64,000 bases of DNA from a virus, in IMG/VR virus record IMGVR_UViG_3300031997_000001, positions 171,459 through 235,458 of that record. One strand, 5' to 3'. Of the stretch, positions 1 through 64,000 are shown piece after piece (within the stretch, counting starts at the first letter, position 1; each line of letters begins with the position of its first letter). The notes beneath the pieces were generated by a model. That model ran no database searches, had not been told where the DNA came from, and saw nothing but the letters and a program-made list of their open reading frames with translations. The position numbers and the translations under genes are program-made.

Positions 1-854
1 TAATAACAGAATACAAGCAGGGATTGTCCAGTCTTATGCTTGCGCGCAAATATGGCATTCCAAAGTGCGCAGTTCTGCGGATTCTTGCAAAAGCTGGCGT
101 TGAACGGCGCTCGCTTTCTGTCGCACTTAGAAAGTATGCCATAGATGAGACTTTCTTCGATCGGATCGACAACGAACGGAAAGCGTATTGGCTCGGGTTC
201 TTATTAGCTGATGGACACATACGCCATTCGGGTCGTTTCAACAGGAGCGGGTCTGTAAGGGTGGCACTACAAGGGCGAGATGTGGCGCACCTTGAAATGC
301 TCAAATCACACATAGGCAGCCAAAAGCCGATCAAGCTCACCACCACAAATGCGGGGCACCCGTGTTGCATGCTTGATCTTCACTCTACGAGACTCGCGAA
401 CGTCCTGCTGTCTGCTGGCTGGACTGAGTTTAAAGAGAAAGGCGACTGCCGCATTTTAAGCACAGTACCGTTACGGTTGCGGCGACATCTCGTACGCGGC
501 CTTGTAGACGGCGATGGTCACTTTCGGAGTTCTCCGGCTTACAGGTGGAGAAACGGCAGGGTGTCGTACCAGCTCCATTTTGAGTTTGTCGACCTCCACC
601 TTCCTATCGTTCAATGGGTCCAGCAGTACCTCGTGCGGCATTGTGCCATGCACCGCACAAAGGTATATCATCCATCAAAAGCTTACACGATCCGTTACGG
701 TGGTAAGCAGGTCACGCGTATTTTGCGCCACCTCTACGCTAGCGCACACGTCGCACTTGAGCGGAAGGTAATTAAAGCACATGCTTTGCTTTCTGCTGCG
801 TCTCCGTCCCCACAAATCCGCAGCCGGAGCACCGATAAGTCGGCTCCGCTTTGA
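1..854 (+). CDS. LAGLIDADG homing endonuclease, 5' end outside window
   Basis: Homing endonuclease that would cut a recipient allele to spread its own gene. Two LAGLIDADG-type helices are visible: AYWLGFLLADG (about residues 54-64 from the TTG at 24) and LVRGLVDGDGHF (about 156-167), the usual arrangement of a single-chain enzyme. The reading frame is open to base 1, and the upstream residues (ITEYKQG then LSSLMLARKYGIP) read as a helix-turn-helix, so the true start is probably left of the window. It lies opposite to the neighbouring operon and its last 83 bases overlap, tail to tail, the 3' end of the NAD+ ligase gene. It is visibly less GC-rich than its neighbours, which fits recent insertion. 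Confidence 0.85.
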   Translation, partial: ITEYKQGLSSLMLARKYGIPKCAVLRILAKAGVERRSLSVALRKYAIDETFFDRIDNERKAYWLGFLLADGHIRHSGRFNRSGSVRVALQGRDVAHLEMLKSHIGSQKPIKLTTTNAGHPCCMLDLHSTRLANVLLSAGWTEFKEKGDCRILSTVPLRLRRHLVRGLVDGDGHFRSSPAYRWRNGRVSYQLHFEFVDLHLPIVQWVQQYLVRHCAMHRTKVYHPSKAYTIRYGGKQVTRILRHLYASAHVALERKVIKAHALLSAASPSPQIRSRSTDKSAPL

Positions 855-1923
855 TGCACTTCGGCACAACATCCCCAGCCCTGATGATGGCCACAGTCGA
901 TCCGAGCCTGGCCCCGAGGCGTTCGATCTCCTCCACGTTGTTGAGGAGTACGTTCGAGATGATCACGCCTCCGATTCCGACGGGCTTGACCTTTCCGGTC
1001 GGAATTATGGCCCCTGTATGTCCAATGGTGAAGATCACGTCCTCGAGAACGGTCTCCGCCCCGAGCGCCTCCCACTTGTACGCCCGCTGTCCCTTCGGCC
1101 GGTCGTCCGAGACGCCCATCGCCTCGGAAGCCGCGCAGTCGTTGAGCTTGACGACGATCCCGTCGACCTCGAAGGGCAGCTTCTCCCGCGCCTGGCCCAT
1201 CGCCTCGTGCGCCTTCTCGACGTTCTCCAGCTTGGTCAGCTTCTGCATCAGGTGGACCTGGAACCCGCAGCTCTCCAGGAACTGGAGCTTCTGGAGCTCG
1301 GTGCCCACGATCAGCAGGTCAGACTCCGTGCCGACGACGTCGTACGGCAGGACGCGCAGATGCTCGCATCCGGCCCCGTCCTTGGACCGCATGACCCCGT
1401 TGCCCTGGTTGCGCGGGTTGGAGCCATCCGGCCAGTACTTCTTGAAGTCCTCCTTGTACAGCAGACACTCCCCGCGGATGAACCCGGTGAACGGGGTAGG
1501 GAGCTGCTTGATGATATGCGTGGACCTGAGGATGTTGACCGTCACGTCCTCCCCGACCTTCCCGTCGCCTCGGGAGACCGCCCGGACCAGCTTCCCCTTC
1601 TTGTACTCCAGGGAGAGCGAGCAGCCATCATACTTCCACTGGACCACGACTTCCTTGACGGGGAGCTTGTCCCACCACTTCCCCAGCTCCTCGAGCGTCT
1701 TGACCTTCTCCTGGGAGCCCATCGCTATGGCGTGCTTGACCGGCTTGAAGAGGGAGCCAGCCGGCGGGGCGCCGACCGTCTTGAGGAAGTCGTTCTTGGG
1801 GTCCAGCTCCCGAAGCTGGTCGACCAGCGCGTCGAACTCGGCGTCCGTCAAGAGAGAGACGCCGGTGTTGTAATAGGCCTCGGAGGCGGCCTTCAGCTGG
1901 GCGACGATCGCGGTGATGCTCAT
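772..1923 (-). CDS. ligA: NAD+-dependent DNA ligase, truncated at the zinc finger
   Basis: Seals nicks using NAD+. Residues 10-40 are the NMN-binding Ia domain (AYYNTGVSLLTDAEFDAL). The adenylation domain follows, with nucleotidyl lysine K97 (WKYDG), SRGDGKVGEDVT (118-128), FIRGEC, FEVDGIVVKL (251-260) and YKWE. An OB fold covers about 296-360 (GHTGAIIPTGKVKP). A zinc finger then begins (C365, C368) but the protein stops at 383, so the second cysteine pair, the helix-hairpin-helix domain and BRCT are missing; full-length family members are about 650-700 aa. The missing part coincides with the convergent homing endonuclease. It may be a truncation, or a split ligase like T5 LigA/LigB with the rest left of the window. 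Start ATG has GGAG upstream and overlaps the previous stop. Confidence 0.93.
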   Translation of the reverse strand: MSITAIVAQLKAASEAYYNTGVSLLTDAEFDALVDQLRELDPKNDFLKTVGAPPAGSLFKPVKHAIAMGSQEKVKTLEELGKWWDKLPVKEVVVQWKYDGCSLSLEYKKGKLVRAVSRGDGKVGEDVTVNILRSTHIIKQLPTPFTGFIRGECLLYKEDFKKYWPDGSNPRNQGNGVMRSKDGAGCEHLRVLPYDVVGTESDLLIVGTELQKLQFLESCGFQVHLMQKLTKLENVEKAHEAMGQAREKLPFEVDGIVVKLNDCAASEAMGVSDDRPKGQRAYKWEALGAETVLEDVIFTIGHTGAIIPTGKVKPVGIGGVIISNVLLNNVEEIERLGARLGSTVAIIRAGDVVPKCIKAEPTYRCSGCGFVGTETQQKAKHVL

Positions 1924-2111
1924 GCCAGTGTCTCCAATTCCCGACGCAGTTCCGTCTCCCCCATGTACTGAATGTTGGAGAGGTAGGAGTACAGCTCATC
2001 GTCGCTCAGCCCATCCCTGTTCGGCTTATAGTGCTCGGTCAGGAGCTTCCGGACCTCGGTGATGTCCAGTTCCTTCTGGGCCAGAAGCTGCTTCGCCTGA
2101 TCGCTGGTCAT
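1920..2111 (-). CDS. Small hypothetical protein between two ligase genes
   Basis: A 63-residue acidic, helical protein (starts MTSDQAKQLLAQKELDITEV) of unknown function. The ATG at 2111 is preceded by GGAGGA and overlaps the upstream ligase-like stop as TGATG. Its own stop overlaps the ligA start as ATGA. Such linked overlaps indicate translational coupling with both ligases, so it may be a partner of one of them; that is inference only. Confidence 0.75.
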   Translation of the reverse strand: MTSDQAKQLLAQKELDITEVRKLLTEHYKPNRDGLSDDELYSYLSNIQYMGETELRRELETLA

Positions 2112-2689
2112 CAGTCCTCCTTCGTCTTGAGATCCTCGTCCGGGACGATGGTCCGGGTCATTCCAGATAATCCATCTCTCCACTTGAGCTTGAACATGGC
2201 CGGGTTGTCGACCGACTTATGGAAATCGCCGACCAGCTTCGAGCCGAGGCGCTTGAGCACGATCCCCTCGGTCTTCATGTCGCCGATGAGGGACTTGTAG
2301 AGCGCGGCGTAGCCCGTGGTCTGACCAGGAATGAGATGGATCGGCCATCTGGCACCGTCCACTCTGATTCCGTTGTAGATCCCGAACACCTTCGCGTACC
2401 GCTCCTCGACGGGGAGATGACCGACCCACTCGCCCCTCTCGTACATCATGTCGAAGAGCCACATTCCCTCTTCCTTCCACGCCTCACGCCGGCAGGTCCA
2501 CTCGGCGTTCAGGACCGTGCCATCCTCGAGCGGCAGGAGTTTGAGGGCATCTCTCATGTCGTCCGAGATGGCGAGCGGCTTCATCACGCGGGAGAGGACG
2601 ACCAGTTCGCCCTTCTCTCGGAAGATCAGGGAGTTGTGTCCATCGAGCTTCGGCTGGGCGACGTATTCGCCCTCCTTGATCATCTTCAA
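2111..2689 (-). CDS. ATP-dependent DNA/RNA ligase-like nucleotidyltransferase (minimal catalytic domain)
   Basis: Contains the motifs of the covalent nucleotidyltransferase superfamily: motif I AQPKLDG with candidate lysine K14, motif III-like NAEW (E63), motif IV EGIVLK (141-146) and motif V FKLKW (166-170). At 192 aa it is only the adenylation domain, with no OB fold. KxDG beside an NAD+ ligase gene makes this a two-ligase operon. The annotated start is a TTG without SD. In frame upstream, with no stop, lies a protein-like DKPSHIYSLKM, and an AAGGAG sits seven bases before an ATC codon, so the real start may be non-canonical. Substrate (DNA or RNA) is not known. Confidence 0.78.
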   Translation of the reverse strand: MKMIKEGEYVAQPKLDGHNSLIFREKGELVVLSRVMKPLAISDDMRDALKLLPLEDGTVLNAEWTCRREAWKEEGMWLFDMMYERGEWVGHLPVEERYAKVFGIYNGIRVDGARWPIHLIPGQTTGYAALYKSLIGDMKTEGIVLKRLGSKLVGDFHKSVDNPAMFKLKWRDGLSGMTRTIVPDEDLKTKED

Positions 2690-2711
2690 GGAATAGATGT
2701 GAGACGGTTTG

Positions 2712-3020
2712 TCAGGAAATCTGGGCTTGATTGGGTGTCTCCTTGAGCTTGAGCCCGGCCTGGAACGCCTTGTCGAAGGCCTTCTCGACCTTCGCGTAGG
2801 CCTCCATTTCCTGCTTCGCCATCCGGTTCAGGATGGCGTCACCGCAACCGGGACAACCGTCCTTGCTGACCAGCGCCTTGTTGAGGATCTCGATGACGGC
2901 AGCCGCCTTGCCCAGCCTGCGCCACAGGGAACCGATGACCTGATGGTTGCAGGCGAAGCAATGGCCGTACTCCTCGATCCACTTCCTGATGCTGCCGCAC
3001 TTCGGACACTTGGGGCTCAT
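2712..3020 (-). CDS. Zinc-ribbon hypothetical protein
   Basis: A 102-residue protein with an N-terminal zinc ribbon (CPKCG at 4-8, then CFAC), a third CPGCG pair in the middle and a charged helical C-terminus. GGAGG precedes the ATG at 3020, which overlaps the upstream stop as ATGA. No specific family was recognised; nucleic-acid or protein binding through zinc is likely. Confidence 0.75.
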   Translation of the reverse strand: MSPKCPKCGSIRKWIEEYGHCFACNHQVIGSLWRRLGKAAAVIEILNKALVSKDGCPGCGDAILNRMAKQEMEAYAKVEKAFDKAFQAGLKLKETPNQAQIS

Positions 3021-3301
3021 TTCGCCTCCAGGAATTCCATGCCGTAGCTCGTCGGACCCCCGTTCTCGACGGTGCTCCAGAGACGATAGACCAGGAACTT
3101 CTTCTTGAAGATCCGCCCCTTCGACGTCCGGACCGATGCGGCCCAGACCTTCCCTTCCGGGTCCTTGAACTCGACCGGAAGCCCTTCCTTCCTCGCCAGG
3201 GCGCAGAGCGCCCTGACCGTCGTCGGCGTCGTCCGCGGCTTGGTACCGCTGCGGCACCAGTGTCCGGTCATCGGAAAGCGTCTGATTGCAGCGTTGGTCA
3301 T
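3017..3301 (-). CDS. Hypothetical protein
   Basis: A 94-residue basic protein. The C-terminal half (VEFKDPEGKVWAASVRTSKG) has alternating strand character like a small beta barrel. The start has GGGAGG upstream and the stop overlaps the next gene. Function unknown. Confidence 0.7.
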   Translation of the reverse strand: MTNAAIRRFPMTGHWCRSGTKPRTTPTTVRALCALARKEGLPVEFKDPEGKVWAASVRTSKGRIFKKKFLVYRLWSTVENGGPTSYGMEFLEAK

Positions 3302-3314
3302 AATCTTCCCTCCC

Positions 3315-4259
3315 CTAGATTTCCAGCTTCCTGACGTTCAGGATCCGCTGGGCCAGCTCCTCGGCCGACTCGTTGAGCTCCTTGACCTTCACGTCGGGGA
3401 CGATCTCCCCGTACATCTCGATCCGGTCCTTGAGCCTCTTGACCTTCCTGAGCCGGGCTTCCATCCAGGTGATCTTGCCCTTGTCGGTGAGGTCCGGGGA
3501 CAGCTGATCGACTTCCTCGGCCAGCCCCTTCACGACGGATTCCAGCTCCTCCAGCACGGACCGGCCGAGGGTCACCTTGGAGACTTCGGCATCCGGCACG
3601 GGGAGATACTCGAAGCGCGCGTCGTTGGTATTCGGAGAGAGCTTCGACACCAGAGTCGAAACCTTCTCCACGACGCCGTTGAACTGCGCCGGGACGAAGT
3701 AGACGTTGCCCTGGTCCCGCAGGGTGATCAGGTCCGCCTCCTCCTCGATGATGCGCTGGAGGTAGCGGGTTATGTCGCTCGAGTTGTACCGGACCTTCTC
3801 CTTCTCGAACAGCTCGAGGACCAGCTTGTTGATCGCGGCGTTGGCGGTGTAGCCGGGCATCTCGGAGATGAGGGCCTCGGCGAAGTTCTTCGTCTCGTAG
3901 TACTTGCTCTTGGACACGATGACCCGAGTCTCGGTCGTGTACTTGAGCTCGCCGGACCCGACGGAGGTGCCGGTCAGCTGTTCAGCCGTGAACTGGAAGA
4001 CGATGAAGTCGTCGTCCTCGCTGACCCGCCGGATGATCCGACCTTCCTCCAGGTTGCGCAGGGCGCGGATGAAGGCACTGCGGTAATTATGTTCGCGAGC
4101 GTATTTGGTCGGGAGTCCGCTTTCCTCCAGCAGCTTGGTGAACTCGTCCTTGGTGATCGAGACGTTCCTCACGTTCCAGAACACAACCGACCCCAAGATC
4201 GGGCAGTCCAGACCTTTCATCTTGAGGAAGAATTGTGCGCGTTTCTCCTGAGCAGTCAT
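3315..4259 (-). CDS. Large hypothetical phage protein, possible DUF6744-like
   Basis: A 314-residue protein. The N-terminal part (LGSVVFWNVRNVSITKDEF, SAFIRALRNLEEGRIIRRV) looks like a winged-helix/alpha-beta region. The C-terminal third is helical and charged, with coiled-coil propensity. It resembles phage DUF6744-type proteins in length and layout, but this cannot be verified here. ATG at 4259 is chosen over GTG at 4271 because GGAGGAG sits directly before it. It is the last gene before the HNH insertion. Confidence 0.75.
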   Translation of the reverse strand: MTAQEKRAQFFLKMKGLDCPILGSVVFWNVRNVSITKDEFTKLLEESGLPTKYAREHNYRSAFIRALRNLEEGRIIRRVSEDDDFIVFQFTAEQLTGTSVGSGELKYTTETRVIVSKSKYYETKNFAEALISEMPGYTANAAINKLVLELFEKEKVRYNSSDITRYLQRIIEEEADLITLRDQGNVYFVPAQFNGVVEKVSTLVSKLSPNTNDARFEYLPVPDAEVSKVTLGRSVLEELESVVKGLAEEVDQLSPDLTDKGKITWMEARLRKVKRLKDRIEMYGEIVPDVKVKELNESAEELAQRILNVRKLEI

Positions 4260-4315
4260 GTGCTCCTCCACTTGGGATAGTCAAATATAGAACATAAGCA
4301 ACATGGGGTAATGCT

Positions 4316-4981
4316 ATGAAGAAATGCGCCTGGTGCAAGACGCCAAAGCCGAATTCGAAATTTCCCCTGCATTATCCAGTTTGTTTTAAGTGCTTGGCCT
4401 ATCGTGCGCGCAAAAGCAAGCCATGCAAGATTTGCGGAGTAACCAAACCAAAGAAAAAATTCCCCCCAGCCAGTCTTAGGTGTTATGCTTGTGCTTGGGT
4501 TTGTAAGCGTAAAGACCCCAAATACCGGGAAAAATGCAACGCGTACAACAGGCGCCGGTACAAGGAAGACGCAGCTTACAGACAACACTATCTCGCCAAA
4601 TGCCGGGTACGCAACAAAGAACGCTGGCGGCTGGGCTTGATACAAGCCTACGACGAAAGCTCCCCACGCAGGTGGCTTTTTGCAAAGACGCGCAGAGGGA
4701 GAACACACGGGCGACGCAGTAACTTCAAGTGGGGCGTTAGTCTGGATTTCCTGTGTGGTCTTTGGGAAGACCAAAAAGGCAAATGTGCTCTTTCTGGTCT
4801 TCCCATGACAATGCAACGATACAGGCTTGATGGCGCATCCATAGACCGGATCGACTCCACCAAAGGCTACGTGCCTGGGAACATCCAGCTTGTGTGCAAG
4901 GCCATCAACCTCGCGAAGAATAAGAACACGAACGAGGAGATGATGGCATTCATTAAGGCGCTCCGGGCTATTCCTAGATAA
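4316..4981 (+). CDS. HNH homing endonuclease with N-terminal zinc modules
   Basis: Free-standing HNH endonuclease, 221 aa. The N-terminus carries repeated Cys pairs (CAWC, CFKC, CKICG, CYAC) that should form two zinc modules. The C-terminus has the HNH core: GKCALSG, then SIDRIDSTKGYVPGNIQLVC. It stands on the plus strand in a minus-strand operon and is AT-richer than its neighbours, both typical of a mobile endonuclease gene. The SD is weak. The HNH core is closely similar to both cores of the tandem-HNH protein at 48.7-49.8 kb. Confidence 0.88.
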   Translation: MKKCAWCKTPKPNSKFPLHYPVCFKCLAYRARKSKPCKICGVTKPKKKFPPASLRCYACAWVCKRKDPKYREKCNAYNRRRYKEDAAYRQHYLAKCRVRNKERWRLGLIQAYDESSPRRWLFAKTRRGRTHGRRSNFKWGVSLDFLCGLWEDQKGKCALSGLPMTMQRYRLDGASIDRIDSTKGYVPGNIQLVCKAINLAKNKNTNEEMMAFIKALRAIPR

Positions 4982-4997
4982 CTCCTTTGGTACGCAG

Positions 4998-5216
4998 TCA
5001 CTGCTTGACCTGCTGGCTGGCCTGTGTCATTTCTCTGATCCAGTCGACTGTCAGGTCTCCATGCTGCGCCCGCTGGGTCGGCTCGTCGCAGCCCTGCTCG
5101 ACGGCAAGGCCGAGGGCGCGAATGACCTCGAATGGGACGAAGGCGCAGACGCCGCCGACCTTGTCGAAGCCGTTGACTCGGACGAACTTTCCCCCGTTCA
5201 GGTTGTTGACCATCAT
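4998..5216 (-). CDS. Small hypothetical protein
   Basis: A 72-residue protein (MMVNNLNGGKFVRVNGFDKV) with a compact alpha/beta look and a Gln-rich end. AGGGG precedes the first of two adjacent ATGs (5216, 5213), and the upstream DUF2997-like gene's stop overlaps the start. Probably part of that operon; function unknown. Confidence 0.7.
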   Translation of the reverse strand: MMVNNLNGGKFVRVNGFDKVGGVCAFVPFEVIRALGLAVEQGCDEPTQRAQHGDLTVDWIREMTQASQQVKQ

Positions 5217-5401
5217 CCGTTCCCCTGCTTGACCTGGTTCTTGTCGGCCTGGACCACGTGGTCCATCCCCTTGTGCCGCTCCTCGATCTTGCCCAGGCTC
5301 TTGGCCAGATCCTCGGTGAAGGAGGCCGTACCCTGACCGTTGGCCCCCTCTGCATGGATCTTGACTTCCCCGTCGTTGATCTTGAGCACTATTTCTTTCA
5401 T
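5213..5401 (-). CDS. DUF2997-like small protein (copy 1)
   Basis: A 62-residue protein with the DUF2997 layout: an N-terminal beta hairpin (EIVLKINDGEVKIHAEG), a loop, then a helix (ASFTEDLAKSLG). In bacteria and cyanobacteria DUF2997 genes sit next to DUF1257 (Ycf35), and that is the order here: Ycf46-like ATPase, DUF1257-like, DUF2997-like. GGGGAGG precedes the ATG. A second copy lies at 8884-9075, also beside a DUF1257 gene. Confidence 0.75.
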   Translation of the reverse strand: MKEIVLKINDGEVKIHAEGANGQGTASFTEDLAKSLGKIEERHKGMDHVVQADKNQVKQGNG

Positions 5402-5438
5402 CTTTCCTCCCCATTCATTATGCCTGAGACACTCCTCA

Positions 5439-5510
5439 CTATTCGAGCTCCAACTTTCTTTCCCCGAGCTCCGCCTTGGTCGGAATGGTGACTGTCGTAA
5501 AGGAGAACAT
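5439..5510 (-). CDS. Possible 23-residue peptide
   Basis: Short ORF (MFSFTTVTIPTKAELGERKL...) preceded by AAAGGAC at a workable distance, in the 134-base space between the DUF1257-like and DUF2997-like genes. It reads like the N-terminal strand and helix of a DUF1257 protein (compare the opening of the gene at 9106-9561), so it may be a remnant. Low certainty. Confidence 0.35.
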   Translation of the reverse strand: MFSFTTVTIPTKAELGERKLELE

Positions 5511-5535
5511 AGTGTTGTCCTTTCAGCCATAGGAT

Positions 5536-5817
5536 CTAGTACTGCCTCAGGGTGAGTTGGATCTCGTTCCCGTTGTTCATCCGGACGACGGTGTACCCCG
5601 CCTGCTTCGCCTTCGCGGTGGCGAGGGATGCGGCGTACTCGTTCTTGAACAGCTTCTCGAACCCGGGGTATTGCTCCTTGGGCTCGACCTTGTACATCCC
5701 GTTCGGGAGCTTGGTGATCTTGGACTCCCAGCCGTGGTCCTTCTTCAGCTTCTCCGCGGCTGCCTTCGCGGCTGCCTGGTCCTTGACCTCGATGCTGACC
5801 CTCGTGAAACAGGGCAC
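5536..5817 (-). CDS. DUF1257/Ycf35-like small protein (copy 1)
   Basis: A 93-residue protein. The start (PCFTRVSIEVKDQAAAKAA), the middle YPGFEKLFKNEYAAS and the end (GNEIQLTLRQY) follow the DUF1257 (Ycf35) pattern: an initial strand, a long helix, and a final strand ending in basic and aromatic residues. It is shorter than the copy at 9106-9561. GTG at 5817 is chosen because AGGAAGAT lies just before it and the codons upstream are not protein-like. It follows the Ycf46-like ATPase. Confidence 0.7.
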   Translation of the reverse strand: MPCFTRVSIEVKDQAAAKAAAEKLKKDHGWESKITKLPNGMYKVEPKEQYPGFEKLFKNEYAASLATAKAKQAGYTVVRMNNGNEIQLTLRQY

Positions 5818-5838
5818 ATCTTCCTCCCTTGATGAGCG

Positions 5839-5865
5839 GTGGGGGTCCCGATTTGGGACCCCCAC
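5839..5865 (-). terminator. Hairpin terminator after the AAA+ gene
   Basis: Perfect 11-bp inverted repeat (GTGGGGGTCCC and its complement) around a 5-base loop, nine bases after the AAA+ stop codon. There is no long U tract, so termination strength is uncertain; it may also stabilise the mRNA 3' end. Confidence 0.6.
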
Positions 5866-5873
5866 CTTCTTGA

Positions 5874-7421
5874 CTACGCGTCCACCTTGCGGGACTTCTG
5901 CTCCTCTTCCTTGCGGTGGTTCGCGTTCTGGGCGAAGTCGCTGGCCCACTTCTTCATCGACTCCAGGTCGCCCCTCCGGGACCGGGAGAGGGGCACGGTC
6001 CGCAGGATGGCGGACAGGATGTGCATGTCGTTGAGCTCCTCCTTGCGGTAGAAGCCGGTGTAGAGGCCCGAGATCACGGCCTCCTCCAGCTCCGCCCCCG
6101 AGTACCCCTCGCTGTTGGAGGCGCACTCCTTGAGGCCCTGGGCGTCGAACTTCTTGGGATCGCGGCCCCGCTTGGTGATGTGGATCTTGAGAATCTCCTC
6201 CCGCTCCTTCTCGTCCGGGAGGTCGACGTAGAAGATCTCATCGAAGCGGCCCTTCCTGAGCAGCTCAGGCGGGAGTCCGTCGATCTTGTTGCACGTCGCC
6301 ACGATGAAGACCGGCGCGGTCTTCTCCTGCATCCAGGTGATGAACGACCCGAAGACGCGGGCGCTCACTCCGGAGTCCGTCTGGCCCGAGCTGGACATCC
6401 CAGCGAAGGCCTTCTCGATCTCGTCCACCCACAACACGCAGCGGCCCACGGCCTCTGCCGTCTGGATGGCGACCCGCATGTTCGCCTCGCTCTGGCCGAC
6501 CAGCCCGCCGAAGACGCGTCCCACGTCGAACTTGATGAGCGGGACCCCGAAGTTGGCGGCGCACGCCTTCGCCGCCAGGGACTTGCCCGTTCCCGGGATG
6601 CCCGTGAGCATCACGCCACGCGGGGCGGGGAGGCCGTACTTGCGGGCGTCCTCGGTGAACGCCAGCTTCCTGATGCTCAGCCACTCCTTGAGCACCACCA
6701 GCCCGCCGATGTCGTCCATCCCCTGCTTGGCAGGGTACCACTCCAGCACGCCCGACTTCTTGATGGCGTTGGCCTTCTCGGACATGACCAGCGTGGAAAT
6801 CTGGACCTTGGACTTCGGGTCGTCCTTGGTGGACTTCTTCCAGTCCACCACGCCCTTGGCCATGGCGTTCTCCGCCTCGACCGTGGTCAGGCCCATGCAG
6901 GCCTCCACGATGGCGAAGACCTCGTCCTTCGCGACGTCCCCCACGACGGTCTTGTTCTCCGTCACGAACCGGTCGATCATCGTGCCGATGATCGCCCTCT
7001 CGGGGAGGCCGAACTCCAGGAGCGTCACGTCGCGCTGCAGCCCGACGGGCAGCTCGTTGAGCGGGCTGATCATGATGAGCGTCTTCTTGGCCGTCTTGAA
7101 CTCGCGGGCGATGTCCCGGATGAGCCGCGCGATCTTGGGCACCTGGAAGAACGGGTGCAGGTCGCGGAACAGGAACACCACCTTCTCGCCGAACGTGGTC
7201 GTGCTCTCGGCGCCGCGGATCTTCGCGAGGGCGGCGACCGGGTCGTCAACCTCGTCGATGGTCTTGCCGTTGGCGTCGATGAAGCCGTCCGTGTGGCTCC
7301 ACACGACCACCTTCCACTTGAGCTCCTTGAGGGTGTTGGCGAGCTCCAGCTCGACGCGCGCCTCCTCGGGGCTCACGACCATGAGTACCGGATAGCGGGC
7401 CTTGATGTAGCTGTCAAACAT
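5874..7421 (-). CDS. AAA+ ATPase, Ycf46-like
   Basis: A 515-residue AAA+ protein. An N-terminal non-catalytic alpha/beta domain (1-200; IKARYPVLMVVSPEEARV, then FLFRDLHPFF) is the arrangement seen in Ycf46. The AAA+ core follows: Walker A GIPGTGKS (274-281), Walker B VLWVDEIE (329-336), sensor ATCN (375-378) and arginine finger GRFDEIF (391-397). The C-terminal helical lid ends in a basic tail. Ycf46 proteins are single-ring ATPases of unclear role, linked to regulation of CO2 uptake in cyanobacteria. Here the gene is the head of an operon with DUF1257-like and DUF2997-like genes, so the set probably works together. Confidence 0.9.
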   Translation of the reverse strand: MFDSYIKARYPVLMVVSPEEARVELELANTLKELKWKVVVWSHTDGFIDANGKTIDEVDDPVAALAKIRGAESTTTFGEKVVFLFRDLHPFFQVPKIARLIRDIAREFKTAKKTLIMISPLNELPVGLQRDVTLLEFGLPERAIIGTMIDRFVTENKTVVGDVAKDEVFAIVEACMGLTTVEAENAMAKGVVDWKKSTKDDPKSKVQISTLVMSEKANAIKKSGVLEWYPAKQGMDDIGGLVVLKEWLSIRKLAFTEDARKYGLPAPRGVMLTGIPGTGKSLAAKACAANFGVPLIKFDVGRVFGGLVGQSEANMRVAIQTAEAVGRCVLWVDEIEKAFAGMSSSGQTDSGVSARVFGSFITWMQEKTAPVFIVATCNKIDGLPPELLRKGRFDEIFYVDLPDEKEREEILKIHITKRGRDPKKFDAQGLKECASNSEGYSGAELEEAVISGLYTGFYRKEELNDMHILSAILRTVPLSRSRRGDLESMKKWASDFAQNANHRKEEEQKSRKVDA

Positions 7422-7442
7422 GCGAACCTCCTGTAAAGGGAA

Positions 7443-7733
7443 CTAACGCAATTCGCTCTTGTCCTTGGCTTCGAAGATCTCGAACTTGCGGCGGCTGTCC
7501 TTGTCCTCGTCTTCCGACCTGTCGCCGATGCACCACATGTTGGCATCGCCTGGGCGATCGTCTGAGGTCAGAACGTATGAGCAATCGCTCCACTTCGCGC
7601 CGAGGTTCTTGAGCGCGGACTCGGCTTCCTGTTTGGTGCCATAGCCGACGAAGAAGGTCGGCGGCTTGTCCAGGTCGCTGAGGATGGCTGAACCGCTCCT
7701 GTTGATCTGGTACTCCACGATCACGAAGCTCAT
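7443..7733 (-). CDS. Hypothetical protein
   Basis: A 96-residue acidic protein (MSFVIVEYQINRSGSAILSD) with a probable beta sheet and a helix (TKQEAESALKNLG). AAGGAG precedes the ATG at 7733. It lies just upstream of the AAA+ gene. Function unknown. Confidence 0.7.
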   Translation of the reverse strand: MSFVIVEYQINRSGSAILSDLDKPPTFFVGYGTKQEAESALKNLGAKWSDCSYVLTSDDRPGDANMWCIGDRSEDEDKDSRRKFEIFEAKDKSELR

Positions 7734-7743
7734 GGTCTCCTTC

Positions 7744-7974
7744 CTAATGGACGTGGGGAACGGAGCCTGCGTGCGCCAGGGCATGCTCTATCTGGTCGAC
7801 GTGCCGGTCGTACTCGTCCTCGGTGATGTCGAAGGTCCTGTTGCACAGGCCGCAGAGGGCCGTGTGCTGGATGCCGGAGCCCGTCACGTCCTCGGCTTCG
7901 ATGTGGACGGTGATGTAGGCGCCGCTGGCATGGCAGTCTTCGAACGGGCAGATGATGTGCTTTTCGTCGCTCAT
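7744..7974 (-). CDS. Small zinc-binding hypothetical protein
   Basis: A 76-residue protein with two Cys pairs (ICPFEDC near residue 9, CGLC in the middle) and a helical C-terminus rich in His (EHALAHAGSVPHVH), fitting a zinc ribbon. GGAGG and a TAATG overlap fix the start at 7974. Confidence 0.7.
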   Translation of the reverse strand: MSDEKHIICPFEDCHASGAYITVHIEAEDVTGSGIQHTALCGLCNRTFDITEDEYDRHVDQIEHALAHAGSVPHVH

Positions 7975-8315
7975 TAGGCCTCCAATACGCGGCCACCCAC
8001 CTGACCGAACGGGGCTGACCGCGACGGCATCGAAGTAAGGGTGAAATTCACATCCACCTTCACGACCTCGCACAGGTCCACGTAGGCCTGGCGCTTGGCC
8101 TTCTTTTGCTCCCAAGTGAGACGGTAAGCCTGAATCCCGTATGGAGTGGCGCCTGCGGCAAAGATGGCTGCACGAGCCGACTCCTCACCCTTGTATTGTC
8201 TGGCGTCCCAGAGGTCGGACACCCACCCAGATGCGTCCTGGCACCCGACGTCGGCCGTCTTGGGAAGCCAGCGCTTGGATGGCTTGTGCCGGACCATGAA
8301 TACCGTGGTCTTCAC
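7974..8315 (-). CDS. Hypothetical protein
   Basis: A 113-residue basic protein. GTG at 8315 has GGAGGAGGG upstream and overlaps the previous stop (GTGA). The part from GWVSDLWDARQYKGEESARA to YRLTWEQ looks like a small alpha/beta fold. Function unknown. Confidence 0.68.
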   Translation of the reverse strand: MKTTVFMVRHKPSKRWLPKTADVGCQDASGWVSDLWDARQYKGEESARAAIFAAGATPYGIQAYRLTWEQKKAKRQAYVDLCEVVKVDVNFTLTSMPSRSAPFGQVGGRVLEA

Positions 8316-8884
8316 CGTCCCTCCTCCACGGACACGATCTCGATGTCGACGCCTTGGAAGCCCAGTGCCTCGATCTGCTCGCCTGCCTGTTTCATGGCCT
8401 TCGTCTCGGCGTCCGCGCAGGACTGGGCCTTGAGGCATACGGCCTTCGTGCCGCCGGTCAGCACTAGCTCGACGTGGAATTTCTTCTCCACTTGTGGAAC
8501 GCACGGCGTCTCGGGTGTGAAGTGCCGGGTCAGGATCTCCCTGATGTCGGCAACGTCCCATTCGCCGTCTCGGTGGACGGGAGCGACAAGCGCCTTGATC
8601 TCGCGGGCGGCGGCTTCATGCGGTGTCAGGCAATTGGAGCCGATCTGTTGGTCCGCGTACAGCCATGGCCTTGATGCGCACGTCTCGATGTCGAGAGTTT
8701 CGATGATCTGCAGGGCCTCCGCCACCGCAGGGTTGAATTCCAGCTCTGGCAAGCCTCCGCCATCGGGAACCTGTACCGGCCCATCCGCCCATTCCTCTCC
8801 GGGTTTTCCTGCGACGAGCCAGACGAGGCGGAGGAGCCGTTCGTCCAGGACCTTCCGCTTGGGATTCAGGATCTTGTTTGTCAT
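8312..8884 (-). CDS. Hypothetical protein
   Basis: A 190-residue protein with a helical N-terminal part and a C-terminal alpha/beta domain (FHVELVLTGGTKAVCLKAQS, then ADAETKAMKQAGEQIEALGF). The start overlaps the DUF2997-like stop as TGATG. No family recognised. Confidence 0.7.
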   Translation of the reverse strand: MTNKILNPKRKVLDERLLRLVWLVAGKPGEEWADGPVQVPDGGGLPELEFNPAVAEALQIIETLDIETCASRPWLYADQQIGSNCLTPHEAAAREIKALVAPVHRDGEWDVADIREILTRHFTPETPCVPQVEKKFHVELVLTGGTKAVCLKAQSCADAETKAMKQAGEQIEALGFQGVDIEIVSVEEGR

Positions 8885-9075
8885 CAGTGTCCCAGTTTCT
8901 GCTGGTTGTTGGCCTGCGGCTGCTGGTAGAACTCGCTGGTCTTCTGGTCGTCCTTGACCGTGCCCAGCGCGTTCTCCAGCGTCTTGGTCGCGTCCTTGCA
9001 GGCGGTGCCCTTGAGCCCGTCGACCGAGATCTTGAGGCCGCCCTTGTTGTCGATGATCAGCGTGATCGTGTGCAT
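8884..9075 (-). CDS. DUF2997-like small protein (copy 2)
   Basis: A 63-residue protein matching DUF2997: strand-turn-strand (HTITLIIDNKGGLKISVDG), then GTACKDATKTLENALG and a Gln/Asn-rich tail. It follows the DUF1257 gene at 9106-9561, the usual pairing. AGGAG lies upstream of the ATG. Confidence 0.82.
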   Translation of the reverse strand: MHTITLIIDNKGGLKISVDGLKGTACKDATKTLENALGTVKDDQKTSEFYQQPQANNQQKLGH

Positions 9076-9105
9076 CGGTCAGGCTCCTGTGCTGGGGGAA
9101 GTCGC

Positions 9106-9561
9106 CTAGTACTTGACGAACTGGAGCTTGACCTCGCCCGTCGGGAGCTTGGTCTGCGTGCAGGTGTAGCCCTGGGCCGTCATTTTCTTCTTGGCCACCT
9201 CGGCGACGTACCCCTTCACGATGTTGCTGCAATTGTCCCCGGCCAGCGCCTGCAGTCCGTGTCCGCCGGCGTAGAAGTCCCAGACCAGCACGTGGCCTTT
9301 CCCGTTGGGGTTCTTGCAGACGCCGATCTCGTACGCCTGCGAGTTGCCGGGGACGCCGATGGCGTGCTCGCACTTGCCGTAGTCCTCGGGCTTGATCCCG
9401 TGGTGGTAGGCGGCGTTCGCCCCGTGGTAGTCGTTGACCCACGAACCGTACCACTTGTGATGCTTCTGGCCTTCCTTCCACTGGAGGCCCGACGCCTTGA
9501 CCGCCTTCTTGAGGGCTTCCAGATCGAGCACGTCCAACTCGAGTCGAGCGACATGAGACAT
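9106..9561 (-). CDS. DUF1257 (Ycf35) family protein
   Basis: A 151-residue protein with the DUF1257 layout: N-terminal SHVARLELDVLDLEALKKAV, a central aromatic and His-rich portion (HKWYGSWVNDYHG), a conserved middle (YEIGVCKNPNGKGHVLVWDF) and a final strand (GEVKLQFVKY). Ycf35/DUF1257 is conserved in cyanobacteria and plastids with unknown biochemical role. It is next to a DUF2997 gene and 1.7 kb from a Ycf46-like ATPase. Start has AAGGAGG and abuts the upstream stop. Confidence 0.83.
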   Translation of the reverse strand: MSHVARLELDVLDLEALKKAVKASGLQWKEGQKHHKWYGSWVNDYHGANAAYHHGIKPEDYGKCEHAIGVPGNSQAYEIGVCKNPNGKGHVLVWDFYAGGHGLQALAGDNCSNIVKGYVAEVAKKKMTAQGYTCTQTKLPTGEVKLQFVKY

Positions 9562-9822
9562 TTAGGCCTCCTTGGGGAACGGGATGTTGTGCTTGACGAG
9601 CCAGGCGTGCTCGATTGCGAGCGCCTTCGCCCGGGTCCTGAACGGTCCGATTCGGGGGCCGCCGACCGGCTTGAGATTGACGACCCACCGGACTCCTGCC
9701 GGCTCGACGTGGCTGGCCCGCCGGATTTCGGCCTTCCCCAAGGAGAGAAGCGGGGTCAGCTCGTCGGCATAGACCATCCGCAGCGAGCCGTCGTTGCCGA
9801 TGACCATCTCATGCTTGGACAC
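9562..9822 (-). CDS. Hypothetical protein
   Basis: An 86-residue alpha/beta protein (GTG start, GGAGGG upstream). A short strand-rich first half is followed by RWVVNLKPVGG and a helix (RTRAKALAIEHAWLV). Function unknown. Confidence 0.68.
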   Translation of the reverse strand: MSKHEMVIGNDGSLRMVYADELTPLLSLGKAEIRRASHVEPAGVRWVVNLKPVGGPRIGPFRTRAKALAIEHAWLVKHNIPFPKEA

Positions 9823-9934
9823 TATCCCTCCTTAGTTGCTGCTTCCAAGCTTCTAGGCGCAGCTTGCCCTGCACACAGACGAATTTGTCGCCAACGCGCT
9901 TGACTTGAATTGGGGGCATCCCGTGGTACTTCAC
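9809..9934 (-). CDS. 41-residue ParB-N-like mini protein
   Basis: Very short coding region with GTG start behind GGAGGGGG and a GTGA overlap with the gene before. The core PPIQVKRVGDKFVCVQGKLR resembles the first strand pair of a ParB/sulfiredoxin-type N-terminal domain (PI-V-x-x-x-G then G-x-x-R), but the fold would be incomplete. Could be a fragment or an independent small protein. Confidence 0.55.
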   Translation of the reverse strand: MKYHGMPPIQVKRVGDKFVCVQGKLRLEAWKQQLRRDSVQA

Positions 9935-10296
9935 TTGTCCCCCTCCATGGTCAGGTCGTCGGCGGAGGCCTTCGCGTCCGCCAGCGCGCTGCGGATGGGA
10001 CCGTTCGGGTCGCTCGGCTCCACTGCGTCCTCTCCCAAGAGGATCCGCTGGCCCAGGTTCCCGAGGGTCTGGAACAGCGGCAGGCCGAGGCACTTCTCGA
10101 TGACCGCCTTGCCGACGTCCTTGCGCAGCTTCTCGGGAAGCGTGTCCTGTCGGATGTAGATGATCTTCTTCTTTTCCTCACCGGGGGAGGTGCTGACCTC
10201 CATGGTGATGAATTCCGGCGCTCCCGGTTCCAGGACCGAGGCGGTCTCGTTCAGGGTCGGGAGACGACGGAACTTCGGCGGAACGCGTTTGGGCAT
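9931..10296 (-). CDS. Hypothetical protein
   Basis: A 121-residue protein with a basic start (MPKRVPPKFRRLPTLNETAS) and a helical acidic C-terminal half. SD GGAGG. No family recognised. Confidence 0.65.
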   Translation of the reverse strand: MPKRVPPKFRRLPTLNETASVLEPGAPEFITMEVSTSPGEEKKKIIYIRQDTLPEKLRKDVGKAVIEKCLGLPLFQTLGNLGQRILLGEDAVEPSDPNGPIRSALADAKASADDLTMEGDK

Positions 10297-10304
10297 CTGG
10301 CCTC

Positions 10305-10547
10305 CTAGGTGGCATGAATCACGACGGACCAGGCCTTCCTTACCTCAAGACTGGAGAAGTAGAAGCAGTCGCTTCCACCCACGCGCTCGAGGGACTTCAC
10401 GACGAGCGATTTGTACAACTCCATTGAGCGGAGTGCGGCTAACGCGTCCTCCGGGCTGGATGTCTTGGACTTGACCTGGATGGCGATATGGACCGTAGAT
10501 CCAGACGCCAGTGTGATGCGCCAGATGTCGCAGTGCTTGTCTTCCAT
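10305..10547 (-). CDS. Hypothetical protein
   Basis: An 80-residue alpha/beta protein (MEDKHCDIWRITLASGSTVH). ATG at 10547 is preferred to TTG at 10559 because GAGGAC lies before it. It ends with SSLEVRKAWSVVIHAT. Function unknown. Confidence 0.65.
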   Translation of the reverse strand: MEDKHCDIWRITLASGSTVHIAIQVKSKTSSPEDALAALRSMELYKSLVVKSLERVGGSDCFYFSSLEVRKAWSVVIHAT

Positions 10548-10555
10548 GGCTGTCC

Positions 10556-10963
10556 TCAATTCACGAGGGACTGGGCGCGCTTCAGGAGTTCCTCATCCTG
10601 GGCGACCTGTCCAAGCGACTGCATGATCTCCTGCGTCGGCGGGCTGCCTTCGTCCTTGGCCTTGGCGATGAGAGCCTTCGCCTCGGCGACGTGCTGGTCG
10701 AACCTCACCTTGAGCTTGGCCACGTCCTCCGGGCTGGGCGGACACACGAGACTCGCGTACCGGGAGGGAACGAGAGAGGGGACGACGGTAGCGAAGATGT
10801 TGCCGCCGCCCAGGATCTTCCCCAGCTCCCCCAGCATGCCTTTGATCTCCAAAGGCGATGGCATTCCCTCGGGCTCCTCGCCGCCCCCGAAGGCGCCCCC
10901 GTATTCGCCGTTGGGGTCAGGCCCCTCGAACTCTTCTGGCTCGTCCGGATCTTCCATGTTCAT
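10556..10963 (-). CDS. Acidic hypothetical protein with helical C-terminus
   Basis: A 135-residue protein. Residues 1-35 are very acidic and Gly-rich (EDPDEPEEFEGPDPNGEYGG). The rest is helical with coiled-coil character (DVAKLKVRFDQHVAEAKALI). First gene behind the strong promoter at 10982-11011, with AGGAG before its ATG. Confidence 0.7.
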   Translation of the reverse strand: MNMEDPDEPEEFEGPDPNGEYGGAFGGGEEPEGMPSPLEIKGMLGELGKILGGGNIFATVVPSLVPSRYASLVCPPSPEDVAKLKVRFDQHVAEAKALIAKAKDEGSPPTQEIMQSLGQVAQDEELLKRAQSLVN

Positions 10964-10981
10964 ATACGTTCTCCTAGGAAC

Positions 10982-11011
10982 AGTATATCAGGGAGGGAAA
11001 TCCCCTGTCAA
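10982..11011 (-). promoter_or_regulatory. Sigma-70-type promoter
   Basis: On the minus strand: TTGACA (11011-11006), an 18-base spacer, TATACT (10987-10982), near-consensus. The spacer end CTCCCTGATA is shared with the promoter at 13917-13946. It would drive the genes from 10963 leftwards. Confidence 0.85.
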
Positions 11012-11018
11012 CTATTCC

Positions 11019-11417
11019 TCAGTACGAGCAGTATAGGACAAGCCATACCCCGAACGTCCCCTTGAGTTCCCATTCCTCGGACCTTTTCAGCATGAAGGCC
11101 CGCACGGAGTCGAGGGTGGATGGGTTGTACAGGAACGGTCCATCACTCCTGACCTCTGCCACCTGCTTGCCGACGATCACTTCGTCGCCTTCGGAATCTC
11201 CGACCGGGTAGACGCGGTATCCCAAGTATTCGCCGTCGTCTTCATTGTAGCCCTTGACGGGGCGGGGTTCTGTTGTCCACGATTGCTTCCCGCATTCCGG
11301 ACAGAACTTCGCCCCCTTCTTCGGATGGGCGCATCCGGACACCTTCCGCTCCGGCATCAAATCGGAACGCTTGACCTTGATGCCGCAGATTAGCCAAGTC
11401 GTATAGTCCACGCTCAT
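11019..11417 (-). CDS. Zinc-binding hypothetical protein
   Basis: A 132-residue protein with Cys/His pairs (CAHPKKGAKFCPECG) that look like a zinc ribbon and a beta-rich C-terminal half. Its start lies just after the next gene's end. Function unknown. Confidence 0.68.
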   Translation of the reverse strand: MSVDYTTWLICGIKVKRSDLMPERKVSGCAHPKKGAKFCPECGKQSWTTEPRPVKGYNEDDGEYLGYRVYPVGDSEGDEVIVGKQVAEVRSDGPFLYNPSTLDSVRAFMLKRSEEWELKGTFGVWLVLYCSY

Positions 11418-11430
11418 GGACTCTCCTTGG

Positions 11431-11952
11431 TCATGCTTTCATTCCCATTTGGAATCCCATGGGCGGACGCTTGATGCTGCCTTCCTCGTCCCCCTCCCCT
11501 TCCTTGTAGAAGATCGACCGGGTGCCGAGCTTCGTGGCGATGGGCAGTTTGATGCCGTCCCCGCCGTAGGAACTGCCGAACATGAACAGCCCCTCGCCGG
11601 GCTCCGTGGCTCCCAGCTCCCGATAACACTTCCCGTCCCAGACCAGCTCGATAGCCTCTCCCCACTCGATGCCCTTGAGCTTCTGGTCCCGGTCATAGCA
11701 ATAGTCGCGGAGCCAGACATTGGCGACGTCGATGTCAAGGTCCTTGTGGCGGGCGACGACCTCAAGGCTCTGGGATTCGGTCACGACGAGTTCCGTGTTG
11801 GGGAACAGGAACGTCGGCTTCCCGCCCACGAGGCGGGCGTTCAGGAACACGATCCTCGGGTTGCGGTCGGGCTCGACGGTTTGCCCATGCCACTCCCCCG
11901 ATCCATGGTCGATATTCTTCACGCGGGCCACGACTATGGTGAAAATGTCCAT
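11431..11952 (-). CDS. Hypothetical protein
   Basis: A 173-residue, beta-rich acidic protein (MDIFTIVVARVKNIDHGSGE). Its C-terminal half holds GEGLFMFGSSYGGDGIKLPI, weakly like SMI1/KNR4-type immunity domains, but too little is conserved to call it. ATG overlaps the upstream stop as TGATG. Confidence 0.68.
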   Translation of the reverse strand: MDIFTIVVARVKNIDHGSGEWHGQTVEPDRNPRIVFLNARLVGGKPTFLFPNTELVVTESQSLEVVARHKDLDIDVANVWLRDYCYDRDQKLKGIEWGEAIELVWDGKCYRELGATEPGEGLFMFGSSYGGDGIKLPIATKLGTRSIFYKEGEGDEEGSIKRPPMGFQMGMKA

Positions 11953-12140
11953 CAAACCCGGTCTCCTTCCACCACCTGCAGGAACTGGGCCTGCAGGTCT
12001 TTCTCGACCTGGGTCCAGTCCTTGGCGATCTCCTCGTCCGTCATTCCCTCTCTCTTGCAGACCTCGTAGTGCGTCTCCTTCAGATCAGGACTGCGCGGGA
12101 GGGGCGGGCGGAGCGACGGGCTGAGCGGGTACGTTCGCAT
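11952..12140 (-). CDS. Small hypothetical protein, start uncertain
   Basis: Protein-like from about LKETHYEVCKREGMTDEEIA to the stop at 11952. An AAGGAG at the LKE codons would serve a start further in, and GAGAGAGG precedes an internal ATG. The N-terminal 20 residues (Pro/Arg-rich) overlap the end of the next gene and may not be translated. Confidence 0.5.
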   Translation of the reverse strand: MRTYPLSPSLRPPLPRSPDLKETHYEVCKREGMTDEEIAKDWTQVEKDLQAQFLQVVEGDRV

Positions 12141-12741
12141 TCGGAGCCTCCTTCACGGGAGCGGGGGCGAGGGCCTGTGTGGGCTTCGCCTTGGGGATGA
12201 CGGTGACCGGACCCTTGGCGGGCTTCACAGTGACCGGGCGGTAATTGTGGTGCTCGACCTGCTCGGGCTTGGCCTTCTTGATGGGCTTGGGACTGGCCGT
12301 CGGGCCGCCGCCGACCCGCTTGTAGCCGCGGTCCATGAGCCGGGCGACCAGCTGGGCGTAGTCCTTAAACGCGAACACGCTGCCGGTCTTCCCCTGCTTG
12401 CCCAGGGAGGCGTTGTACGTGTTGAAGGCGCGGTACTTCTTGGTGATCCGGTTGACGATCACGTGGGCCTCTGCCTTCACGCCCTTGTGGTCGAACGCCA
12501 TCGGCTTCGACCAGCGCTCGCCGGCGATCGACTTGAAGTCGAACTTCGGGGTGCCGCTCACCTTCTGCGTCGCCATCTGTTCCTCCTTCTTGGATGAGAT
12601 GATCCGCGTGCAGTGGACGACCGCACGGGCGCCGCTCTTTATGTCTTCGACCTCGACCTGACTCCGGTCCCGCCGGACCTCGCGGAACAGCTCCGGCATC
12701 GCCTTCCCGTCAGGACCGACGACGCGAAACCCTTCGCGCAT
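12085..12741 (-). CDS. Hypothetical protein with possible internal start
   Basis: A 218-residue protein. Residues 1-50 look like a small SH3/KOW-type module (FRVVGPDGKAMPELFREV), 65-145 are a basic alpha/beta domain, and 150-218 a Pro/Ala/Lys-rich tail. AGGGAGGAGC lies before the first ATG. AAGGAGGAACAG also stands directly before an in-frame ATG at residue 56, so a shorter second product is possible. Function unknown. Confidence 0.68.
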   Translation of the reverse strand: MREGFRVVGPDGKAMPELFREVRRDRSQVEVEDIKSGARAVVHCTRIISSKKEEQMATQKVSGTPKFDFKSIAGERWSKPMAFDHKGVKAEAHVIVNRITKKYRAFNTYNASLGKQGKTGSVFAFKDYAQLVARLMDRGYKRVGGGPTASPKPIKKAKPEQVEHHNYRPVTVKPAKGPVTVIPKAKPTQALAPAPVKEAPNANVPAQPVAPPAPPAQS

Positions 12742-12994
12742 GCTCCTCCCTCCTTGGCACGATGCCGATCTGGATGTCCCTTCCCACGGTGCGGACCATG
12801 TGGAGCGCGTCCTCCAGCCTCTTGACTCCGTCGAGGGTGAGGACCGCGTGGATCGTCTCCGAGTGAGCCCTCCCGATCAGGCCGATGGTGACCATGTCGC
12901 CGACCTTCCTCGCCACGAGGTAGCGGGGCGACAGGAAGCCGTTGCGCTTGGCTTGCCTGACCTGGAGGACGACGAGCGTGTTGATCTTCAGCAT
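12710..12994 (-). CDS. Hypothetical protein
   Basis: A 94-residue basic beta-rich protein (MLKINTLVVLQVRQAKRNGF) with a helix (DGVKRLEDALHMVRTV) and an Arg-rich tail, partly overlapping the following gene. Function unknown. Confidence 0.65.
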   Translation of the reverse strand: MLKINTLVVLQVRQAKRNGFLSPRYLVARKVGDMVTIGLIGRAHSETIHAVLTLDGVKRLEDALHMVRTVGRDIQIGIVPRREEHARRVSRRRS

Positions 12995-13185
12995 GCCGTC
13001 TTCTCCTTCTCCTCCTCACTCATCTTCACCCAGGCCGAACCATCCCAACGGTAGACCAGCCCATCTACCGTCGCATTCAAGGCATCGTCCAACGTCGGGA
13101 AAGCAAAAGCCACCACCCCCCGGCTCCTGTCCTCGATGCCGAAATCGAAACCACCCACATGCTTCTGATTGACCAAATCCATCAT
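12988..13185 (-). CDS. Hypothetical protein
   Basis: A 65-residue protein with AAGGAG before ATG ATG. It contains FDFGIEDRSRGVVAFAFPTL and LVYRWDGSAWVKM, a pattern seen in small beta-sheet phage proteins. Function unknown. Confidence 0.65.
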   Translation of the reverse strand: MMDLVNQKHVGGFDFGIEDRSRGVVAFAFPTLDDALNATVDGLVYRWDGSAWVKMSEEEKEKTAC

Positions 13186-13214
13186 TATCTCCTTGAGTTG
13201 GCTGATCCCCTAAA

Positions 13215-13243
13215 GGCCCGCCGCCCGATGCGGACGGCGGGCC
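13215..13243 (-). terminator. GC-rich hairpin
   Basis: Perfect 9-bp stem GGCCCGCCG/CGGCGGGCC with an 11-base loop, eight bases after the stop of the 13251-13871 gene. Likely terminator or 3'-end stabiliser. Confidence 0.5.
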
Positions 13244-13250
13244 GTGTGGT

Positions 13251-13871
13251 TTACTTCGCCCGGAGCGAGGGCTTGGTGGGCTTGAGGATCCCCTGCTCGA
13301 GCAGGCCCTTGGCCTTCGCCTCGATCTTCTCGTCCATCACGATCCCGTGGTGGAGAGCCTCGGTCGGCACGTAATACTGCTCGACCACGAGGTAGTCCTT
13401 GAACTTGTCGATGCCGATGGCCTCGATGATCCGCTTCAGGCCGTCCGGGTCGTTGACCGCCTTCTCGCTGAGGCTGATCTCGGTGACCTTCTTGACCAGC
13501 TTGTCCATCTCGTCGCCGAAGGCCTTCTCCAGCGCGTCCTTGGCGTCGGTGGGGACCTTGCTGTACTTGTTCTGGGTGACCAGCAGCAGGGCCTCGTTGA
13601 GCACCACGGCGCTCTCGAACCGGCCGAGGGCGCGGAGTTCCTTGATGCGGGCGGCCAGGGCCTTGGGCATGATTTCCTCTTCCGCGGTCGCCTGCGCTGC
13701 CGCGGCGTTCTTGCTGTCCTGCTTGGCCTTCAGGAAGGCGGCCACGTCCTTGTCGATGCCGGGGACGGTGATCGTCGGGGTCTTGCTCTTCGACTTCGTC
13801 GCGGGCTTGTTGGCCGCGAGCCCGGCGAGCAGGTCGTTCACGTCGATGGTCTTGTCGGAGGTCTTCGCCAT
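13251..13871 (-). CDS. Helical hypothetical protein
   Basis: A 206-residue, mainly alpha-helical protein with a Lys/Ser/Ala-rich linker (about residues 20-35). The central part (AARIKELRALGRFESAVVLN) and a long acidic/basic helix dominate. First gene after the promoter at 13917-13946 and followed by a hairpin, so it is a monocistronic, strongly expressed early unit. Function unknown. Confidence 0.72.
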   Translation of the reverse strand: MAKTSDKTIDVNDLLAGLAANKPATKSKSKTPTITVPGIDKDVAAFLKAKQDSKNAAAAQATAEEEIMPKALAARIKELRALGRFESAVVLNEALLLVTQNKYSKVPTDAKDALEKAFGDEMDKLVKKVTEISLSEKAVNDPDGLKRIIEAIGIDKFKDYLVVEQYYVPTEALHHGIVMDEKIEAKAKGLLEQGILKPTKPSLRAK

Positions 13872-13916
13872 GGTCGCAACTCCTAGAAAGGGGTGGATGC
13901 TTCCGTCAACAGGCGT

Positions 13917-13946
13917 ATTCTATCAGGGAGCGTATCTTATTGTCAA
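13917..13946 (-). promoter_or_regulatory. Sigma-70-type promoter
   Basis: On the minus strand: TTGACA (13946-13941), 18-base spacer, TAGAAT (13922-13917). It shares the GCTCCCTGATA spacer end with the promoter at 10982. A GTATTTCAAA element lies immediately upstream. Confidence 0.85.
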
Positions 13947-14001
13947 TTATTTGAAATACAGTCTAGAATTCTCCTCAATTGGGGAATCTTGAGAATGGAG
14001 A

Positions 14002-14241
14002 CTACGCAGGGACGGCCTCGATGCAGTTGCGGGTCTTCTCGTCCATCCCGTACAGCTGGTCCCGCAAGGCCTTGATCATCTTCTCGACGTCCTCTTCCGA
14101 GAGCTCGTCAGGTTCGCCCATCATATGATCCCATATGTAGTCGGCCAGTGCGGGGATGAACTTCTTGTCCAGCTGCCTGACGCTCTGGACTTTGCCGGCC
14201 ATCATCTTGACGTCGCTGACGAACTGGTCAACCTTGGTCAT
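14002..14241 (-). CDS. Hypothetical protein
   Basis: A 79-residue helical protein (MTKVDQFVSDVKMMAGKVQS), ATG at 14241 behind AGGAGGAG. It ends upstream of the strong promoter. Function unknown. Confidence 0.68.
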   Translation of the reverse strand: MTKVDQFVSDVKMMAGKVQSVRQLDKKFIPALADYIWDHMMGEPDELSEEDVEKMIKALRDQLYGMDEKTRNCIEAVPA

Positions 14242-14251
14242 CAGGCTCCTC

Positions 14252-14674
14252 CTAGTCAGGACCCGTGGTGCTCGAGAGGAATGAGTCGCCGCCCTTCTTG
14301 TAGCTGTGCGTATGTCCCTTCCTGGAAGCCCCTCGTGCCAGAGGCTCGACCGCATCCAGCCGCTTCTGGAGTTCCTTGAGCCAGATCGCCAGCGGCAGGA
14401 TCTCGCCAGGAATCCGCTCGTTCGAGGAGGCGAGAGCGTGCTTGGTCGCGGCCAGCTCGTCCCGGAGCTTGGCACACTCGGCCTTGGTGACGGTCAGCTC
14501 CTTGAGCACTTCGGGTTGCTCGGACGGCAGCGTCTTCTCCATCTCCCGCTGCTCGCGCAGGACAGCTTGGAGCTGCGTATTGAGCTTGCTGATCTCCCGG
14601 TCCTTGCTCCCGTCATCGCAACCGAGGATCGTGAGCGGGATCAGCAGAATGACTAGAGAGAAGAGTCGGTTCAT
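14252..14674 (-). CDS. Phage lipoprotein with coiled coil
   Basis: Signal peptide MNRLFSLVILLIPLTILGCD with lipobox LTILGC, so lipidation at Cys19 and membrane anchoring are expected. A coiled coil follows (about 28-75). The C-terminal third ends in a Lys/His-rich and then disordered tail. Lysis spanin outer subunits (Rz1) are shorter and Pro-rich; superinfection-exclusion lipoproteins are another option. Function is not settled by the sequence. Confidence 0.8.
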   Translation of the reverse strand: MNRLFSLVILLIPLTILGCDDGSKDREISKLNTQLQAVLREQREMEKTLPSEQPEVLKELTVTKAECAKLRDELAATKHALASSNERIPGEILPLAIWLKELQKRLDAVEPLARGASRKGHTHSYKKGGDSFLSSTTGPD

Positions 14675-14687
14675 GATGCCTCCTGTG

Positions 14688-14966
14688 TTAGAGTTCCTGA
14701 AGGCCCAGATCCGGACCGCGACGGCTGGTCTCCTCCACGAGGACGGGCTTGGGCCGCGCCTTCTCCTCTTCCTGCTTGATCAGCTGCTTGAGCCCGTAGT
14801 TCACCTGCCGGAGCTCGTACTCGCTCTTGAGCTCGCCGTCCTTCACGGTGAGCCGGCGGGTCTCTGCGGCGATCGCCTTCCCCTTCCCGAGCCTGGCCAG
14901 GTTATCCATGACCTGGGTGATCAGCTCAAGTTGCTGATCCGTCGGGGCCTTGGTTGTCGCGTTCAT
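14688..14966 (-). CDS. Helical hypothetical protein
   Basis: A 92-residue helical protein (MNATTKAPTDQQLELITQVM) with a charged C-terminal helix. Start at 14966 overlaps the upstream stop as ATGA. It precedes the lipoprotein gene. Function unknown. Confidence 0.68.
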   Translation of the reverse strand: MNATTKAPTDQQLELITQVMDNLARLGKGKAIAAETRRLTVKDGELKSEYELRQVNYGLKQLIKQEEEKARPKPVLVEETSRRGPDLGLQEL

Positions 14967-15181
14967 GATTTCATCTCCCTGTGTTGCTTGCAGTGCTCGG
15001 CGCAGCAATACCCGCCATTGTGCGTGGTGAGCTTGTCGCATCCGGGCAGCGCACATTTCCTCGCTTCCCGCTCCTTCTTACGCAGGAAGGATGGGAGGCC
15101 GAAGATACCGGTGAGCCCGGCAAAGACCATCTTCGATTCGTGGCTCAAGAACCGCCATGTGCCACGGCACAGGCGCTCCAC
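14963..15181 (-). CDS. Small zinc-binding protein
   Basis: A 72-residue protein: a possible hydrophobic stretch (MVFAGLTGIFGLPSFL), then a basic segment and Cys/His pairs (CALPGC, CCAEHC) fitting one zinc site. GTG start with GAGGAAG upstream. Function unknown. Confidence 0.62.
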   Translation of the reverse strand: MERLCRGTWRFLSHESKMVFAGLTGIFGLPSFLRKKEREARKCALPGCDKLTTHNGGYCCAEHCKQHREMKS

Positions 15182-15191
15182 CAGATCTTCC

Positions 15192-15752
15192 TCATCCGAG
15201 GATCTCCTTGGCGAGGGCCTCGATGTTCTTGGTCTTCTGCTCCGTGGATACCGTCTGCTTGGTCGACTTCGCGCCTCTGCAGGCTACGCACAGCTTGACC
15301 TGGAAGAGGTCTGAGGTATGTACCAATCGCGCCGCCTTGCACTTGGCGCAGGTGATCTCGATGGTCCACTTCTTGGCGGCGGGCTGGTAGTAGAGCGTGC
15401 CCGCTTTCGCGTGCGGGTACTTCTTGAGCAGGGCTGCCTCGTCCGGCCCCTTGGTCTTGAGCGTCGGGATTCTGGGCTTCTTCGTCCCGTCCGGATTCCT
15501 GCTCTTCATCGCCCTCGCCGAGGCCGCATTGGTCTCCGACTTGGGCTTGAGCTTCTTGTTCTTGTCGACGATCGCCTTGACGATGGCGAGTCCCGGAGTC
15601 TTGACCGGCTTGGCTTGAGTCTGGCCCTCGGCGACGACCAGCACCGGCACGTCGGCCTTCGGCGGCTTCGGCTTGACCGGCTTGTCGATCAGCCTCTGGC
15701 CGAGGCCCAGGTTCTTCTCGAGCTGGCTCTGCAACGCTTCCATCTCGTCCAT
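15192..15752 (-). CDS. Zinc-ribbon family protein (YPH/SDL family, member 1)
   Basis: A 186-residue protein. A basic, Pro/Lys-rich, probably disordered N-terminal part (20-105) leads to the domain shared with the genes at 26010, 27328 and 28461: LLKKYPHAKAGTLYY, then CAKC, HTSDLFQVKLC and CVAC. Four cysteines in two pairs around a TSDLFQV strand suggest a zinc ribbon. Family name not recognised. Confidence 0.75.
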   Translation of the reverse strand: MDEMEALQSQLEKNLGLGQRLIDKPVKPKPPKADVPVLVVAEGQTQAKPVKTPGLAIVKAIVDKNKKLKPKSETNAASARAMKSRNPDGTKKPRIPTLKTKGPDEAALLKKYPHAKAGTLYYQPAAKKWTIEITCAKCKAARLVHTSDLFQVKLCVACRGAKSTKQTVSTEQKTKNIEALAKEILG

Positions 15753-15771
15753 ATTTGGCTCCTTGCCAGAT

Positions 15772-16227
15772 TTATGCCGCCTGAATGTTGGCCTTCCAGC
15801 CGAAGCGGGACAGCTCCGCCCACGCGTCGAGCACGTCCTCGATGCCGGCGGTCATCACCAGGTCCGCGGCCAGCAGGTTCTCACGGTGCTCACCCCCGCG
15901 GGAGGCGAACAGGTTCGAGCCCTTGCCCGAGACGGGGGAGATGGACGCGTAGTCCGCCTTCTTGGGAAGGGATCCCTCTTCCATCTGGCCGTCCGAGAGG
16001 CCGAGGTGCTTCCAGAGCTCCCACATCGCGTGGAAGCTGCCGGTGGCCACGAAGGGCCGCGTGCTCCCGTTCCGCACCGTGAGCTTGTAGAAGCGGGGGA
16101 CGGACAGGTCGATGGCGACGATCGCGTCCGGCTTGAAGATCGTGTTGCTCCCGCGGACGCCGCGCCGGGTCGTGTAGTGGTCGGTCCAGCCGATCGGGCC
16201 GTCCACGCCGAGAAGGGTCTGCGACAT
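15772..16227 (-). CDS. Hypothetical protein
   Basis: A 151-residue alpha/beta protein (ATG at 16227, AGGAG upstream). It has IFKPDAIVAIDLSVPRFYKL and PFVATGSFHAMWELWKHLGL. No family recognised. Confidence 0.7.
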   Translation of the reverse strand: MSQTLLGVDGPIGWTDHYTTRRGVRGSNTIFKPDAIVAIDLSVPRFYKLTVRNGSTRPFVATGSFHAMWELWKHLGLSDGQMEEGSLPKKADYASISPVSGKGSNLFASRGGEHRENLLAADLVMTAGIEDVLDAWAELSRFGWKANIQAA

Positions 16228-16237
16228 GGTAGGTCTC

Positions 16238-16645
16238 CTAGAGGGGGACGACGGTGGCCGTGCCCACTTCCGTGTCGAACTCGACGGTGATCTGCTCACC
16301 CCACCTCACGAACTTCGACAGGGCCTCCTCGATCTGCTCGCGCATCTCCGTCAGTTCGTCCGTGCCTGAGCCGATCGCCTCCTGTATGGCCATGTCCACG
16401 ACGTCCGGGGTCTTGAACATGACCCTGATCTTGTTATCCTTCGGGTCGGGGTCTTGGGCTTCGGATGCCTTCATCGCCAGGGCCGCTTTCGGTCCGATCT
16501 CGGTGGGCTTGAGCCTCTTGAAGAAGGCGTCGCACTTGTCCACCCAGAGCTTGAGGGTGGGGTCGCTCTTTCCCCCGCACTCCATGAAGAACGCCCACAG
16601 CATCTCGAGCGCCTCCTTCTGGTCCTGCTCTGAGAGATTCGCCAT
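16238..16645 (-). CDS. Hypothetical protein
   Basis: A 135-residue protein: helical N-terminal half (EALEMLWAFFMECGG, a Trp/Phe-rich helix) and a C-terminal strand region (ITVEFDTEVGTATVVPL). Function unknown. Confidence 0.7.
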   Translation of the reverse strand: MANLSEQDQKEALEMLWAFFMECGGKSDPTLKLWVDKCDAFFKRLKPTEIGPKAALAMKASEAQDPDPKDNKIRVMFKTPDVVDMAIQEAIGSGTDELTEMREQIEEALSKFVRWGEQITVEFDTEVGTATVVPL

Positions 16646-16648
16646 GTC

Positions 16649-17099
16649 CTATTCCCTTTCTAGATGCCGGATCACCTTCCGCATCGACCGCTTCGTGAGA
16701 CCGCTCAACCAGCGGACGTGGATGAGCTTCACGTTCCCGCGCCGCTTGGCCCACTCGTGCGTGTCGTCGCGGAATCCGTCCTCGACCCAGACCAGCTTGC
16801 GGGCCGGATCGGGAAACATGTGGTCGACGGAGACGCACTTCCAGTCCTGATCCTTCCTCTCGATGGCGACCATGGGAATGTGCGGCCTCTCGGGGATCCC
16901 TGCCGCCTTCCCGGTTCGCCCTCTCCATCCAGCAAGTGCACCAGACCAGCTCCGAGATCCGGTCCACCTTCCGCAAGAAGGACTTCCAGTTCCGGCAGGC
17001 CCAGAGAGGAAGGTACGTACCGGGCAGGTGGACCGTCTCGCGCTGATCCCCGCCGATGCTGAGCACGCCGTCCACGTCCAGCAGGAGGATGGGCTTCAT
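16649..17099 (-). CDS. HAD-superfamily hydrolase, frameshifted
   Basis: The N-terminal frame starts at 17099 with LLLDVDGVLS (catalytic DxD) and runs to LVWCTCWMERANR. The rest of the HAD fold (KAAGIPERPHIPMVAIERK, ..., LVWVEDGFRDDTHEWAKRRG) continues in another frame to 16649. A +1 shift at AACCGGGAAGG (about 16908-16914) joins them into one ~150-residue HAD protein. This could be programmed frameshifting, a decayed gene or a one-base sequence error. The start overlaps the upstream stop (ATGA), as expected of an active gene. Likely a small phosphatase. Confidence 0.72.
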
Positions 17100-17350
17100 T
17101 TGCTCCCCTTCATCGCCTCCAGGTTGACGATCTTGAACCCCTTGAACGACGCGGGCAGGGTCCACGACACGAGGAACTCGACCTTCCTGCTGCCGGGCTT
17201 CTGTAAGACGTCGTCGACGTTGAGTCCGTCCCTGGCGAAGTCATCCGAGAGCGAGTCGATTTCGACGCTGTCGTCCAGCAAGGACGGCACCATGCTCAAC
17301 GTGCGCGTCGCGGCGATCTGGATGCGCGGTTGCGGGTTCTTCTTCGCCAT
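17096..17350 (-). CDS. Hypothetical protein
   Basis: An 84-residue protein (MAKKNPQPRIQIAATRTLSM), ATG at 17350 with AGGAG. The C-terminal half is strand-rich (VEFLVSWTLPASFKGFKIV). Translationally coupled to the HAD gene. Function unknown. Confidence 0.66.
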   Translation of the reverse strand: MAKKNPQPRIQIAATRTLSMVPSLLDDSVEIDSLSDDFARDGLNVDDVLQKPGSRKVEFLVSWTLPASFKGFKIVNLEAMKGSK

Positions 17351-17360
17351 GGTCAATCTC

Positions 17361-17567
17361 CTAACGGACCTCGATGTTCGCTGCTCCGAACTCCTGACAG
17401 CGCTTGCAAGTTGCGCGGTGCTTCTTCTCCCAGCCCGCAGTGATGTCGTCCGTCGGTGCGCCGTACGCCTCGGTCATCGGGTCGTCGAAGAGCGAGGACA
17501 TGAACTTCTCGACCTCGGGACACTCCGGGTCCACCGGCGCGTGCCAGCGATGCGTCATTCCCCTCAT
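17361..17567 (-). CDS. Small His/Cys-containing protein
   Basis: A 68-residue acidic protein with a C-terminal CKRC pair and several His (MRGMTHRWHAPVDPECPEVE). AAGGAGGGG precedes the start and the previous stop overlaps it. Function unknown. Confidence 0.62.
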   Translation of the reverse strand: MRGMTHRWHAPVDPECPEVEKFMSSLFDDPMTEAYGAPTDDITAGWEKKHRATCKRCQEFGAANIEVR

Positions 17568-18442
17568 TTCCCCTCCTTGCCTTTCTTGGCCTTCTTGGTC
17601 CGCAAGTAGACGCAATACGCGTGGATCTCCGCGGTGAGCCACTTGCCGAACTCCTGCCAGGCCTTGATCTTGGGAATCTCGGCCATCAGGATGCCGTGCC
17701 TGTACGTGCGTGCCGCCTTGGTGGCCCTCGCCTCCTTCTCCTTCTTGGGAAGCTCGGCCTTCAAGATGCCGTGCCTGTAAGGGCGTGCCTGCTTGAGGAA
17801 GTCCATATAGGGCTTGAACCGGAAGCGGTCGGTGACGGTGCTCAGGCACTTGACGAAGCCGGGGAGGTGTTGGTAGATGAACGTGTAGTGACTGGGTCCC
17901 CAGATCCGGGCAATGAAGCCGTACTCCGCCGTCACCTTCCTCCCGAGCGCGTACCAGATCGAGCTGTAGATCTCGTAGGGGAGGCGTCCATCGCGCTCGG
18001 CCCGTCTTGCGTTGGCCTTTGCGTGCTTGTGCTTCTTCTGGACCTTGACGGGGTCATAGACCACGTCGTTGCTGTAAATGTGACAGCGGCAGAGGCCCTT
18101 CTCTTCCCAGCGCTTGGGTAAGCTCTTTTGATTGGGATCGAGATTGATCCGTCCGTACTTCTGACAGAGCTCAATGGCACGGCTGACGTGGATGGTCGGC
18201 TTGACGGTGGGGTGTTCGCTCACGCCGACCCCGTTCCAGTTCGGGTTCATCTTCTGGACGAAGACGGCATCGGGTTCCTGGGGGTACCGGTCGGTAAGCT
18301 CGGCCAGCAGGGCTTCGATGTCGCTCACGAAGATGATGTCCTGGTCGATTGTCTTGGCCGCCCGGACCTTGTCGTCCGTCAGCTCCCAGCGACTTCCATT
18401 TTTGATGGCTGCGATCGCACCGCTCAGGACTCCCACATTCAA
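17564..18442 (-). CDS. Hypothetical protein with a short internal repeat
   Basis: A 292-residue basic protein. Two copies of YRHGIL-(K/M)-AE-(L/I)-PK lie about 25 residues apart near the C-terminus. The centre holds GRLPYEIYSSIWYALGRK. The last 15 residues are Lys-rich. GTG or ATG start near 18442 after AGGAGATT. No known family recognised. Confidence 0.7.
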   Translation of the reverse strand: MNVGVLSGAIAAIKNGSRWELTDDKVRAAKTIDQDIIFVSDIEALLAELTDRYPQEPDAVFVQKMNPNWNGVGVSEHPTVKPTIHVSRAIELCQKYGRINLDPNQKSLPKRWEEKGLCRCHIYSNDVVYDPVKVQKKHKHAKANARRAERDGRLPYEIYSSIWYALGRKVTAEYGFIARIWGPSHYTFIYQHLPGFVKCLSTVTDRFRFKPYMDFLKQARPYRHGILKAELPKKEKEARATKAARTYRHGILMAEIPKIKAWQEFGKWLTAEIHAYCVYLRTKKAKKGKEGK

Positions 18443-18463
18443 TCTCCTGAAGTGAGCATCAAG

Positions 18464-18507
18464 GGTGGCTCAGCCTGGCTTATCCGTTGCCACGGAGCCG
18501 AGCCACC
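18464..18507 (-). terminator. Hairpin between two genes
   Basis: GGTGGCTC/GAGCCACC stem with a structured 28-base interior, 20 bases after the stop of the 18527-19123 gene. Probable terminator or mRNA 3'-end structure. Confidence 0.4.
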
Positions 18508-18526
18508 GATGGCGATCACGCCAGCT

Positions 18527-19123
18527 TTACTCGGCGGCGAACCCCTCGAGGAACTTCCGGCCCTCGGCCGTCTGGCCGATGACCGCCGACGCCCACTTGG
18601 CGCGGGCCTGGCGCTCCATGGCGGGGAGCTGGGCCAGCTGCTTGCGGACGTCGCAGAGGTCCTCGTACGCCGCGTCCCGCTTCGCCTTCAGCGCCTTGAT
18701 CTCGGCGTTGAGGGCCTTGACCTCGGCGGGCACGGACATCTCGAGCTCGGAGCAGAGGGAGGTGCGGACCGTGACCTTCTCCTTCTTGTCGTCGTCCTCG
18801 TCCGGGTGGCAGACGTTGACGATCCGGACGTAGTTGTCGCTGGCGACGCCCAGGACCTTGAGGGCCTCGTTGGCCTTCTTCATGGCGGCGCCCCACTTCG
18901 CGTCGATGGCGGCCTTGATGGCCTTCTCGCGGTCGGCCTTCTTCGTCGACACGTCCTTGTCGAGGCCGGAGGCGAGCTTCTCGGCGACGTCCTTCTGGGC
19001 CAGGAGCGCCTGCTCCTTCTTGGACACGGCCACCGCGATCAGGTCGTCCTTGGTGACCTCCAGTTTGGACACGACGCCGGTCGGCAGCACGGGGATCAGC
19101 GACAGGCCTTTCGACTTCTCCAT
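18527..19123 (-). CDS. Helical hypothetical protein
   Basis: A 198-residue, almost entirely helical protein with coiled-coil segments (ALNAEIKALKAKRDAAYEDL). Start ATG behind GGAGGTG. It ends in GQTAEGRKFLEGFAAE. Function unknown. Confidence 0.7.
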   Translation of the reverse strand: MEKSKGLSLIPVLPTGVVSKLEVTKDDLIAVAVSKKEQALLAQKDVAEKLASGLDKDVSTKKADREKAIKAAIDAKWGAAMKKANEALKVLGVASDNYVRIVNVCHPDEDDDKKEKVTVRTSLCSELEMSVPAEVKALNAEIKALKAKRDAAYEDLCDVRKQLAQLPAMERQARAKWASAVIGQTAEGRKFLEGFAAE

Positions 19124-19164
19124 CGGGACACCTCCAGAGAGAAAGAGGAACGTGAAACGGTAGG

Positions 19165-19494
19165 TTACATGAGTTGCCAGACCACGCGGTAGGCGACCTT
19201 CGGGTTGAGCCGGATCACCTGCCGGTAGGGCAGGCGGGAGATGACCTTCGCGACGTGGCGACGGGCCTGATTGCGGGGGAGCTGACGGGTGACCAGCACC
19301 TCCTTGACGGAGCCGGGGCAGAAGTCCCAGCAGGCGGACACCCGCTCCCGGAGCGAGATCAGCTGGGCAACGCTCTCGCGCAGGGGGACGGGGATGATCA
19401 GGGGGATGTTGACCGACCGCCTCCACGCCTCCAGCACCAGATGGGACTTCCCCTGCGTCCGCCAGTCGGCCAGACGGGAGATGGCGGGAATCAT
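19165..19494 (-). CDS. Basic hypothetical protein
   Basis: A 109-residue Arg-rich protein (MIPAISRLADWRTQGKSHLV), AGGAG before ATG. High positive charge and short helices suggest nucleic-acid binding, which is inference. No family recognised. Confidence 0.65.
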   Translation of the reverse strand: MIPAISRLADWRTQGKSHLVLEAWRRSVNIPLIIPVPLRESVAQLISLRERVSACWDFCPGSVKEVLVTRQLPRNQARRHVAKVISRLPYRQVIRLNPKVAYRVVWQLM

Positions 19495-19522
19495 GTGGAT
19501 CTCCTAATGGTGCCGACGGACG

Positions 19523-19684
19523 TCACTTCTTCTTGAGGATCGCGTAGGTCTCGTAGTTGAGGAAGACCATCAGGCAGATGCAGGCGTCGATGGACGCCTG
19601 GAGGTGCGTCGACGGGTCGCCGATCGTGGTAACGTACCGGACGGCCTGGATGATCACGATGGCGACGAGAATCAGGTAGATCAT
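19523..19684 (-). CDS. Small membrane protein
   Basis: A 53-residue protein with a first hydrophobic helix (MIYLILVAIVIIQAVRYV) and a second (IDACICLMVFLNYE), ending KKK. Predicted two-pass inner-membrane protein; holin-like or host-interaction roles are possible. GGAGGGGG precedes the ATG. Confidence 0.68.
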   Translation of the reverse strand: MIYLILVAIVIIQAVRYVTTIGDPSTHLQASIDACICLMVFLNYETYAILKKK

Positions 19685-19692
19685 GCCCCCTC

Positions 19693-20049
19693 CTATGTGG
19701 CTGTGACATCCTTCTGCCAGAGGTGCCGAATGATCGAGTTGGAAATCGGGCGCTCGGGCAAGGCGACGTCTATCTCTCCGACCATCACGGCGGTCACCGA
19801 CGTCGGCTCTTTGTGCGAGTTCTTGCTGTAGTACGAAGGATAGGTGGCCTTGGCCTGCTCGCACGTTTCCAGCAGGAGGATCGCGTCGCTGGCCCTTCGG
19901 TTCTGGGTGATGACGAGGAACACGCCCTCCTTGCCGTCTTCGTACCGGACCGTCACCTTGCTCACGTACCGCTGCGCCTTTGGGTGAGGAGGGCCCACCA
20001 GGGGTCCATCGTACCGGACCGTCACCCCGCCGCGGCTCTTCTTTGCCAA
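19693..20049 (-). CDS. Hypothetical protein (TTG start)
   Basis: A 118-residue alpha/beta protein. A TTG start is assigned because GGAGG lies seven bases before it and no ATG fits. It includes KVTVRYEDGKEGVFLVITQN and ends near ISNSIIRHLWQKDVTAT. Function unknown. Confidence 0.62.
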   Translation of the reverse strand: MAKKSRGGVTVRYDGPLVGPPHPKAQRYVSKVTVRYEDGKEGVFLVITQNRRASDAILLLETCEQAKATYPSYYSKNSHKEPTSVTAVMVGEIDVALPERPISNSIIRHLWQKDVTAT

Positions 20050-20060
20050 GATTAAGCCTC

Positions 20061-20225
20061 CTAGAAGAACAGCGCCCGCAGGCAGCGGACGGTGTTCAGG
20101 GCCCAGAGGTACAGCCACCGCCAGGACTTCCCGACTAGCGGCAGGCAGGTCATCCCCGCCCGCCACTCGTTCATCCGGACGTCGCCCCGGCTGAACCAGC
20201 ACTCGCTGACCAAATAGGCCTTCAT
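20061..20225 (-). CDS. Small hypothetical protein
   Basis: A 54-residue Trp/Cys-rich protein (MKAYLVSECWFSRGDVRMNE), start overlapping the previous stop as ATGA. The last 25 residues (WRWLYLWALNTVRCLRALFF) could associate with a membrane. Confidence 0.6.
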   Translation of the reverse strand: MKAYLVSECWFSRGDVRMNEWRAGMTCLPLVGKSWRWLYLWALNTVRCLRALFF

Positions 20226-20404
20226 GAGACCTCCTCGGTGGGCTTGATCACGAGGATTCCCGCCACCTTGAGCCAGGGAATTCCACACTCGTCCGCCATC
20301 CGCATCAGCTCGCCTCCGGCCTTCGCATAGACCTCGGTGTCGGTCGCGTAGAACCTGTCGTGCAGGTGCCAGACCAGGCAGGCGATGAGAAAGCCCGTGT
20401 CCAT
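20222..20404 (-). CDS. Small hypothetical protein
   Basis: A 60-residue protein, AAGGAG before adjacent GTG/ATG codons (20407/20404). It starts MDTGFLIACLVWHLHDRFYA and may have one weak membrane segment. Function unknown. Confidence 0.6.
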   Translation of the reverse strand: MDTGFLIACLVWHLHDRFYATDTEVYAKAGGELMRMADECGIPWLKVAGILVIKPTEEVS

Positions 20405-20420
20405 CACTTGTCTCCTTCCC

Positions 20421-20777
20421 CTAATCCCCTTCCACCCCGCGCCGATCCCTCGCCTCGTCGCACTTGCGGTCCCCCTCGTCGGCCGCCGCCCGCTCGTCCT
20501 CGCCCTTCACGTGCTCGAGGCACTTGTCGGTGAGACTGTCCCTGTCGAAGCCCAGGGCGGGCCACAGATACTCGGGGACCTCGTGCTGGACCGGAGACCA
20601 AGGCACCCGGATGAAGACCGACAGGTTCTCGATCTCCCCTCCCTCCGCGTCGTGGCAGTCGTCCGGGTCCCCCTGCGTCTTGGCAGGGGAGAATGGCGTC
20701 GCGTTGAAGGCGATCGTGAACGTGTGCTCGTCGTTCACCCCGCCCTCCAGCTCGAAGTCGAACTTGAATCCCTTCAT
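20421..20777 (-). CDS. Hypothetical protein
   Basis: A 118-residue acidic protein, beta-rich first half (GFKFDFELEGGVNDEHTFTI) and a highly charged, probably disordered C-terminus. GGAGG before ATG. Function unknown. Confidence 0.66.
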   Translation of the reverse strand: MKGFKFDFELEGGVNDEHTFTIAFNATPFSPAKTQGDPDDCHDAEGGEIENLSVFIRVPWSPVQHEVPEYLWPALGFDRDSLTDKCLEHVKGEDERAAADEGDRKCDEARDRRGVEGD

Positions 20778-20802
20778 CGGGCACCTCCTCTCTGCATGGG
20801 TC

Positions 20803-21120
20803 TCATTCGGAGAACTCCATGATGAACTCTTCCACCGAGCACTTGTCTAGCGGGTCCAGGTCCACCGACCTTCCCGCCCTACCAAATCCCTTGGCTCCCT
20901 TCGACCCGGCTCCGACCACGGGGCACTTCTTCGTAGGCTTCCCGTCCCAGGTGATGAGCTGCCGGAACCATCCCATGGCATCCAGGTTCTCGTCCGTGCT
21001 CTGTGCCTTCAACATGCCCGCGAGCTTCACGAGGACTGACTTCGGCGCGTAGAGGATCTTGTCTCCGTCCCGCCCGTCCTGGTGCAGGTCAACCTGCACG
21101 TAGGCTTTATTCCCCTTCAT
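20803..21120 (-). CDS. Hypothetical protein
   Basis: A 105-residue protein (MKGNKAYVQVDLHQDGRDGD), Gly/Lys-rich loop in the middle, acidic end. It has GGGAGG and an ATGA overlap with the gene before. Function unknown. Confidence 0.66.
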   Translation of the reverse strand: MKGNKAYVQVDLHQDGRDGDKILYAPKSVLVKLAGMLKAQSTDENLDAMGWFRQLITWDGKPTKKCPVVGAGSKGAKGFGRAGRSVDLDPLDKCSVEEFIMEFSE

Positions 21121-21431
21121 CGGGCACCTCCCACTATGAACTTGCGCTCCTCATCGACCTGCATCGACAGCCGCGCCTCCAGCGTCCCGCACTTCTCGGT
21201 CAGCTCGACCACCAGCCCGCCCGTCGCGGCAGAGGTGCTCCCCTGCCTTACGTGGGTCATCAGCTCCCGCAGCGCCCGCTCGATCGCAGCCGCATCCGGC
21301 GAGACGGGGCTCATCCACCAGGTCCAGTTGAGCGCCTGGTAGACGGGAGCCACTCGGATGGCGAAGTTCGGGATGGCCTTCTCCAGCCACTCGACCGCCT
21401 GGTCCCTGCTGCTGGTCTTGGTCTCGATCAT
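21117..21431 (-). CDS. Hypothetical protein
   Basis: A 104-residue helical protein. ATG at 21431 is chosen because GGGAGGTGAC precedes it. The centre reads WWMSPVSPDAAAIERALREL. Function unknown. Confidence 0.66.
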   Translation of the reverse strand: MIETKTSSRDQAVEWLEKAIPNFAIRVAPVYQALNWTWWMSPVSPDAAAIERALRELMTHVRQGSTSAATGGLVVELTEKCGTLEARLSMQVDEERKFIVGGAR

Positions 21432-21469
21432 GTCACCTCCCATTTGGTTCTTCAAGATTCCCGGGTCGG

Positions 21470-21781
21470 CTACGCCTCCATCAGGATGGCCAGCACGAAT
21501 TTGGGGATGGGGGAGATCAGGACGTCGATCTTCGGCCCCTTGATCCGGAGCATCGGCCTGCCGCAGAAGCGCCCGGCCCAGGAGAGCGTGAAGGCCGGGT
21601 TCTTGCCCCCGACCTCGTCGTTGCTCTCGTCCAGGTCGATGAGCTTCACCTGGACCTGTCCCATCTTGGAGTCCTCGTTCCAGAGTATGACCTCCACCTC
21701 GTGCTCGAGCTGCCCGTACTCGTCCATGCAGCTGACGATCTGACGCAGGTCATCCATGGGAGTGTACTTTGCCTTCTTCAC
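21470..21781 (-). CDS. Hypothetical protein
   Basis: A 103-residue beta-rich protein (EVEVILWNEDSKMGQVQVKL; PMLRIKGPKIDVLISPIPKF). GGGAGG upstream. Function unknown. Confidence 0.66.
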   Translation of the reverse strand: MKKAKYTPMDDLRQIVSCMDEYGQLEHEVEVILWNEDSKMGQVQVKLIDLDESNDEVGGKNPAFTLSWAGRFCGRPMLRIKGPKIDVLISPIPKFVLAILMEA

Positions 21782-21792
21782 CTTGATCCTCC

Positions 21793-22092
21793 CTAAAGGA
21801 GCTTCAAATCTCCCAGGTCGACGCCGTAGGTGTTGTCGCCGTCGCCGAACAGGGCTTCGTGGGTGGTGCCGGCCAAACGGGCGTTCCCGATCGCCAGGAG
21901 GTCGAGGGCCTCGGCTGCCTTCTCAATCCGCCTGTTCTCGAAGGAATCGAGTCCCAGGAGCGACCTGAGCAGGGTGGACAGGGTCCAATAGCTCCGGGCG
22001 CGCATCTCGCAGCGGATCTTGATCGCCAGGCTGAAGTTCTGCTCCCGGACGGCTCTCTGCTTGTGCTTGTCGAGTCGGACCATGACCTTCAT
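21793..22092 (-). CDS. Hypothetical protein
   Basis: A 99-residue protein with a basic helical first half (MKVMVRLDKHKQRAVREQNF) and an acidic end. Function unknown. Confidence 0.64.
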   Translation of the reverse strand: MKVMVRLDKHKQRAVREQNFSLAIKIRCEMRARSYWTLSTLLRSLLGLDSFENRRIEKAAEALDLLAIGNARLAGTTHEALFGDGDNTYGVDLGDLKLL

Positions 22093-22096
22093 CCCG

Positions 22097-22279
22097 TCAC
22101 CCCCTTCTTGATTTCCTGTTCCGCTGCCGGACCCTGAGCTTCTCTTCCTTGCTTGAGCAGAAGTCTTCGTCGTTGGCGGCCGAAAACAGGTCGACGTCGC
22201 CGACGCGACCGGATGGGATCAGGATCTCTCCCGCCCTTAATTGAGGCTCTGGCAGGGAGGATGAATCCAGGTTCCTCAT
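22097..22279 (-). CDS. Small hypothetical protein
   Basis: A 60-residue protein with acidic centre and very basic end (LRVRQRNRKSRRG). The start overlaps the upstream stop as ATGA. Function unknown. Confidence 0.58.
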   Translation of the reverse strand: MRNLDSSSLPEPQLRAGEILIPSGRVGDVDLFSAANDEDFCSSKEEKLRVRQRNRKSRRG

Positions 22280-22542
22280 CCCCTCACCTCCTGTCTCAGG
22301 ATCCGCATGACGTTGCCGGTCAGCTCATGGACGTACGACGCCTCGATGTTGTGCCCCTTCCCGACGCAGGCCTTCGCCGCGTCCAGGTAGCGCCGCTCGA
22401 CCTCGTCCAGCGTGGCCAGAGAGGCGTCCTTCGCCAGCGCCAGGGCCTCGGTCGTGGCCCATCCGTTCCTCTCACATACCGACTTGAGGGAGATCCCGCT
22501 TTTTCGTCGTACTTCACCAAGAGCTTGTTGTGTATAGATCAC
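22276..22542 (-). CDS. Helical hypothetical protein
   Basis: An 88-residue helical protein (MIYTQQALGEVRRKSGISLK) with an HTH-like beginning (SLKSVCERNGWATTEALALA). Start overlaps the upstream stop. A DNA-binding role is possible but unproved. Confidence 0.64.
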   Translation of the reverse strand: MIYTQQALGEVRRKSGISLKSVCERNGWATTEALALAKDASLATLDEVERRYLDAAKACVGKGHNIEASYVHELTGNVMRILRQEVRG

Positions 22543-22853
22543 ATTGCCTCCTTGGATGCATCTCGGGCCTCACGGACGAGCAGGTCCATGGCTTCACCGA
22601 TGGTGTCCACCGGGCAGCACCAGGCACCGCCATACCAGAATCCCATCTTGTCCGTCCGCTGGTTCGGCGGGTAGAGCTCGCCCCAGTACTGACGGTGATA
22701 GGTCTTGCCCCACCTGGCGATCAGGACGACCTGCCAGTCCGCATCCATCCTGGCGAGGGCCTTCTTGGCGTCGTACGGGCTGTTGCGCGTCCAGATCTTC
22801 CGCCGCTTGCCCTTAAGCTTGTAGAACGACATAAGGCGTTGTATCGGCTTCAC
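22539..22853 (-). CDS. Hypothetical protein
   Basis: A 104-residue basic, Trp/Tyr-rich protein. GTG at 22853 has GGAGGTGGCACG before it and overlaps the previous stop (GTGA). It contains MDADWQVVLIARWGKTYHRQ. Function unknown. Confidence 0.66.
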   Translation of the reverse strand: MKPIQRLMSFYKLKGKRRKIWTRNSPYDAKKALARMDADWQVVLIARWGKTYHRQYWGELYPPNQRTDKMGFWYGGAWCCPVDTIGEAMDLLVREARDASKEAM

Positions 22854-23041
22854 CGTGCCACCTCCTGGGAGGACGTTCCCGTTCCGCCGCACAGCGGGCA
22901 CGCCTCGGAGAAGAGGCCCGAATCGGGCACGCACCCCGCCCCGCGGCAGTAGGCGCACGCGTTCCTGCCGCCCTTGCTGCGGATCGCCAAGCCGGTCAGG
23001 ACCGCCCAGAGGCGGGCTACGACCACGCGGATCAGGAACAT
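22850..23041 (-). CDS. Small membrane protein with DnaJ-type zinc motifs
   Basis: A 63-residue protein with an N-terminal hydrophobic segment (MFLIRVVVARLWAVLTGLAI) and then CAYCRGAGC and CPLCGGTG, the CxxCxGxG signature of the DnaJ zinc-finger region. Only the zinc part of a J-protein is present. It might be a membrane-tethered chaperone-like or decoy protein. Confidence 0.65.
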   Translation of the reverse strand: MFLIRVVVARLWAVLTGLAIRSKGGRNACAYCRGAGCVPDSGLFSEACPLCGGTGTSSQEVAR

Positions 23042-23083
23042 GGCCTACCTCCTGAAATACGGAAGGGGAATGGGAATCCGGAA

Positions 23084-23329
23084 CTACATCTGGACGGCCT
23101 CGATCCGGAGATGTGCGTCGTGCGCCAGTTCGTCCAAGGTGGACTGGACGGCGGCGAGTGCCGCCTCGGGCGTCGACCCGTACCAGTGCATGCGACGGCT
23201 GTCGCTCCAGACGTCCCACGTCAGGCGGGTGTCGCCGCCCGGGTAGCTCCATGCGTCCACGCCGACGCACACGGAGTCGTCTGGCCCCAGGAGCTTGATG
23301 GCTGCAGCGAGCGTCTCGGCGAAGGTCAT
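23084..23329 (-). CDS. Hypothetical protein
   Basis: An 81-residue protein (MTFAETLAAAIKLLGPDDSV) with strands WSYPGGDTRLTWDVW and a C-terminal helix (ALAAVQSTLDELAHDA). It resembles small phage proteins that pair a beta hairpin with a helix. Function unknown. Confidence 0.66.
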   Translation of the reverse strand: MTFAETLAAAIKLLGPDDSVCVGVDAWSYPGGDTRLTWDVWSDSRRMHWYGSTPEAALAAVQSTLDELAHDAHLRIEAVQM

Positions 23330-23474
23330 GGTCCAACCCCTAATTGAGTCCACGACGTTGATCCCCTCGGTTAGCCCCCCTCGTGCGGCTGCCTGAAGTC
23401 CTTCTCGAAGAACTCGAGGATCAGAGCGTCATACTCCTCGGGCGATGTCTTGAAACCGAATGAACGGTGCCTGG

Positions 23475-23675
23475 CTATTTCAGGAGACGGACCGTCAGCT
23501 CGACGGTCTGATTCGTCGGGTCCATGGGAATGATCAGGATCTTGTTCCCCTCGATCCGTACGCTACCGGCCCACCAGGTCTCGTCGCCGACCTGGATCGT
23601 CCAGTCGCCATGTCTCGCGCCCCCGTGGAACCCGAGAATCCCACCGATCGCCTTGGTCGCCTCGTTTTCGGTCAT
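23475..23675 (-). CDS. Hypothetical protein
   Basis: A 66-residue protein: helix (ENEATKAIGGILGFHGGA), then strands (WTIQVGDETWWAGSVRIEG; VELTVRLLK). GGAGGGC before ATG. A 150-base space to its left encodes a short protein-like frame (PEEYDALILEFFEKDFRQPH) without a normal start codon. Confidence 0.63.
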   Translation of the reverse strand: MTENEATKAIGGILGFHGGARHGDWTIQVGDETWWAGSVRIEGNKILIIPMDPTNQTVELTVRLLK

Positions 23676-24149
23676 CGGTTAGCCCTCCATGGGAAAGAGA
23701 CCCAGCCTTCTCGAGCTGGCGGATGTAAGTGCGGGTGCTTCGACCTTGCCCAGCTTCCTCCATTTCAGTTGCGGTTCGTCAAGATTCCCGGGTCTTCCTC
23801 CGGGAAAAAGAAAACTACTCACCTAGTGACTGGGGAGATTGACGTTCCTGACGTGGGAGAGACGGAGACCAGCCCACTCGCGGCGCCGTTGGCCAGCCCG
23901 AATCAACGGCCTGGCGCGTCGTCGCGGTCAGCCCGGTCTACGGGACGGAAGTGGGTCGCCACTTCCTGTACATTCACCGCATGGATGGGTCTCCTTTCCT
24001 GGGTCTGCACCTTGGAAGCAAACAGGAGGTCCACGTTCGTCCTCGGACGTCCCAAGAGCCTCACGGGATCAGGACCCAAAAGCGCGGGCTGGCGGCGGGG
24101 CAACTCCCTGCCTGCTTCCGTTACGGAATACCAGCCCGCGCCCGTTGGA
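23676..24149 (-). other. Gene-poor spacer with repeated motifs
   Basis: No confident gene in 474 bases. A minus-strand frame ending near 23903 (VQTQERRPIHAVNVQEVATH) is protein-like but has no good start. It holds GGTTCGTCAAGATTCCCGGGTC, nearly repeated at about 21447, a CGTCGCGGTCAGCCCGGTC word echoed at 25237-25256, and most of structured element F1. Confidence 0.5.
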
Positions 24150-24158
24150 TCATGAGCC
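24064..24158 (-). ncRNA. Structured element F, copy 1
   Basis: On the minus strand it starts at the stop codon of the 24150 gene. Conserved GGCTCATGRTCCAACGGGC, an 11-bp stem (GCGCGGGCTGG with complement) around a variable interior, then CTTTTGGGTCCTGATCCCG. Copy 2 (25548-25622) keeps the flanks but changes the stem with pairing retained. The GC stem followed by TTTT suggests a terminator that is part of a larger structure. Not identified. Confidence 0.5.
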
Positions 24159-24302
24159 GCACTGCACGAGCTTGAGCCTGACCAGATGGTCCAGCTTGAC
24201 CGTGAGCGGCCGGTGGAAGAAGTTCTTCGCGGGCCGATCCACCTTGCGGGGGTCCCGCTTGAACCACGCGGCGCTGGTCGAGTTGTCCTCCTGCTTCGGC
24301 AT
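24150..24302 (-). CDS. Small basic protein
   Basis: A 50-residue protein (MPKQEDNSTSAAWFKRDPRK) with AGGAG before ATG at 24302. Many Lys/Arg and a final amphipathic helix (PLTVKLDHLVRLKLVQCGS). Its stop lies inside the conserved F element. Function unknown. Confidence 0.6.
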   Translation of the reverse strand: MPKQEDNSTSAAWFKRDPRKVDRPAKNFFHRPLTVKLDHLVRLKLVQCGS

Positions 24303-24333
24303 GTCCCATCTCCTGAAAAGGCCGGAAACTGTG

Positions 24334-24591
24334 TCAGTGTCCGACGATCGCGTACTCCACCATGCCCTCCTTCACCGGCTTCTCGATCTTGTCCCAGTCC
24401 GCCTCATCGAGATCGGGGAAGGCCTCGCTGACCCGGTCTCCGTCCTTGAAGCCCTCGAAATCGATGTCCCGACCCTCGTTCTCGAAGAGGATCGTGCCTT
24501 CGTCCACCGTCCCGTCCTCGAACTGGACAGCCACCTTGACCTTGGTGAACGGACGCTCGAGGCCTGCGTACGTGGCTGACACGATCTTCAT
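24334..24591 (-). CDS. Acidic hypothetical protein
   Basis: An 85-residue acidic beta-rich protein (MKIVSATYAGLERPFTKVKV), ATG at 24591 behind AGGAGGGG. It contains VQFEDGTVDEGTILFENEG and an acidic C-terminal helix. Function unknown. Confidence 0.66.
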   Translation of the reverse strand: MKIVSATYAGLERPFTKVKVAVQFEDGTVDEGTILFENEGRDIDFEGFKDGDRVSEAFPDLDEADWDKIEKPVKEGMVEYAIVGH

Positions 24592-24977
24592 GTCCCCTCC
24601 TGAAACGTGGCCACTTCCCCTTCCCGGGGCGTCCGTGACCGGTCCAAACTGGTCCGTGTAAGCGTGTGAGTTGAAGAATTGATCCAAGAGGCCGGGTGCT
24701 GGTCTGCTGGTCGGGCTGGTCCTGCCAGACCGCGGCAACCCGAAACTCTCGAAACGACCGCGTCGCACGTGTTTCCGGCCCGAACGTTGCTGACCAGCCG
24801 TCCAGCCTTTCCGTCCGTCGGAATTAGTTGCTTGATGAACAGGTTGGCAATTGCCGATCCAATGCCCGTCCGTGGCACTCGGAATGGCAAGGAAACCCCG
24901 TCCTTGCCAACAGGTTACCTTTCTCTTCATGGATACCGAACTTCGGTCATCGTTCGGACCCATATTTGTGCGCCGAC
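24592..24977 (-). other. Spacer or long 5' leader
   Basis: 386 bases without a confident gene. A minus-strand ORF (24588-24890, TTG start, 100 codons) ends with an ATGA overlap on the next gene but has poor coding character. Several GC-rich inverted words are present. It could be a structured leader for the 24334-24591 gene. Confidence 0.45.
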
Positions 24978-25133
24978 CTACGCGAGAAGCCGGTTCTCCT
25001 CGTCGTCGACGTAGACGATGGCCCGGTCCTCGGGGACGCCCTGCCTGCGCAGGTACTTGATCGCCTCATCTCTCGAGCTGGTCAGCAGGATCTCGACCAG
25101 CCGGTCCCGCATCTGCTGCGTCAGCTCGTCCAT
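24978..25133 (-). CDS. Small helical protein
   Basis: A 51-residue protein (MDELTQQMRDRLVEILLTSS), ATG at 25133 behind GGAAGGTG. Two helices and an acidic end (YVDDEENRLLA). Function unknown. Confidence 0.6.
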   Translation of the reverse strand: MDELTQQMRDRLVEILLTSSRDEAIKYLRRQGVPEDRAIVYVDDEENRLLA

Positions 25134-25620
25134 ATTTTCACCTTCCTGGAAAGGGGCCGATCTCCCCGCGACGGGACGCCAGACCCGAATGAACGGTGTC
25201 CTGGCGGAGCCGGAGCGGACAGGTTTTATACGTCCTGTCCTCGTCGCGGTCAGGCCGGTCCTGAACCGGTTCGCCACCTGTCCAAAAGCCGATCTACCGA
25301 AGAGAGACATCTCTCTGTTCAGAAGTTTGGTGGACAGGTGGCGCTATGTAAGGAGTATTCGATTCCCTGCCTTTCTGGGTAGTTGCCTACCCTGTTTGGG
25401 TGCCTGACGTGCCTCAACCGGCCTGGCTCACGGCGGATCTCTCAGGCGGATTGGCCGGGGGAGATCGACACCTTCGGGGCATGTCCGCCCTCCTTTTGCG
25501 TGTGATGGGAGCTCTCGCTCCGAGCAGGTTGCCTGATCGTGCCCATTGCGGGATCAGGACCCAAAAGCACGGCCTAGGTCAGGCAATAATCGCCCAGGCC
25601 GCGCCCGTTGGACCATGAGC
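25134..25620 (-). other. Non-coding spacer with long inverted repeat
   Basis: 487 bases without a confident gene. It contains a perfect 13-bp inverted repeat (CGCCACCTGTCCA, 25272-25284 and 25331-25343) closing a loop that itself has an AGAGAGA/TCTCTCT stem, and element F copy 2. It may be a regulatory leader or an RNA gene. Confidence 0.45.
25272..25343. ncRNA. Hairpin with 13-bp stem
   Basis: CGCCACCTGTCCA and its exact complement 46 bases apart, with a nested 7-bp AGAGAGA/TCTCTCT hairpin between. Strand of transcription unknown. Such a double hairpin in a gene-free region fits a regulatory RNA. Confidence 0.4.
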
Positions 25621-25622
25621 CT
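25548..25622 (-). ncRNA. Structured element F, copy 2
   Basis: Same layout as copy 1: GGCTCATGGTCCAACGGGC, stem GCGCGGCCTGG with CCTAGGCCGTGC, interior hairpin GGC/GCC, then TTTTGGGTCCTGATCCCG. The stem differs from copy 1 but remains paired. It follows the stop of the 25621 gene. Confidence 0.5.
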
Positions 25623-25860
25623 AGGCCTTCTTCGCCTTCTTGAAGACGTTGAGGCCGAACGACACCCCGTCGTAGCCGGCGACCTTCGCGGTGCCGGACG
25701 CGATCAGGTTCGTCTTCCCGGACGAGCTGGGCCCGAGGTCGACGCCCAGGTCGACGACGAGGGTGAGCTTCCCGTCGGCGACGGACACGGAGATGTTGCG
25801 GGCGGCCTTGGCCACCTTCGCGACGACGGGCGACACGAGCGGCTGGGCGGCGGGCGACAT
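25621..25860 (-). CDS. Hypothetical protein, paralogue A of the 28080 gene
   Basis: A 79-residue protein. ARNISVSVADGKLTLVVDLG, DLGPSSSGKTNLIASGTAK and SFGLNV are shared with the protein at 28080-28301. The GPSSSGKTN loop is not followed by a P-loop fold, so ATP binding is unlikely. AAGGAGG before the ATG. Its upstream leader holds element E1. Confidence 0.68.
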   Translation of the reverse strand: MSPAAQPLVSPVVAKVAKAARNISVSVADGKLTLVVDLGVDLGPSSSGKTNLIASGTAKVAGYDGVSFGLNVFKKAKKA

Positions 25861-25913
25861 AGAGCCTCCTTGGTTGTGGCTCCGAAGAAAAGTGGAAGAC
25901 GGACAGGCTGATC

Positions 25914-25958
25914 AGCATCCAGGTCCTACGCGAGTGAACGTGCAGGCGGGTGGATGCT
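25914..25958. ncRNA. Structured element E, copy 1
   Basis: Outer stem AGCATCCA/TGGATGCT and conserved core CCTACGCGAGTGAACGTGC. Copies at 26885 and 28011 have different outer stems that still pair. It lies in the leader of the 25621 gene. Confidence 0.6.
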
Positions 25959-25973
25959 CCTGAAGTGCAGGGA

Positions 25974-25993
25974 GCCCGGCAAGATTGCCGGGC
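25974..25993 (-). terminator. Hairpin after the 26010 gene
   Basis: 8-bp GCCCGGCA/TGCCGGGC stem, four-base loop, 16 bases beyond the stop codon of the zinc-ribbon gene. Likely terminator. Confidence 0.45.
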
Positions 25994-26009
25994 CCCCGAC
26001 GGAGATGGC

Positions 26010-26345
26010 CTACGCCTTGGCCGCGAGGGCCTTGGCCTTGCACGCGCGGCACTGCCGCACGTGGAACAGATCGCTGGTGTAGACGATCCGGACCGCGCCG
26101 CAGTCGGCACAGTGGATGTCCACGGCCCACTTGCGGGCCACCTCGTCGTACCGGCGCGTCCCGGCGATGACGTGCGGGTACTTGGCGAGCAGCGCGGCCT
26201 CGGAGAGCGGGGCGGCGCGCTGGGCCCAGGGCGCGTCCTTCGGGAAGGTCCCGGAGACGCGGGGGGCGGGGGAGACGAGCGGCTGGCGGACGGCGACGGG
26301 CGCGGCGGCGACGAGCGGGGCCGCGGGGGCGAGCAAGCCCTCCAT
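26010..26345 (-). CDS. Zinc-ribbon family protein (member 2)
   Basis: A 111-residue protein, ATG at 26345 behind AGGAGGTG. Ala/Pro/Val-rich first 55 residues, then LLAKYPHVIAGTRRYDE, CADCG, YTSDLFHVRQC and CRAC. Two Cys pairs around TSDLFHV imply a zinc ribbon. Paralogue of the genes at 15192, 27328 and 28461. Confidence 0.75.
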   Translation of the reverse strand: MEGLLAPAAPLVAAAPVAVRQPLVSPAPRVSGTFPKDAPWAQRAAPLSEAALLAKYPHVIAGTRRYDEVARKWAVDIHCADCGAVRIVYTSDLFHVRQCRACKAKALAAKA

Positions 26346-26392
26346 GGTACACCTCCTGTAGAGAGTTGAAAAAGGACGTGGAAACGGACACG

Positions 26393-26539
26393 CTACCAGA
26401 CGACGTCGAGGCACTCCACGCCGAAGAGCGTTGCCGTCAGGTTACCCGCGCGCCGGATGATCTCATCCATGTCGGCGGCCTGCCAGACCACGCCAGTCGC
26501 TTCTGCGTAGGTGATGCCGATGTAGACTGCGTAACGCAC
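26393..26539 (-). CDS. Small hypothetical protein
   Basis: A 48-residue protein from a GTG behind GGAGGTGG (MRYAVYIGITYAEATGVVWQ). It reads as two strands and a helix. Function unknown. Confidence 0.62.
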   Translation of the reverse strand: MRYAVYIGITYAEATGVVWQAADMDEIIRRAGNLTATLFGVECLDVVW

Positions 26540-26549
26540 GTTCCACCTC

Positions 26550-26675
26550 CTAGCGCGTGAGGGTCTGGCGGATCCAGACCCTGACCTTCCCGTTGTCGTG
26601 ACGGCCGACGACCCGCATCACCAGGCGGACTTCCCTGGCGACCTTCGCCACCATGACGCGTTCGGTCTTTGTCAT
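26550..26675 (-). CDS. Small basic protein
   Basis: A 41-residue Arg/Val-rich protein (MTKTERVMVAKVAREVRLVM), GGAGGG before ATG at 26675. It ends WIRQTLTR. Function unknown. Confidence 0.6.
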   Translation of the reverse strand: MTKTERVMVAKVAREVRLVMRVVGRHDNGKVRVWIRQTLTR

Positions 26676-26688
26676 GGCCTGACCCTCC

Positions 26689-26844
26689 TCACTTGTGCCT
26701 GGCGATGAAGTTCCGCAAGAGCGACGCGATCGGATCCGCTTCCTGACGCACGGACTCGTTCGAGCCGTCGCAGACCTTGTACAGCAGGGCCATTGCCGCG
26801 GCCAGGATCTTCACCTGGTCGGGTTTGAGGGCGTCCTCTGGCAT
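26689..26844 (-). CDS. Small helical protein
   Basis: A 51-residue protein (MPEDALKPDQVKILAAAMAL) with two helices, AAGAGGG before ATG at 26844. Its leader contains element E2. Function unknown. Confidence 0.62.
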   Translation of the reverse strand: MPEDALKPDQVKILAAAMALLYKVCDGSNESVRQEADPIASLLRNFIARHK

Positions 26845-26884
26845 GGGACCCTCTTAAAAGACGCGCTCGCAAAACGCCAAAGCC

Positions 26885-26934
26885 AGAGTTCCCAGTTCCT
26901 GACACGAGTGAACGTGCAGGCGGGTGGGAACTCT
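26885..26934. ncRNA. Structured element E, copy 2
   Basis: Outer stem AGAGTTCCCA/TGGGAACTCT (10 bp) and the conserved core CCTGACACGAGTGAACGTGC. Here the inner stem pairs CACG with CGTG exactly. In the leader of the 26689 gene. Confidence 0.6.
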
Positions 26935-26952
26935 CCTGTCTTGTAGACGCGC

Positions 26953-27126
26953 TTACGCGCGTCCCTCGGCCTGGGCCTGCAGGAACTCGGGCTCCTGCTC
27001 CCGCCGCTCCTGGGCGTCGGGTCCCAGCCGCTCGATGACGGAGAAGCGCAGGGTCGAGGCCCGGTCCGGCTCGCGCCGGAACCGCTTCTCCGTGAGGCTG
27101 ACGCGCATCGTCTTGACGCGGGGCAT
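26953..27126 (-). CDS. Small basic protein
   Basis: A 57-residue protein (MPRVKTMRVSLTEKRFRREP), ATG at 27126 behind AAGGAGGG. Strand-rich start, then a helix rich in Glu/Arg (AQERREQEPEFLQAQAEGRA). Function unknown. Confidence 0.6.
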   Translation of the reverse strand: MPRVKTMRVSLTEKRFRREPDRASTLRFSVIERLGPDAQERREQEPEFLQAQAEGRA

Positions 27127-27137
27127 GTTTGCCCTCC

Positions 27138-27221
27138 TTATAAGACGAGCCACAAAAATGCCAAGATTCCCACGAACGCGAGCACGCCGGCGATCGTCTT
27201 CCCCCAGCTCTCCTCGGGCAC
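27138..27221 (-). CDS. 27-residue membrane peptide
   Basis: GTG start behind AGGAGACC. MPEESWGKTIAGVLAFVGIL followed by AFLWLVL: a short charged head and one transmembrane helix, N-in/C-out by charge. A typical phage membrane micro-protein. Confidence 0.6.
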   Translation of the reverse strand: MPEESWGKTIAGVLAFVGILAFLWLVL

Positions 27222-27327
27222 GTTCGGTCTCCTGACTAGGCCGCGATGTTGTAGACGCGCCAGTGGTCCTCGCAGCGTGGGAAGTCCGCCTCCTGTCAGG
27301 CGGGGCCACGCTGCCGCTCCCGGTCTC

Positions 27328-27579
27328 TCACCCCCGGGTGCACGAGGGCGTGCACTCCTGACAGAAGCGCACCTGCCAGAGGTCCGACACGAGGACCTCC
27401 CTGCGCCTCTCGCACCTGCACTGGCAGGTGCACTCGATCTTGCACGCCCACTTGAGGTGGGTGGCGTCGAAGTGGAGGCTGCCGGGCACGAAGTGCGGGA
27501 AGCGGCGGATCAGCTTCCCCTCGTCCATCGGGCGGCGCAGGACGGACGCCACGCCGGCGAGGATGTTCGCGCTCTTCAT
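27328..27579 (-). CDS. Zinc-ribbon family protein (member 3)
   Basis: An 83-residue protein: LIRRFPHFVPGSLHFDATHL, Cys cluster CTCQCRC, VSDLWQVRFC and CTPSC. Same PH...SDLWQV-x-C scheme as members 1, 2 and 4 but with extra cysteines. AGGAG before ATG. Confidence 0.72.
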   Translation of the reverse strand: MKSANILAGVASVLRRPMDEGKLIRRFPHFVPGSLHFDATHLKWACKIECTCQCRCERRREVLVSDLWQVRFCQECTPSCTRG

Positions 27580-27676
27580 GTTGCGTCTCCTGAGAAAGGG
27601 TTAATGTGGCAAAAGCGGCAGGCAAATCCGCCTCCTGGGTCGAGGGAGGCGGCCTTGCACGCCGGCTCAGTCGTCG

Positions 27677-27982
27677 TTAGTGGACCTTGAGGAAGTCGTC
27701 GCCGAGCACGGGGGCGTCGGCCAGGAGCGCCTTCACCTCGGCCTCCACCTCGGGGATCGGCGAGGGCGCGCCCTCTCCGTAGCTGCTGTACTCCACCCAG
27801 GGCGACGAGCCCGGGTACCTTCCCCCGTTGGGCTTCAGGTTGCGGGTGGACACGGCGTAGTCGCCGTGCCCGCGCTCCCTGTAGTCGACCATGACCAGGA
27901 GCGGGCCGCCGAAGTTGGCGAGCTCCACGACTCCCATGAGGCTGATCTCGTCGAGGCAGGTGCGGGCGGACATGATCTTCAT
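27677..27982 (-). CDS. Hypothetical protein
   Basis: A 101-residue protein (MKIMSARTCLDEISLMGVVE), beta-rich then acidic helix. AGGAG before ATG. Its leader contains element E3. Function unknown. Confidence 0.65.
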   Translation of the reverse strand: MKIMSARTCLDEISLMGVVELANFGGPLLVMVDYRERGHGDYAVSTRNLKPNGGRYPGSSPWVEYSSYGEGAPSPIPEVEAEVKALLADAPVLGDDFLKVH

Positions 27983-28010
27983 GTTCGGTCTCCTGTGAGG
28001 GCCAAAACCT

Positions 28011-28056
28011 GAGCGCCAGGTCCCGCGCGAGTGAACGTGCGGGTGGGCTGGCGCTC
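28011..28056. ncRNA. Structured element E, copy 3
   Basis: Outer stem GAGCGCCAG/CTGGCGCTC (9 bp), core CCCGCGCGAGTGAACGTGCGGG. All three stems are unrelated in sequence but perfectly paired. Confidence 0.6.
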
Positions 28057-28079
28057 CCGTATTGGCGCTCCCGTCTGGT

Positions 28080-28301
28080 CTACTTGTACCAGACGTTGAG
28101 GCCGAAGGACGCCCGGCCGCTGAAGCCGGGGATCTTCGCGGTGCCGGTCGCCACCAGGTTGGACTTCCCGGTGCTGGACGGGCCGAGGTCCTGCGTCATG
28201 TCGACGCGCAGGACGAGCTCGGTGCCGACGACCTCGACGCGGATGTTCCGGGGGGCGCGGACGATCTTCGCGACCTTCTCCGCCTGGATGAGTGCCTGCA
28301 T
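28080..28301 (-). CDS. Hypothetical protein, paralogue B of the 25621 gene
   Basis: A 73-residue protein sharing RNIRVEV, LRVDMTQDLGPSSTGKSNL, ATGTAK and SFGLNV with the 25621 protein. GGAGGTGATGC before the ATG at 28301. The pair probably arose by duplication. Function unknown. Confidence 0.68.
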   Translation of the reverse strand: MQALIQAEKVAKIVRAPRNIRVEVVGTELVLRVDMTQDLGPSSTGKSNLVATGTAKIPGFSGRASFGLNVWYK

Positions 28302-28413
28302 CGCATCACCTCCGTGAAGGGGGACGCAAATTCGCCTTCCCGAGCTCAGGAGACTCGGGAGCCGGCGCAAGATCCCGCTTCCTCTGGCTCGGGGAAGCGG
28401 GATCGCGTGCCGT

Positions 28414-28444
28414 GGGCGCCCACCCAAAGATCGGGTGGGCGCCC
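28414..28444 (-). terminator. Hairpin after the 28461 gene
   Basis: Perfect 12-bp stem GGGCGCCCACCC/GGGTGGGCGCCC with 7-base loop, 17 bases past the stop. Likely terminator. Confidence 0.55.
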
Positions 28445-28460
28445 GGTCGGGTCGCTGTGT

Positions 28461-28793
28461 CTACCGGCCGGCCTTGCAGGCGCGGCACTGGCGCACGTGC
28501 CAGAGGTCGCCGGTGTACAGCGTGCGGACCGCGCCGCACGCGCACCGGATGTCCACGGCCTGCTGCCCCCGGGCGGGGCACTTGCGCAGGGTGCCGGGGA
28601 TCATGTGCGGGTATTTGGCCAGCAGCTGCGCCTCCGTCAGCGGGGCGGCGCGGACCCAGACGGGGCGGGGGCCGACGAGCGGGGCGGCGGGGCCGGCGAC
28701 CAGCGGGGCGCGGGCGGGGGGGGGGGGGGGCCCGACGAGGGCGGAGACGCGGCGGACGGCGACGGGCGCGGCGGGGGCGAGGAAGCCGACCAC
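28461..28793 (-). CDS. Zinc-ribbon family protein (member 4)
   Basis: A 110-residue protein from a GTG behind GGAGGTGTCCC. A Pro/Ala/Val-rich first half includes a run of prolines coded by a long poly-G/C tract, then LLAKYPHMIPGTLRK, CACG, LYTGDLWHVRQC and CRAC. The homopolymer run may be a sequence error, so the length between residues 20 and 30 is uncertain. Confidence 0.7.
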   Translation of the reverse strand: MVGFLAPAAPVAVRRVSALVGPPPPPARAPLVAGPAAPLVGPRPVWVRAAPLTEAQLLAKYPHMIPGTLRKCPARGQQAVDIRCACGAVRTLYTGDLWHVRQCRACKAGR

Positions 28794-29181
28794 GGGACAC
28801 CTCCGTTGTGTGCCGGGCCGGCGGGCCGCGGGCGCGCCCCCGGGACAGGCGGGGGCGGGACGCGGGGCCGGACGCGGCGGACGCGGGCGCGCCCCCCGGA
28901 CGGCGGGGGGCGGGCGCGGGGCCGGGGTCGGGGTCCCCCCCCCGCCGGGGGCGGGGGGCGGGCGGCGGGCGGGCCCCCCGGCGGGGGGGCGGCGGGGCCG
29001 CCGGGGGCGGGGGGCGGCGGGGGCCGGGGGGCCGGGGGGCCGCGCCGCCCCGCCCCCCCCGGGGGCCGCGGCGGGGGGCGGGCGGGCGGTCCCGTTTCGG
29101 ATCGCTTCTCGGCGAGCGCATCGCGTACGCGGAGGGTTCGAACTATGCCGCTGATCGTCAGTTTTGAACCAAAGATAGGAC
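28794..29181. other. G/C homopolymer-rich tract and strand switch
   Basis: From about 28800 to 29095 the sequence is almost only G and C with runs of 6-9 identical bases. Long open frames here are a by-product of that composition and were not called. The last 80 bases are ordinary sequence with TTCGAACTAT at 29137. It separates the minus-strand arm from the mixed-strand region. Confidence 0.6.
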
Positions 29182-30066
29182 ATGAGGTTATCGCAGCTCT
29201 GCGAAGGTTGGCGCCGCATTTCATATGACAAGCTCGCCTCACGACTGGCTGAGGCCGTCATACTCGGACTCAAGCGGCACTTCATCCCAAAGAGCAAGAC
29301 GGAACTGTCGAAGAATACGACGTTCTATATAAAGGTCGCCAAATGGGACAGAGATCCATGGAATCCGCCGCCTAAAGCAGCAGCAGTAGACATCCTCCCC
29401 CCAGACACCACGAAGCTCATTCAGGACATGTTCAAGGACACCCTGACACATGTAGCTAGGGATTTTACTCTCCGCGTAGAAGTAAAGGATGTTCAGCTCT
29501 GGCACGCGGGCTTGGCGTTTTTACGCCGTTCTGACGACGAAGCGGACATATCTATCAACATTTATTGTCACCATGAGTGGGAGCTTGGATGGGGAGGAGT
29601 GCAAAAGAGTTTGAGCATGACGTATAAGAGCGTTGCACAAGTCCTGCGGCATGAACTAGAACACCTGAGGCAATATGGATCTGGTGAAAAGCGCGACGCC
29701 TATGACGCACGTAAAGACTGGTTCGCGAAATCAATGGTCAGGAACCTCGCCCCACGCGTCGTGTCTATGCCCCACTACGGCAATGCTAAGTATTATAACT
29801 GGATCACGGACGTTCACGAAATAGGTGCAATGGTTACGGACATCCATTTCAGCGCACGAAGAAGGGGAGTATCGTTCGAAAAAGAATTACAAAGACGCCT
29901 AGCGGAAGATGAGAGAAGGCTGAAGGAAGAGGGGATCCCGGACGATCTGATTGCAGACATCACCAAGAGATGCTGGGATTTCGCAGCGAAGAAGTATCCA
30001 GGACTCATTAAGAAGCAGGTACCCGAACTGAAATCCTCGGAGCCGGTTGTTCCTCCGACCGGATGA
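29182..30066 (+). CDS. Zincin-like metallopeptidase, putative virion cargo
   Basis: A 294-residue protein. A zinc-peptidase helix VLRHELEHLRQY gives HExxH (H157, E158, H161), with a possible downstream ligand in WITDVHEIGAMVTD (H212/E213). The C-terminal 70 residues are helical and charged. The N-terminus MRLSQLCE-G matches the L-x-E cleavage motif of T4-type capsid-targeting peptides shared with four other plus-strand genes here. It stands alone on the plus strand. Substrate unknown; processing of virion or host proteins is possible. Confidence 0.75.
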   Translation: MRLSQLCEGWRRISYDKLASRLAEAVILGLKRHFIPKSKTELSKNTTFYIKVAKWDRDPWNPPPKAAAVDILPPDTTKLIQDMFKDTLTHVARDFTLRVEVKDVQLWHAGLAFLRRSDDEADISINIYCHHEWELGWGGVQKSLSMTYKSVAQVLRHELEHLRQYGSGEKRDAYDARKDWFAKSMVRNLAPRVVSMPHYGNAKYYNWITDVHEIGAMVTDIHFSARRRGVSFEKELQRRLAEDERRLKEEGIPDDLIADITKRCWDFAAKKYPGLIKKQVPELKSSEPVVPPTG

Positions 30067-30227
30067 GATCTCCTATAACGAAATGCGGGACTGCGGCTCA
30101 GGCATCCAGAAGGTCCGGTTCCCTCCAGGCCGCTGACCAGCAGTTTTTCGTGATTTTCGTCGAACTATGCCGCTGACCTGCTGGCTAGCCTTTCTCGCGC
30201 GTCACATGCGTACGTGGAGGGTTCGAA
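30067..30227. other. Spacer with repeated TTCGAACTAT-type motif
   Basis: No gene. It includes GTCGAACTAT at 30159, and GTACGTGGAGGGTTCGAACTAT (30211-30231) repeats with one change the sequence before the 29182 gene. CCGCTGACC occurs twice. May be promoter or operator DNA. Confidence 0.45.
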
Positions 30228-30545
30228 CTATCCGCCGGAATTGAGGCTGCCGGAGACGGGTGAACTGGGTGCCAGACCGGAAGACAAGTTCCGGGCACCC
30301 AGGTCACCACCAAGCGGAAGTCCGACGCGAGTGAGTGGTGGAGGTGAGGGTAAGAAGCTGGATGGCATCCATCCGCTGTTCACAAAACCTATCTGGATGC
30401 TTCCGCACACGAGCAGGTTGTACAATGCGTATTCAGGAGAAAGGCCCTGTAGGACCTGTCCGCACCAGGGACAGAACCGGTGTCCGGTGGCGTAGTTGAC
30501 CCCGCCGGACTGCGAATTCGAAAGCTGACATGTGCAGTAAGGCAC
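30228..30545 (-). CDS. Possible zinc-ribbon protein
   Basis: A minus-strand frame of 105 codons begins with a good zinc ribbon (PYCTCQL, GHRFCPWCG) but becomes low in coding character after about residue 60. A plus-strand frame (30214-30495) overlaps it and also has Cys. No clear SD on either. Tentative. Confidence 0.4.
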   Translation of the reverse strand: MPYCTCQLSNSQSGGVNYATGHRFCPWCGQVLQGLSPEYALYNLLVCGSIQIGFVNSGWMPSSFLPSPPPLTRVGLPLGGDLGARNLSSGLAPSSPVSGSLNSGG

Positions 30546-30624
30546 GCCCTATTTACGCGGGAGGCAGGGATTCCGGACGCGTCGCACGCGCACGCGTTGC
30601 CTTCGAACTATTCAAAGGTAGGGT

Positions 30625-30813
30625 ATGAAGCAGACCTGCAAGTGCGGTGAGCCTCTGCCGCCCGAGGTCCAGGCGAAGATAGAAAGCCTCAAGCTGGTCC
30701 TCTCAGAATCACTCCCTTACCTGACGCACAGCGCCACGCTCTCCAAGGACCTGGTCCCATGGTCCGAGGCGCTGGTCCAGAAGGTCCACAAGGTACTGTT
30801 CCTGGATCCGTAG
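30625..30813 (+). CDS. Small protein
   Basis: A 62-residue protein (MKQTCKCGEPLPPEVQAKIE) with AAGGTAGGG before ATG. N-terminal C-x-C, then two helices. Followed by the membrane peptide at 30834. TTCGAACTAT lies 14 bases upstream of the start. Function unknown. Confidence 0.62.
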   Translation: MKQTCKCGEPLPPEVQAKIESLKLVLSESLPYLTHSATLSKDLVPWSEALVQKVHKVLFLDP

Positions 30814-30833
30814 GCTGGAGAAGTCCCGATCCT

Positions 30834-30929
30834 ATGATCTCTAATACCCGCTTCAAGCTCATCGCCGCCTTCATCATCCTGTGTCTGCTCTACGCCCTGA
30901 CGCTCGCCATCATAGGGCGGATGAGCTGA
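30834..30929 (+). CDS. 31-residue membrane peptide
   Basis: MISNTRFKLIAAFIILCLLY then ALTLAIIGRMS: one strong transmembrane helix with basic residues at both ends. GGAG lies rather far upstream, so initiation may depend on the preceding gene. Holin/antiholin-like or regulatory micro-protein are options. Confidence 0.55.
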   Translation: MISNTRFKLIAAFIILCLLYALTLAIIGRMS

Positions 30930-30936
30930 CCGGATT

Positions 30937-31485
30937 CTAGGACGCACAGGCCCGCTCACATCTCTGTCTGCTCGCGGAGGCAATCCGCCTGTCGAGCGCT
31001 AGCTGGTCCCCCTTGAGCGGATAGCCGATCCGCCTTATGACTCCAAAGTATTCCCCTACGACGTCATGGCCGCACCAGTTCATGTACCTATCGTGTGTAT
31101 CTCTCCAGGCGGACCGGTCGCCGTAAAGGGCGTTGACGATGGTATTGTCTCTGGGATTCTGCAGGTCGTAGAGGTCCCGCTCGTGGAAGACGCGCCAGGC
31201 CCAGAAGTCCACCAGCCAGCGGCCGTCGATGAGGCAGAAGTCGTGGCCGAGGTCCTTAGCGACGATCACCGCGCTGTCGTTGGCCGGCCATCCGTGCTCG
31301 CGCCCGTGGGTGTAGCCTATCTGCTGTCCGTTGAACTCCCAGGTGAAGATGGCGGCGGTCCAGGAGCACATGCCGTACAGATCCCTTCCCGTCACGGGGT
31401 CCTTGACGAAGCCATGCGCGCACTCCCACCTATATTGGCGGCGGAGGCGCGCGAGCTCCCTCCGGATCTCCCTAGGCTTGTTCAC
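30937..31485 (-). CDS. Hypothetical protein
   Basis: A 182-residue Trp/Arg-rich protein. The middle (IDGRWLVDFWAWRVFHERDL) and GYTHGREHGWPANDSAVIVA recall proteins handling small charged ligands, but no family is recognised. The stop of the gene is opposite the end of the plus-strand micro-gene. Confidence 0.7.
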   Translation of the reverse strand: MNKPREIRRELARLRRQYRWECAHGFVKDPVTGRDLYGMCSWTAAIFTWEFNGQQIGYTHGREHGWPANDSAVIVAKDLGHDFCLIDGRWLVDFWAWRVFHERDLYDLQNPRDNTIVNALYGDRSAWRDTHDRYMNWCGHDVVGEYFGVIRRIGYPLKGDQLALDRRIASASRQRCERACAS

Positions 31486-31742
31486 CTTCGGGGTCCTCCG
31501 CGTTCGATCTTCTTGCGCATGGCCTTGATCTCATCCGCGTCTAACAGACAGGCCCCGGCAAAATAGTGGTCCCGGATGCGGTCGTGCGAGCGCGCCCTCG
31601 CGAGACATCTGCCTTCCGCCCACCGCAGTGCATCAGCCAGGACGGCGCGGATCAGGACTGCGGTGGACGCGATCCTCCGCCCTTGCGTCTCATGGGAACG
31701 CCCCTTGACGCATCGCTCTGCATATTCATGCGGATCGATCAT
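31482..31742 (-). CDS. Helical basic protein
   Basis: An 86-residue helical Arg-rich protein (MIDPHEYAERCVKGRSHETQ). Its MIDP beginning resembles the upstream gene's MIDPRLF. Overlaps the 30937 gene as ATGA. Function unknown. Confidence 0.65.
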   Translation of the reverse strand: MIDPHEYAERCVKGRSHETQGRRIASTAVLIRAVLADALRWAEGRCLARARSHDRIRDHYFAGACLLDADEIKAMRKKIERGGPRR

Positions 31743-31747
31743 AGTCT

Positions 31748-32125
31748 CTACCCCTTGACTTCCTGCGCAGGCGCGGTAGCCTTGATCAGGTGGCGTATCT
31801 GGTCGACGTCGTACTGCGCCTTGATCCATCCGTCATGGGACTTGCCGCCCGGGGCGAAGTCGGCGCTCCCGCTCATCCACTGGACGAGCCCCCATGCCAG
31901 GTGGAGTGCCTCCTTCAGCCGGCTAGTCTCCGTGTCATCCAATTTCGCTTTCAGTACGTCCCGCTCAGTGCAGTACTCCAGTCTCGCTTTCAGGGCGTCC
32001 CGCTCAGTGCAGTACCGGCGCGCCTCCTGATTGGCTTCCGAGAGGCTGGCCTCCAGCGCGGCTATTCGTTTGGATGACTGTTCCGCCTCGACCGCCATCT
32101 CCGTGAAGAGCCTTGGATCTATCAT
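31748..32125 (-). CDS. Coiled-coil protein with ERDALKA repeat
   Basis: A 125-residue protein. Residues 10-70 are a coiled coil with a direct repeat YCTERDALKARLE / YCTERDVLKAKLD. The C-terminal part is a small folded domain (AWGLVQWMSGSADFAPGGKS). The ERDALKA motif also occurs in the genes at 32162 and 38212. Function unknown. Confidence 0.68.
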   Translation of the reverse strand: MIDPRLFTEMAVEAEQSSKRIAALEASLSEANQEARRYCTERDALKARLEYCTERDVLKAKLDDTETSRLKEALHLAWGLVQWMSGSADFAPGGKSHDGWIKAQYDVDQIRHLIKATAPAQEVKG

Positions 32126-32161
32126 GGATTAGCCCCTAAAGAAGTATATCAAAAACCCGGG

Positions 32162-32848
32162 TCAGGAATGTCGTGAGATATCTAGTTCCAGTTCCGAAGG
32201 GTCATAATGGCCCACCGTCCCATCCTCGTGCTGGACTTCGTAACAAAGGCCGTGGGAGTCGTGGTGCTTGAGGATAGTCCCCTTGACGCCCCATTTCCTG
32301 GACGCCAGAGCTTCTCCGGTCCAGTCACCGCGGCCAGACCAGAAAGGCTTTGTGGTCTTCACCTTCGTACCGGGGTCCAGAGGGGGCCATTTCTTCACGT
32401 CGGGTGTATGGTCAGCAAGGCCGCCAGCAGGGATTCCAGGGTTTTGGCCTTCCACGATCCCTTCTACGAGCTTTTCTGCCTCGGCTATGTTGACCCTGAC
32501 GTCATAAGCTACCCGCCCGAACGCCAGGGATTCCGCTATCCACTTGATCAGCGGACGAAGCTTGGGATCGTCCAGCTTTCTGATCCTGTCAATGGCCTCC
32601 TCGCGGGTCAAGAGAGTGAAGTCGATGTCCGCTTGTGCGCCCTCGCGCCATGCAGCGCCCTCTGCCTTCAGCGCATCTCGCTCAGCAGTCAGAGTGGCGA
32701 TGCGTTTCTCGTATGCGGCCTCCACACAGGTTATCCGAGTCCGCAACATATCGCATTCCTGCACTAGACCGTTTACTCCGGCCTTCAGTGCATCCCGCTC
32801 GTCGGTCAGTGCATCAATTCGCGCCTCGTGACTTGTAGGGTCGCCCAC
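32162..32848 (-). CDS. Coiled-coil protein with SH3-like end
   Basis: A 228-residue protein, GTG at 32848 behind AGGAGG. The N-terminal coiled coil contains DERDALKA and AERDALKA. The centre is helical. The C-terminal 60 residues (GTKVKTTKPFWSGRGDWTGE, VKGTILKHHDSHGLCYEVQH) look like a small beta barrel. Function unknown. Confidence 0.7.
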   Translation of the reverse strand: MGDPTSHEARIDALTDERDALKAGVNGLVQECDMLRTRITCVEAAYEKRIATLTAERDALKAEGAAWREGAQADIDFTLLTREEAIDRIRKLDDPKLRPLIKWIAESLAFGRVAYDVRVNIAEAEKLVEGIVEGQNPGIPAGGLADHTPDVKKWPPLDPGTKVKTTKPFWSGRGDWTGEALASRKWGVKGTILKHHDSHGLCYEVQHEDGTVGHYDPSELELDISRHS

Positions 32849-32862
32849 TTTGTGCCTCCTGG

Positions 32863-33072
32863 TTACTTGATGACGATCTTGTGCAGTGCTTCCGCGGCGA
32901 TGTGAAAGCAGGGTCCAGCTGGCGAAAGGTCGCATCCGGGCCCGTCTTCCTTGCAGACCGCCTGGAGGGCGGCTACTGCTAAGTCCAGCTTCTCGGTCAG
33001 GGACCTCTCGGGTTCCAGCCGCAGGAAGCGTAGCTGCGTAGGGCGCAAGCCGAGGTCAGGATTTTCTGGCAC
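32863..33072 (-). CDS. Small helical protein
   Basis: A 69-residue protein, GTG start with AAGGAAG. MPENPDLGLRPTQLRFLRLE then a helix with three Cys. Function unknown. Confidence 0.6.
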   Translation of the reverse strand: MPENPDLGLRPTQLRFLRLEPERSLTEKLDLAVAALQAVCKEDGPGCDLSPAGPCFHIAAEALHKIVIK

Positions 33073-33120
33073 AGTACTCTTCCTTAATAGTGCTGTGGCA
33101 ACAGGGCCGATCCAGTGACC

Positions 33121-33354
33121 TCACCGTCGAGGCGTACTCCGCACAGTTTGGCTCTTTCGCCTGTCCATCCGGGCCAGCGACCGCTTGAGCCTGGACGCCT
33201 GGATGTTGACGATCTTGGTGCCGAGGTAGTTGCCCTCGGGGCCTCTGAATTCCACGACAACCTCTATCCGGCCCTTGCACTCGTAGTACCAGGACTTGGC
33301 ATCGATCTTCTGAGGTCCCCGGCGCCCCAGGCTGCATCTCGTCTGTCTGGTCAT
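33121..33354 (-). CDS. Small basic beta protein
   Basis: A 77-residue protein whose core (SWYYECKGRIEVVVEFRGPE) is clearly strand-rich and whose ends are Arg-rich. May bind nucleic acid. Function unknown. Confidence 0.6.
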   Translation of the reverse strand: MTRQTRCSLGRRGPQKIDAKSWYYECKGRIEVVVEFRGPEGNYLGTKIVNIQASRLKRSLARMDRRKSQTVRSTPRR

Positions 33355-33855
33355 TTATTTCCCTTTCATTTCATGGGCCGCAATCACCGCGTTGCAGACG
33401 GCACGGGCGGGGTGCTTGGCAGTGCCTTCCCAGTCGACCTCGTTCCACGCGTCATCCGCGGTTCCTACGACGTAGAACCACCCGGCTACCCACAGGTCAA
33501 GCTCTTCGTGGTAGATCAGGCTAAAGCGCCCGGTGAGAGCAGGTCGCTTGCCGACGCGCAGGCGCAGCCCTATCTTCTTGACCGCCTCCATCGCGTCATC
33601 AATGCATCGGGCGGGCGTCCAGGAGTGGGAATCCGGGATGTTCACCCACTCGCTTTCGAAGACGCCTCCGGTAGCGCGGTCGTCGCGCTCCCAGCAGCCG
33701 TGGTCATCGGCATAAGGCTTGGGAGACGGCCAGACGAGGTCCATCCCCTCCTTGTCCCAGGACCAGGACTTCCATGTCATGCCGAGGATCTTGGAGGCAA
33801 TGAAGACGTCTGCCTCGTCGTCGGTCATCGCTGCTATCTGTTTCTGGCTAAGCAT
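33355..33855 (-). CDS. Phage ABA-sandwich (DUF2591-like) protein 1
   Basis: A 166-residue protein. An N-terminal QIAAMTDDEADVFIASKILG precedes the alpha-beta-alpha part ending PARAVCNAVIAAHE, a signature of DUF2591/phage ABA-sandwich proteins. Tandem paralogue of the next gene upstream. Function of the family unknown. ATG at 33855. Confidence 0.75.
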   Translation of the reverse strand: MLSQKQIAAMTDDEADVFIASKILGMTWKSWSWDKEGMDLVWPSPKPYADDHGCWERDDRATGGVFESEWVNIPDSHSWTPARCIDDAMEAVKKIGLRLRVGKRPALTGRFSLIYHEELDLWVAGWFYVVGTADDAWNEVDWEGTAKHPARAVCNAVIAAHEMKGK

Positions 33856-34204
33856 GTTTCGCCTCATGGGCTGCAATGACTGCATTGCAGACGGCGCGGG
33901 CGGGGGCGCTATGCGACATCCAATCCACTACGGCACCCCATCCGGCCATCCACTTCTTCGTACCTAAATTCCAGACGAGACCAAAAGTCAATCCCTCTAA
34001 TTCCAGCCCCATCTTCCCCGCCGCCTCGACAGCCTGGTTGAGATCGGTGGCAAACTGGGCGGCATAAGAACTCGTTCGGCTGATATCTCCCGTCCACCAG
34101 GTGCCGTAGGAGAATGTCCACCCCATCACCTTCTCGGCCAGATACTTGCTGGCCTCCGCGTCGGTGAGTGCCTCGATCTGCTTGCGAGTAAGCAGGGTAA
34201 GCAT
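33848..34204 (-). CDS. Phage ABA-sandwich (DUF2591-like) protein 2
   Basis: A 118-residue paralogue of the 33355 protein, same QIEALTDAEASKYLAEKVMG start and PARAVCNAVIAAHE end, lacking a ~45-residue central segment. Tandem duplication is evident. Confidence 0.75.
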   Translation of the reverse strand: MLTLLTRKQIEALTDAEASKYLAEKVMGWTFSYGTWWTGDISRTSSYAAQFATDLNQAVEAAGKMGLELEGLTFGLVWNLGTKKWMAGWGAVVDWMSHSAPARAVCNAVIAAHEAKHA

Positions 34205-34205
34205 T

Positions 34206-34421
34206 TTATCCTCCTGATGGCTGGTCCGTGGATTCCCGGAGGGCAGAAACGCTGTGGACTATGTCGTCCGCCGGGAGGCCGCACAAGCGGCAGGGTTCCT
34301 GACCGGCGAAGCGCTCCGCCTTGCCGTCAAACCCGTGCATCTTACACAGGGCTCGCTCGAGCTGCTGGACCCTCTGGCGAAGAGCTTCCGCGGTCGATTC
34401 CTGGAATCCTTGGGCTGTCAT
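34206..34421 (-). CDS. Small helical protein with Cys pair
   Basis: A 71-residue protein, coiled-coil start (STAEALRQRVQQLERALCKM) and CRLCG in the second half. Function unknown. Confidence 0.6.
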   Translation of the reverse strand: MTAQGFQESTAEALRQRVQQLERALCKMHGFDGKAERFAGQEPCRLCGLPADDIVHSVSALRESTDQPSGG

Positions 34422-34427
34422 GTTAGA

Positions 34428-34562
34428 TCACTGAAAGCTGGTCCGCAACCCGTGCTTCGGACAGGTCTTCGCTTCCCATTTCTCGCCCTTCTGAGGCAGG
34501 CGCAGCTTCCTGCTGGTCAGAGCACGCCAGGCAAGCCAGAGGTCAGTCAGCCTCTTGAACAT
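34428..34562 (-). CDS. 44-residue basic protein
   Basis: MFKRLTDLWLAWRALTSRKL and CPKHG near the end. GGAGGAATAAAG before ATG at 34562. A CCGTATTTCAC element lies 38-48 bases upstream of the start. Function unknown. Confidence 0.58.
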   Translation of the reverse strand: MFKRLTDLWLAWRALTSRKLRLPQKGEKWEAKTCPKHGLRTSFQ

Positions 34563-34626
34563 CTTTATTCCTCCGACTGGATAACAATCCCTACCAGTGA
34601 AATACGGGTCCGAGAAGCATATCGAA

Positions 34627-34740
34627 CTAGGTATGACACTGACATCTACACCATCTATCATGACAGAGGTTGTGCAATTCTGTTTTGCACCACCTACTTC
34701 TTTTCGTGCGATGCTTGCGCTTCAGTTTGGATGCTTTCAT
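34627..34740 (-). CDS. Possible 37-residue Cys-rich basic peptide
   Basis: ATG at 34740: MKASKLKRKHRTKRSRWCKT then five more Cys/His-rich residues to the stop. Distinctive but small, with no SD, just past the terminator of the upstream gene. Tentative. Confidence 0.35.
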   Translation of the reverse strand: MKASKLKRKHRTKRSRWCKTELHNLCHDRWCRCQCHT

Positions 34741-34748
34741 ATTTCATC

Positions 34749-34778
34749 GAGGGCCTGGGCATTGCCGCCCAGGCCCTC
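34749..34778 (-). terminator. Hairpin after the 34784 gene
   Basis: Perfect 12-bp stem GAGGGCCTGGGC/GCCCAGGCCCTC, 6-base loop, five bases beyond the stop codon. Likely terminator. Confidence 0.6.
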
Positions 34779-34783
34779 TCTAT

Positions 34784-35398
34784 CTAGTCAATCGGCTCCC
34801 ACTTCAAGATCTTGAACTTGCCGAACACACCGCGGTAGGTCCCGATCCCGATGGCGTAGCCACCCTCCTGGATCAGGTTACGGATCTGCACTTCCTGGAT
34901 TTCGGTATTCGGAAGAATTGTCAGCTGGAACTCGAGCTCCCAAGGCAGCGGGAGGACCGGCCGGACCTTCGGGTTCGGCACCCCATCCTTCAGCCGGGCA
35001 ACCCGCCGGTCGATGTAGCAGCCCGACAGGGCGTCCTTATCCCCGTCGAACTTCCCGAACTTGATCGGCTGATTGTCCTTCAGGAAGGGGATCATCATCG
35101 GCTCGATGATGGTAAAGGAAAGGCACGAATTCGCAATCGACAGCCCCTTCTTGCCCCGCAGCCGCCTGGGCGCCGACACCGTGTTCTTGGCCGACAGGAA
35201 CGAGTGGATGTTCGCCGCCGGGAGGCAGATGTTGCGCTCTTCGTCCAGGTAGAGCTTCTGCATCGGCTCCAGCTTCGTGTCGTTGTCCCCGGCGTACCGG
35301 TCGAACATGACCGCCGTGATGCCCTGAAGCCGGACCAGCCGCCTGATCATGTCCTTCGTGCCGGCTTCCGCGACGACCGCCTTCGATTTCGCAACCAT
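34784..35398 (-). CDS. Hypothetical protein
   Basis: A 204-residue protein. ATG at 35398 with GGAGAT before it; an open frame continuing upstream is only a product of the pentamer repeats. The C-terminal half (PLPWELEFQLTILPNTEIQE, GYAIGIGTYRGVFGKFKIL) suggests an RNA-recognition-like or beta-sandwich fold. No family assigned. Confidence 0.72.
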   Translation of the reverse strand: MVAKSKAVVAEAGTKDMIRRLVRLQGITAVMFDRYAGDNDTKLEPMQKLYLDEERNICLPAANIHSFLSAKNTVSAPRRLRGKKGLSIANSCLSFTIIEPMMIPFLKDNQPIKFGKFDGDKDALSGCYIDRRVARLKDGVPNPKVRPVLPLPWELEFQLTILPNTEIQEVQIRNLIQEGGYAIGIGTYRGVFGKFKILKWEPID

Positions 35399-35422
35399 TG
35401 ACGGATCTCCAAAAAAGAAACC

Positions 35423-36006
35423 CTGCCTTGCCGCGCCGAGCCCGGCCAGGCCCTGCCCGGCAGCGCCGCGCCAAGCCTTGCCGTGCCTCGCCGTGCCGAA
35501 GATTCCTTTGTAAAAGCTAGCCTTGCCTCGCACTGCCCTGCCTCGCCCAGCCAGGCCGGGCCGGGCCTGGCCCCGCACCGCCTGGCCCCACCGGGCACCG
35601 CCTCGGACAGAAGATCTTGTAAGAAGAGCTGGCCTTGCCGTGCACTGCCGTGCCTCGCCCCGCCGGGCGCGGCCATGCCCTGCCTCACCTTGCCTTGCCT
35701 CGCCCAGCCGTGCCAGGCCGGGCCCGGTCAAGTTGGCAGTCAATGTTTCGTGTTGTAAGAAGAGCTAGCCTTGCCTCGCTGCGCCCTGCCCCGCCCCGCC
35801 TTGCCGCGCTTTGCCTCGCCCGGCCCGGCCGCGCCCCGCCCTGCAAAGCCCAGCCACGCCGTGCCGTACCTTGCCCGGCCGCGTCTTCACGTAATGCTTC
35901 TTGTAAAAGAGCTAGCCTTGCCTTGCCTTGCCCTGCCCCACCTGGCCCAGCCTCGCCGCCGCCTTGCCTTGCCTGGCCGCGCCCGGCCCGGCCGAGCCGT
36001 GCCCCG
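35423..36006. repeat. NNGCC pentamer array in five blocks
   Basis: Five blocks of about 15-22 consecutive five-base units NNGCC (CTGCC, TTGCC, GCGCC, TCGCC ...) with the GCC phase kept and the first two bases free. Blocks 2-5 each start after a spacer ending TTGTAA(A/G)A-GAGCTAGCC or close variants, at about 35510, 35628, 35753 and 35901. No coding sense in either strand. Function unknown. Confidence 0.85.
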
Positions 36007-36015
36007 ACTCAGACA

Positions 36016-36504
36016 TTACTCCAGCAGCAACATCGTCGCGGGCTTCATGTCCAGCTTCTTCTGGAGCGCGATGCAGGTCTCCAGCAGCCGCTCTCCGACC
36101 TTCGGCGACTCGATCTTCTTGTGCAGGCCCATCTTCGTGACCGCCGCGTTCAGCACCGCCTTCTGCTTGGCGTCGAGCGCCGTCATGTCGATGACAGCCA
36201 GCTGCCCGATCGTCTTCCTCGCCTTCCGGCCGATCCTCTGGCCCGCCTCGTCGGCCACCCCGACCGCCTCCTCGTTCGAGACCCGCTTGATTCCCACTCC
36301 CCGGATCGGACGCCAGAAAGCACGCTCGCGCCAGAGGGTCTTCAAGGCAGAGGCGACCACGTGTGCACCATTTCCGGCCAGCCGATGTGTGACTTCCGAC
36401 AACTTCTCATGCGACACAATCTCACCGACCGGCTTGCTCCGCAGGAACCGGATGAGTTCCTCCGTGTCTGCGGAACGCCGGAAGGCCGGACTCTTCCCGT
36501 CCAT
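36016..36504 (-). CDS. Hypothetical protein
   Basis: A 162-residue helical basic protein. ATG at 36504 has GGGAGG before it (GTG at 36540 has not). The first half has SADTEELIRFLRSKPVGEIV and LSEVTHRLAG, HTH-like, which fits a DNA-binding role by inference. It borders the pentamer array. Confidence 0.7.
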   Translation of the reverse strand: MDGKSPAFRRSADTEELIRFLRSKPVGEIVSHEKLSEVTHRLAGNGAHVVASALKTLWRERAFWRPIRGVGIKRVSNEEAVGVADEAGQRIGRKARKTIGQLAVIDMTALDAKQKAVLNAAVTKMGLHKKIESPKVGERLLETCIALQKKLDMKPATMLLLE

Positions 36505-36552
36505 TTCGTGCCTCCCGAAAGGATTGTCGAAAACCTTCACCCAACTAGATCA

Positions 36553-36581
36553 TTAAAATACAGAGGGGAATCTCCCGTCAA
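36553..36581 (-). promoter_or_regulatory. Promoter for the 36016 gene
   Basis: On the minus strand: TTGACG (36581-36576), 17-base spacer, TTTTAA (36558-36553) inside GTATTTTAATG. About 49 bases before the start codon. Confidence 0.55.
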
Positions 36582-36684
36582 GGATTTCGTTGTATCTAGA
36601 GCAATACAACAATAGGAGCGAGCTCGCGGGTCAAACGTATCTCACGGAAGTGCGGATTATTCCCCCTTACTAAGGAGGCACGAC

Positions 36685-37353
36685 ATGAGTAAGCAGGTCA
36701 AGAGCGACGGCCGGGTCCAGAAGGTAATGCGGATGGTATTCGACTACGGCACGCCGAATAGGTTCACTAACGAAGAACGTGCCAAGGCCATCACATACGA
36801 GCACCTGAGGTGCTGCGATCTGAAGACCATTGAGGACATATATAACGCGTGTTCCATGTTTGATATCCTGGATAGGCCCTGCGGCGACGGGGACATGGCC
36901 GTGCGCGGCAAGCTCGAGAAATTCATCGAGATTAGGAAGAAACAGTCGCCGACATATCACACGAAGCCAACCCAAATTGACGACGCTGAGATCAGAGAAC
37001 TTTTGGCGGAGGCTTGTTCGCCTGAGCCAAAATTGGTGCGCCGCCCTGGAATGGCCACGCCCGAGGAAGGGCTCCGCAAGTGGGTTACCGAAAAGGTCGC
37101 TTCCGAGATCCCCAAACAGATCCGGCGGGATTTTGGAGGGAAGGGTAGGGACGAGTCCATTCTCTGCCTGGCGAAGCAGTTGGGCCTCGAGCGGTACATT
37201 AGTTCAACGACAGCACGGGCCACGGTCGCTATCTCTGTCTATGATCTCCTGGGGAAACAGATCGAAGGATGCCGCAAGCGGGTGGCGTCCAAAGTGGAGG
37301 AACTCAAGAGGCGGGCGGAGCGCGGTGATTCTGCAGCCAGAACAGATTCCTAG
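36685..37353 (+). CDS. Hypothetical protein
   Basis: A 222-residue basic helical protein (MSKQVKSDGRVQKVMRMVFD), AAGGAGG before ATG. Cys-containing N-terminal domain and helical C-terminus. Function unknown. Confidence 0.72.
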   Translation: MSKQVKSDGRVQKVMRMVFDYGTPNRFTNEERAKAITYEHLRCCDLKTIEDIYNACSMFDILDRPCGDGDMAVRGKLEKFIEIRKKQSPTYHTKPTQIDDAEIRELLAEACSPEPKLVRRPGMATPEEGLRKWVTEKVASEIPKQIRRDFGGKGRDESILCLAKQLGLERYISSTTARATVAISVYDLLGKQIEGCRKRVASKVEELKRRAERGDSAARTDS

Positions 37354-37357
37354 AGAT

Positions 37358-37392
37358 GGGGCCTGGACCAGCCACTTGCTGGTCCAGGCCCC
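37358..37392. terminator. Bidirectional terminator
   Basis: Perfect 15-bp stem GGGGCCTGGACCAGC with its complement, 5-base loop, exactly between the convergent stops of the 36685 (+) and 37392 (-) genes. Serves both strands. Confidence 0.75.
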
Positions 37393-37637
37393 TAGGCGGA
37401 CATCAGTTTATCAAGCGACAGAGCGCGGACGTCGGCCACGATCTTCTCCATCGCCCTCTTGGCAGATTCTGCGTCGTCGAAGACGGGATTCGAACTCAGA
37501 AGCGGCGTGTGAAGGATCCCGTCGCGGTATAGCTGGATCCAGCCCGTGAACTTGCCCTCCTCGGTACAGGGGCCTCCCACCTCACACTTGATGTCGTCGC
37601 CTCCCTCGTAGATGGCTAGTGCAGTCCATCTCGTCAT
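37392..37637 (-). CDS. Hypothetical protein
   Basis: An 81-residue protein (MTRWTALAIYEGGDDIKCEV), strands then a helix (SAKRAMEKIVADVRALSLDK). Start overlaps the HD-hydrolase stop. Function unknown. Confidence 0.65.
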   Translation of the reverse strand: MTRWTALAIYEGGDDIKCEVGGPCTEEGKFTGWIQLYRDGILHTPLLSSNPVFDDAESAKRAMEKIVADVRALSLDKLMSA

Positions 37638-38215
37638 GGGCGTCCTACTTTCCTGAGTGCGGCGTGCAGGGCGGCGATATATTCCTGCTCGAGCCCCACA
37701 TCCGTGCCGCTCAGCACCTCAAACAGGAGCTTGGACTCCTCCCCATATACCTGGACGAAATCCGCCGGCGCATCGCCCATTTCCAGGAGGTTGTCCGTCC
37801 GGTCTATTAGCTTGATCAGCTTAGCCTGCACGGAGGCGGTAAGCAGGTGATCCCGGTCCATCTTCTTGCGTTCGGCCCGGGGCAGTTCTGGGTGCTGCTT
37901 GGACGGATTGGTGAGTTCCAGGACCAGGTCGGCCACCCGCTCGCCGAAATGACACTCATCGCCAGTCTTCTTCCCCAGGAAGTAGTCAGTATGGAACGAG
38001 AGCCGTATATCGCGCGGGCTGGCCTGGGGGCAGTCCTCCAGCACGTCATGAAGCCACGCCGCACAGACGCCTTCCTCGGTCCCCAAGGGATGACGAGTCA
38101 GGCGGGCAGCCACCCGGGCGGGGTGCACAATGTACGGGGCACCGGTATATTTACGGACCTGCTGCTGGTGGTAGCCAGCCGCCACGCGCGCTGCGATCAG
38201 GATGTTGTTATTCAT
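37634..38215 (-). CDS. HD-domain hydrolase, SpoT/MESH1-like
   Basis: A 193-residue HD-domain protein of the (p)ppGpp hydrolase type: YIVHPARVA (H31), AAWLHDVLEDCP (H56, D57, E60-D61), LVLELTNP and KLIDRTDNLLEM (D138, D141). Length fits the small alarmone hydrolases (MESH1, about 180 aa) that lack synthetase and regulatory domains. It could remove (p)ppGpp or another 3'-phosphorylated nucleotide during infection. No SD-independent evidence of regulation. Confidence 0.82.
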   Translation of the reverse strand: MNNNILIAARVAAGYHQQQVRKYTGAPYIVHPARVAARLTRHPLGTEEGVCAAWLHDVLEDCPQASPRDIRLSFHTDYFLGKKTGDECHFGERVADLVLELTNPSKQHPELPRAERKKMDRDHLLTASVQAKLIKLIDRTDNLLEMGDAPADFVQVYGEESKLLFEVLSGTDVGLEQEYIAALHAALRKVGRP

Positions 38216-38874
38216 GCCTTTCCCGATATGACGGCCTGCGCCTTCTTGATCCAGCCGGAGAACTTATTGCTGAGTACGAATCCCACCTCTCCACACTTAT
38301 TGTGAAGCAACACCCCCGCTATGTCCATGTGGTCCAGGATGCTCTTGTCATCGTAGGACCGGTCCTCGGCGAATAGCGCCCGGAGATCCTCCACCGCGCC
38401 CCGGAGCTTTCGATTGTCCTCGCGATAATCCTGGGCGAGGTCTGTTTGCCGCTTGGCATCTTCCCTCAGCTTCTCATTCTCTGCCACCAGCTCCTTATGG
38501 TAGGCTTCCCGTGAGTCCTCGACGGCGGAGAGAGTCTTGAGAGCCCCGTCCACCTTTTCCAGCATCTTCTCCCCCAGCGTCCCACCCAGCCGCTTGACGT
38601 CGGCTTTCAGGGCATCCCGCTCTGCAGTTACGACTTTGAGCTTCTCCAAGAGTTCGGGATGGCTGATAGGGAGCTCAAGGACATGGTCGCCTACGATATG
38701 GGGCTTATTAGTTTCTTCTTTGTAGAAGGGTGACGCTTCCGGGTCTGGTCCATATTGGGTACCAGGACCCAGTTCGACGGGGACGGCGTCAGCATAGGCG
38801 CACGTGCCCTCGTGGCACTCGCGTGGCCAGTCGCGTCTTCCGCATCTACGACAAACAGGTTCGTCTAAACCCAT
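38212..38874 (-). CDS. Zinc-binding coiled-coil protein
   Basis: A 220-residue protein: Cys-rich start (CRRCGRRDWPRECHEGTC), a linker, a long coiled coil (about 75-165) with AERDALKA, and a C-terminal folded part. GGAGG before ATG. The ERDALKA module is shared with the genes at 31748 and 32162. Confidence 0.7.
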   Translation of the reverse strand: MGLDEPVCRRCGRRDWPRECHEGTCAYADAVPVELGPGTQYGPDPEASPFYKEETNKPHIVGDHVLELPISHPELLEKLKVVTAERDALKADVKRLGGTLGEKMLEKVDGALKTLSAVEDSREAYHKELVAENEKLREDAKRQTDLAQDYREDNRKLRGAVEDLRALFAEDRSYDDKSILDHMDIAGVLLHNKCGEVGFVLSNKFSGWIKKAQAVISGKA

Positions 38875-38999
38875 TGTCTAGCCTCCGAGGGCGGGCGGCG
38901 CGCGAGGTATGGTGTCGGCTCGAGCCGCCCTGCCTTATTTGTGCCACAAGGCACTTATTCGGCAGACCCCGCACGCCACCCGAAATGAAATACGGCTGG

Positions 39000-39173
39000 T
39001 CAACTCCTGATCGGCATGATCTCGTCCAAGACCTTGCGCAGCCAGCACCTCCAGCAATAGCGCTGGATTTCCTTCTTTCCGTCCACGAACTGCACACCAT
39101 CTCCATTCCTGACGAACACGCGGCAGCGAAGCGCCGTGCAGAAGCCGGACTCCAGGGCATTCTTTTGCTTCAT
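39000..39173 (-). CDS. Small Cys/Trp-rich protein
   Basis: A 57-residue protein (MKQKNALESG...) with two Cys groups (FCTALRC; YCWRCW). The ATG overlaps the upstream stop as ATGA. Function unknown; zinc binding is possible. Confidence 0.6.
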   Translation of the reverse strand: MKQKNALESGFCTALRCRVFVRNGDGVQFVDGKKEIQRYCWRCWLRKVLDEIMPIRS

Positions 39174-39466
39174 CCGGGGTATTCCATATCCTTCTTAAAC
39201 TTTTCCCATTCCTTCCCCTGAACGCCTTGAACCCAGCACATGAAGGGGAAAGGCGATAGTAGGAGCAGATGGTAGGTACAGATCGGCGTATCAAGATCCA
39301 AATAGACGATAGCCAGGCCGAAGAGGACCGCGGAAAGGACGAGGCCGATGACAGTCAAGGCTGCTTTTATGGCCTGTTTCTCGACTTCGCGCAGGCGCTT
39401 CTTGGCCCTCTCAAGCTCCAGATCCTGTTTCTGAAGCAGCCGGAGCTGTCCCATCAATTCTTCCAT
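39170..39466 (-). CDS. Membrane protein with cytoplasmic coiled coil
   Basis: A 98-residue protein: charged helix (QKQDLELERAKKRLREVEKQ), then two hydrophobic helices (ALTVIGLVLSAVLFGLAIVY; YHLLLLSPFPFMCWV) and a charged tail. GGAGGAAG before ATG. Could be a host-membrane protein or lysis accessory. Confidence 0.65.
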   Translation of the reverse strand: MEELMGQLRLLQKQDLELERAKKRLREVEKQAIKAALTVIGLVLSAVLFGLAIVYLDLDTPICTYHLLLLSPFPFMCWVQGVQGKEWEKFKKDMEYPG

Positions 39467-39535
39467 GGCTTCCTCCTGGAGGAGTTAGATACGTTTGCAA
39501 AGATATTAAACCAGGTACTGGAATATCCGTTCAAG

Positions 39536-39541
39536 TATTTA
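39536..39541 (+). promoter_or_regulatory. -10 element for a leaderless mRNA
   Basis: TATTTA with exactly six bases to the ATG at 39548, so transcription should begin at or next to the start codon. No SD. Confidence 0.5.
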
Positions 39542-39547
39542 AATACC

Positions 39548-40000
39548 ATGAAAATCCTCGTCCTCGGATACACGCGGTCCGGCAAGACCGAAGCAACCCG
39601 GATGCTCGGCAGGATCTTGGGTGTCAAGGTTGTCGATAGCACCTCTAAATACATCATCCGCGACTTCGCCGCCAAGAAAGGCCTCGATCCGGAGAAGATC
39701 CTGGCCGATAAGGAGACATATCGGAAGCAGCTCTGGGAGTATGGCCTTGCTAGGCAGCAAAAGGACGCAGCCTATCCAGTAGATGAGGCGGTCCGGGAGG
39801 CGGATGTCGTCTCCGGGGTACGGACCAGAAGGCAACTCGGAGTCGTCAGGCCTCTGTTCGATAAGGTCATCTGGGTAGACAGGCCCGGCGTCGATGGCGG
39901 GTTTTCCGACGAACTGGTCGCAGACGACGCAGACGAAGTCGTGAAGAACGACAGTACACTTGAAGACCTCGAGAAGAAGCTCACCGCGGTCGCCCTCTAA
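39548..40000 (+). CDS. P-loop kinase-like protein (dNMP-kinase-like)
   Basis: A 150-residue protein with N-terminal P-loop KILVLGYTRSGKTEATRMLG (Walker A GYTRSGKT, 7-14) and the general layout of phage deoxynucleoside monophosphate kinases. The lid and base-binding parts were not identified. ATG at 39548 follows TATTTA-N6 with no SD. Confidence 0.62.
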   Translation: MKILVLGYTRSGKTEATRMLGRILGVKVVDSTSKYIIRDFAAKKGLDPEKILADKETYRKQLWEYGLARQQKDAAYPVDEAVREADVVSGVRTRRQLGVVRPLFDKVIWVDRPGVDGGFSDELVADDADEVVKNDSTLEDLEKKLTAVAL

Positions 40001-40034
40001 CGCTCCCCTTCTCTTCCATTGGCAAAGTTATTTT

Positions 40035-40475
40035 ATGCGCTTATCCTTATTGACAGAAGCCGATCCTTCTTATCGCATTGTTGAGCTGCGCCCGGGTGCG
40101 AAATCCGAGCTAGCCGACCAAGTGGACCTGGAGAAGGAGAATAATAATTTCGTCGTAGGGGCTCTGACCAACGACGACATGGCGCGGACTGCCGTGCTGG
40201 ACGGCGACGAGGTCATCGGCGCCATGTCCTGGTCTGAGGAACCGAAGGTCATTTGGATGCACATGTTCGGATCCACGAAGAAGGGTGCCGGATCGATGCT
40301 TTTGAGACGCCTGGCCGGGAAGGCAAGGACAGCCGGGAAGCAGATCTGGCTGAATAGTATTGCCGGGATGGAAGAGTATTACAGGAACCTCGGCTTCCGA
40401 AGGGAACCGTCCACCGGGCAGGAAAGGACCTTCGCTGCGAATCCGGAAGAGGTCCTGAGCAAGCTGGGGAGCTAA
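40035..40475 (+). CDS. GNAT acetyltransferase, putative virion cargo
   Basis: A 146-residue GNAT-fold protein: strand AVLDGDEVIGAMSWSEEPKV, the coenzyme-A loop and helix GAGSMLLRRLAGKARTAGK, and EEYYRNLGFRREP near the end. The N-terminus MRLSLLTE-A matches a T4 gp21-type cleavage site. No SD; TTATTTT abuts the ATG. An acetyltransferase that may act on host or virion components. Confidence 0.75.
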   Translation: MRLSLLTEADPSYRIVELRPGAKSELADQVDLEKENNNFVVGALTNDDMARTAVLDGDEVIGAMSWSEEPKVIWMHMFGSTKKGAGSMLLRRLAGKARTAGKQIWLNSIAGMEEYYRNLGFRREPSTGQERTFAANPEEVLSKLGS

Positions 40476-40476
40476 C

Positions 40477-40689
40477 ATGACAGATCAAGAAAAGGTCTGC
40501 GGGACGTGCAAGCATTATACGCAATTCCAACAGACGAATTGCGGGGATTGCGCTATGAAGCCGCCTTTTCCCGATAATCCCAATACCCGGGAAGGCACCT
40601 GGGATGACATGAGCTGTCCGCGGTGGGAGTCTGTGCAGCTAGCCCCACCTGAGTTGCCGAATCTAGACCAGAACCCGCCTACAGCCTAA
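40477..40689 (+). CDS. Small Cys-rich protein
   Basis: A 70-residue protein with CGTCKHY, CGDC and CPRW, fitting a small zinc-binding fold. Starts one base after the previous stop. Function unknown. Confidence 0.65.
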   Translation: MTDQEKVCGTCKHYTQFQQTNCGDCAMKPPFPDNPNTREGTWDDMSCPRWESVQLAPPELPNLDQNPPTA

Positions 40690-41067
40690 TCCGAACGGCA
40701 AGTCCGGCACGACCACGATGACTTTTCTTTCCACTGTCTCGATTTCCGACTCTTCTTCGGCTCTTATTTCTTCCGGGTCCAAATATCTCCGGCCAATGAC
40801 GCTGAAAGTACTGCGCCACACGGCTTCCCTTCTCTTCTCCTCTGCCTTTATCGCCACCCTACGCTTCGCTTCCTGGACCTGCTCTATAAGGTCTTTAAGA
40901 ATCTGTTCATCGACCTCTTTGGCCATCTGCTGGGACATTGCCTGGATCAGTTCTTCTTGAAGTCGCTCTCCTATGTCAATGCCGTGAACCGCCTTTAGGT
41001 CTTCCACAGCCTCTACGGACCAGGCTGCCTTCAGCCCTTTCATGGACGGTGTCGGCATTGGTTGCAC
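40663..41067 (-). CDS. T4 gp23-like capsid-related fragment
   Basis: A 134-residue protein. KAAWSVEAVEDLKAVHGIDI followed by EELIQAMSQQMAKEVDEQIL is strikingly like the segment of T4-type major capsid protein gp23 and vertex protein gp24 (sequence WS-x-E-x-x-x-DLKA-x-HG-x-D and a helix ending EI-x-x-EID). The rest is helical. A complete capsid protein would be about 450 aa. May be a fragment, decoration or assembly protein. Confidence 0.6.
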   Translation of the reverse strand: MQPMPTPSMKGLKAAWSVEAVEDLKAVHGIDIGERLQEELIQAMSQQMAKEVDEQILKDLIEQVQEAKRRVAIKAEEKRREAVWRSTFSVIGRRYLDPEEIRAEEESEIETVERKVIVVVPDLPFGLGCRRVLV

Positions 41068-41303
41068 GCTGACCAGACTATCGGCGAAGTCTTGAGCAAG
41101 GGAAATGTAAAATTCTTCTCGAATGAATTTGCGGGTGAGGGTGTGCCGAACTCTTTTACGAATTCTTCCTGGCTTGAGATGATTTTGGGCAGAGGCCCTT
41201 TGGGTATTTTACCTATGACCCCCGCCCATTTCTTTATAATCTCATTCGGGACATAACCAACCTCGTCGATGAAGGAATACTTTTTGGCTTTTGGCGCGTC
41301 CAT
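41040..41303 (-). CDS. Hypothetical protein (leaderless type)
   Basis: An 87-residue protein (MDAPKAKKYSFIDEVGYVPN). ATG at 41303 follows GTATTTT-AATTCC directly, six bases after the -10 box. Function unknown. It overlaps the next gene's start by 28 bases. Confidence 0.62.
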   Translation of the reverse strand: MDAPKAKKYSFIDEVGYVPNEIIKKWAGVIGKIPKGPLPKIISSQEEFVKEFGTPSPANSFEKNFTFPLLKTSPIVWSACNQCRHRP

Positions 41304-41332
41304 GGAATTAAAATACGAACCAAAAGTATCGT

Positions 41333-41929
41333 ATGGCATTCGAACGTCTGCTCTGTGAAGTCCTCGGCCTCGAGGTCATCATAACCGACATCGACGATAC
41401 CCTCGTCGCGGTCGGGAATCGGGCAGTAGAGTCCCTCAGGCAGCTCGACATCGAGGCCACCCCCGAGGACTGGGAAGAAAAGCTGGATGCCCTAAAACAG
41501 AAGGCGAAGCAATCCCAGGAGGATAGGGACAAGGTCAGTCAGTTCTTCAAGATGTTCCTGGACGACGCCTTCACGCATCTGGATGCGCCACATAGAGCCA
41601 TTTACGATTTCATCCGTATCCTGGCCAGCAAGTCAAGCCTCCCCGTGGTAGCCGTCTCCGGCCGGCCGGAAAAGATGATCAACAGCGCCATGAAGATACT
41701 CAAAGGCATTCCGCTGACGGACATCATCCTGAAGCCGGAAGGCCAGCGGATGCTAAAAGCGCCGGAATACAAGGTGGATGCCATTAGAAGGAAGAATTAC
41801 ATACCCAAGTTCGTAATTGATGACGAGCCGACTGTCCTGGACGCGATCGGGAAGGAATGGCCCGACGCCGTCCTCTATAGGGCACATAACGGAAGCATAG
41901 TCCCCTATTTTAGCAAAGATCAGACATGA
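41333..41929 (+). CDS. HAD-family phosphatase
   Basis: A 198-residue HAD protein: TDIDDTLV (nucleophile D19, D21, T23), VVAVSGRPEKM (motif II), KPEGQRMLKAPEYK (motif III Lys region) and FVIDDEPTVLDAI (motif IV). It resembles polynucleotide phosphatase/HAD families of phages. The first residues MAFERLLCE-V weakly match the cleavage motif of cargo proteins. Substrate unknown. Confidence 0.8.
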   Translation: MAFERLLCEVLGLEVIITDIDDTLVAVGNRAVESLRQLDIEATPEDWEEKLDALKQKAKQSQEDRDKVSQFFKMFLDDAFTHLDAPHRAIYDFIRILASKSSLPVVAVSGRPEKMINSAMKILKGIPLTDIILKPEGQRMLKAPEYKVDAIRRKNYIPKFVIDDEPTVLDAIGKEWPDAVLYRAHNGSIVPYFSKDQT

Positions 41930-42420
41930 CATTCCTGGAACGGCTGGAACAGGCGATCAACGAAGTCATTTCCGGGCGCCATGCGATGGCTCTCGATCCG
42001 CGGACGTTCTTCGATGTAAAGCTTACCAATGACCGCTCGGTCGGTGACATCATCGAGGTGGACTGGCGGGCCGAGCTCAAGCATGACAAGCCGGATTTCG
42101 GCAAGAAGAGGCCCATCGCGGCGGATGGCGTTGCGGTCGCGGCTCCGGGCCAGAAGGCAGAAATAGAAGTCCTGGAGTGGGAAGTGGGCGGCGTGACGAT
42201 TCCCAAGAACCTCTGGCACAACAACGTCCGCGGCGAATGGGAAGCCGCGATCGAGAAGGACGTGCGGGCCGCCGTAGCGAACCTGGCATCGGAGAAGAAG
42301 GCAGAGGTGCCGCCTCCGCTCCCTAATGCTGCTCCTGAGGAGCCGCCTCCACTTCCTTCACGCACTGGATACCCAGAGTCTTTACGGCAGAGACTAAATC
42401 AATTGCTGGGCGAGGTTTGA
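41926..42420 (+). CDS. Hypothetical protein
   Basis: A 164-residue acidic/Pro-rich protein (MTFLERLEQAINEVISGRHA) with start overlapping the HAD stop. Folded first 110 residues, Pro-rich tail (VPPPLPNAAPEEPPPLPS). Function unknown. Confidence 0.66.
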   Translation: MTFLERLEQAINEVISGRHAMALDPRTFFDVKLTNDRSVGDIIEVDWRAELKHDKPDFGKKRPIAADGVAVAAPGQKAEIEVLEWEVGGVTIPKNLWHNNVRGEWEAAIEKDVRAAVANLASEKKAEVPPPLPNAAPEEPPPLPSRTGYPESLRQRLNQLLGEV

Positions 42421-42565
42421 TGCCCGGCGAGATCCCGACAAGCTTGTACTGGAAGTTGTAGATCATCCTCCGTATGCATCCGTGGCAGACCCAGACATAG
42501 GCACCATCCCACTTATCTTCTGTGCGTTCGGCCACGCCCTGGCAGTACCTGCAGGTTGTTTCCAT
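42323..42565 (-). CDS. Small zinc-binding protein
   Basis: An 80-residue protein, ATG at 42565, with CRYC and CHGC 21 residues apart and a helical C-terminus. The last 98 bases overlap the convergent 41926 gene. A TTGACG...TTTGAT pair lies upstream. Function unknown. Confidence 0.5.
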   Translation of the reverse strand: METTCRYCQGVAERTEDKWDGAYVWVCHGCIRRMIYNFQYKLVGISPGIKPRPAIDLVSAVKTLGIQCVKEVEAAPQEQH

Positions 42566-42627
42566 GGCGGCATCAAACCACAAGATTCGTTTGGCGTCAA
42601 TAATTCACTGTCTCGTATTTAAAAGCC

Positions 42628-43635
42628 ATGTCTCCCATGCCTCTATCTGGTTGGGCTGGAGTCCAGGGCGGCCAAGGCGGCAACCAGGGTCGTTATGTGC
42701 AGAAGGCCGCAGACTTCCAGGCTATACAGAAACTCAACGATGGTCCTCCCCTCTCAAAAGATGGATATAGACAGTTCTTCTCCAAGAAACAGAGTTCTGC
42801 GGGAATATTCTTCACCGCACTAGACAAAAAGTGGAACAAAATCGGTATAACCATCCGGGGGCAGATCGATACGGACTTCGGTCCCTCCTGCATCGCTAAG
42901 GTGATGGACCTATCCGAGAAGGACGAAATTCAGAAGATCGCAGAATCGCTCGAAAAGAAGACGATGGTCTTCAAGATCAAGATAACGAACATGGGCACGC
43001 CTTATGAACCGGCCCTGGTCGTCAAGAAGACAGTGGACGTGCAGGATAGCTGGAACGGGCTTTGCAACATCCTCCTCGACGACATTACCGTTGGGCCGAT
43101 CAAGAGCAACTGGAATGTTAATATCGTGGTCACGCGGGAAGGAACTGATCCGCAGGATACCTTCGAAGGTACGTTTAATTTGAAGGATATGGAGGTATTT
43201 CTTCCGCAGGTCGCGGAGGAAATGCGAGAGGAAATGCAGGCCCAAAAAGAAGGCGCGCCAAATGTGCAAAAACAGCTCGATGAGGCGATGAAGAATCTCG
43301 AGTCGATTACGAAGGCCGTAAAAAAGCTCCAAAGTCCTCTCACCGTCCTAGATCCAAATACGTTTGAGCTAGTTCCGGCGCCACAAATGCCTGTCCAGCC
43401 AAGCGCGGCAACCCTGCCAGGCGTCATCACCGCTGAGGTCCTGAAGAACTGCGATATGGCGACGCTGCAGAAATTGAAGCAGCTCGGCATCCTGCAATTG
43501 GAAAGCAAGATCCTGCAATTGGAAAGCAAGCAGGTTCCTATTTTTGGCGACCCACTCTCCCCTCCCGCGGTCATAGACAAGCCGTCGGGATTGCCGCTTG
43601 GCAAGATGGGAGGCAGAAAGGTGGATCTAACATGA
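42628..43635 (+). CDS. Hypothetical structural-type protein
   Basis: A 335-residue protein. A short Gly/Gln-rich start (GWAGVQGGQGGNQG), a beta-rich middle (60-200), a coiled coil (about 190-240, VAEEMREEMQAQKEGAPNVQ) and a direct repeat ILQLESK-ILQLESK (21-base repeat) near the end. TATTTA-N6-ATG, no SD. Layout suggests a virion protein; not verified. Confidence 0.68.
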   Translation: MSPMPLSGWAGVQGGQGGNQGRYVQKAADFQAIQKLNDGPPLSKDGYRQFFSKKQSSAGIFFTALDKKWNKIGITIRGQIDTDFGPSCIAKVMDLSEKDEIQKIAESLEKKTMVFKIKITNMGTPYEPALVVKKTVDVQDSWNGLCNILLDDITVGPIKSNWNVNIVVTREGTDPQDTFEGTFNLKDMEVFLPQVAEEMREEMQAQKEGAPNVQKQLDEAMKNLESITKAVKKLQSPLTVLDPNTFELVPAPQMPVQPSAATLPGVITAEVLKNCDMATLQKLKQLGILQLESKILQLESKQVPIFGDPLSPPAVIDKPSGLPLGKMGGRKVDLT

Positions 43636-44147
43636 GCCCGTTAGCAGAACTCATCAAGAAATGGACAAGCAAGAAGGGAAAGGCAAGTATCCTCCCGAAG
43701 CCGATCACAGCTCCCGGAGCTGTCAATCCTAATTGGAATCCGTTGGCGGTAGACGAAGAAGTCTACATGCCTCTGGGCGTACAAGGGCTTGTGGGCGGCC
43801 CGGGAGTCCAGGGCTGGCAAGGGTCTGTGGGCTGGCAAGGGTCTGTGGGCTTGCAGGGTCTTGGAGGCTACCAGGGAGGCAGTCAGGGCAGTTGGGGCGG
43901 TTGGACCCCTGGTAATCAGGGGTTCAATAACCCGCCGCAGGCGGTCCAGGTCTCCGTCTCTTCCGCCCCCGTGAATGGGGTCAGGGAGGTCACGCTGACT
44001 GCAGAGGGCCTTGGCAAGAAGATCTCCATCCAGGGATTTGGCGTGCTGGTCTGGGACGGGAAGGAATGGCGTCTGGACGGGAGGAAGGCGGGCGAGATAG
44101 CTTCTGGTCCGATCGGCGAACTCGGAAATCGGATCATTTCTTTCTGA
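43632..44147 (+). CDS. Gly/Gln-rich collagen-like protein
   Basis: A 171-residue protein. Residues 48-98 carry a Gly-rich region with G-x-QG units (GVQGLVGGPGVQGWQGSVGW), broadly collagen-like, then a beta-rich C-terminal domain (VREVTLTAEGLGKKISIQGF) possibly for trimerisation. Likely a fibre or surface protein. Its start overlaps the preceding gene's stop. Confidence 0.68.
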   Translation: MSPLAELIKKWTSKKGKASILPKPITAPGAVNPNWNPLAVDEEVYMPLGVQGLVGGPGVQGWQGSVGWQGSVGLQGLGGYQGGSQGSWGGWTPGNQGFNNPPQAVQVSVSSAPVNGVREVTLTAEGLGKKISIQGFGVLVWDGKEWRLDGRKAGEIASGPIGELGNRIISF

Positions 44148-44232
44148 AGCGGTCTACGACAATGAGAATAATGCTCACGACGAGAGCTACGATAAGGGCC
44201 TGGTATCTGAACACTTCTTCTTCCATCCTCAT
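44134..44232 (-). CDS. 32-residue membrane peptide
   Basis: MRMEEEVFRYQALIVALVVS then IILIVVDRFRKK: acidic head, one transmembrane helix, basic tail. ATGA overlap with the upstream gene and a 14-base overlap with the convergent gene. Function unknown. Confidence 0.6.
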   Translation of the reverse strand: MRMEEEVFRYQALIVALVVSIILIVVDRFRKK

Positions 44233-44414
44233 CTCTTCGGAGCCTTCTTCTGGGTCTTGTTCAGATAGCCGTTGATGTTCAACATGACCTTGTCATACCT
44301 GTCCCAATCCACTACTGTAGCGTTATCTCCGGCATCCGGGTTTCCTTGAATCCCATCCTGTAGGAAATCGCGGGCCATGATCAGAATCCGGCGGTCTTCC
44401 GTTGTCTTCGGCAT
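44229..44414 (-). CDS. Small hypothetical protein
   Basis: A 61-residue protein (MPKTTEDRRILIMARDFLQD), AGGAG before ATG, basic tail. Function unknown. Confidence 0.6.
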   Translation of the reverse strand: MPKTTEDRRILIMARDFLQDGIQGNPDAGDNATVVDWDRYDKVMLNINGYLNKTQKKAPKR

Positions 44415-44422
44415 TTTAGCTC

Positions 44423-44890
44423 CTATGTGCTAATGCGATCGAAAATTTCTGTATTCTCAAACGTAGCATCCACGACGCTGGAAGTTATGATTTGGCATCG
44501 GGGTCCGACGACGGTCCGAAGGACCTTGTCCTGCGTGACGACGCAAAGGACCCAGCTTCCGTGTTCCAAAAGTGCCTTGAAGAACGCAACGTGATCTGAC
44601 TCATTGGGCTGGTAGTTTAGACGCCAGTTTATGGCACAGAGTTTCCCGTCGATTGCGACCGGGACCGCCACATCCTCATCGACGAACACGTGGTAGGTAC
44701 TACTGAAGATCCTTAGGATAATGAATTGCTGCCCGGACAGGAACCGAAGAAGCTTGCTTGCGCTCTCTTGGTTCGCTGATTGGCGATAGTCAGCGGCGAA
44801 GACAGGAAAGCGCCCGTCCTGATTCAGATTTATGGTGCCTACTAGGCACCGAGTTGGCTCTTTGTCGTGCAGGACGACTATCTTGCCCAT
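44423..44890 (-). CDS. Hypothetical protein
   Basis: A 155-residue beta-rich protein (MGKIVVLHDKEPTRCLVGTI). The leader is shared with the divergent cargo-type gene at 44939. Function unknown. Confidence 0.66.
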   Translation of the reverse strand: MGKIVVLHDKEPTRCLVGTINLNQDGRFPVFAADYRQSANQESASKLLRFLSGQQFIILRIFSSTYHVFVDEDVAVPVAIDGKLCAINWRLNYQPNESDHVAFFKALLEHGSWVLCVVTQDKVLRTVVGPRCQIITSSVVDATFENTEIFDRIST

Positions 44891-44938
44891 GTTGTATCTT
44901 TCCCGCTCCGTTTCTTAAATACAAAGAAAATATACGCT

Positions 44939-45487
44939 ATGAGACTTTGTCTTTTACATGAAGCCGAAGCAGGCCAGATAGACATCCTCCAAGTCGCTAA
45001 GATACTGGAGAGCGAGGTGTTCTCCGGAATTAAGCGACTTGGGAAGGACTTCCACTCATTCCAGTTTAACTGGCCCAGCCCCGTTAGCGACACCATCCGC
45101 GACGACGTCATAAGATGCCGCGTAAGCGCCGGCGCCGGTGGCAGGCCCGTCGCGGAGAGGACTTATCTCATAAGCCTTGGAACGGGTAAGCCCGGCAAGC
45201 AGAAATCGAGGGATGAAAAGTGGGCGGATATCATGCAGAAGGCGGAACAAGCTACGCAGAGCATACCCCTCTTCCTGGCCAGGACAATCTTCGGCGTTTT
45301 AAATAAGGAGAGGCGCGTACAAGCGGGCCCAATCATGGTAGTGCAAGCGGTAGAAAAAGAGAAAGTGGTAGAGACCAAGAATTATCCTATCACGTCGATA
45401 GGGCTAAAGGATCTCAGATTGGATATTTGGGACTGGGCGAAGAATGCCGTGCTCGAGGTCATGCCGGGGGCGCAGAAGCTTCGGTAG
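44939..45487 (+). CDS. Hypothetical protein, putative virion cargo
   Basis: A 182-residue protein; N-terminus MRLCLLHE-A is a good gp21-type cleavage site. The mature part has strand-rich segments (FHSFQFNWPSPVSDTIRDDV) and LDIWDWAKNAVLEVMPGAQK near the end. TTAAATAC and AAATATAC lie upstream, no SD. Function unknown. Confidence 0.68.
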   Translation: MRLCLLHEAEAGQIDILQVAKILESEVFSGIKRLGKDFHSFQFNWPSPVSDTIRDDVIRCRVSAGAGGRPVAERTYLISLGTGKPGKQKSRDEKWADIMQKAEQATQSIPLFLARTIFGVLNKERRVQAGPIMVVQAVEKEKVVETKNYPITSIGLKDLRLDIWDWAKNAVLEVMPGAQKLR

Positions 45488-45647
45488 GTCCTTTGGTCTT
45501 GTATGCCGCTCTTCTTCTCGCGTTCGCACAGATCTTACAAAGGTTTCTACGGCCATCGCAGTTCTTGACGTCCACGCCAAATTCCTCGACCGTCTTGACC
45601 TGCCCGCATCCGCCGAGGTTCTTTCGACATTCCTTGTGCGTGATCAC
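45459..45647 (-). CDS. Zinc module, HNH-associated type
   Basis: A 62-residue protein with ECRKNLGGCG, NCDGRRNLCKICANARRRAAY: the Cys4 module that precedes the catalytic part in many phage HNH proteins. No HNH is left, so it may be a remnant or an independent small DNA-binding protein. Overlaps the convergent gene by 29 bases. Confidence 0.55.
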   Translation of the reverse strand: MITHKECRKNLGGCGQVKTVEEFGVDVKNCDGRRNLCKICANARRRAAYKTKGPTEASAPPA

Positions 45648-45661
45648 AGCAAAGCTACCTT

Positions 45662-45832
45662 ATGAAACTCGAGCTGCTTGCCGAAGATGTGATTCTGGAA
45701 CGCATCAAGAAGATCGGCCCCGGGAAATGGCGAGTCCTTTCCAAGAAGGGGAAGAATCTCGGCACGTCTTCGTCGAGAAAGGGAGCCGTAAAGCGCCTAG
45801 GCGAAGTCGAGTTCTTCAAAAGCCAGAAGTAA
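45662..45832 (+). CDS. Small basic protein, possible cargo
   Basis: A 56-residue protein: MKLELLAE-D start, then KWRVLSKKGKNLGTSSSRKG and KRLGEVEFFK. The core (KW-x-VLSKKGK-x-LG...KA-x-KRL-x-x-VE-x-FK) is a pattern I recall from C-terminal pieces of several phage proteins. Function unknown. Confidence 0.62.
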   Translation: MKLELLAEDVILERIKKIGPGKWRVLSKKGKNLGTSSSRKGAVKRLGEVEFFKSQK

Positions 45833-46501
45833 TCACCTCCGGAACCCTCTCTGCATCCGCGGCGGTACGAATCCCTTCCTCTGCGATACCGCAGAAACTT
45901 GTGGCTGGACCCGGATAGGTTGCCCCACGACGCGGATCTTGGGCTGAATCGCATTCAACCCCTTGCGCTTGTCGATGACTGCCGGACGCGGCGGAATCGG
46001 GCTCGTCTCAGCAACCGGGCCGGGCGCCATTACTGAAAGATGTGCAATGTAGGAAGCAAGCCAGGATCTCATCTGGGTATCCGGGAAATCCTTCAGGCAC
46101 TGTCCAGTCGTCCAGAGCTCCGTCTTGCCGGAATATTTCTTCTGGACTTCGGGGCAATTCGCGAGGTGTATGTTGTCGATGATGTGAAGTGGGATGTGGC
46201 AGTACGGGCATTGTACGAAAATGAATTCCGCAACTCCGCCGAAGGCTTCATCCGCCTTCTGGATCGCAACCGTGGGGTTGTCGCCATTCACCTTAGCTTC
46301 CAGAGACAGTATACGGAGGGCGCTATGGTTGATGTTCGCTGTCACGAAGGTAGCGAAGTCGTCCGCAGCCTTGTCCGCTACGAAGGGACTCGGCTTCAGG
46401 CTAAACTGAATCCGGCCTGCCATCTCCCGGAGGTCTGCTGGGACGACCGGATACGGTGGGACTTCCTTTTTCTGCTCAGCTTTTGCCTTTGGCTTGGTCA
46501 T
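45833..46501 (-). CDS. Hypothetical protein with zinc motif
   Basis: A 222-residue protein. CPYCHIPLHIIDNIHLANC is a C2HC-type zinc site in the middle; both ends are basic and Pro/Val/Gln-rich. ATG overlaps the 46476 gene. Function unknown. Confidence 0.66.
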   Translation of the reverse strand: MTKPKAKAEQKKEVPPYPVVPADLREMAGRIQFSLKPSPFVADKAADDFATFVTANINHSALRILSLEAKVNGDNPTVAIQKADEAFGGVAEFIFVQCPYCHIPLHIIDNIHLANCPEVQKKYSGKTELWTTGQCLKDFPDTQMRSWLASYIAHLSVMAPGPVAETSPIPPRPAVIDKRKGLNAIQPKIRVVGQPIRVQPQVSAVSQRKGFVPPRMQRGFRR

Positions 46502-46829
46502 TGGCTTCTTCCTTTAAACTTGGGATGCACTTCTCTATCTCTTCGCGAGGATAGCCTTTCAAGAGCCAGTACTGGATCATGGCTTCCCGGCCTTCTTTTT
46601 CATCCAGATTGACGACGAAATAGTGGAGGCCCTGGAGATTCATCATGCCATCCAGCGTACTCTTGAACGTCTCGATTTCCCGGGGGCCGATGTCTGCGTT
46701 GAAGACGGCCTTCATGAACTTGGCAAATAGGCCGCCAATCTTCTCTCTCTTGATGACGATATACTTCTGAAAGTACTTTGATTCCTCTTCCTTTGCCTGC
46801 TTCACGAGCCTGAGGCGAAGTGGTTCCAT
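46476..46829 (-). CDS. Hypothetical protein (leaderless type)
   Basis: A 117-residue protein (MEPLRLRLVKQAKEEESKYF). ATG at 46829 lies six bases after TATCTA with no SD. Contains REMIQYWLLKGYPR-type segment (LLKGYPREEIEKCIP). Function unknown. Confidence 0.64.
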   Translation of the reverse strand: MEPLRLRLVKQAKEEESKYFQKYIVIKREKIGGLFAKFMKAVFNADIGPREIETFKSTLDGMMNLQGLHYFVVNLDEKEGREAMIQYWLLKGYPREEIEKCIPSLKEEANDQAKGKS

Positions 46830-46850
46830 ATTTATTAGATACACAAATGA

Positions 46851-46880
46851 TTGACAACAGAATCCAAGTCTGTTTTAAAT
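46851..46880 (+). promoter_or_regulatory. Promoter for a leaderless mRNA
   Basis: TTGACA (46851-46856), 18-base spacer, TTAAAT (46875-46880), then six bases to the ATG at 46887. Predicted +1 is the A of the start codon. Confidence 0.65.
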
Positions 46881-46886
46881 ATCTGT

Positions 46887-47363
46887 ATGAAAATCAGCCA
46901 TTTTGCCGTTCGGCTGGGGGCCGACGTCAGGGATGGTTCTCTCTTCCCTCCGTCCAAAGAAGACGTCATCTGTAGCTCTTCCGATATTAATGACATGAAA
47001 AGCGCCGGCACCCTTATTTACACTGTCAGATATACGGGTTCTCCGTGCGGTACAGGTAACGGAAAGGTCTTCATTGCAGCGCATCTCGACAGATCACAAT
47101 TCATCCCAACGGGAAAAGAGGAACGATACTACAGGGCTTACCGCGAGATGGCGAGCATAGAAGGCCATCCGTTCCTGCCACAAAATCTCGCCTGGTCGCA
47201 CTCAGAAAGACAGTATAGGCCCAACGAAGCCCTCCTCCTTGCCAAATCCTGGTTCCATAGCGACAAGAGCAAGCCGGCTGTCCTCGTCGAGGAACTCTAT
47301 ATCGGCAACATCCTCGTGTCCGCAAGGACGATAGCGATGGCTACCTGTATTTCACACGCATAA
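46887..47363 (+). CDS. Hypothetical protein (leaderless type)
   Basis: A 158-residue protein (MKISHFAVRLGADVRDGSLF). Alpha/beta; no known family. No SD; promoter directly upstream. Convergent with nothing; followed by the 47380 gene 16 bases on. Confidence 0.66.
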   Translation: MKISHFAVRLGADVRDGSLFPPSKEDVICSSSDINDMKSAGTLIYTVRYTGSPCGTGNGKVFIAAHLDRSQFIPTGKEERYYRAYREMASIEGHPFLPQNLAWSHSERQYRPNEALLLAKSWFHSDKSKPAVLVEELYIGNILVSARTIAMATCISHA

Positions 47364-47379
47364 TCCAAAAGGGACCCCC

Positions 47380-47730
47380 ATGAACAACGGATCTCCGAAA
47401 CCACCCTATCTGCCTGGCGGCGAACCAGCGCCCGACGTCAAGGACGCTCTCTTGAAATCCGTAATAGAAAAACTTTCCCTCGCGGACGGGGACCTCATTA
47501 TCATTAGGCTTGCGATAGAATACCGTAGGAAGCTTAGCCAGCAAAAGGCCCAATTCTGGATGAAGGCCTCTGGGGCGGCCCTCCGGAAGGTCCTGGATGG
47601 GATCGGGAAGAAGAAAGTGGACTTCGCCTTCCTGGATGAAGGCATCAAACTGGAGAAGGTACCGCTCGTGGATCTGAAGAAACTCGTCGCGAAGCTGGAA
47701 GCGGAACAGAAGGAGGAGAAACCGACTTAG
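47380..47730 (+). CDS. Hypothetical protein
   Basis: A 116-residue protein, helical with Lys-rich end (LEAEQKEEKPT). Four-base overlap, tail to tail, with the glycosyltransferase gene. Function unknown. Confidence 0.65.
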   Translation: MNNGSPKPPYLPGGEPAPDVKDALLKSVIEKLSLADGDLIIIRLAIEYRRKLSQQKAQFWMKASGAALRKVLDGIGKKKVDFAFLDEGIKLEKVPLVDLKKLVAKLEAEQKEEKPT

Positions 47731-48713
47731 ATTATTGATTTGGCGTGCTCGAGCATCTTATCCGCCTCCCCTACAAATCCTACCGTCCTCAGCAACCCCG
47801 CCAGCCTGTGGAAATAAGTGTGCCCGTCCAGGATGTCCCTTCGCTGTCTCCGGGCGAGTTCCTGCCGCTGTGGTTCCATCTCCGGTCTGGACCATTTGAC
47901 ACAGAGCTCTATGAACTCCATCGGCCCATTCGCCATAACGATGTTCGGCGAGAATCGTTCCAGGCCCTTTATAGGATCGTGGACGGCCAGGGCGCCACAG
48001 AGGATGACCTTGAATGCCCGCTCTGGTAAATCTATTCCCCATTGCGTGGTATGGGGTTCGGCAACGCAGGGGCAGACTCGGCATCTCGAAAAGAAACCAG
48101 CCACGTCCTCGTCCCGAATGACACCAGAGCTGATCCCGGGCTGCCAACCGCCCCAGCCATGGACTTTACAGCCAAGTGTCTTGTTTGAGAAAAGGGGGAA
48201 CAGGTATCTGTCCAAATTCTTGGCCTTGTAATCCCAGCGACCGCCAACGTACCCTATGGGGATGTCGCGCGGCACCGGGGCGTTTGTTAGACCTTGCCTG
48301 GAATAGAAGACAGTGGCATCCCCGGCCGTAGCCATCGGCACCCAAGGGATGCCATGTTTTGAAGTCCAATACTCCCAGAATCTCCCGTCGTCTTTGTGGC
48401 CGTATCCGAATACGGCATCTGGCCGTTGCGCGAGAGTCCAGTTTATAGCCTCCTGTGGCTCATCAATGCCTTTAATTTTTTCTGGCCCGTAAGGGTTCAC
48501 ATGGACGGCCAATTTTGTTCTGCCGCGCGGTGCGGGTATGGGTTGGCGGTGGCCAGAACATGCGATTATCAGATCCGGATCAAATATATTCCAGGAGCTT
48601 TGTTTGCCGTCCCAGCGTTGCGCTTGGTGACCCGCGGCAATGAAGGCATTGAGCCATCCATCTGATATGAAGCTGAAAGCGCCCCCGGGTCTATGTGGTA
48701 ATAGCACGCGCAT
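47727..48713 (-). CDS. Glycosyltransferase, CgeB/GT4-like
   Basis: A 328-residue protein. N-terminal alpha/beta half (MRVLLPHRPGGAFSFISDGW, WNIFDPDLIIACSG) and C-terminal half with IPIGYVGGRWDYKAKNL, VHGWGGWQPG and the nucleotide-sugar loop region FSRCRVCPCVAEP, GIDLPERAFKVILCGA. Matches the layout of CgeB-type glycosyltransferases. May modify phage DNA or a virion protein. TACATA lies six bases before the ATG, so this start may also be leaderless. Confidence 0.78.
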   Translation of the reverse strand: MRVLLPHRPGGAFSFISDGWLNAFIAAGHQAQRWDGKQSSWNIFDPDLIIACSGHRQPIPAPRGRTKLAVHVNPYGPEKIKGIDEPQEAINWTLAQRPDAVFGYGHKDDGRFWEYWTSKHGIPWVPMATAGDATVFYSRQGLTNAPVPRDIPIGYVGGRWDYKAKNLDRYLFPLFSNKTLGCKVHGWGGWQPGISSGVIRDEDVAGFFSRCRVCPCVAEPHTTQWGIDLPERAFKVILCGALAVHDPIKGLERFSPNIVMANGPMEFIELCVKWSRPEMEPQRQELARRQRRDILDGHTYFHRLAGLLRTVGFVGEADKMLEHAKSII

Positions 48714-48720
48714 ATCATCT

Positions 48721-49812
48721 ATGTACTTTTTGCCAATAGATTCGCAGCATCGGCGACTAAAGATAGGTACTATCGTCGGCCATCTAAAAGTGGTGAGTCG
48801 CCCTTTTCATATGCAACATGAACCAAAGCGCGTTTTCTATAAATTCTACTGCGAATGTGGTAATAAATGCGTAAAGTGCATATCAGAAGTGAATTATGTG
48901 GCAAAATCATACCCGCCACATTGTGGGTGCCGCGCAAGGGAACATTTATCAAGAAGCCAAACTAATCTTACCCCAAGGTGCAACGTATGTGGCACTACCG
49001 AGTTATCCCGCTTCAGACCAAAACGCAAGAATATTTGTTATGAGTGTAGGAAATTAAAGAAAAGACTAGAAAGTAGAGAAAGGCAAAGTAGCCCGGCTAG
49101 GCGACGGCAGCACAACGACTCCATAAAACAACACAGAGAGAGCACTCCGGAAAACTTCCTCAGATCCGCTCTGGCAAGGCTACGAAAACCTTGCGATTTT
49201 GGCATTGAATACCTAATGCAGCTATGGGAACGTCAAAATGGAAGATGTAAAGCCACCGGCATTAAAATGACACACTGCTTTAGACATCTTCTTTCAGTAT
49301 CTATTGACCGCATCGATAACAATATGGGGTATAACAAAGGAAATATTAGACTGGTATGCAAATGGGTAAATTTGGGCCGTCGAAGACATACGGCCAGAGA
49401 ATTTAGAGAAACACTAAAACAGTTTAGAAATGGCGGCGGTCGGGAATACAATACCAATGATACCAAAATCAGAACATACTTCAGGCATTTATTCCGAGTA
49501 ATAAGACAACGTATTCATAGCAAAATATTCAAAAGACGAAAGGGTTTTAACCATAACTTAACGCTCTATTTCTTATGTGATCTTTATAAGAGTCAAAAAG
49601 GACGATGCGCTATCACGAAAGTGCCGATGAGACTCCAGGGAGGTCATCTAAATTCCTGTAGCATCGACAGGATAGAGAATTCGACTGGCTATCTAAAGGA
49701 TAACATCCAATTGGTATGCGTGTGGGTCAATTTGGCTCGGAGCTATCACGCGTTAATTGAATTTAAAAGAATGCTCCGAGCACATCAATCTAAATGCCCA
49801 GGCTATCCATGA
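48721..49812 (+). CDS. Tandem-HNH homing endonuclease
   Basis: A 363-residue protein from ATG at 48721 (in-frame ATGs at 48640 and 48667 would give longer forms). N-terminal domain IGTIVGHLKVVSR ... CECGNKC ... HCGC is the DNA-binding module that precedes many phage HNH proteins. A zinc module follows (CNVCG, CYEC). Then come two HNH cores: GRCKATG with SIDRIDNNMGYNKGNIRLVC, and GRCAITK with SIDRIENSTGYLKDNIQLVC. Very AT-rich, opposite to the flanking glycosyltransferase genes, overlapping the end of one by 23 bases. Confidence 0.88.
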   Translation: MYFLPIDSQHRRLKIGTIVGHLKVVSRPFHMQHEPKRVFYKFYCECGNKCVKCISEVNYVAKSYPPHCGCRAREHLSRSQTNLTPRCNVCGTTELSRFRPKRKNICYECRKLKKRLESRERQSSPARRRQHNDSIKQHRESTPENFLRSALARLRKPCDFGIEYLMQLWERQNGRCKATGIKMTHCFRHLLSVSIDRIDNNMGYNKGNIRLVCKWVNLGRRRHTAREFRETLKQFRNGGGREYNTNDTKIRTYFRHLFRVIRQRIHSKIFKRRKGFNHNLTLYFLCDLYKSQKGRCAITKVPMRLQGGHLNSCSIDRIENSTGYLKDNIQLVCVWVNLARSYHALIEFKRMLRAHQSKCPGYP

Positions 49813-51709
49813 GGGGGCCGTACCCGGCAGTACGCAGCTTTCCGCGACAATATCCCGACAATTGGGTCATGTCATGCCCGACCTTGAGATTGGCGAAGAG
49901 CTTCTTATTCTTCACGTGAATTTCCTTCCATCCCGGCGGGCGACCATGATCTAGATGGATGAAGGCCTCCGTCCGCACGTCGAAGAACTTTCCGAGGTTC
50001 TTGAGCCTATTGAAGAAGTCGCAATCCTCGCATCCGTACCCGATGAACTCCTCTAGGAACCCGCCGCAGGCGAAGTACGCCTGCTTTGTGCAGGCCAGAG
50101 AGCCTCCCTCGAAATAACCGACGACCTGGCTCGACTTCAGGCTCTCGCTGATTCTGAATTGGGAAATAATCTCACTCGTGCTAGCGCTGTCCATGTAGAT
50201 AACTTCCTTGCCGATGTGGGCTCCTTGCTGCCCTTTCAGCACGCCCATGAGCTTTCTAAGATAATCCCTATGGAAGATAATGTCCCCGTCCTGCAAGACC
50301 AGCTGTAGATGCTTCGTCTCTGCTACGCCTTTGTTGAAGGCGACTGCCTTGCAGAAAGGCTGTTCGCGTGGTGCCCTGATGAATAACTTCCGAGCGAACT
50401 GGCTCAGGCGGATCTTCTCCGTCTCGTCCTGCTCGACGACCAGGATCTCTACGGCGGGGAAGTTCTGGCCCTTGATACAGGCGATGACCGCATCGACAGA
50501 CTTCTGTCTTTCCAAACCGCGGCAGGGAATGACGCAGCTTACGCTCGGTACGTCTGAACGCGGCGTGCGCTGGACGTGAATTCGAGCAGGATTTGTCTTT
50601 ACGCTTTCCCAGAGCTCTCGCGCCTTGAGCAGCAGCTGAACCCTGCCCTCGACGGCGGAAGACTCATTATGGAGCTTGAAGAACTGCTCCGAGCCCTCCA
50701 CGTCGTGGAACCCTCGCGGCTGGATGCCGGAAAGGGATATGCGATTGGACCAGTCGACGTGCTCCATTCCATAGAGCCCCATAGACTCGTCCATGAAGCC
50801 GACGGCCCTGGCCGCGGCATCGTCGTAGGCTATCACGGCGCCCTGCGGCTTATCATGGACCGACTTGATGAGCCTGCCCTTGATTCTGGTTTCTACGACG
50901 CCAGTCTTTGCTGCGCCATAGACGCCAAGCTGTCTGAAGCAGAAATGATGGATCCCGGATTCGGCCGTAGCCACCGGATAAAACTGCTCCCAACCATTGG
51001 CCAGGATCTCGACGTCGTCATTGAGGATGACCTTATGTCTGAACCTATCTAGGCATTGGATGAGGCGATTTGTATTCCCTGCAACCCCAAGACGTTCCTG
51101 ATTGTCCAAAAGGACGATCCAGTCGACGGTCCGCAGCCATTGCTTCACTTCCGGCTGGGATGACTCATCGCTGACGAAGACGGTTGTTCTCTGGAGGTTC
51201 GTGTGAGCCGCAATAGACGCCAGAAGTCGCTGGATGGATCCGAGCCTGTTGTAACTTAGGATGCCGACGCCAATGTCGTTGGAAAGGCAAATTCTGAAAG
51301 ACGGAATGATCATCTGGAAATACTTTGTCGCGACCTCCCCGTGAAAGGTCGTCTTTCCGACGATAGGACCATGGTTCCTAATGTTTACTGGCTGGCGCGG
51401 ATGGCCATGCCGCTCATTCAATACCTTGATCGCACGATTCGCATATTCTACTCGAATTCCTTTTATGCCAGTGGGGATCTTGGGTCGGGTGGCACGTGCG
51501 ACTTGGACTTGCGGACGCGTATTGGGATTGATTACGGAGATGGAATCCCTTTCTACTCCGCGGACCGGTCGGATGAAGTTGGGCGCATACCTGGAAAACC
51601 AATCCTGGAGGACGACCTTCTGCTTGCCGCCTACGACGATGACCTTCTTGTCCGGACCCATCAAGTGTACGCTATGCTGGTTCGGATTGACAAATTCGAT
51701 GAGGGGCAT
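49790..51709 (-). CDS. Tandem GT2 glycosyltransferase
   Basis: A 639-residue protein. An N-terminal region (1-140) is followed by a first GT-A domain (GVGILSYNRLGSIQRLLASI, VFVSDESS, LGVAGNTNRL, VILNDDVEIL) and a second one (SVSCVIPCRGLERQKSVDAV, ILVVEQDETE, FNKGVAE, LVLQDGDIIF). Two catalytic domains in one chain are typical of enzymes that add two sugars or a polymer. Probably the partner of the 47727 enzyme. Confidence 0.85.
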   Translation of the reverse strand: MPLIEFVNPNQHSVHLMGPDKKVIVVGGKQKVVLQDWFSRYAPNFIRPVRGVERDSISVINPNTRPQVQVARATRPKIPTGIKGIRVEYANRAIKVLNERHGHPRQPVNIRNHGPIVGKTTFHGEVATKYFQMIIPSFRICLSNDIGVGILSYNRLGSIQRLLASIAAHTNLQRTTVFVSDESSQPEVKQWLRTVDWIVLLDNQERLGVAGNTNRLIQCLDRFRHKVILNDDVEILANGWEQFYPVATAESGIHHFCFRQLGVYGAAKTGVVETRIKGRLIKSVHDKPQGAVIAYDDAAARAVGFMDESMGLYGMEHVDWSNRISLSGIQPRGFHDVEGSEQFFKLHNESSAVEGRVQLLLKARELWESVKTNPARIHVQRTPRSDVPSVSCVIPCRGLERQKSVDAVIACIKGQNFPAVEILVVEQDETEKIRLSQFARKLFIRAPREQPFCKAVAFNKGVAETKHLQLVLQDGDIIFHRDYLRKLMGVLKGQQGAHIGKEVIYMDSASTSEIISQFRISESLKSSQVVGYFEGGSLACTKQAYFACGGFLEEFIGYGCEDCDFFNRLKNLGKFFDVRTEAFIHLDHGRPPGWKEIHVKNKKLFANLKVGHDMTQLSGYCRGKLRTAGYGPLMDSLGI

Positions 51710-51716
51710 GACATAT

Positions 51717-51824
51717 CTACTTGTTGCGGCGCGCCTTTCGCTTTCGCTTCGCTTCTAGGAACATCGGAAGCGGCCTCACGAGGGTTACGCCCGCGATGTT
51801 GGAGTGAAGTCTCTTGAGTTTCAT
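51717..51824 (-). CDS. 35-residue basic peptide
   Basis: MKLKRLHSNIAGVTLVRPLP then MFLEAKRKRKARRNK: strongly basic end. ATGA overlap with the upstream gene supports translation. Function unknown. Confidence 0.6.
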   Translation of the reverse strand: MKLKRLHSNIAGVTLVRPLPMFLEAKRKRKARRNK

Positions 51825-52345
51825 ATCTTGCAGTAAAGGGGGACCATATCATCTCCGGCTACTATAGTTTTGTACACAGAGGGCTTCAGAATCGCGGTTA
51901 TGCCCTTCATTTCCTCTTCCGTCGCAGCCGCGACCTTCAAGATCTTCTGGGTGGAAATGGTCTTGGCAAAGAGGTCCCGGAGCATGCCGGGTCCGATGAA
52001 CTTGTCCACGGATAGCCTTACGTCCACGAGCATCATCCCACTGAAATAGTACTCTGCCTGGATGATCTTCGCATACTTCATAATCTTGATGATGTGCGGT
52101 ATCCACCTCGCCAGAATATCTGCTTCCAGCGTTCCTTTCTTGATCTTCGTAACGTCCAGGTCAGCAGAGACCGTCATTCCACTCCACTTGCTGGCTTTTA
52201 CGTGAAAGAGCCCTTTGGACAGATAGATGACTACAGCGACGCCTTCCAGCTTGTAGGGTTCTATGAAGTAACAAAGGCGCCCGAGAATTGGCTTGACATC
52301 CTTCAGCTCGAGGAGCGGGACATAGGGGAGGATGGTTGGCGTCAT
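51821..52345 (-). CDS. Hypothetical protein
   Basis: A 174-residue beta-rich protein. ATG at 52345 overlaps the previous stop (ATGA); codons before it are not protein-like. Contains LCYFIEPYKLEGVAVVIYLS. Function unknown. Confidence 0.66.
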   Translation of the reverse strand: MTPTILPYVPLLELKDVKPILGRLCYFIEPYKLEGVAVVIYLSKGLFHVKASKWSGMTVSADLDVTKIKKGTLEADILARWIPHIIKIMKYAKIIQAEYYFSGMMLVDVRLSVDKFIGPGMLRDLFAKTISTQKILKVAAATEEEMKGITAILKPSVYKTIVAGDDMVPLYCKI

Positions 52346-52650
52346 ACGAACCAGGTTATCTGATTGTTGGCCGTCTGAATAGCCGCCCATTCTCCGCCTC
52401 GGGACGCCCTGATCTTCGTGATGTGAACCAGCTTCGTCTTCCTCTGCATGGAATCCTGATCCATCGTGAACAGGAGGAGCGGAAGGCCGCCGCGGATAAC
52501 GGAAACGTGCCCACTGGCCTGGACCTGGTTCACGACGCCATACCAGTGCGTAAACCAGCCGTGCCAGATTACGATGTCGCCCATCTTAGGCTGCCAAGTG
52601 CTTATGGCGGCATAATGGGCGAGGTCCACCATCACTGATTGATCAGGCAT
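52342..52650 (-). CDS. Hypothetical protein
   Basis: A 102-residue Trp/His-rich protein with a small beta-barrel look (MGDIVIWHGWFTHWYGVVNQ). Function unknown. Confidence 0.65.
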   Translation of the reverse strand: MPDQSVMVDLAHYAAISTWQPKMGDIVIWHGWFTHWYGVVNQVQASGHVSVIRGGLPLLLFTMDQDSMQRKTKLVHITKIRASRGGEWAAIQTANNQITWFV

Positions 52651-52957
52651 CGGAAAGCTTCTTTGTTAGAGGTTCGAACTGGAACTTCCCTTCTGGCAAC
52701 TCCCAGACGACGACCATGTCCTTGCGCTTGCCACCCATCCGCTGCTTGATAAGGTCATCGACCCAGAAGTGCATCTGGTCCACGTCCAGACCGGAATCCG
52801 TCTTCTCATTGAACAGCTTTCGCTTTTTAACTAGTTCGAAGCCTTCCAGGAGTGAAGCCCTGAGCTGGTGCTTGTCGTCCACGAAAGGCTTGAGGGCCTG
52901 GACGATGTCAGCTTGGCTCTTGACTATTACTGGTTCCAGTTTCAGTTCCTTGGTCAT
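52643..52957 (-). CDS. Hypothetical protein
   Basis: A 104-residue protein (MTKELKLEPVIVKSQADIVQ), helical with a final strand. Its start lies 50 bases inside the end of the upstream gene. Function unknown. Confidence 0.64.
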   Translation of the reverse strand: MTKELKLEPVIVKSQADIVQALKPFVDDKHQLRASLLEGFELVKKRKLFNEKTDSGLDVDQMHFWVDDLIKQRMGGKRKDMVVVWELPEGKFQFEPLTKKLSDA

Positions 52958-53333
52958 CGTTTTTCTCCCGGATGAACAGCGTCAGGACATGCTCCTGGGG
53001 TGGCCGGTCACACGCCATCTTTATCTTGCCATGCATAAAGTTAGATACCCTGTGAAGTGCGAACGTGCGCAAGGCAATATCGACAACCCAGCCATACTCG
53101 CCGGGGAAGAGGGCCCCCGGAAGGGCCCATGCCACGGCTGCGCTTGCCCAAACGGAAAAGCAGTAGCCGCAGGAAACGAGCTCGCCGAAGAACGCCCCGA
53201 TCCGGCCTGGAAGACGCGAAATGCCGGTACGGAGGCCGAAGAATAGGCTGGATGATACGACAATCTCAGTGACGGCCTCGACGGCCAGGGCGGCCATGAG
53301 CCAGAGTAGGAGAGATTGGCATAGTTGCGTCAC
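52908..53333 (-). CDS. DUF1360-like membrane protein
   Basis: A 141-residue protein with three hydrophobic helices. GELVSCGYCFSVWASAAVAW carries the CxxC within a membrane helix and HRVSNFMHG follows, the pattern of DUF1360 membrane proteins. GTG overlaps the upstream stop. Role in phages unknown. Confidence 0.68.
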   Translation of the reverse strand: MTQLCQSLLLWLMAALAVEAVTEIVVSSSLFFGLRTGISRLPGRIGAFFGELVSCGYCFSVWASAAVAWALPGALFPGEYGWVVDIALRTFALHRVSNFMHGKIKMACDRPPQEHVLTLFIREKNDDQGTETGTSNSQEPS

Positions 53334-53554
53334 TGAGAGAACCTACAGTGGTTGTTGATACATACCAGGGCGAGCGTCGGCTGCCTCTTCTCCCTGTCGA
53401 ACTTATGTACCCGTCTCATAGGCCAGCCGCACCTGGGGCAGCGTTCGGCAACGCCGACGCTAATGACAGGGCGACCTATGGCAATATGTGAGCCCTTTGG
53501 GGCTACGCTTGCGCCTTGCTGCTCTCGGCGCTTGCCGCAGGCTCCACAGGCCAT
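53330..53554 (-). CDS. Zinc-ribbon protein
   Basis: A 74-residue protein with CGAC, CPRCG and a final CINNHC, i.e. a Cys4 ribbon. Starts inside the end of the PD-(D/E)XK gene. Function unknown. Confidence 0.64.
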   Translation of the reverse strand: MACGACGKRREQQGASVAPKGSHIAIGRPVISVGVAERCPRCGWPMRRVHKFDREKRQPTLALVCINNHCRFSQ

Positions 53555-54072
53555 ATGGCCTCCACGGGTATCTTCAGGAAGTCAAACAGGTTGAATGCCC
53601 ACAAAGAAAGACCGCCACACATTATCAGGATCTTACTCTGTGGCCATAGGTCGACAAGGCTGCCGCGGTCCGTGCTGCGGAGTTCATAGTTCACCAACAT
53701 AAACCAGTTTCTGTCCCCTTTGGTGATAATCAGGAGGGGCTCTTTCTTATATTTCCTTGCCGCTCCCTCGAGTTTTCGCCACCAGGCAAATATTTGGTGC
53801 TTCGGACTGGTCAGAAACTGCTCGAAATGCCATCCCGTAGCGCTCTGCTTGGTTATCCTCTTCTTGACGTCGATCATGAACTTGCTGAGGAAGGCAGCAC
53901 CCTTCTTCCGGACATCTTCCGGGGCCGCCTCGTTTACTATGATGTCGCCGAGATACTCTTCCATCATGCGCCCCTGGAGGGGCATCCGGCGGAGAGCGTC
54001 TTCATTTCCACAAGCCCACTTGCCGAGGAGACGGGCTACTTTTCGCTCAGCGACTTTCCACGAATTGCCCAT
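53503..54072 (-). CDS. PD-(D/E)XK nuclease, resolvase-like
   Basis: A 189-residue protein. Motifs of the restriction-nuclease fold: an early Glu in ERKVARLLGKW, GDIIV (Asp42) and MIDVKKR (D68-x-K70), then LLIITKGDRNWFMLVN. Resembles Holliday-junction resolvases/VSR-like nucleases of phages. In the replication cluster, so a role in recombination or packaging substrate trimming is likely. Confidence 0.65.
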   Translation of the reverse strand: MGNSWKVAERKVARLLGKWACGNEDALRRMPLQGRMMEEYLGDIIVNEAAPEDVRKKGAAFLSKFMIDVKKRITKQSATGWHFEQFLTSPKHQIFAWWRKLEGAARKYKKEPLLIITKGDRNWFMLVNYELRSTDRGSLVDLWPQSKILIMCGGLSLWAFNLFDFLKIPVEAIWPVEPAASAESSKAQA

Positions 54073-54096
54073 TGTTCACCCTGACTTATATACGCT

Positions 54097-54128
54097 GCTG
54101 GCCCGCAAGCACGAACCTGCGGGCCAGC
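54097..54128 (-). terminator. Hairpin after the 54156 gene
   Basis: Perfect 11-bp stem GCTGGCCCGCA/TGCGGGCCAGC, ten-base loop, no T run. It lies between the stop at 54156 and the start at 54072. Possible terminator. Confidence 0.5.
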
Positions 54129-54155
54129 TAGGTCAAGCCAGTGGGAGCTGGCTCG

Positions 54156-54401
54156 TTATGGATTGCTGCCGATTAGCGTATTATCCGTGACGATATAGGT
54201 CTGGTCCATGTGTATAAGCCTAAACCCATCGGCATATTCAGCTGTAAGATACGCCTCGATCGTGGGGAAGCCGGCCACGTCGACGCGGATCTCCGAGCTG
54301 CTCTTGGTCATGACACTGATAGTCGTGTTGTTCTTGTCTACTACGTTTCCCGTGGCGTCGATCGGCTTTATGATCGTGGAGGCGACATGTACGCTTGCCA
54401 T
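54156..54401 (-). CDS. Hypothetical protein
   Basis: An 81-residue beta-rich protein (MASVHVASTIIKPIDATGNV), AAGGAG before ATG. Function unknown. Confidence 0.65.
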   Translation of the reverse strand: MASVHVASTIIKPIDATGNVVDKNNTTISVMTKSSSEIRVDVAGFPTIEAYLTAEYADGFRLIHMDQTYIVTDNTLIGSNP

Positions 54402-54412
54402 CTTTTTCTCCT

Positions 54413-55264
54413 TTAGTTTATCCTGGTTAGATTTTTGAATGGGAGGACGAATCTATGGAATTCCCCAATGAGACCCCGGATTTTGAGCCGCATGGCCGCT
54501 GATTCGATAGCAGGCCCGTTGAAGACAGGACGCGAGGACCTAATAGCCTTGACGTACTTGACGTTGTCCTCAACGAAAGGGCATTTCGACATGTCGATGA
54601 GGAACCTATTGTCGACGAGCGTTTTGATACCCCTGGCCTTCAGGAAAGCCTTCATTTCACCATCATTCTCGCAGAGCTTCGCAGCCCTCTTTGGGCCTAT
54701 GCCGACATAACCGGGAATGTTGTCGGCCTTGTCGCCCATCATGCACTTCATTAAAAGAGGATACCTATATTCCTTCCGGTGTCCCGTGTGCATCGGATTG
54801 AAGACGTGGACGTTTCCCTTCTCGAGTTGTACGAAATCGCTATCGCTGGAGACTATCGTCGCGGACTCCTTGTCCTGCAGGGTCTGGATGAACGCGTAGA
54901 TCAGATCATCCGCTTCCTGGGTCTCGCGGAAGTACATCCGGATGCCCATCTCTGGTATGATAGTCATGGCAACATTGACGCAATCCGCCATGACTTTATC
55001 GACATCAAAGGCGTTCCTCTTGTCGCGCTCCGCCTTCCTTTGGGCCTTATAAGCCGGGAAGAATTTCCGACGCCAGAGGTTTTCCGGCTTGTCATCCCAG
55101 AATACGTGGATCTCTGATGGCCTGAACGTGCGGAGGTAGTGGTGGAGGAACCGGACGAAGATGATGACGGTATGGAATCCGGACTTCCGGAAGGCAGGGT
55201 CCGCCATCCCCGCGAACATGGCGCGGTAGATCGAATTGCGGCCGTCTACCAGCAGATGCTTCAT
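54413..55264 (-). CDS. 5'-3' exonuclease (FEN/T4 RNase H type)
   Basis: A 283-residue FEN-superfamily nuclease: LVDGRNSIYRAMF (first Asp), HVFWDDKPENLWRRKFFPAY, FRETQEADDLIYAF (acidic metal site), VSSDSDFVQL and the H3TH GDKADNIPGYVGIGPKRAA. Removes RNA primers and 5' flaps at the lagging strand. The polymerase here lacks such a domain, so this is its partner. Confidence 0.92.
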   Translation of the reverse strand: MKHLLVDGRNSIYRAMFAGMADPAFRKSGFHTVIIFVRFLHHYLRTFRPSEIHVFWDDKPENLWRRKFFPAYKAQRKAERDKRNAFDVDKVMADCVNVAMTIIPEMGIRMYFRETQEADDLIYAFIQTLQDKESATIVSSDSDFVQLEKGNVHVFNPMHTGHRKEYRYPLLMKCMMGDKADNIPGYVGIGPKRAAKLCENDGEMKAFLKARGIKTLVDNRFLIDMSKCPFVEDNVKYVKAIRSSRPVFNGPAIESAAMRLKIRGLIGEFHRFVLPFKNLTRIN

Positions 55265-55271
55265 AAAGAAA

Positions 55272-55293
55272 CGGGCGCGGTGTCCCGCGCCCG
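55272..55293 (-). terminator. Hairpin after the SSB gene
   Basis: 9-bp stem CGGGCGCGG/CCGCGCCCG with TGTC loop, 29 bases past the SSB stop. Likely terminator or 3'-end stabiliser. Confidence 0.5.
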
Positions 55294-55321
55294 CCTCCGA
55301 TTACGTTTCAGCAGAGACCGG

Positions 55322-56389
55322 CTACTCGTCCTTGATCTCTTTCAAGAGACTGTCGATTTCCGCATCCGCGATCGGCCCGCCATCCGCCGGTGATTCCTCA
55401 GGTTCCGGCGCAGCCTTAGCCGCCGTGGCGGGCTTCGCCGGCTTGGTAGGGGCTTCCTCCGTAACCTCGTCCTGGAATTCCTCTGCAGGAGGAGCGGGTT
55501 TGGCTGCCGCAGGCTTTGCGGCCGGAGCAGGCTTGGCTGCTGCTGGCGCGGGTTTGGCTGCCGCAGGCTTCGCGGCCGGGGCGGGCTTGGCTGCCGCGGG
55601 CTTTTCCTCCGTGTGGTCCTCATGGAATCCGGCATCATCGCCAGCGGTGGTCGGCGACTTCTTCAGGATGTTGTCCACCTTCGCCTGGAGCGCTGCCAGG
55701 TCGCGTGCGGCGAACTTCGTGGGCACGTCATGCCGCCTGGACAGGATCTCCTTGATCTTGGCCTCGTCCTTGGACAGGGGGCCCTTGGTCGTGACCAGGA
55801 ACTTGGACTCCTCGTAGTTGTTGTAGCCGCCCTTGCTCTTGATGACGACCTTCATGACGTACCCGGCCTTCTCGTCGTAGAACAGGCCGAACGGCGCGGG
55901 ATCGTCCTCGCTGCCGGCATCGTCCCGCAGAATGCACTCCTCGCACTTGTCGTAGAGCGTCTTCGGGATGTTGGCCCAGAAGACCTTGCCGCGGAGGTCT
56001 TCCTGGACGTTGGTAGACTGTGGGAAGTAGATGTTGACGCCGTAGTAGCTCCTGGCGAGGTACGTCTTGGCGATCTTGCTCTTCTGCTCCTTGTCCATTC
56101 CGTCCATCAGCTGGAAGCCGAGCTGACAAAGCGGGCACTCCGCCCCCTGTTCATGAATGCGCGGGCATTCCAGCCGCTTCATGTCCAGGAAGTGGCTGCC
56201 GTTCATGTAGAACCAGAGGTCGCCCATGCTCGGAACGGGCGGTAGAAACTTGATGTAGTAGGTGAGCGTCTCGTTTTCCTTGGCCTTGGGGAACCGGAAC
56301 TCGTTCGGATCCTTCTGCCCGCCGCCCTTCTTGTCCTGCATCAGCTTGCGGATCCTGGCAATGTCCTCGTTCTCGCGGATCACGGTCAT
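55322..56389 (-). CDS. gp32-like single-stranded DNA-binding protein
   Basis: A 355-residue T4 gp32-like SSB. Basic N-terminal arm; the OB core has a zinc site (H66, C75, C85, C88; LECPRIHEQGAECPLC). A long Ala/Pro/Lys linker (about 245-300) with repeated AAKPAPAAKPAAAKPA and an acidic C-terminal tip (AEIDSLLKEIKDE) that would contact partner proteins. AAGGAGG before ATG. Coats ssDNA during replication and repair. Confidence 0.88.
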   Translation of the reverse strand: MTVIRENEDIARIRKLMQDKKGGGQKDPNEFRFPKAKENETLTYYIKFLPPVPSMGDLWFYMNGSHFLDMKRLECPRIHEQGAECPLCQLGFQLMDGMDKEQKSKIAKTYLARSYYGVNIYFPQSTNVQEDLRGKVFWANIPKTLYDKCEECILRDDAGSEDDPAPFGLFYDEKAGYVMKVVIKSKGGYNNYEESKFLVTTKGPLSKDEAKIKEILSRRHDVPTKFAARDLAALQAKVDNILKKSPTTAGDDAGFHEDHTEEKPAAAKPAPAAKPAAAKPAPAAAKPAPAAKPAAAKPAPPAEEFQDEVTEEAPTKPAKPATAAKAAPEPEESPADGGPIADAEIDSLLKEIKDE

Positions 56390-56425
56390 GACTTCCTCCT
56401 TTAATGGTTCTCCGTGAAATACGGC

Positions 56426-56959
56426 TTACACGCTGCCGGCGTCCCTGAGCTCCTGTCTCTTGAAGCCCGCCAATGACCGCAAGTGCTCAGACTTCATCTT
56501 TAACGCCTCTACGATGTTGTAGAGCTTGCCGGAGGACCTCTGCGCGATTAGGAGCTCCGCTTCCAGCTTCTCTAGAATGTCATCTGCTTCGATGAGCTCC
56601 TTTATGTCTGCGGCGCGCAGGGAGACACCCTCCGCCTTTGCCGTGTTAAGGATCTGCTCTGCGACGATGGCCCTGCGCCTCTTTATCTTGCGCTCAAAGA
56701 CGCCGACGACCATCTTCTGTTCACTCATGACTCCGGCCCAGTAGGAAAAGGCGCTTGGCGTCCTTGCAAGCTGCTCTTCGAGATTGTCGTAGTCTATTTC
56801 TACGTCGGTCCTAAAGTCCCGAGAGATAGTTCCGCCGCCTGGCACCTTGACGTGGATGCGGACGACGATGTTCGCAACGTCCTCCGGGATGTTGTCGGCA
56901 AACCATTTGTTCTTGGGAGCTGTCATCGGATTTCCTTGTAAAGCTTCCATTTCTTCCAA
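56426..56959 (-). CDS. Hypothetical replication-cluster protein
   Basis: A 177-residue protein, or about 166 residues from the second ATG (MTAPKNKWFADNIPEDVANI). Beta-rich start, then a long helical part (ILEKLEAELLIAQRSSGKLY). It lies between SSB and polymerase genes, so a replication accessory is plausible, unproved. Confidence 0.65.
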   Translation of the reverse strand: MEEMEALQGNPMTAPKNKWFADNIPEDVANIVVRIHVKVPGGGTISRDFRTDVEIDYDNLEEQLARTPSAFSYWAGVMSEQKMVVGVFERKIKRRRAIVAEQILNTAKAEGVSLRAADIKELIEADDILEKLEAELLIAQRSSGKLYNIVEALKMKSEHLRSLAGFKRQELRDAGSV

Positions 56960-58107
56960 TGACGGCCGACGTAAATCCGGAGCGGAAACGTCGGATTGCT
57001 GTCCAGTATGTCCTTGAACGGATGGAGCATGGCTTCGACGCCGACGTTCAGAACCTCCTTGATCGCGTGCCTATTCGCCGCCAGAGTAATCGAGTCGTGC
57101 ATCTCTGCCACGATGCAGTCGGGCATCGCCTTGTAAATCTGCCAGAGGGCACTATGCATGGCGTGCACCACCGTCCCCTGGAGCGAGGCGTTAAATACGC
57201 TCCTCATATTGTGGAGAGGATCGCCTTCTGTAGCCATCCGGAACCTTCTACCCAGGACGGACTCCGTCCAGCCTCTGTTTTCCAGCTTAGCCTTCTCGAC
57301 GGCGACCCATTTCTGAAGATCCGGCCAGAACTGAAGGGCCGGGCTATCCTGGTCCATTTCGTAGAGAGCGCGAATCATCATGCTCTTGCAGTCTGCCCGG
57401 GTCAGATCTCCCTTCGCCATGACGGTGTAGGGGTCGGACTTCCTGAAGGCTTCTGCAAGAAGCTCGTCTCCGCTCAGGATCTGACCAGCCTTAAGATCTG
57501 CCGAGATCCAGTCCAGATGGATGAAATAGGATTTTTCTTCATCGGGGTGCTTTACGTCGTAAGACGCATCCGTCCCTTGGACGTTGAAACCTAGCGTCTT
57601 TGACCGGCCGCTGACCGTGTTGAGGATATATCGAGGATAGGCGAGAAGGTGACCATTCATGAGGCCACGCTTCTGGAGCATACGATAGACCTGCGTGGCT
57701 CTTCCGAGCAGTTTCATCCAGGGAGCGGGCTGGATGCTGGCAACGCCACGGACGAGCTTCTCGCAGATCTCCTTGGCCCTCTCGGCGGACAACGTACCGT
57801 AATTCGGCTGCTTCGGGATGCCAAAATCCCAGACGTTAAACGGATGCGCCAGTAGGTTGCATTCGCGGTCCAGGAAATCAAGGACCGTTTTGAAGTCGTT
57901 CATCGTTACGGCGGGAAGAGGACTCCCTTTGAATTCTCCAAGGATGGCCTTTGCGCTCTCCCAGACCGTCTTCAAGCTGAGACCGACGCCAGAGAGAAGC
58001 AGGGGGTACGATCTGACGGCATCACTCCCGTCGTCCATGAAGGCAGCCATGAGCGGACGAGAGGACTGCTTCGTGTACTGACACATTACGAAGGCGTGCT
58101 TGGACAC
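56923..58107 (-). CDS. Family A DNA polymerase, polymerase domain only
   Basis: A 394-residue protein equal to the palm and fingers of Pol I without exonuclease or thumb extensions. NTVSGRSKTLGFNVQG, motif A FIHLDWISADLKAG (D199), motif B R237-x3-K241-x7-Y249, RRFRMAT and NASLQGTVVHAM, motif C MHDS (336-339, usual HDE). GTG start follows TATTTC-ATCTCC with no SD: leaderless type. The preceding protein-like sequence does not extend it. The short length is unusual. Confidence 0.85.
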   Translation of the reverse strand: MSKHAFVMCQYTKQSSRPLMAAFMDDGSDAVRSYPLLLSGVGLSLKTVWESAKAILGEFKGSPLPAVTMNDFKTVLDFLDRECNLLAHPFNVWDFGIPKQPNYGTLSAERAKEICEKLVRGVASIQPAPWMKLLGRATQVYRMLQKRGLMNGHLLAYPRYILNTVSGRSKTLGFNVQGTDASYDVKHPDEEKSYFIHLDWISADLKAGQILSGDELLAEAFRKSDPYTVMAKGDLTRADCKSMMIRALYEMDQDSPALQFWPDLQKWVAVEKAKLENRGWTESVLGRRFRMATEGDPLHNMRSVFNASLQGTVVHAMHSALWQIYKAMPDCIVAEMHDSITLAANRHAIKEVLNVGVEAMLHPFKDILDSNPTFPLRIYVGRHWKKWKLYKEIR

Positions 58108-58412
58108 GGAGATGAAATACTTTCCGGTCGGAAATAACGGCAGACGCCCGGGAGAATGCTGACTTTCCAGCCCGAATTGAAGAGTGCGTCCAGTTGGTCA
58201 TCCCGCCAGATGAGCTCGAGCTCACATCCGAAGTGCTTCTCTAGGAAGGCTTGAATCTCCTTATCCTTCTCTCCAAGGTAGGCCATAGTACAGCTCGGAT
58301 TTGAGACGAAGATCTGCGCGCCCTCTCCACATTTGCGACAGATGGCGCTGTACCACGTTTTCATTTGAAGTAGACCTGGCGACCCTGGAAAACGCATTCC
58401 ACAGTAGCTCAT
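58086..58412 (-). CDS. Hypothetical zinc-type protein
   Basis: A 108-residue protein with CRKCG in the first third and a C-terminal strand region (GWKVSILPGVCRYFRPE). Overlaps the FmdB-like gene's stop (ATGA) and the polymerase start. Function unknown. Confidence 0.63.
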   Translation of the reverse strand: MSYCGMRFPGSPGLLQMKTWYSAICRKCGEGAQIFVSNPSCTMAYLGEKDKEIQAFLEKHFGCELELIWRDDQLDALFNSGWKVSILPGVCRYFRPESISSPCPSTPS

Positions 58413-58768
58413 TTCTTCTTGATCCCGTGGGTCGCGATGACCTTCGGGTGTCCCTGGTGCTTGCCGCCCTTTCGGAGCTTGTCCACCAAGTCCGCTTTCT
58501 CGCCCGGCTGGCGCATATAACCATAGGGGTCGTCGTTCTCGAGTTGGTGTAGGTTCATACTACGCCTGGCGCCTGCCTTATCTCTGACCAGCCCATTGCC
58601 AGGGAAGAAGAACTGGAACGTCATCCCCAGCCAAGTCCTCTTACAGGGCTTCTTGCACTGGGGACAGAGGACTTCCGGCTTCTGGTTCATGCCGTGATTG
58701 ACTTCGAAGACGAAATCCTGACTATCTTCCGTCTTGTGATGTTCGCAGATGTAGTTGTAAGTTGGCAT
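58409..58768 (-). CDS. FmdB-type zinc-ribbon protein
   Basis: A 119-residue protein starting MPTYNYICEHH, then CPQCKKPCKRTW, the FmdB-family pattern (MP-x-Y-x-Y-x-C...C-x-x-C). Basic C-terminus. FmdB family members are putative regulators; the role in a phage is unknown. ATG abuts the helicase stop. Confidence 0.75.
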   Translation of the reverse strand: MPTYNYICEHHKTEDSQDFVFEVNHGMNQKPEVLCPQCKKPCKRTWLGMTFQFFFPGNGLVRDKAGARRSMNLHQLENDDPYGYMRQPGEKADLVDKLRKGGKHQGHPKVIATHGIKKK

Positions 58769-60180
58769 TAGGAATTCCCGCCTACCGTCGTAATGTTGAC
58801 GGCCGGCTCGTCCTCCTTGGCCTTCATGGTGACGTAGTTCATACGGATAGCTACTGTCTCGGACTTCGGACCGTTCCGATTCTTGGCGATGAAGAGTCTC
58901 GCTCGGGCGGCTGTGTTTTCAGCCCGGCTCGCGTCGTAGCCGGCCTCGTATTCGTTCTTCGTCTGATTGATACTCACGACGTAGGAAAGCGGCATAGATT
59001 TCCCGAAGGACTCTGCGATCTTATCCAGGTCGATTGACTTCCCGCCGCCAGTCCCGGCCGTCTTCTTGCTGGACTGCTCTTCCTCGTTCATGCCGTACCG
59101 GTTGGTCTGCGTCGCCGTGAAGACTGCCACGTTTTCCTTGTCGGCGAATCCGCACAGCTCCGTGGAGATGGACTTCTGTCTAGCGTAATCGTCCCGGTTC
59201 ATGAACTTGTTCCGCGAGACCATGAGTTCCAGGTAGTCGATAATCACGACTCTCGGATTGAAGCCCTTGTTCCGCCTCAGGAAGTCCATGACCTGATGGA
59301 GGGTGTCTACGCTGACCTCGTCCGCAGGAAACTTGTAGAGGACGAGTTCCGCTCCATAATGGGCCTTGCATCGGCTCAGGATTTGCGTGATCTGATCCTT
59401 GTGCGCCATCCGATGCATATGCGTGACGACCGGCACATTGGTGAATGCGCCGGCGTACCTGACTTGGGTCTTCTTGATGTCTCCTTCGAAGGAGAAGTGT
59501 ACGACGTTGTGCCCAGCCCGTACGTTAGCCTCTCCCGTGTTGCAGAGCATGTAAGTCTTGCCGACGTTGGTCGGAGCCATCCAGACGAAGACGTCGCTTA
59601 TCGTAGGCCCGCCGTCGTTGATGTACCTATCAAGCTTCGGGAAGCCCGTCGTGAACTTGATTTCATTCTCTTCCGTGAAGAGCTCGTGAGCGCGCTCGAA
59701 GAACCAGATTCCCGTCTGGCTGACGTCGGTGATCTTCCTGGCTGATTCGACGATCTCGTTTACGCGGTCAAAGTTCCCGCGCGAGACTTCCTCCATGACT
59801 TCTTTGGAGTAAAGGAGACCCAGGGCACGACGTTTGGCGAATTCGACGACGGACTGCTTGACGACCGGAGCTTCCCGAGGATCAGATTGCTTGTCGATGA
59901 GGGAGATGATCGGCTCGTAGTCGTCATCGACCGTCAGGTTCTTCCTGGCAATGTCCTTTACCAGGCCGCGAGTCGGCGATACCCGGTGCTTCTCTATGAG
60001 TTTCTTGATGATGGCGAATAGGAACTTGGACGGGATGTGCTTGAAGTGATCGATCTGGAGGTAGGGCACGACGGAACTGAAGAACTCTGGTAGGTCGAAG
60101 GCCAGCGCTATGATCGCCTGCTCTTCGTTCTCGCCGAACGTGCGAGAATCCTTATCGTGAAGGGTCTGTTCGTCTGACAT
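58768..60180 (-). CDS. dnaB: Replicative DNA helicase, DnaB/gp41-like
   Basis: A 470-residue helicase. N-terminal helical domain (1-150) and RecA-like motor: Walker A APTNVGKT (202-209), Walker B VVIIDYLELM (311-320), TQTNR (motif 3), and a Gly-rich stretch KTAGTGGGKSID. Unwinds the fork with the polymerase, SSB and 5' nuclease of this cluster. No SD before the ATG; TATTTA lies 14 bases upstream. No separate primase was seen. Confidence 0.9.
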   Translation of the reverse strand: MSDEQTLHDKDSRTFGENEEQAIIALAFDLPEFFSSVVPYLQIDHFKHIPSKFLFAIIKKLIEKHRVSPTRGLVKDIARKNLTVDDDYEPIISLIDKQSDPREAPVVKQSVVEFAKRRALGLLYSKEVMEEVSRGNFDRVNEIVESARKITDVSQTGIWFFERAHELFTEENEIKFTTGFPKLDRYINDGGPTISDVFVWMAPTNVGKTYMLCNTGEANVRAGHNVVHFSFEGDIKKTQVRYAGAFTNVPVVTHMHRMAHKDQITQILSRCKAHYGAELVLYKFPADEVSVDTLHQVMDFLRRNKGFNPRVVIIDYLELMVSRNKFMNRDDYARQKSISTELCGFADKENVAVFTATQTNRYGMNEEEQSSKKTAGTGGGKSIDLDKIAESFGKSMPLSYVVSINQTKNEYEAGYDASRAENTAARARLFIAKNRNGPKSETVAIRMNYVTMKAKEDEPAVNITTVGGNS

Positions 60181-60189
60181 TCTTTTTGT

Positions 60190-60600
60190 TCAGCTAAATA
60201 GATATGCTTGTGCCAGACCTCGTCGTGCATTGCGACACCCAACTTTTCGAAAGTGTCTCTTTATGGAATCGAGATACTTCACGGCCTCCTGGGGCGATAG
60301 GTCGGCTGGAATCGTGACGCAAAGAGTTTCCCGACCAACACGTTCCACGTGCATAGAGAATTTCCGACCATTTCTGGCCCGTTGGATGTCGTGGATTAGA
60401 GCGACGTCCTCGGCGAGCAGCAGTCTCCTGCGGTAAAGCTCTGCCTTCTTATGGTCCCCAATCGATTCGCAATGCTCTACTTTGTGCCGCCAATAGGCTA
60501 GGTCGTCTTCTCCATTCGGAATGGCTGCTTCTGTCTTGCGTCCGAGCAGGGGTGCAAATGGGAGGAGTGTGAGGGCTTTTAAAAGAGATCGTCTGTTCAT
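60190..60600 (-). CDS. Secreted or exported protein with twin-arginine signal
   Basis: A 136-residue protein with N-terminus MNRRSLLKALTLLPFAPLLG, a classical Tat signal (RR-x-LLK, hydrophobic stretch). The mature part is helical and basic (HCESIGDHKKAELYRRRLLL) with a strand (SMHVERVGRETLCVTIPADL). Export of a folded phage protein through the host Tat system would be unusual. GGAG-type SD is weak. Confidence 0.7.
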   Translation of the reverse strand: MNRRSLLKALTLLPFAPLLGRKTEAAIPNGEDDLAYWRHKVEHCESIGDHKKAELYRRRLLLAEDVALIHDIQRARNGRKFSMHVERVGRETLCVTIPADLSPQEAVKYLDSIKRHFRKVGCRNARRGLAQAYLFS

Positions 60601-60989
60601 GGGGCACTCCCAGTTGATCCGGCGCTCCCGCTTCCAGGCGGAGTCGGACCGGTGCTTCCCGATCCCGGTGAAACCGAGCATCTGGCGGCAAGCCGAGCCC
60701 TTTCCTCCCGCAACCTTCTCTCGAGATTTTGCACGACGAGCGTCTCTGCCTCGCAGAACGTCAGAAGTTCATCTTCCGTGAAGTAGAGCGTCTGGATGCG
60801 CTTCAGGTCAATATGGTCGCCGAGCGTCTGAGCGGACGGCGGCCTCCTGTTGATGTCGATCGTGTAAACATATCGGTCGTTCCTGAGCTGGAAGATCCCG
60901 CTGATCTTGTAGGCTTCCAGGAAGCCGATCTGCGCCGAGGACCTTAGATACACGACGTCATCGATCCGGAATGCGCTGACAATAGCCAT
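60597..60989 (-). CDS. Hypothetical protein
   Basis: A 130-residue protein: beta barrel-like start (MAIVSAFRIDDVVYLRSSAQ), helix, and Pro/Gly/Ser-rich tail. AGGAGT before ATG, ATGA overlap with the Tat-signal gene. Function unknown. Confidence 0.64.
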   Translation of the reverse strand: MAIVSAFRIDDVVYLRSSAQIGFLEAYKISGIFQLRNDRYVYTIDINRRPPSAQTLGDHIDLKRIQTLYFTEDELLTFCEAETLVVQNLERRLREERARLAARCSVSPGSGSTGPTPPGSGSAGSTGSAP

Positions 60990-61020
60990 AGCCAGACTCC
61001 TATTGGGCCTGGCGTATCTT

Positions 61021-62076
61021 TTATTCCTCCGGCGCTTCCTCCTCCGGTTTGCTGATGATCACGTCCCTCTTCCGGATCTCCTCCCGGACCAGGTTCTCCA
61101 GTTCCGCTGTTATCTCGGGCCTTTCTACAAGGAATTTAAGAGCTTGATCTATGCCGTTCCCAATCTTTTCGTCCTTGAAGCAAATCCAGGCGCCGGCCCT
61201 CTTCAGGATACCACACTGCTCCGCCATGTCGGCAATGCAAGCTTCCCTTTGGATGCCTCTCCCGAAGACGAGTTTGAATTCGGCCTGGCGGAACGGCGGG
61301 GCGACCTTGTTCTTCTGGACCTTGGCGCGGACGATGATGGCGACGGCATCGTCTCCTTCCTTGACGGTCGAAAGGCGCCTGATCTCGATCCGGACAGACG
61401 CCCAATATTTCAGAGCGCGGCCTCCGGATGTCGTCTCCGGATTTCCGAACATGACTCCGATCTTCTCTCGCAGCTGGTTCGTGAAAATGACGCAGGTCTT
61501 CGTCTTGTTTACGATGGGCGCCAGCTTGCGTAAGGCTTTTGACATGAGGGCTGCCTGGGCGCCCATCTGCTTATCTATGAGGTCGCCTTCCAATTCTGCC
61601 TGGGGGACCAGGCCGGCGACGGAATCGATGACGATAAGGTCCATGGCATTCGATGCTACGAACCTCTCGACGATGGTTAAGGCTTGTTCGCCGCTGTTTG
61701 GCTGGGAAAGGTAGAGCTTGTCCATGTCCAAGTTGATCTTCTTGGCGTAGGCAGAGTCAAAGGCGTTCTCGACGTCGACGAACATTGCCCGGCCCTTCTC
61801 GGCCTGGACGTTCTTGACGATCTCCATGCAGAGCGTCGTCTTCCCTGACGCTTCAGGGCCATAGATTTCCGTGATACGGCCACGAGGAACTCCCCCAATC
61901 CCGAGGGCGATGTCCAGACGAAGGGATCCCGTCGGAATAGCCTCAACGTCGCGGATGATGGTCTGCCCGTGCATGACAGACCCCTTGCCGAAATCCTTCT
62001 CGACGGAATCCCAAGCGTGCTTGATGGCCTGCTCTTCGGCCTTGAAGTCCTGGGACTCATCTTTTTCTTTCGCCAT
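61021..62076 (-). CDS. recA: RecA recombinase
   Basis: A 351-residue RecA, nearly the E. coli length. Walker A GPEASGKT (73-80), LIVIDSVAGLVPQAE (Walker B D151), DKQMGAQAALMSKALRKL, and TNQLREKIGVMFGNPETTSG (L2 region). Acidic C-terminal tail EEEAPEE. Catalyses strand exchange. No SD; upstream GTATTTTAATT (about 62100) and TTTAAG precede the ATG. Confidence 0.95.
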   Translation of the reverse strand: MAKEKDESQDFKAEEQAIKHAWDSVEKDFGKGSVMHGQTIIRDVEAIPTGSLRLDIALGIGGVPRGRITEIYGPEASGKTTLCMEIVKNVQAEKGRAMFVDVENAFDSAYAKKINLDMDKLYLSQPNSGEQALTIVERFVASNAMDLIVIDSVAGLVPQAELEGDLIDKQMGAQAALMSKALRKLAPIVNKTKTCVIFTNQLREKIGVMFGNPETTSGGRALKYWASVRIEIRRLSTVKEGDDAVAIIVRAKVQKNKVAPPFRQAEFKLVFGRGIQREACIADMAEQCGILKRAGAWICFKDEKIGNGIDQALKFLVERPEITAELENLVREEIRKRDVIISKPEEEAPEE

Positions 62077-62104
62077 GGGATACTCTTAAAGGGGCCGCGC
62101 TCAA

Positions 62105-62350
62105 TTAAAATACTGGCTTTGCGTCGTCGACTGCCTTGAGAATCCTGCCCATGTCATACGAAGCGATTTTGACGACGTCGACCATGGGAATTCGGATGAT
62201 AGTATTGTTTCTAGCCAGCATGAGATCCGCACCCATGGAACCGACGACTATCCAATCCCCTTTGGGCGTGGCTGGCCTGCCCTTTGGGCCGGAGACATAT
62301 TTGACGTGCTTTTCTTCCTTCAAACGGACGATGTCATTTTGTCTAAACAT
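62105..62350 (-). CDS. Hypothetical protein
   Basis: An 81-residue protein with SH3-like strands (MFRQNDIVRLKEEKHVKYVS; GDWIVVGSMGADLMLARNNT). GAGGAAGG before ATG. Function unknown. Confidence 0.66.
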   Translation of the reverse strand: MFRQNDIVRLKEEKHVKYVSGPKGRPATPKGDWIVVGSMGADLMLARNNTIIRIPMVDVVKIASYDMGRILKAVDDAKPVF

Positions 62351-62394
62351 AAAGCCTTCCTCAAAGATATGTTGACCATTAAATGGAGACTGCC

Positions 62395-62901
62395 ATGAAC
62401 GCTAGTGAGAAGCTCCTCCTGGAAGCCGTCCGCAACATGTTGCACCAGGATGCTAGGCTAGGTCTGGCTTATCACAAGCCGGACCAGGTGAAGCGGGAGT
62501 CTTCTCACTTCATGCAGTTCCATCGAGAGACCATCGACGATATGTACCAGCTTGCGATCTCCGAAAGTAAGTTCGCCGACTCCCTCACTGCCGCATTCAG
62601 CAAGGTTCACTGCCACAAGTACATCGACGATCCGACGTTCAAGCTGGCGATGGACACCGAAATGCGCTCCATGGGCCTCCCGCAAGAGGACCGCGACCTC
62701 GCCCTGAAGTCAGTCGACAAGGTTATCAAGGAGCTGGTGGAGGGCGGAGAGAGGGCTGCTGGCTGGAATCCGCGGATGGACGAGCTGGTCGACCTCACCT
62801 CCAATGCCGACAAGCACGAAATGTCTCACGAGCCGCCCTGGACCGGGGGCGGGCCAAACCCACAACCTGAGAGGGACAAGGCCCTAAAAGCTGCAAAATG
62901 A
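62395..62901 (+). CDS. Hypothetical protein, possible virion cargo
   Basis: A 168-residue helical protein (MNASEKLLLE-AVRNM): LLE before A could be a gp21-type cleavage site. GGAG before ATG at 62395. Final third is disordered (PPWTGGGPNPQPERD). Function unknown. Confidence 0.66.
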   Translation: MNASEKLLLEAVRNMLHQDARLGLAYHKPDQVKRESSHFMQFHRETIDDMYQLAISESKFADSLTAAFSKVHCHKYIDDPTFKLAMDTEMRSMGLPQEDRDLALKSVDKVIKELVEGGERAAGWNPRMDELVDLTSNADKHEMSHEPPWTGGGPNPQPERDKALKAAK

Positions 62902-63221
62902 GACTGACCGCGCTATTCGAATCCACAGCAGGCGACCTCAAGCAAGCCATGGGTCTGCGGTATTTCAAGAGAATGCAGGACCCGCTTAGATCATACCCCG
63001 CACAAAAGAAGCTCCTGCCACAGAGATCTGGTAATCAAGATACGCCGCTCAAGCCGAGGCATCGGATTTACTTCAATGCGCCGATTGGCGCCGTACAGGG
63101 GAAGATTGGCCGCGGAAGTCCATTAGGCGGGGATCTGATGGGCGGGGACGCTGGACCGAAGCGGAAGGGCTCAAGGCACTCCGGCTTCCTTCAGAGGAAG
63201 GGCAAATTCGACAGGCCCTAG
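62898..63221 (+). CDS. Hypothetical protein, putative virion cargo
   Basis: A 107-residue basic protein with N-terminus MRLTALFE-S, the shared cleavage-type start. The rest is Pro/Lys/Gly-rich (RHRIYFNAPIGAVQGKIGRG). ATGA overlap with the gene before. Function unknown. Confidence 0.68.
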   Translation: MRLTALFESTAGDLKQAMGLRYFKRMQDPLRSYPAQKKLLPQRSGNQDTPLKPRHRIYFNAPIGAVQGKIGRGSPLGGDLMGGDAGPKRKGSRHSGFLQRKGKFDRP

Positions 63222-63991
63222 AGTTTCGACACCTCACCAGCTCCGTTGCACTTCGTACATATCTGACCGTTGATGGCCGTCTTCCCCTTTCCCTGGCAGA
63301 GCGTGCATGTCCGCAGGGCGTATCCGTCCTTGTTGAAGGAGTGCGCGTTCTCGTTCTGGTCCAGTTGGCTTTTCAGGTTCTTGAGCCGCGCCTGCATAGC
63401 AGCGTCCCCACCGGTCTGGACTACCCGGATGTTCGTCTCGCCCGCCTCGCTCACGATCTTCTTCGGCAATTTAATGGGCAGGCCGTCTCCACGCTCGTAA
63501 ATCTGCTCCGTGGTTGATAGGACCTTTGGTGCCTTCTTCTTGTCGATTTCGTGAGCAGCGAATCTGGGTGCCTCGGTATCCTCCGGAACATTGGCAAGTA
63601 GAGGCCTTCCTTGCGTAGAAACGGCAGATTGAGCGTCTGATTGCTGTGAAGCCGGCGCAGCCTGGGGCGCAGGTTGCGATGTCTGCTCTCCAGATTTCTG
63701 GACGTGCACGATAGTAGGCCCAGCAGCCTTAGCGGGCACTGAGACTTTGATAGCCTGCCCTGCCGGGGCAGTGTCCATGACGTCGAAGCCGTATTGCTTG
63801 GCTTGCTGCTTCAATTTCTCGATAGCCTGTTTCTTCTTTAGGTAGGCCTTCTTCAGAGACGGAAGTTGCGTCTTGTTCTGGTGCTGTTCGCACAGGGAGA
63901 TGGCTACCGGCGATTCCCCTTCCACGAGGGACATCGTCATGTCTATGACGATCTTCTCCTGTGTTCCGCAGTAGAGGCAACATTTTGCCAT
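63218..63991 (-). CDS. Zinc protein with DnaJ-type CxxCxGxG motifs
   Basis: A 257-residue protein. N-terminal CCLYCG, basic coiled coil (KKAYLKKKQAIEKLKQQAKQ), Pro/Gln/Ser-rich linker (about 95-140), and C-terminal CTLCQGKG and CTKCNGAGEV (DnaJ zinc-finger signature, two repeats). No J domain. ATG preceded by TTAAATACC, consistent with the leaderless pattern. Confidence 0.72.
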   Translation of the reverse strand: MAKCCLYCGTQEKIVIDMTMSLVEGESPVAISLCEQHQNKTQLPSLKKAYLKKKQAIEKLKQQAKQYGFDVMDTAPAGQAIKVSVPAKAAGPTIVHVQKSGEQTSQPAPQAAPASQQSDAQSAVSTQGRPLLANVPEDTEAPRFAAHEIDKKKAPKVLSTTEQIYERGDGLPIKLPKKIVSEAGETNIRVVQTGGDAAMQARLKNLKSQLDQNENAHSFNKDGYALRTCTLCQGKGKTAINGQICTKCNGAGEVSKL

Positions 63992-64000
63992 GGTATTTAA

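Follow-up and report, generated by a model that had tools for sequence, protein, structure and literature searches.

Tagged genes in the window

The stretch analysed here (the window) makes up the final 64 kb of a linear virus record of 235,458 bases, the remainder of which was read in pieces. Five plus-strand genes in the window start with the pattern M[KR]LxxLxE, hereafter the tag. Re-reading of the sequence confirmed that the N-termini listed in a first-pass annotation of this DNA are exact at 29182, 40035, 44939, 45662 and 62898. The first gene (29182..30066, +) encodes a 294-aa protein with the N-terminus MRLSQLCE/G, where the slash marks the predicted cut, and with the sequence HELEH, an HExxH zinc-metalloprotease-like motif. 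The second (40035..40475, +) encodes a 146-aa protein, MRLSLLTE/A, that weakly resembles GNAT acetyltransferases (PF00583, E=0.0049, below the cut-off). The remaining three encode proteins of 182 aa (44939..45487, +; MRLCLLHE/A), 56 aa (45662..45832, +; MKLELLAE/D) and 107 aa (62898..63221, +; MRLTALFE/S) without an assigned function. The predicted targeting and cleavage peptides span 29182..29205, 40035..40058, 44939..44962, 45662..45685 and 62898..62921 (all +). The first four were assigned from sequence and motif counts, supplemented for the fourth by an orthologue in another contig, and the last from sequence and its homologues.

Pfam and PADLOC scans returned little for the tagged proteins of the window. 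The HExxH protein matched no Pfam, PADLOC or PDB family, and its AlphaFold model (mean pLDDT of 49) was too poor for use. In the collection 'phages', no relative of this protein or of a 1243-aa tail protein was found at the limits used. We compared the window with contig G001, 107 kb from a near-identical phage (mostly 90-99% identity across aligned stretches). G001 lacks the HExxH gene at a place where the two otherwise align, and the gene is therefore accessory. The 182-aa protein has an orthologue there that is 95% identical and has the same tag, while the orthologue of the 56-aa protein begins MKLRLLTE/D in place of MKLELLAE/D, so that the fixed positions stay and the free ones change.

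The first-pass annotation had also listed two weaker matches. The gene at 62395..62901 (+), the upstream partner of the 62898 gene, is conserved in eight other clade contigs, and its N-terminus, MNASEKLLLE, sits within a conserved stretch. Because some homologues lack the E (KVLKA in G019), we no longer regard it as a tagged protein. The gene at 41333..41929 (+) encodes a HAD-like phosphatase (PF25109, E=2.5e-4, below the cut-off) whose N-terminus, MAFERLLCE, is possibly a member of a second N-terminal class that is less common.

This second class, approximately MxFExxLDEAxG or MKFSERLDAILE/G, was found six times against 0.3 expected, and may represent a second targeting peptide. Its sites lie at record positions 58308 (+) and 113586 (-), in G028 at 123800, in G012 at 2336 (-) and in L343 at 980-1426. 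In L343 and L344, an N-terminus of this class lies directly upstream of the scaffold gene.

A T4-type jumbo phage and the spread of its tag

The record is a fragment of an uncultured giant (jumbo) T4-type phage. It encodes a gp32-like single-stranded DNA-binding protein (window 55322-56389, -) that is about 27% identical to those of T4-type phages, as well as two short gp23-derived proteins. One of these, a mini-gp23 (window 40663-41339, -), joins the N-terminal part of a capsid protein to a central helix and lacks the middle and the C-terminal half; its frame is broken in the record and open for 244 codons in G001. The other lies at record positions 122360-122764 (+). The record, which is fragmentary, yielded no gene for a terminase, portal, gp21 or full capsid protein. 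Elsewhere in the record, a 3738-aa open reading frame (76810-88026, -) and a long collagen-like stretch of low complexity (about 90600-96700) are likely fibre genes.

Contig G001, which represents the same phage, adds about 46 kb beyond the record, including a T4-type tail sheath, and through this sheath we reached relatives, 13 of which were examined. Both a gp21-type protease and gp23 were present in six of the 13. The capsid proteins of the relatives led in turn to 151 loci, of which 80 were retained, with contigs as long as 408 kb. Among contigs that have a head module, G028 (locus L219) is the closest relative, with a G+C content of 0.574 and a tetranucleotide correlation of 0.81. The best phage record for the clade capsid is an unannotated 595-kb metagenomic phage (41% capsid identity), followed by cyanophages at about 30%; within the collection searched, the clade is uncultured. 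Contigs L343-L345, which carry capsid and scaffold genes, are 84% identical to G028 and have a G+C content of 0.56-0.60, and two of their source samples also contain contigs of the record's phage. They are probably the phage's own head genes, joined to the record by no overlap. Contig G017, considered for this role on account of shared samples, was dropped because its G+C content (0.43 vs 0.57) and tetranucleotide profile disagree. In L032 (6379-7990, +), three similar proteins that perhaps are tail-tube paralogues follow the tail sheath gene (MPGFTI...) in a row.

Across the 235-kb record, 10 ATG-led open reading frames of at least 40 aa start with M[KR]LxxLxE, compared to a mean of 0.05 and a maximum of 1 in 20 dinucleotide-preserving shuffles. 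Among the internal Met residues of the called genes, 956 in all, none leads the motif. Five of the 10 starts lie outside the window (record positions 17213, 41804, 43888, 55075 and 113209), and one further start, at 105360, narrowly fails to match. As the pattern was defined inside the window, these five confirm it independently.

The excess extends to the relatives. In 16 clade contigs, 51 of 145 proteins starting with M[KR]L match M[KR]Lxx[LIVM]xE, where 2000 permutations gave 2.9 on average and at most 12. The 51 proteins fall into 40 mutually unrelated clusters, in line with the earlier view that the tag links proteins of unrelated function. Thus, the annotation's expectations that the motif would exceed scrambled sets (10 vs 0.05 in shuffles, 51 vs 2.9 in permutations) and that further proteins with this N-terminus would be found, here both elsewhere in the record and in relatives, were borne out. 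Among 124 M[KR]L open reading frames of 13 contigs, E occupies position 8 in 35% against a background of 5.7%, L or I occupies position 6 in 60% against 16%, and 55% have A, G, S, D, T or N at position 9; an excess of E like that at position 8 was absent at neighbouring positions in this set. The capsid-gene loci repeat the excess (13 of 29 vs 0.7 expected), and in most of the contigs scanned whole with a DNA pattern, the pattern clearly outnumbered its reverse. In G013, G016 and G017, no full-motif gene was found, perhaps due to size where these contigs are short.

Families of homologues retain the tag and vary at its free positions. The 62898 family, found in five contigs, has MRLTALFE, MKLVALYE, MKLNALHE, MKLRQLSE and MKLSMINE; the family of record position 43888 has MKLSTLYE, MKLQYILE and MKLNRILE; and that of 17213 has MKLSMLWE and MKLSMLYE. 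Synonymous codons of the tag differ between tagged genes, and therefore the tag is kept as protein and is not a copied DNA element. A search for promoter motifs 5' of tagged genes gave weak k-mer excesses only.

The set of tagged proteins varies from phage to phage. Those of relatives include three GNATs above the cut-off (in G019, G021 and G024), a NUDIX hydrolase, an RNase_T-like protein, and a 2'-5' RNA ligase/2H phosphodiesterase with a weak match to Acb1. In both the NUDIX and the 2H protein, the tag stands ahead of the enzyme domain; in the former, the domain starts at residue 11, which argues that the tag is an added prefix. The functions suggested for these proteins, like those in the window, are guesses from domains. 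A tagged 139-aa protein in G025 (L283, 3395-3814, +) looks by eye like the pre-toxin segment of polymorphic toxins and has no Pfam match. G032 has a tandem array of three paralogues (L328, 11096-15777, +), which are 468-558 aa long and all start with MKL(A/S)LILEAKLN; the first has no Pfam match.

The head protease and its predicted cleavage sites

The gp21-like protease invoked by the first-pass annotation was found in relatives, including G028 (L219, 7063-7743, +), with its catalytic motifs intact, but not in the fragmentary set of contigs from the record's own phage. Its His and Ser motifs are GE[LFY]DHP and GISSRG, compared to GELNHP and GVSSRG in T4 gp21. A weakly matching 139-aa gp21-like protein of G001 (L025, 13344-13763, -), whose gene adjoins that of a dCTP deaminase, lacks the catalytic motifs and was ruled out as the protease.

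In each of the 72 clade capsid proteins examined, [LIVM]xE lies nine or ten residues ahead of a conserved NIADF or DIADF, a site that we equated by eye with the T4 gp23 maturation site. Since this site lies at about the T4 maturation position in every one of these sequences, the clade protease very probably cuts after [LI]xE, which is also how the tag ends. Most of the 72 have extra [LIVM]xE sites at about -82, -70, -58 and -25, and in the relatives read, [LI]xE/[AGS] occurs four or five times in the scaffold protein. The probable capsid protein of the record's own phage likewise carries [LI]xE sites. In tagged proteins, D often takes the place of A, G or S as the residue after the predicted cut (P1'), and the capsid site of the clade is often ILE/D. 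In G012 (L130, 1-2336, -), three consecutive genes 3' of the capsid gene share a stretch resembling NKNTIxHLAxFITEDPxEF.

A predicted signal for delivered head cargo

We interpret M[KR]LxxLxE, with its position-specific excess and conservation in a clade that has a gp21-type protease and [LI]xE sites in its head proteins, as a clade-specific version of the T4 capsid-targeting and cleavage signal for delivered head cargo (probability of roughly 0.77). By analogy with T4, the tag, through its basic residue 2 and hydrophobic residues 3 and 6, would dock cargo onto the prohead scaffold core. The gp21-type prohead protease would then cut after E8 and leave the mature cargo free inside the head, packed alongside the DNA, from where it would probably enter the host with the genome. 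GNATs, NUDIX hydrolases, 2H phosphodiesterases and the HExxH protein could then act in the host before phage gene expression. From the same precedent, we infer that the tagged proteins would be present in virions without their first eight residues and would be injected.

Other explanations were weighed against the same data. The tag might target proteins to the prohead and be cut there while most of the cargo serves as head-assembly or core components, retained in the head or lost from it ahead of infection, rather than as injected effectors. Many tagged proteins have no known domain, and the T4 core and scaffold proteins, such as gp22, also start with short peptides ending in [LI]xE. We nevertheless consider this unlikely, as several tagged enzymes (GNAT, NUDIX, 2H phosphodiesterase) have no evident structural role, the tagged sets differ among phages, and one tagged gene is missing in a near-identical phage. 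It is less probable still that the tag docks to another phage structure or enzyme unrelated to the head protease: the invariant E8, preceded by L or I at position 6, matches exactly the [LI]xE pattern of the clade capsid and scaffold proteins, even though an amphipathic N-terminal peptide this short could have many binding partners and cleavage is here a prediction.

Recent exchange of one 5' gene end, as a mobile cassette or translation signal, could also produce shared N-termini, and Shine-Dalgarno-like sites are less frequent at tagged genes than at other genes (0.21 vs 0.41). Codons that vary among genes contradict this explanation, upstream sequences that vary likewise and the range of G+C content among the phages (0.39 to 0.57) speak against it, and we hold it to be very improbable. 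Chance resemblance or composition bias was a concern in that the pattern was originally defined from the window itself; it is refuted by independent counts, made beyond the window and in other phages, which beat every shuffle and permutation, and we give it next to no weight.

The idea that the tagged proteins are packaged and probably injected is therefore well supported as a reading of targeted and cleaved cargo, and reaches far past the window: it describes a variant T4 internal-protein system in which the consensus differs and the cargo is larger and rich in enzymes. Whether this cargo amounts to an extensive arsenal of exchangeable enzymes, packaged beforehand in perhaps ten or more kinds per virion, all addressed by the one tag, renewed through gain and loss of genes and comprising counter-defence activities, is in our view an even bet. 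If so, the nucleotide-signal phosphodiesterases, NUDIX hydrolases and acetyltransferases would be candidates for counter-defence, and the tag would allow injected effectors to be listed in metagenomes by sequence only. With the tag present in a widespread uncultured jumbo clade, dozens of 'hypothetical proteins' become predicted virion-delivered effectors.

Among known systems, the DarA and Hdf (defence-against-restriction) proteins of phage P1 are similar, as likened by description only, in being head-associated counter-defence proteins. The clade resembles phiKZ and SPN3US in being jumbo phages with many head proteins and a protease that cuts, or in the clade is predicted to cut, after E. 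Cleavage in SPN3US occurs at A-x-E, and most propeptides have 111-254 residues (PMC5694885, PMC10052503). The tag differs from these in having L or I at P3 and a length of eight residues, and so does not fit the cleavage pattern of SPN3US.

The closer parallel is to phage T4. Its internal proteins IPI, IPII, IPIII and Alt have a capsid-targeting sequence that is cut by gp21 (peptidase S77). Read in the same way as the clade genes, T4 ipII and ipIII start with MKTYQEFIAE/A and gp22 with MLKEQLIAE/A. The first ten residues of IPIII suffice for targeting (PMC9026906), and IPIII without its targeting sequence remains functional if made in the host (PMC9391042). The T4 proteins Ip1-3, which all inhibit type IV restriction enzymes, have only the N-terminal leader in common, and T4 internal proteins were found through this leader peptide (PMC12373910). 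The searches made here detected no homology between the tagged proteins of the window and the T4 internal proteins. What the two systems share is a short N-terminal peptide ending in [LI]xE on otherwise unrelated proteins, often with a small residue after the predicted cut site, and, at the level of the clade, gp21, gp22 and gp23 of the T4 type. They differ in that the tag has eight residues, M[KR]LxxLxE, rather than the ten of MKTYQEFIAE (T4 peptides have about 10-20), that the record has at least 8 to 10 scattered tagged genes where T4 has a few proteins, and that the predicted cargo, unlike the T4 internal proteins, is rich in enzymes (GNAT, NUDIX, 2H phosphodiesterase, HExxH).
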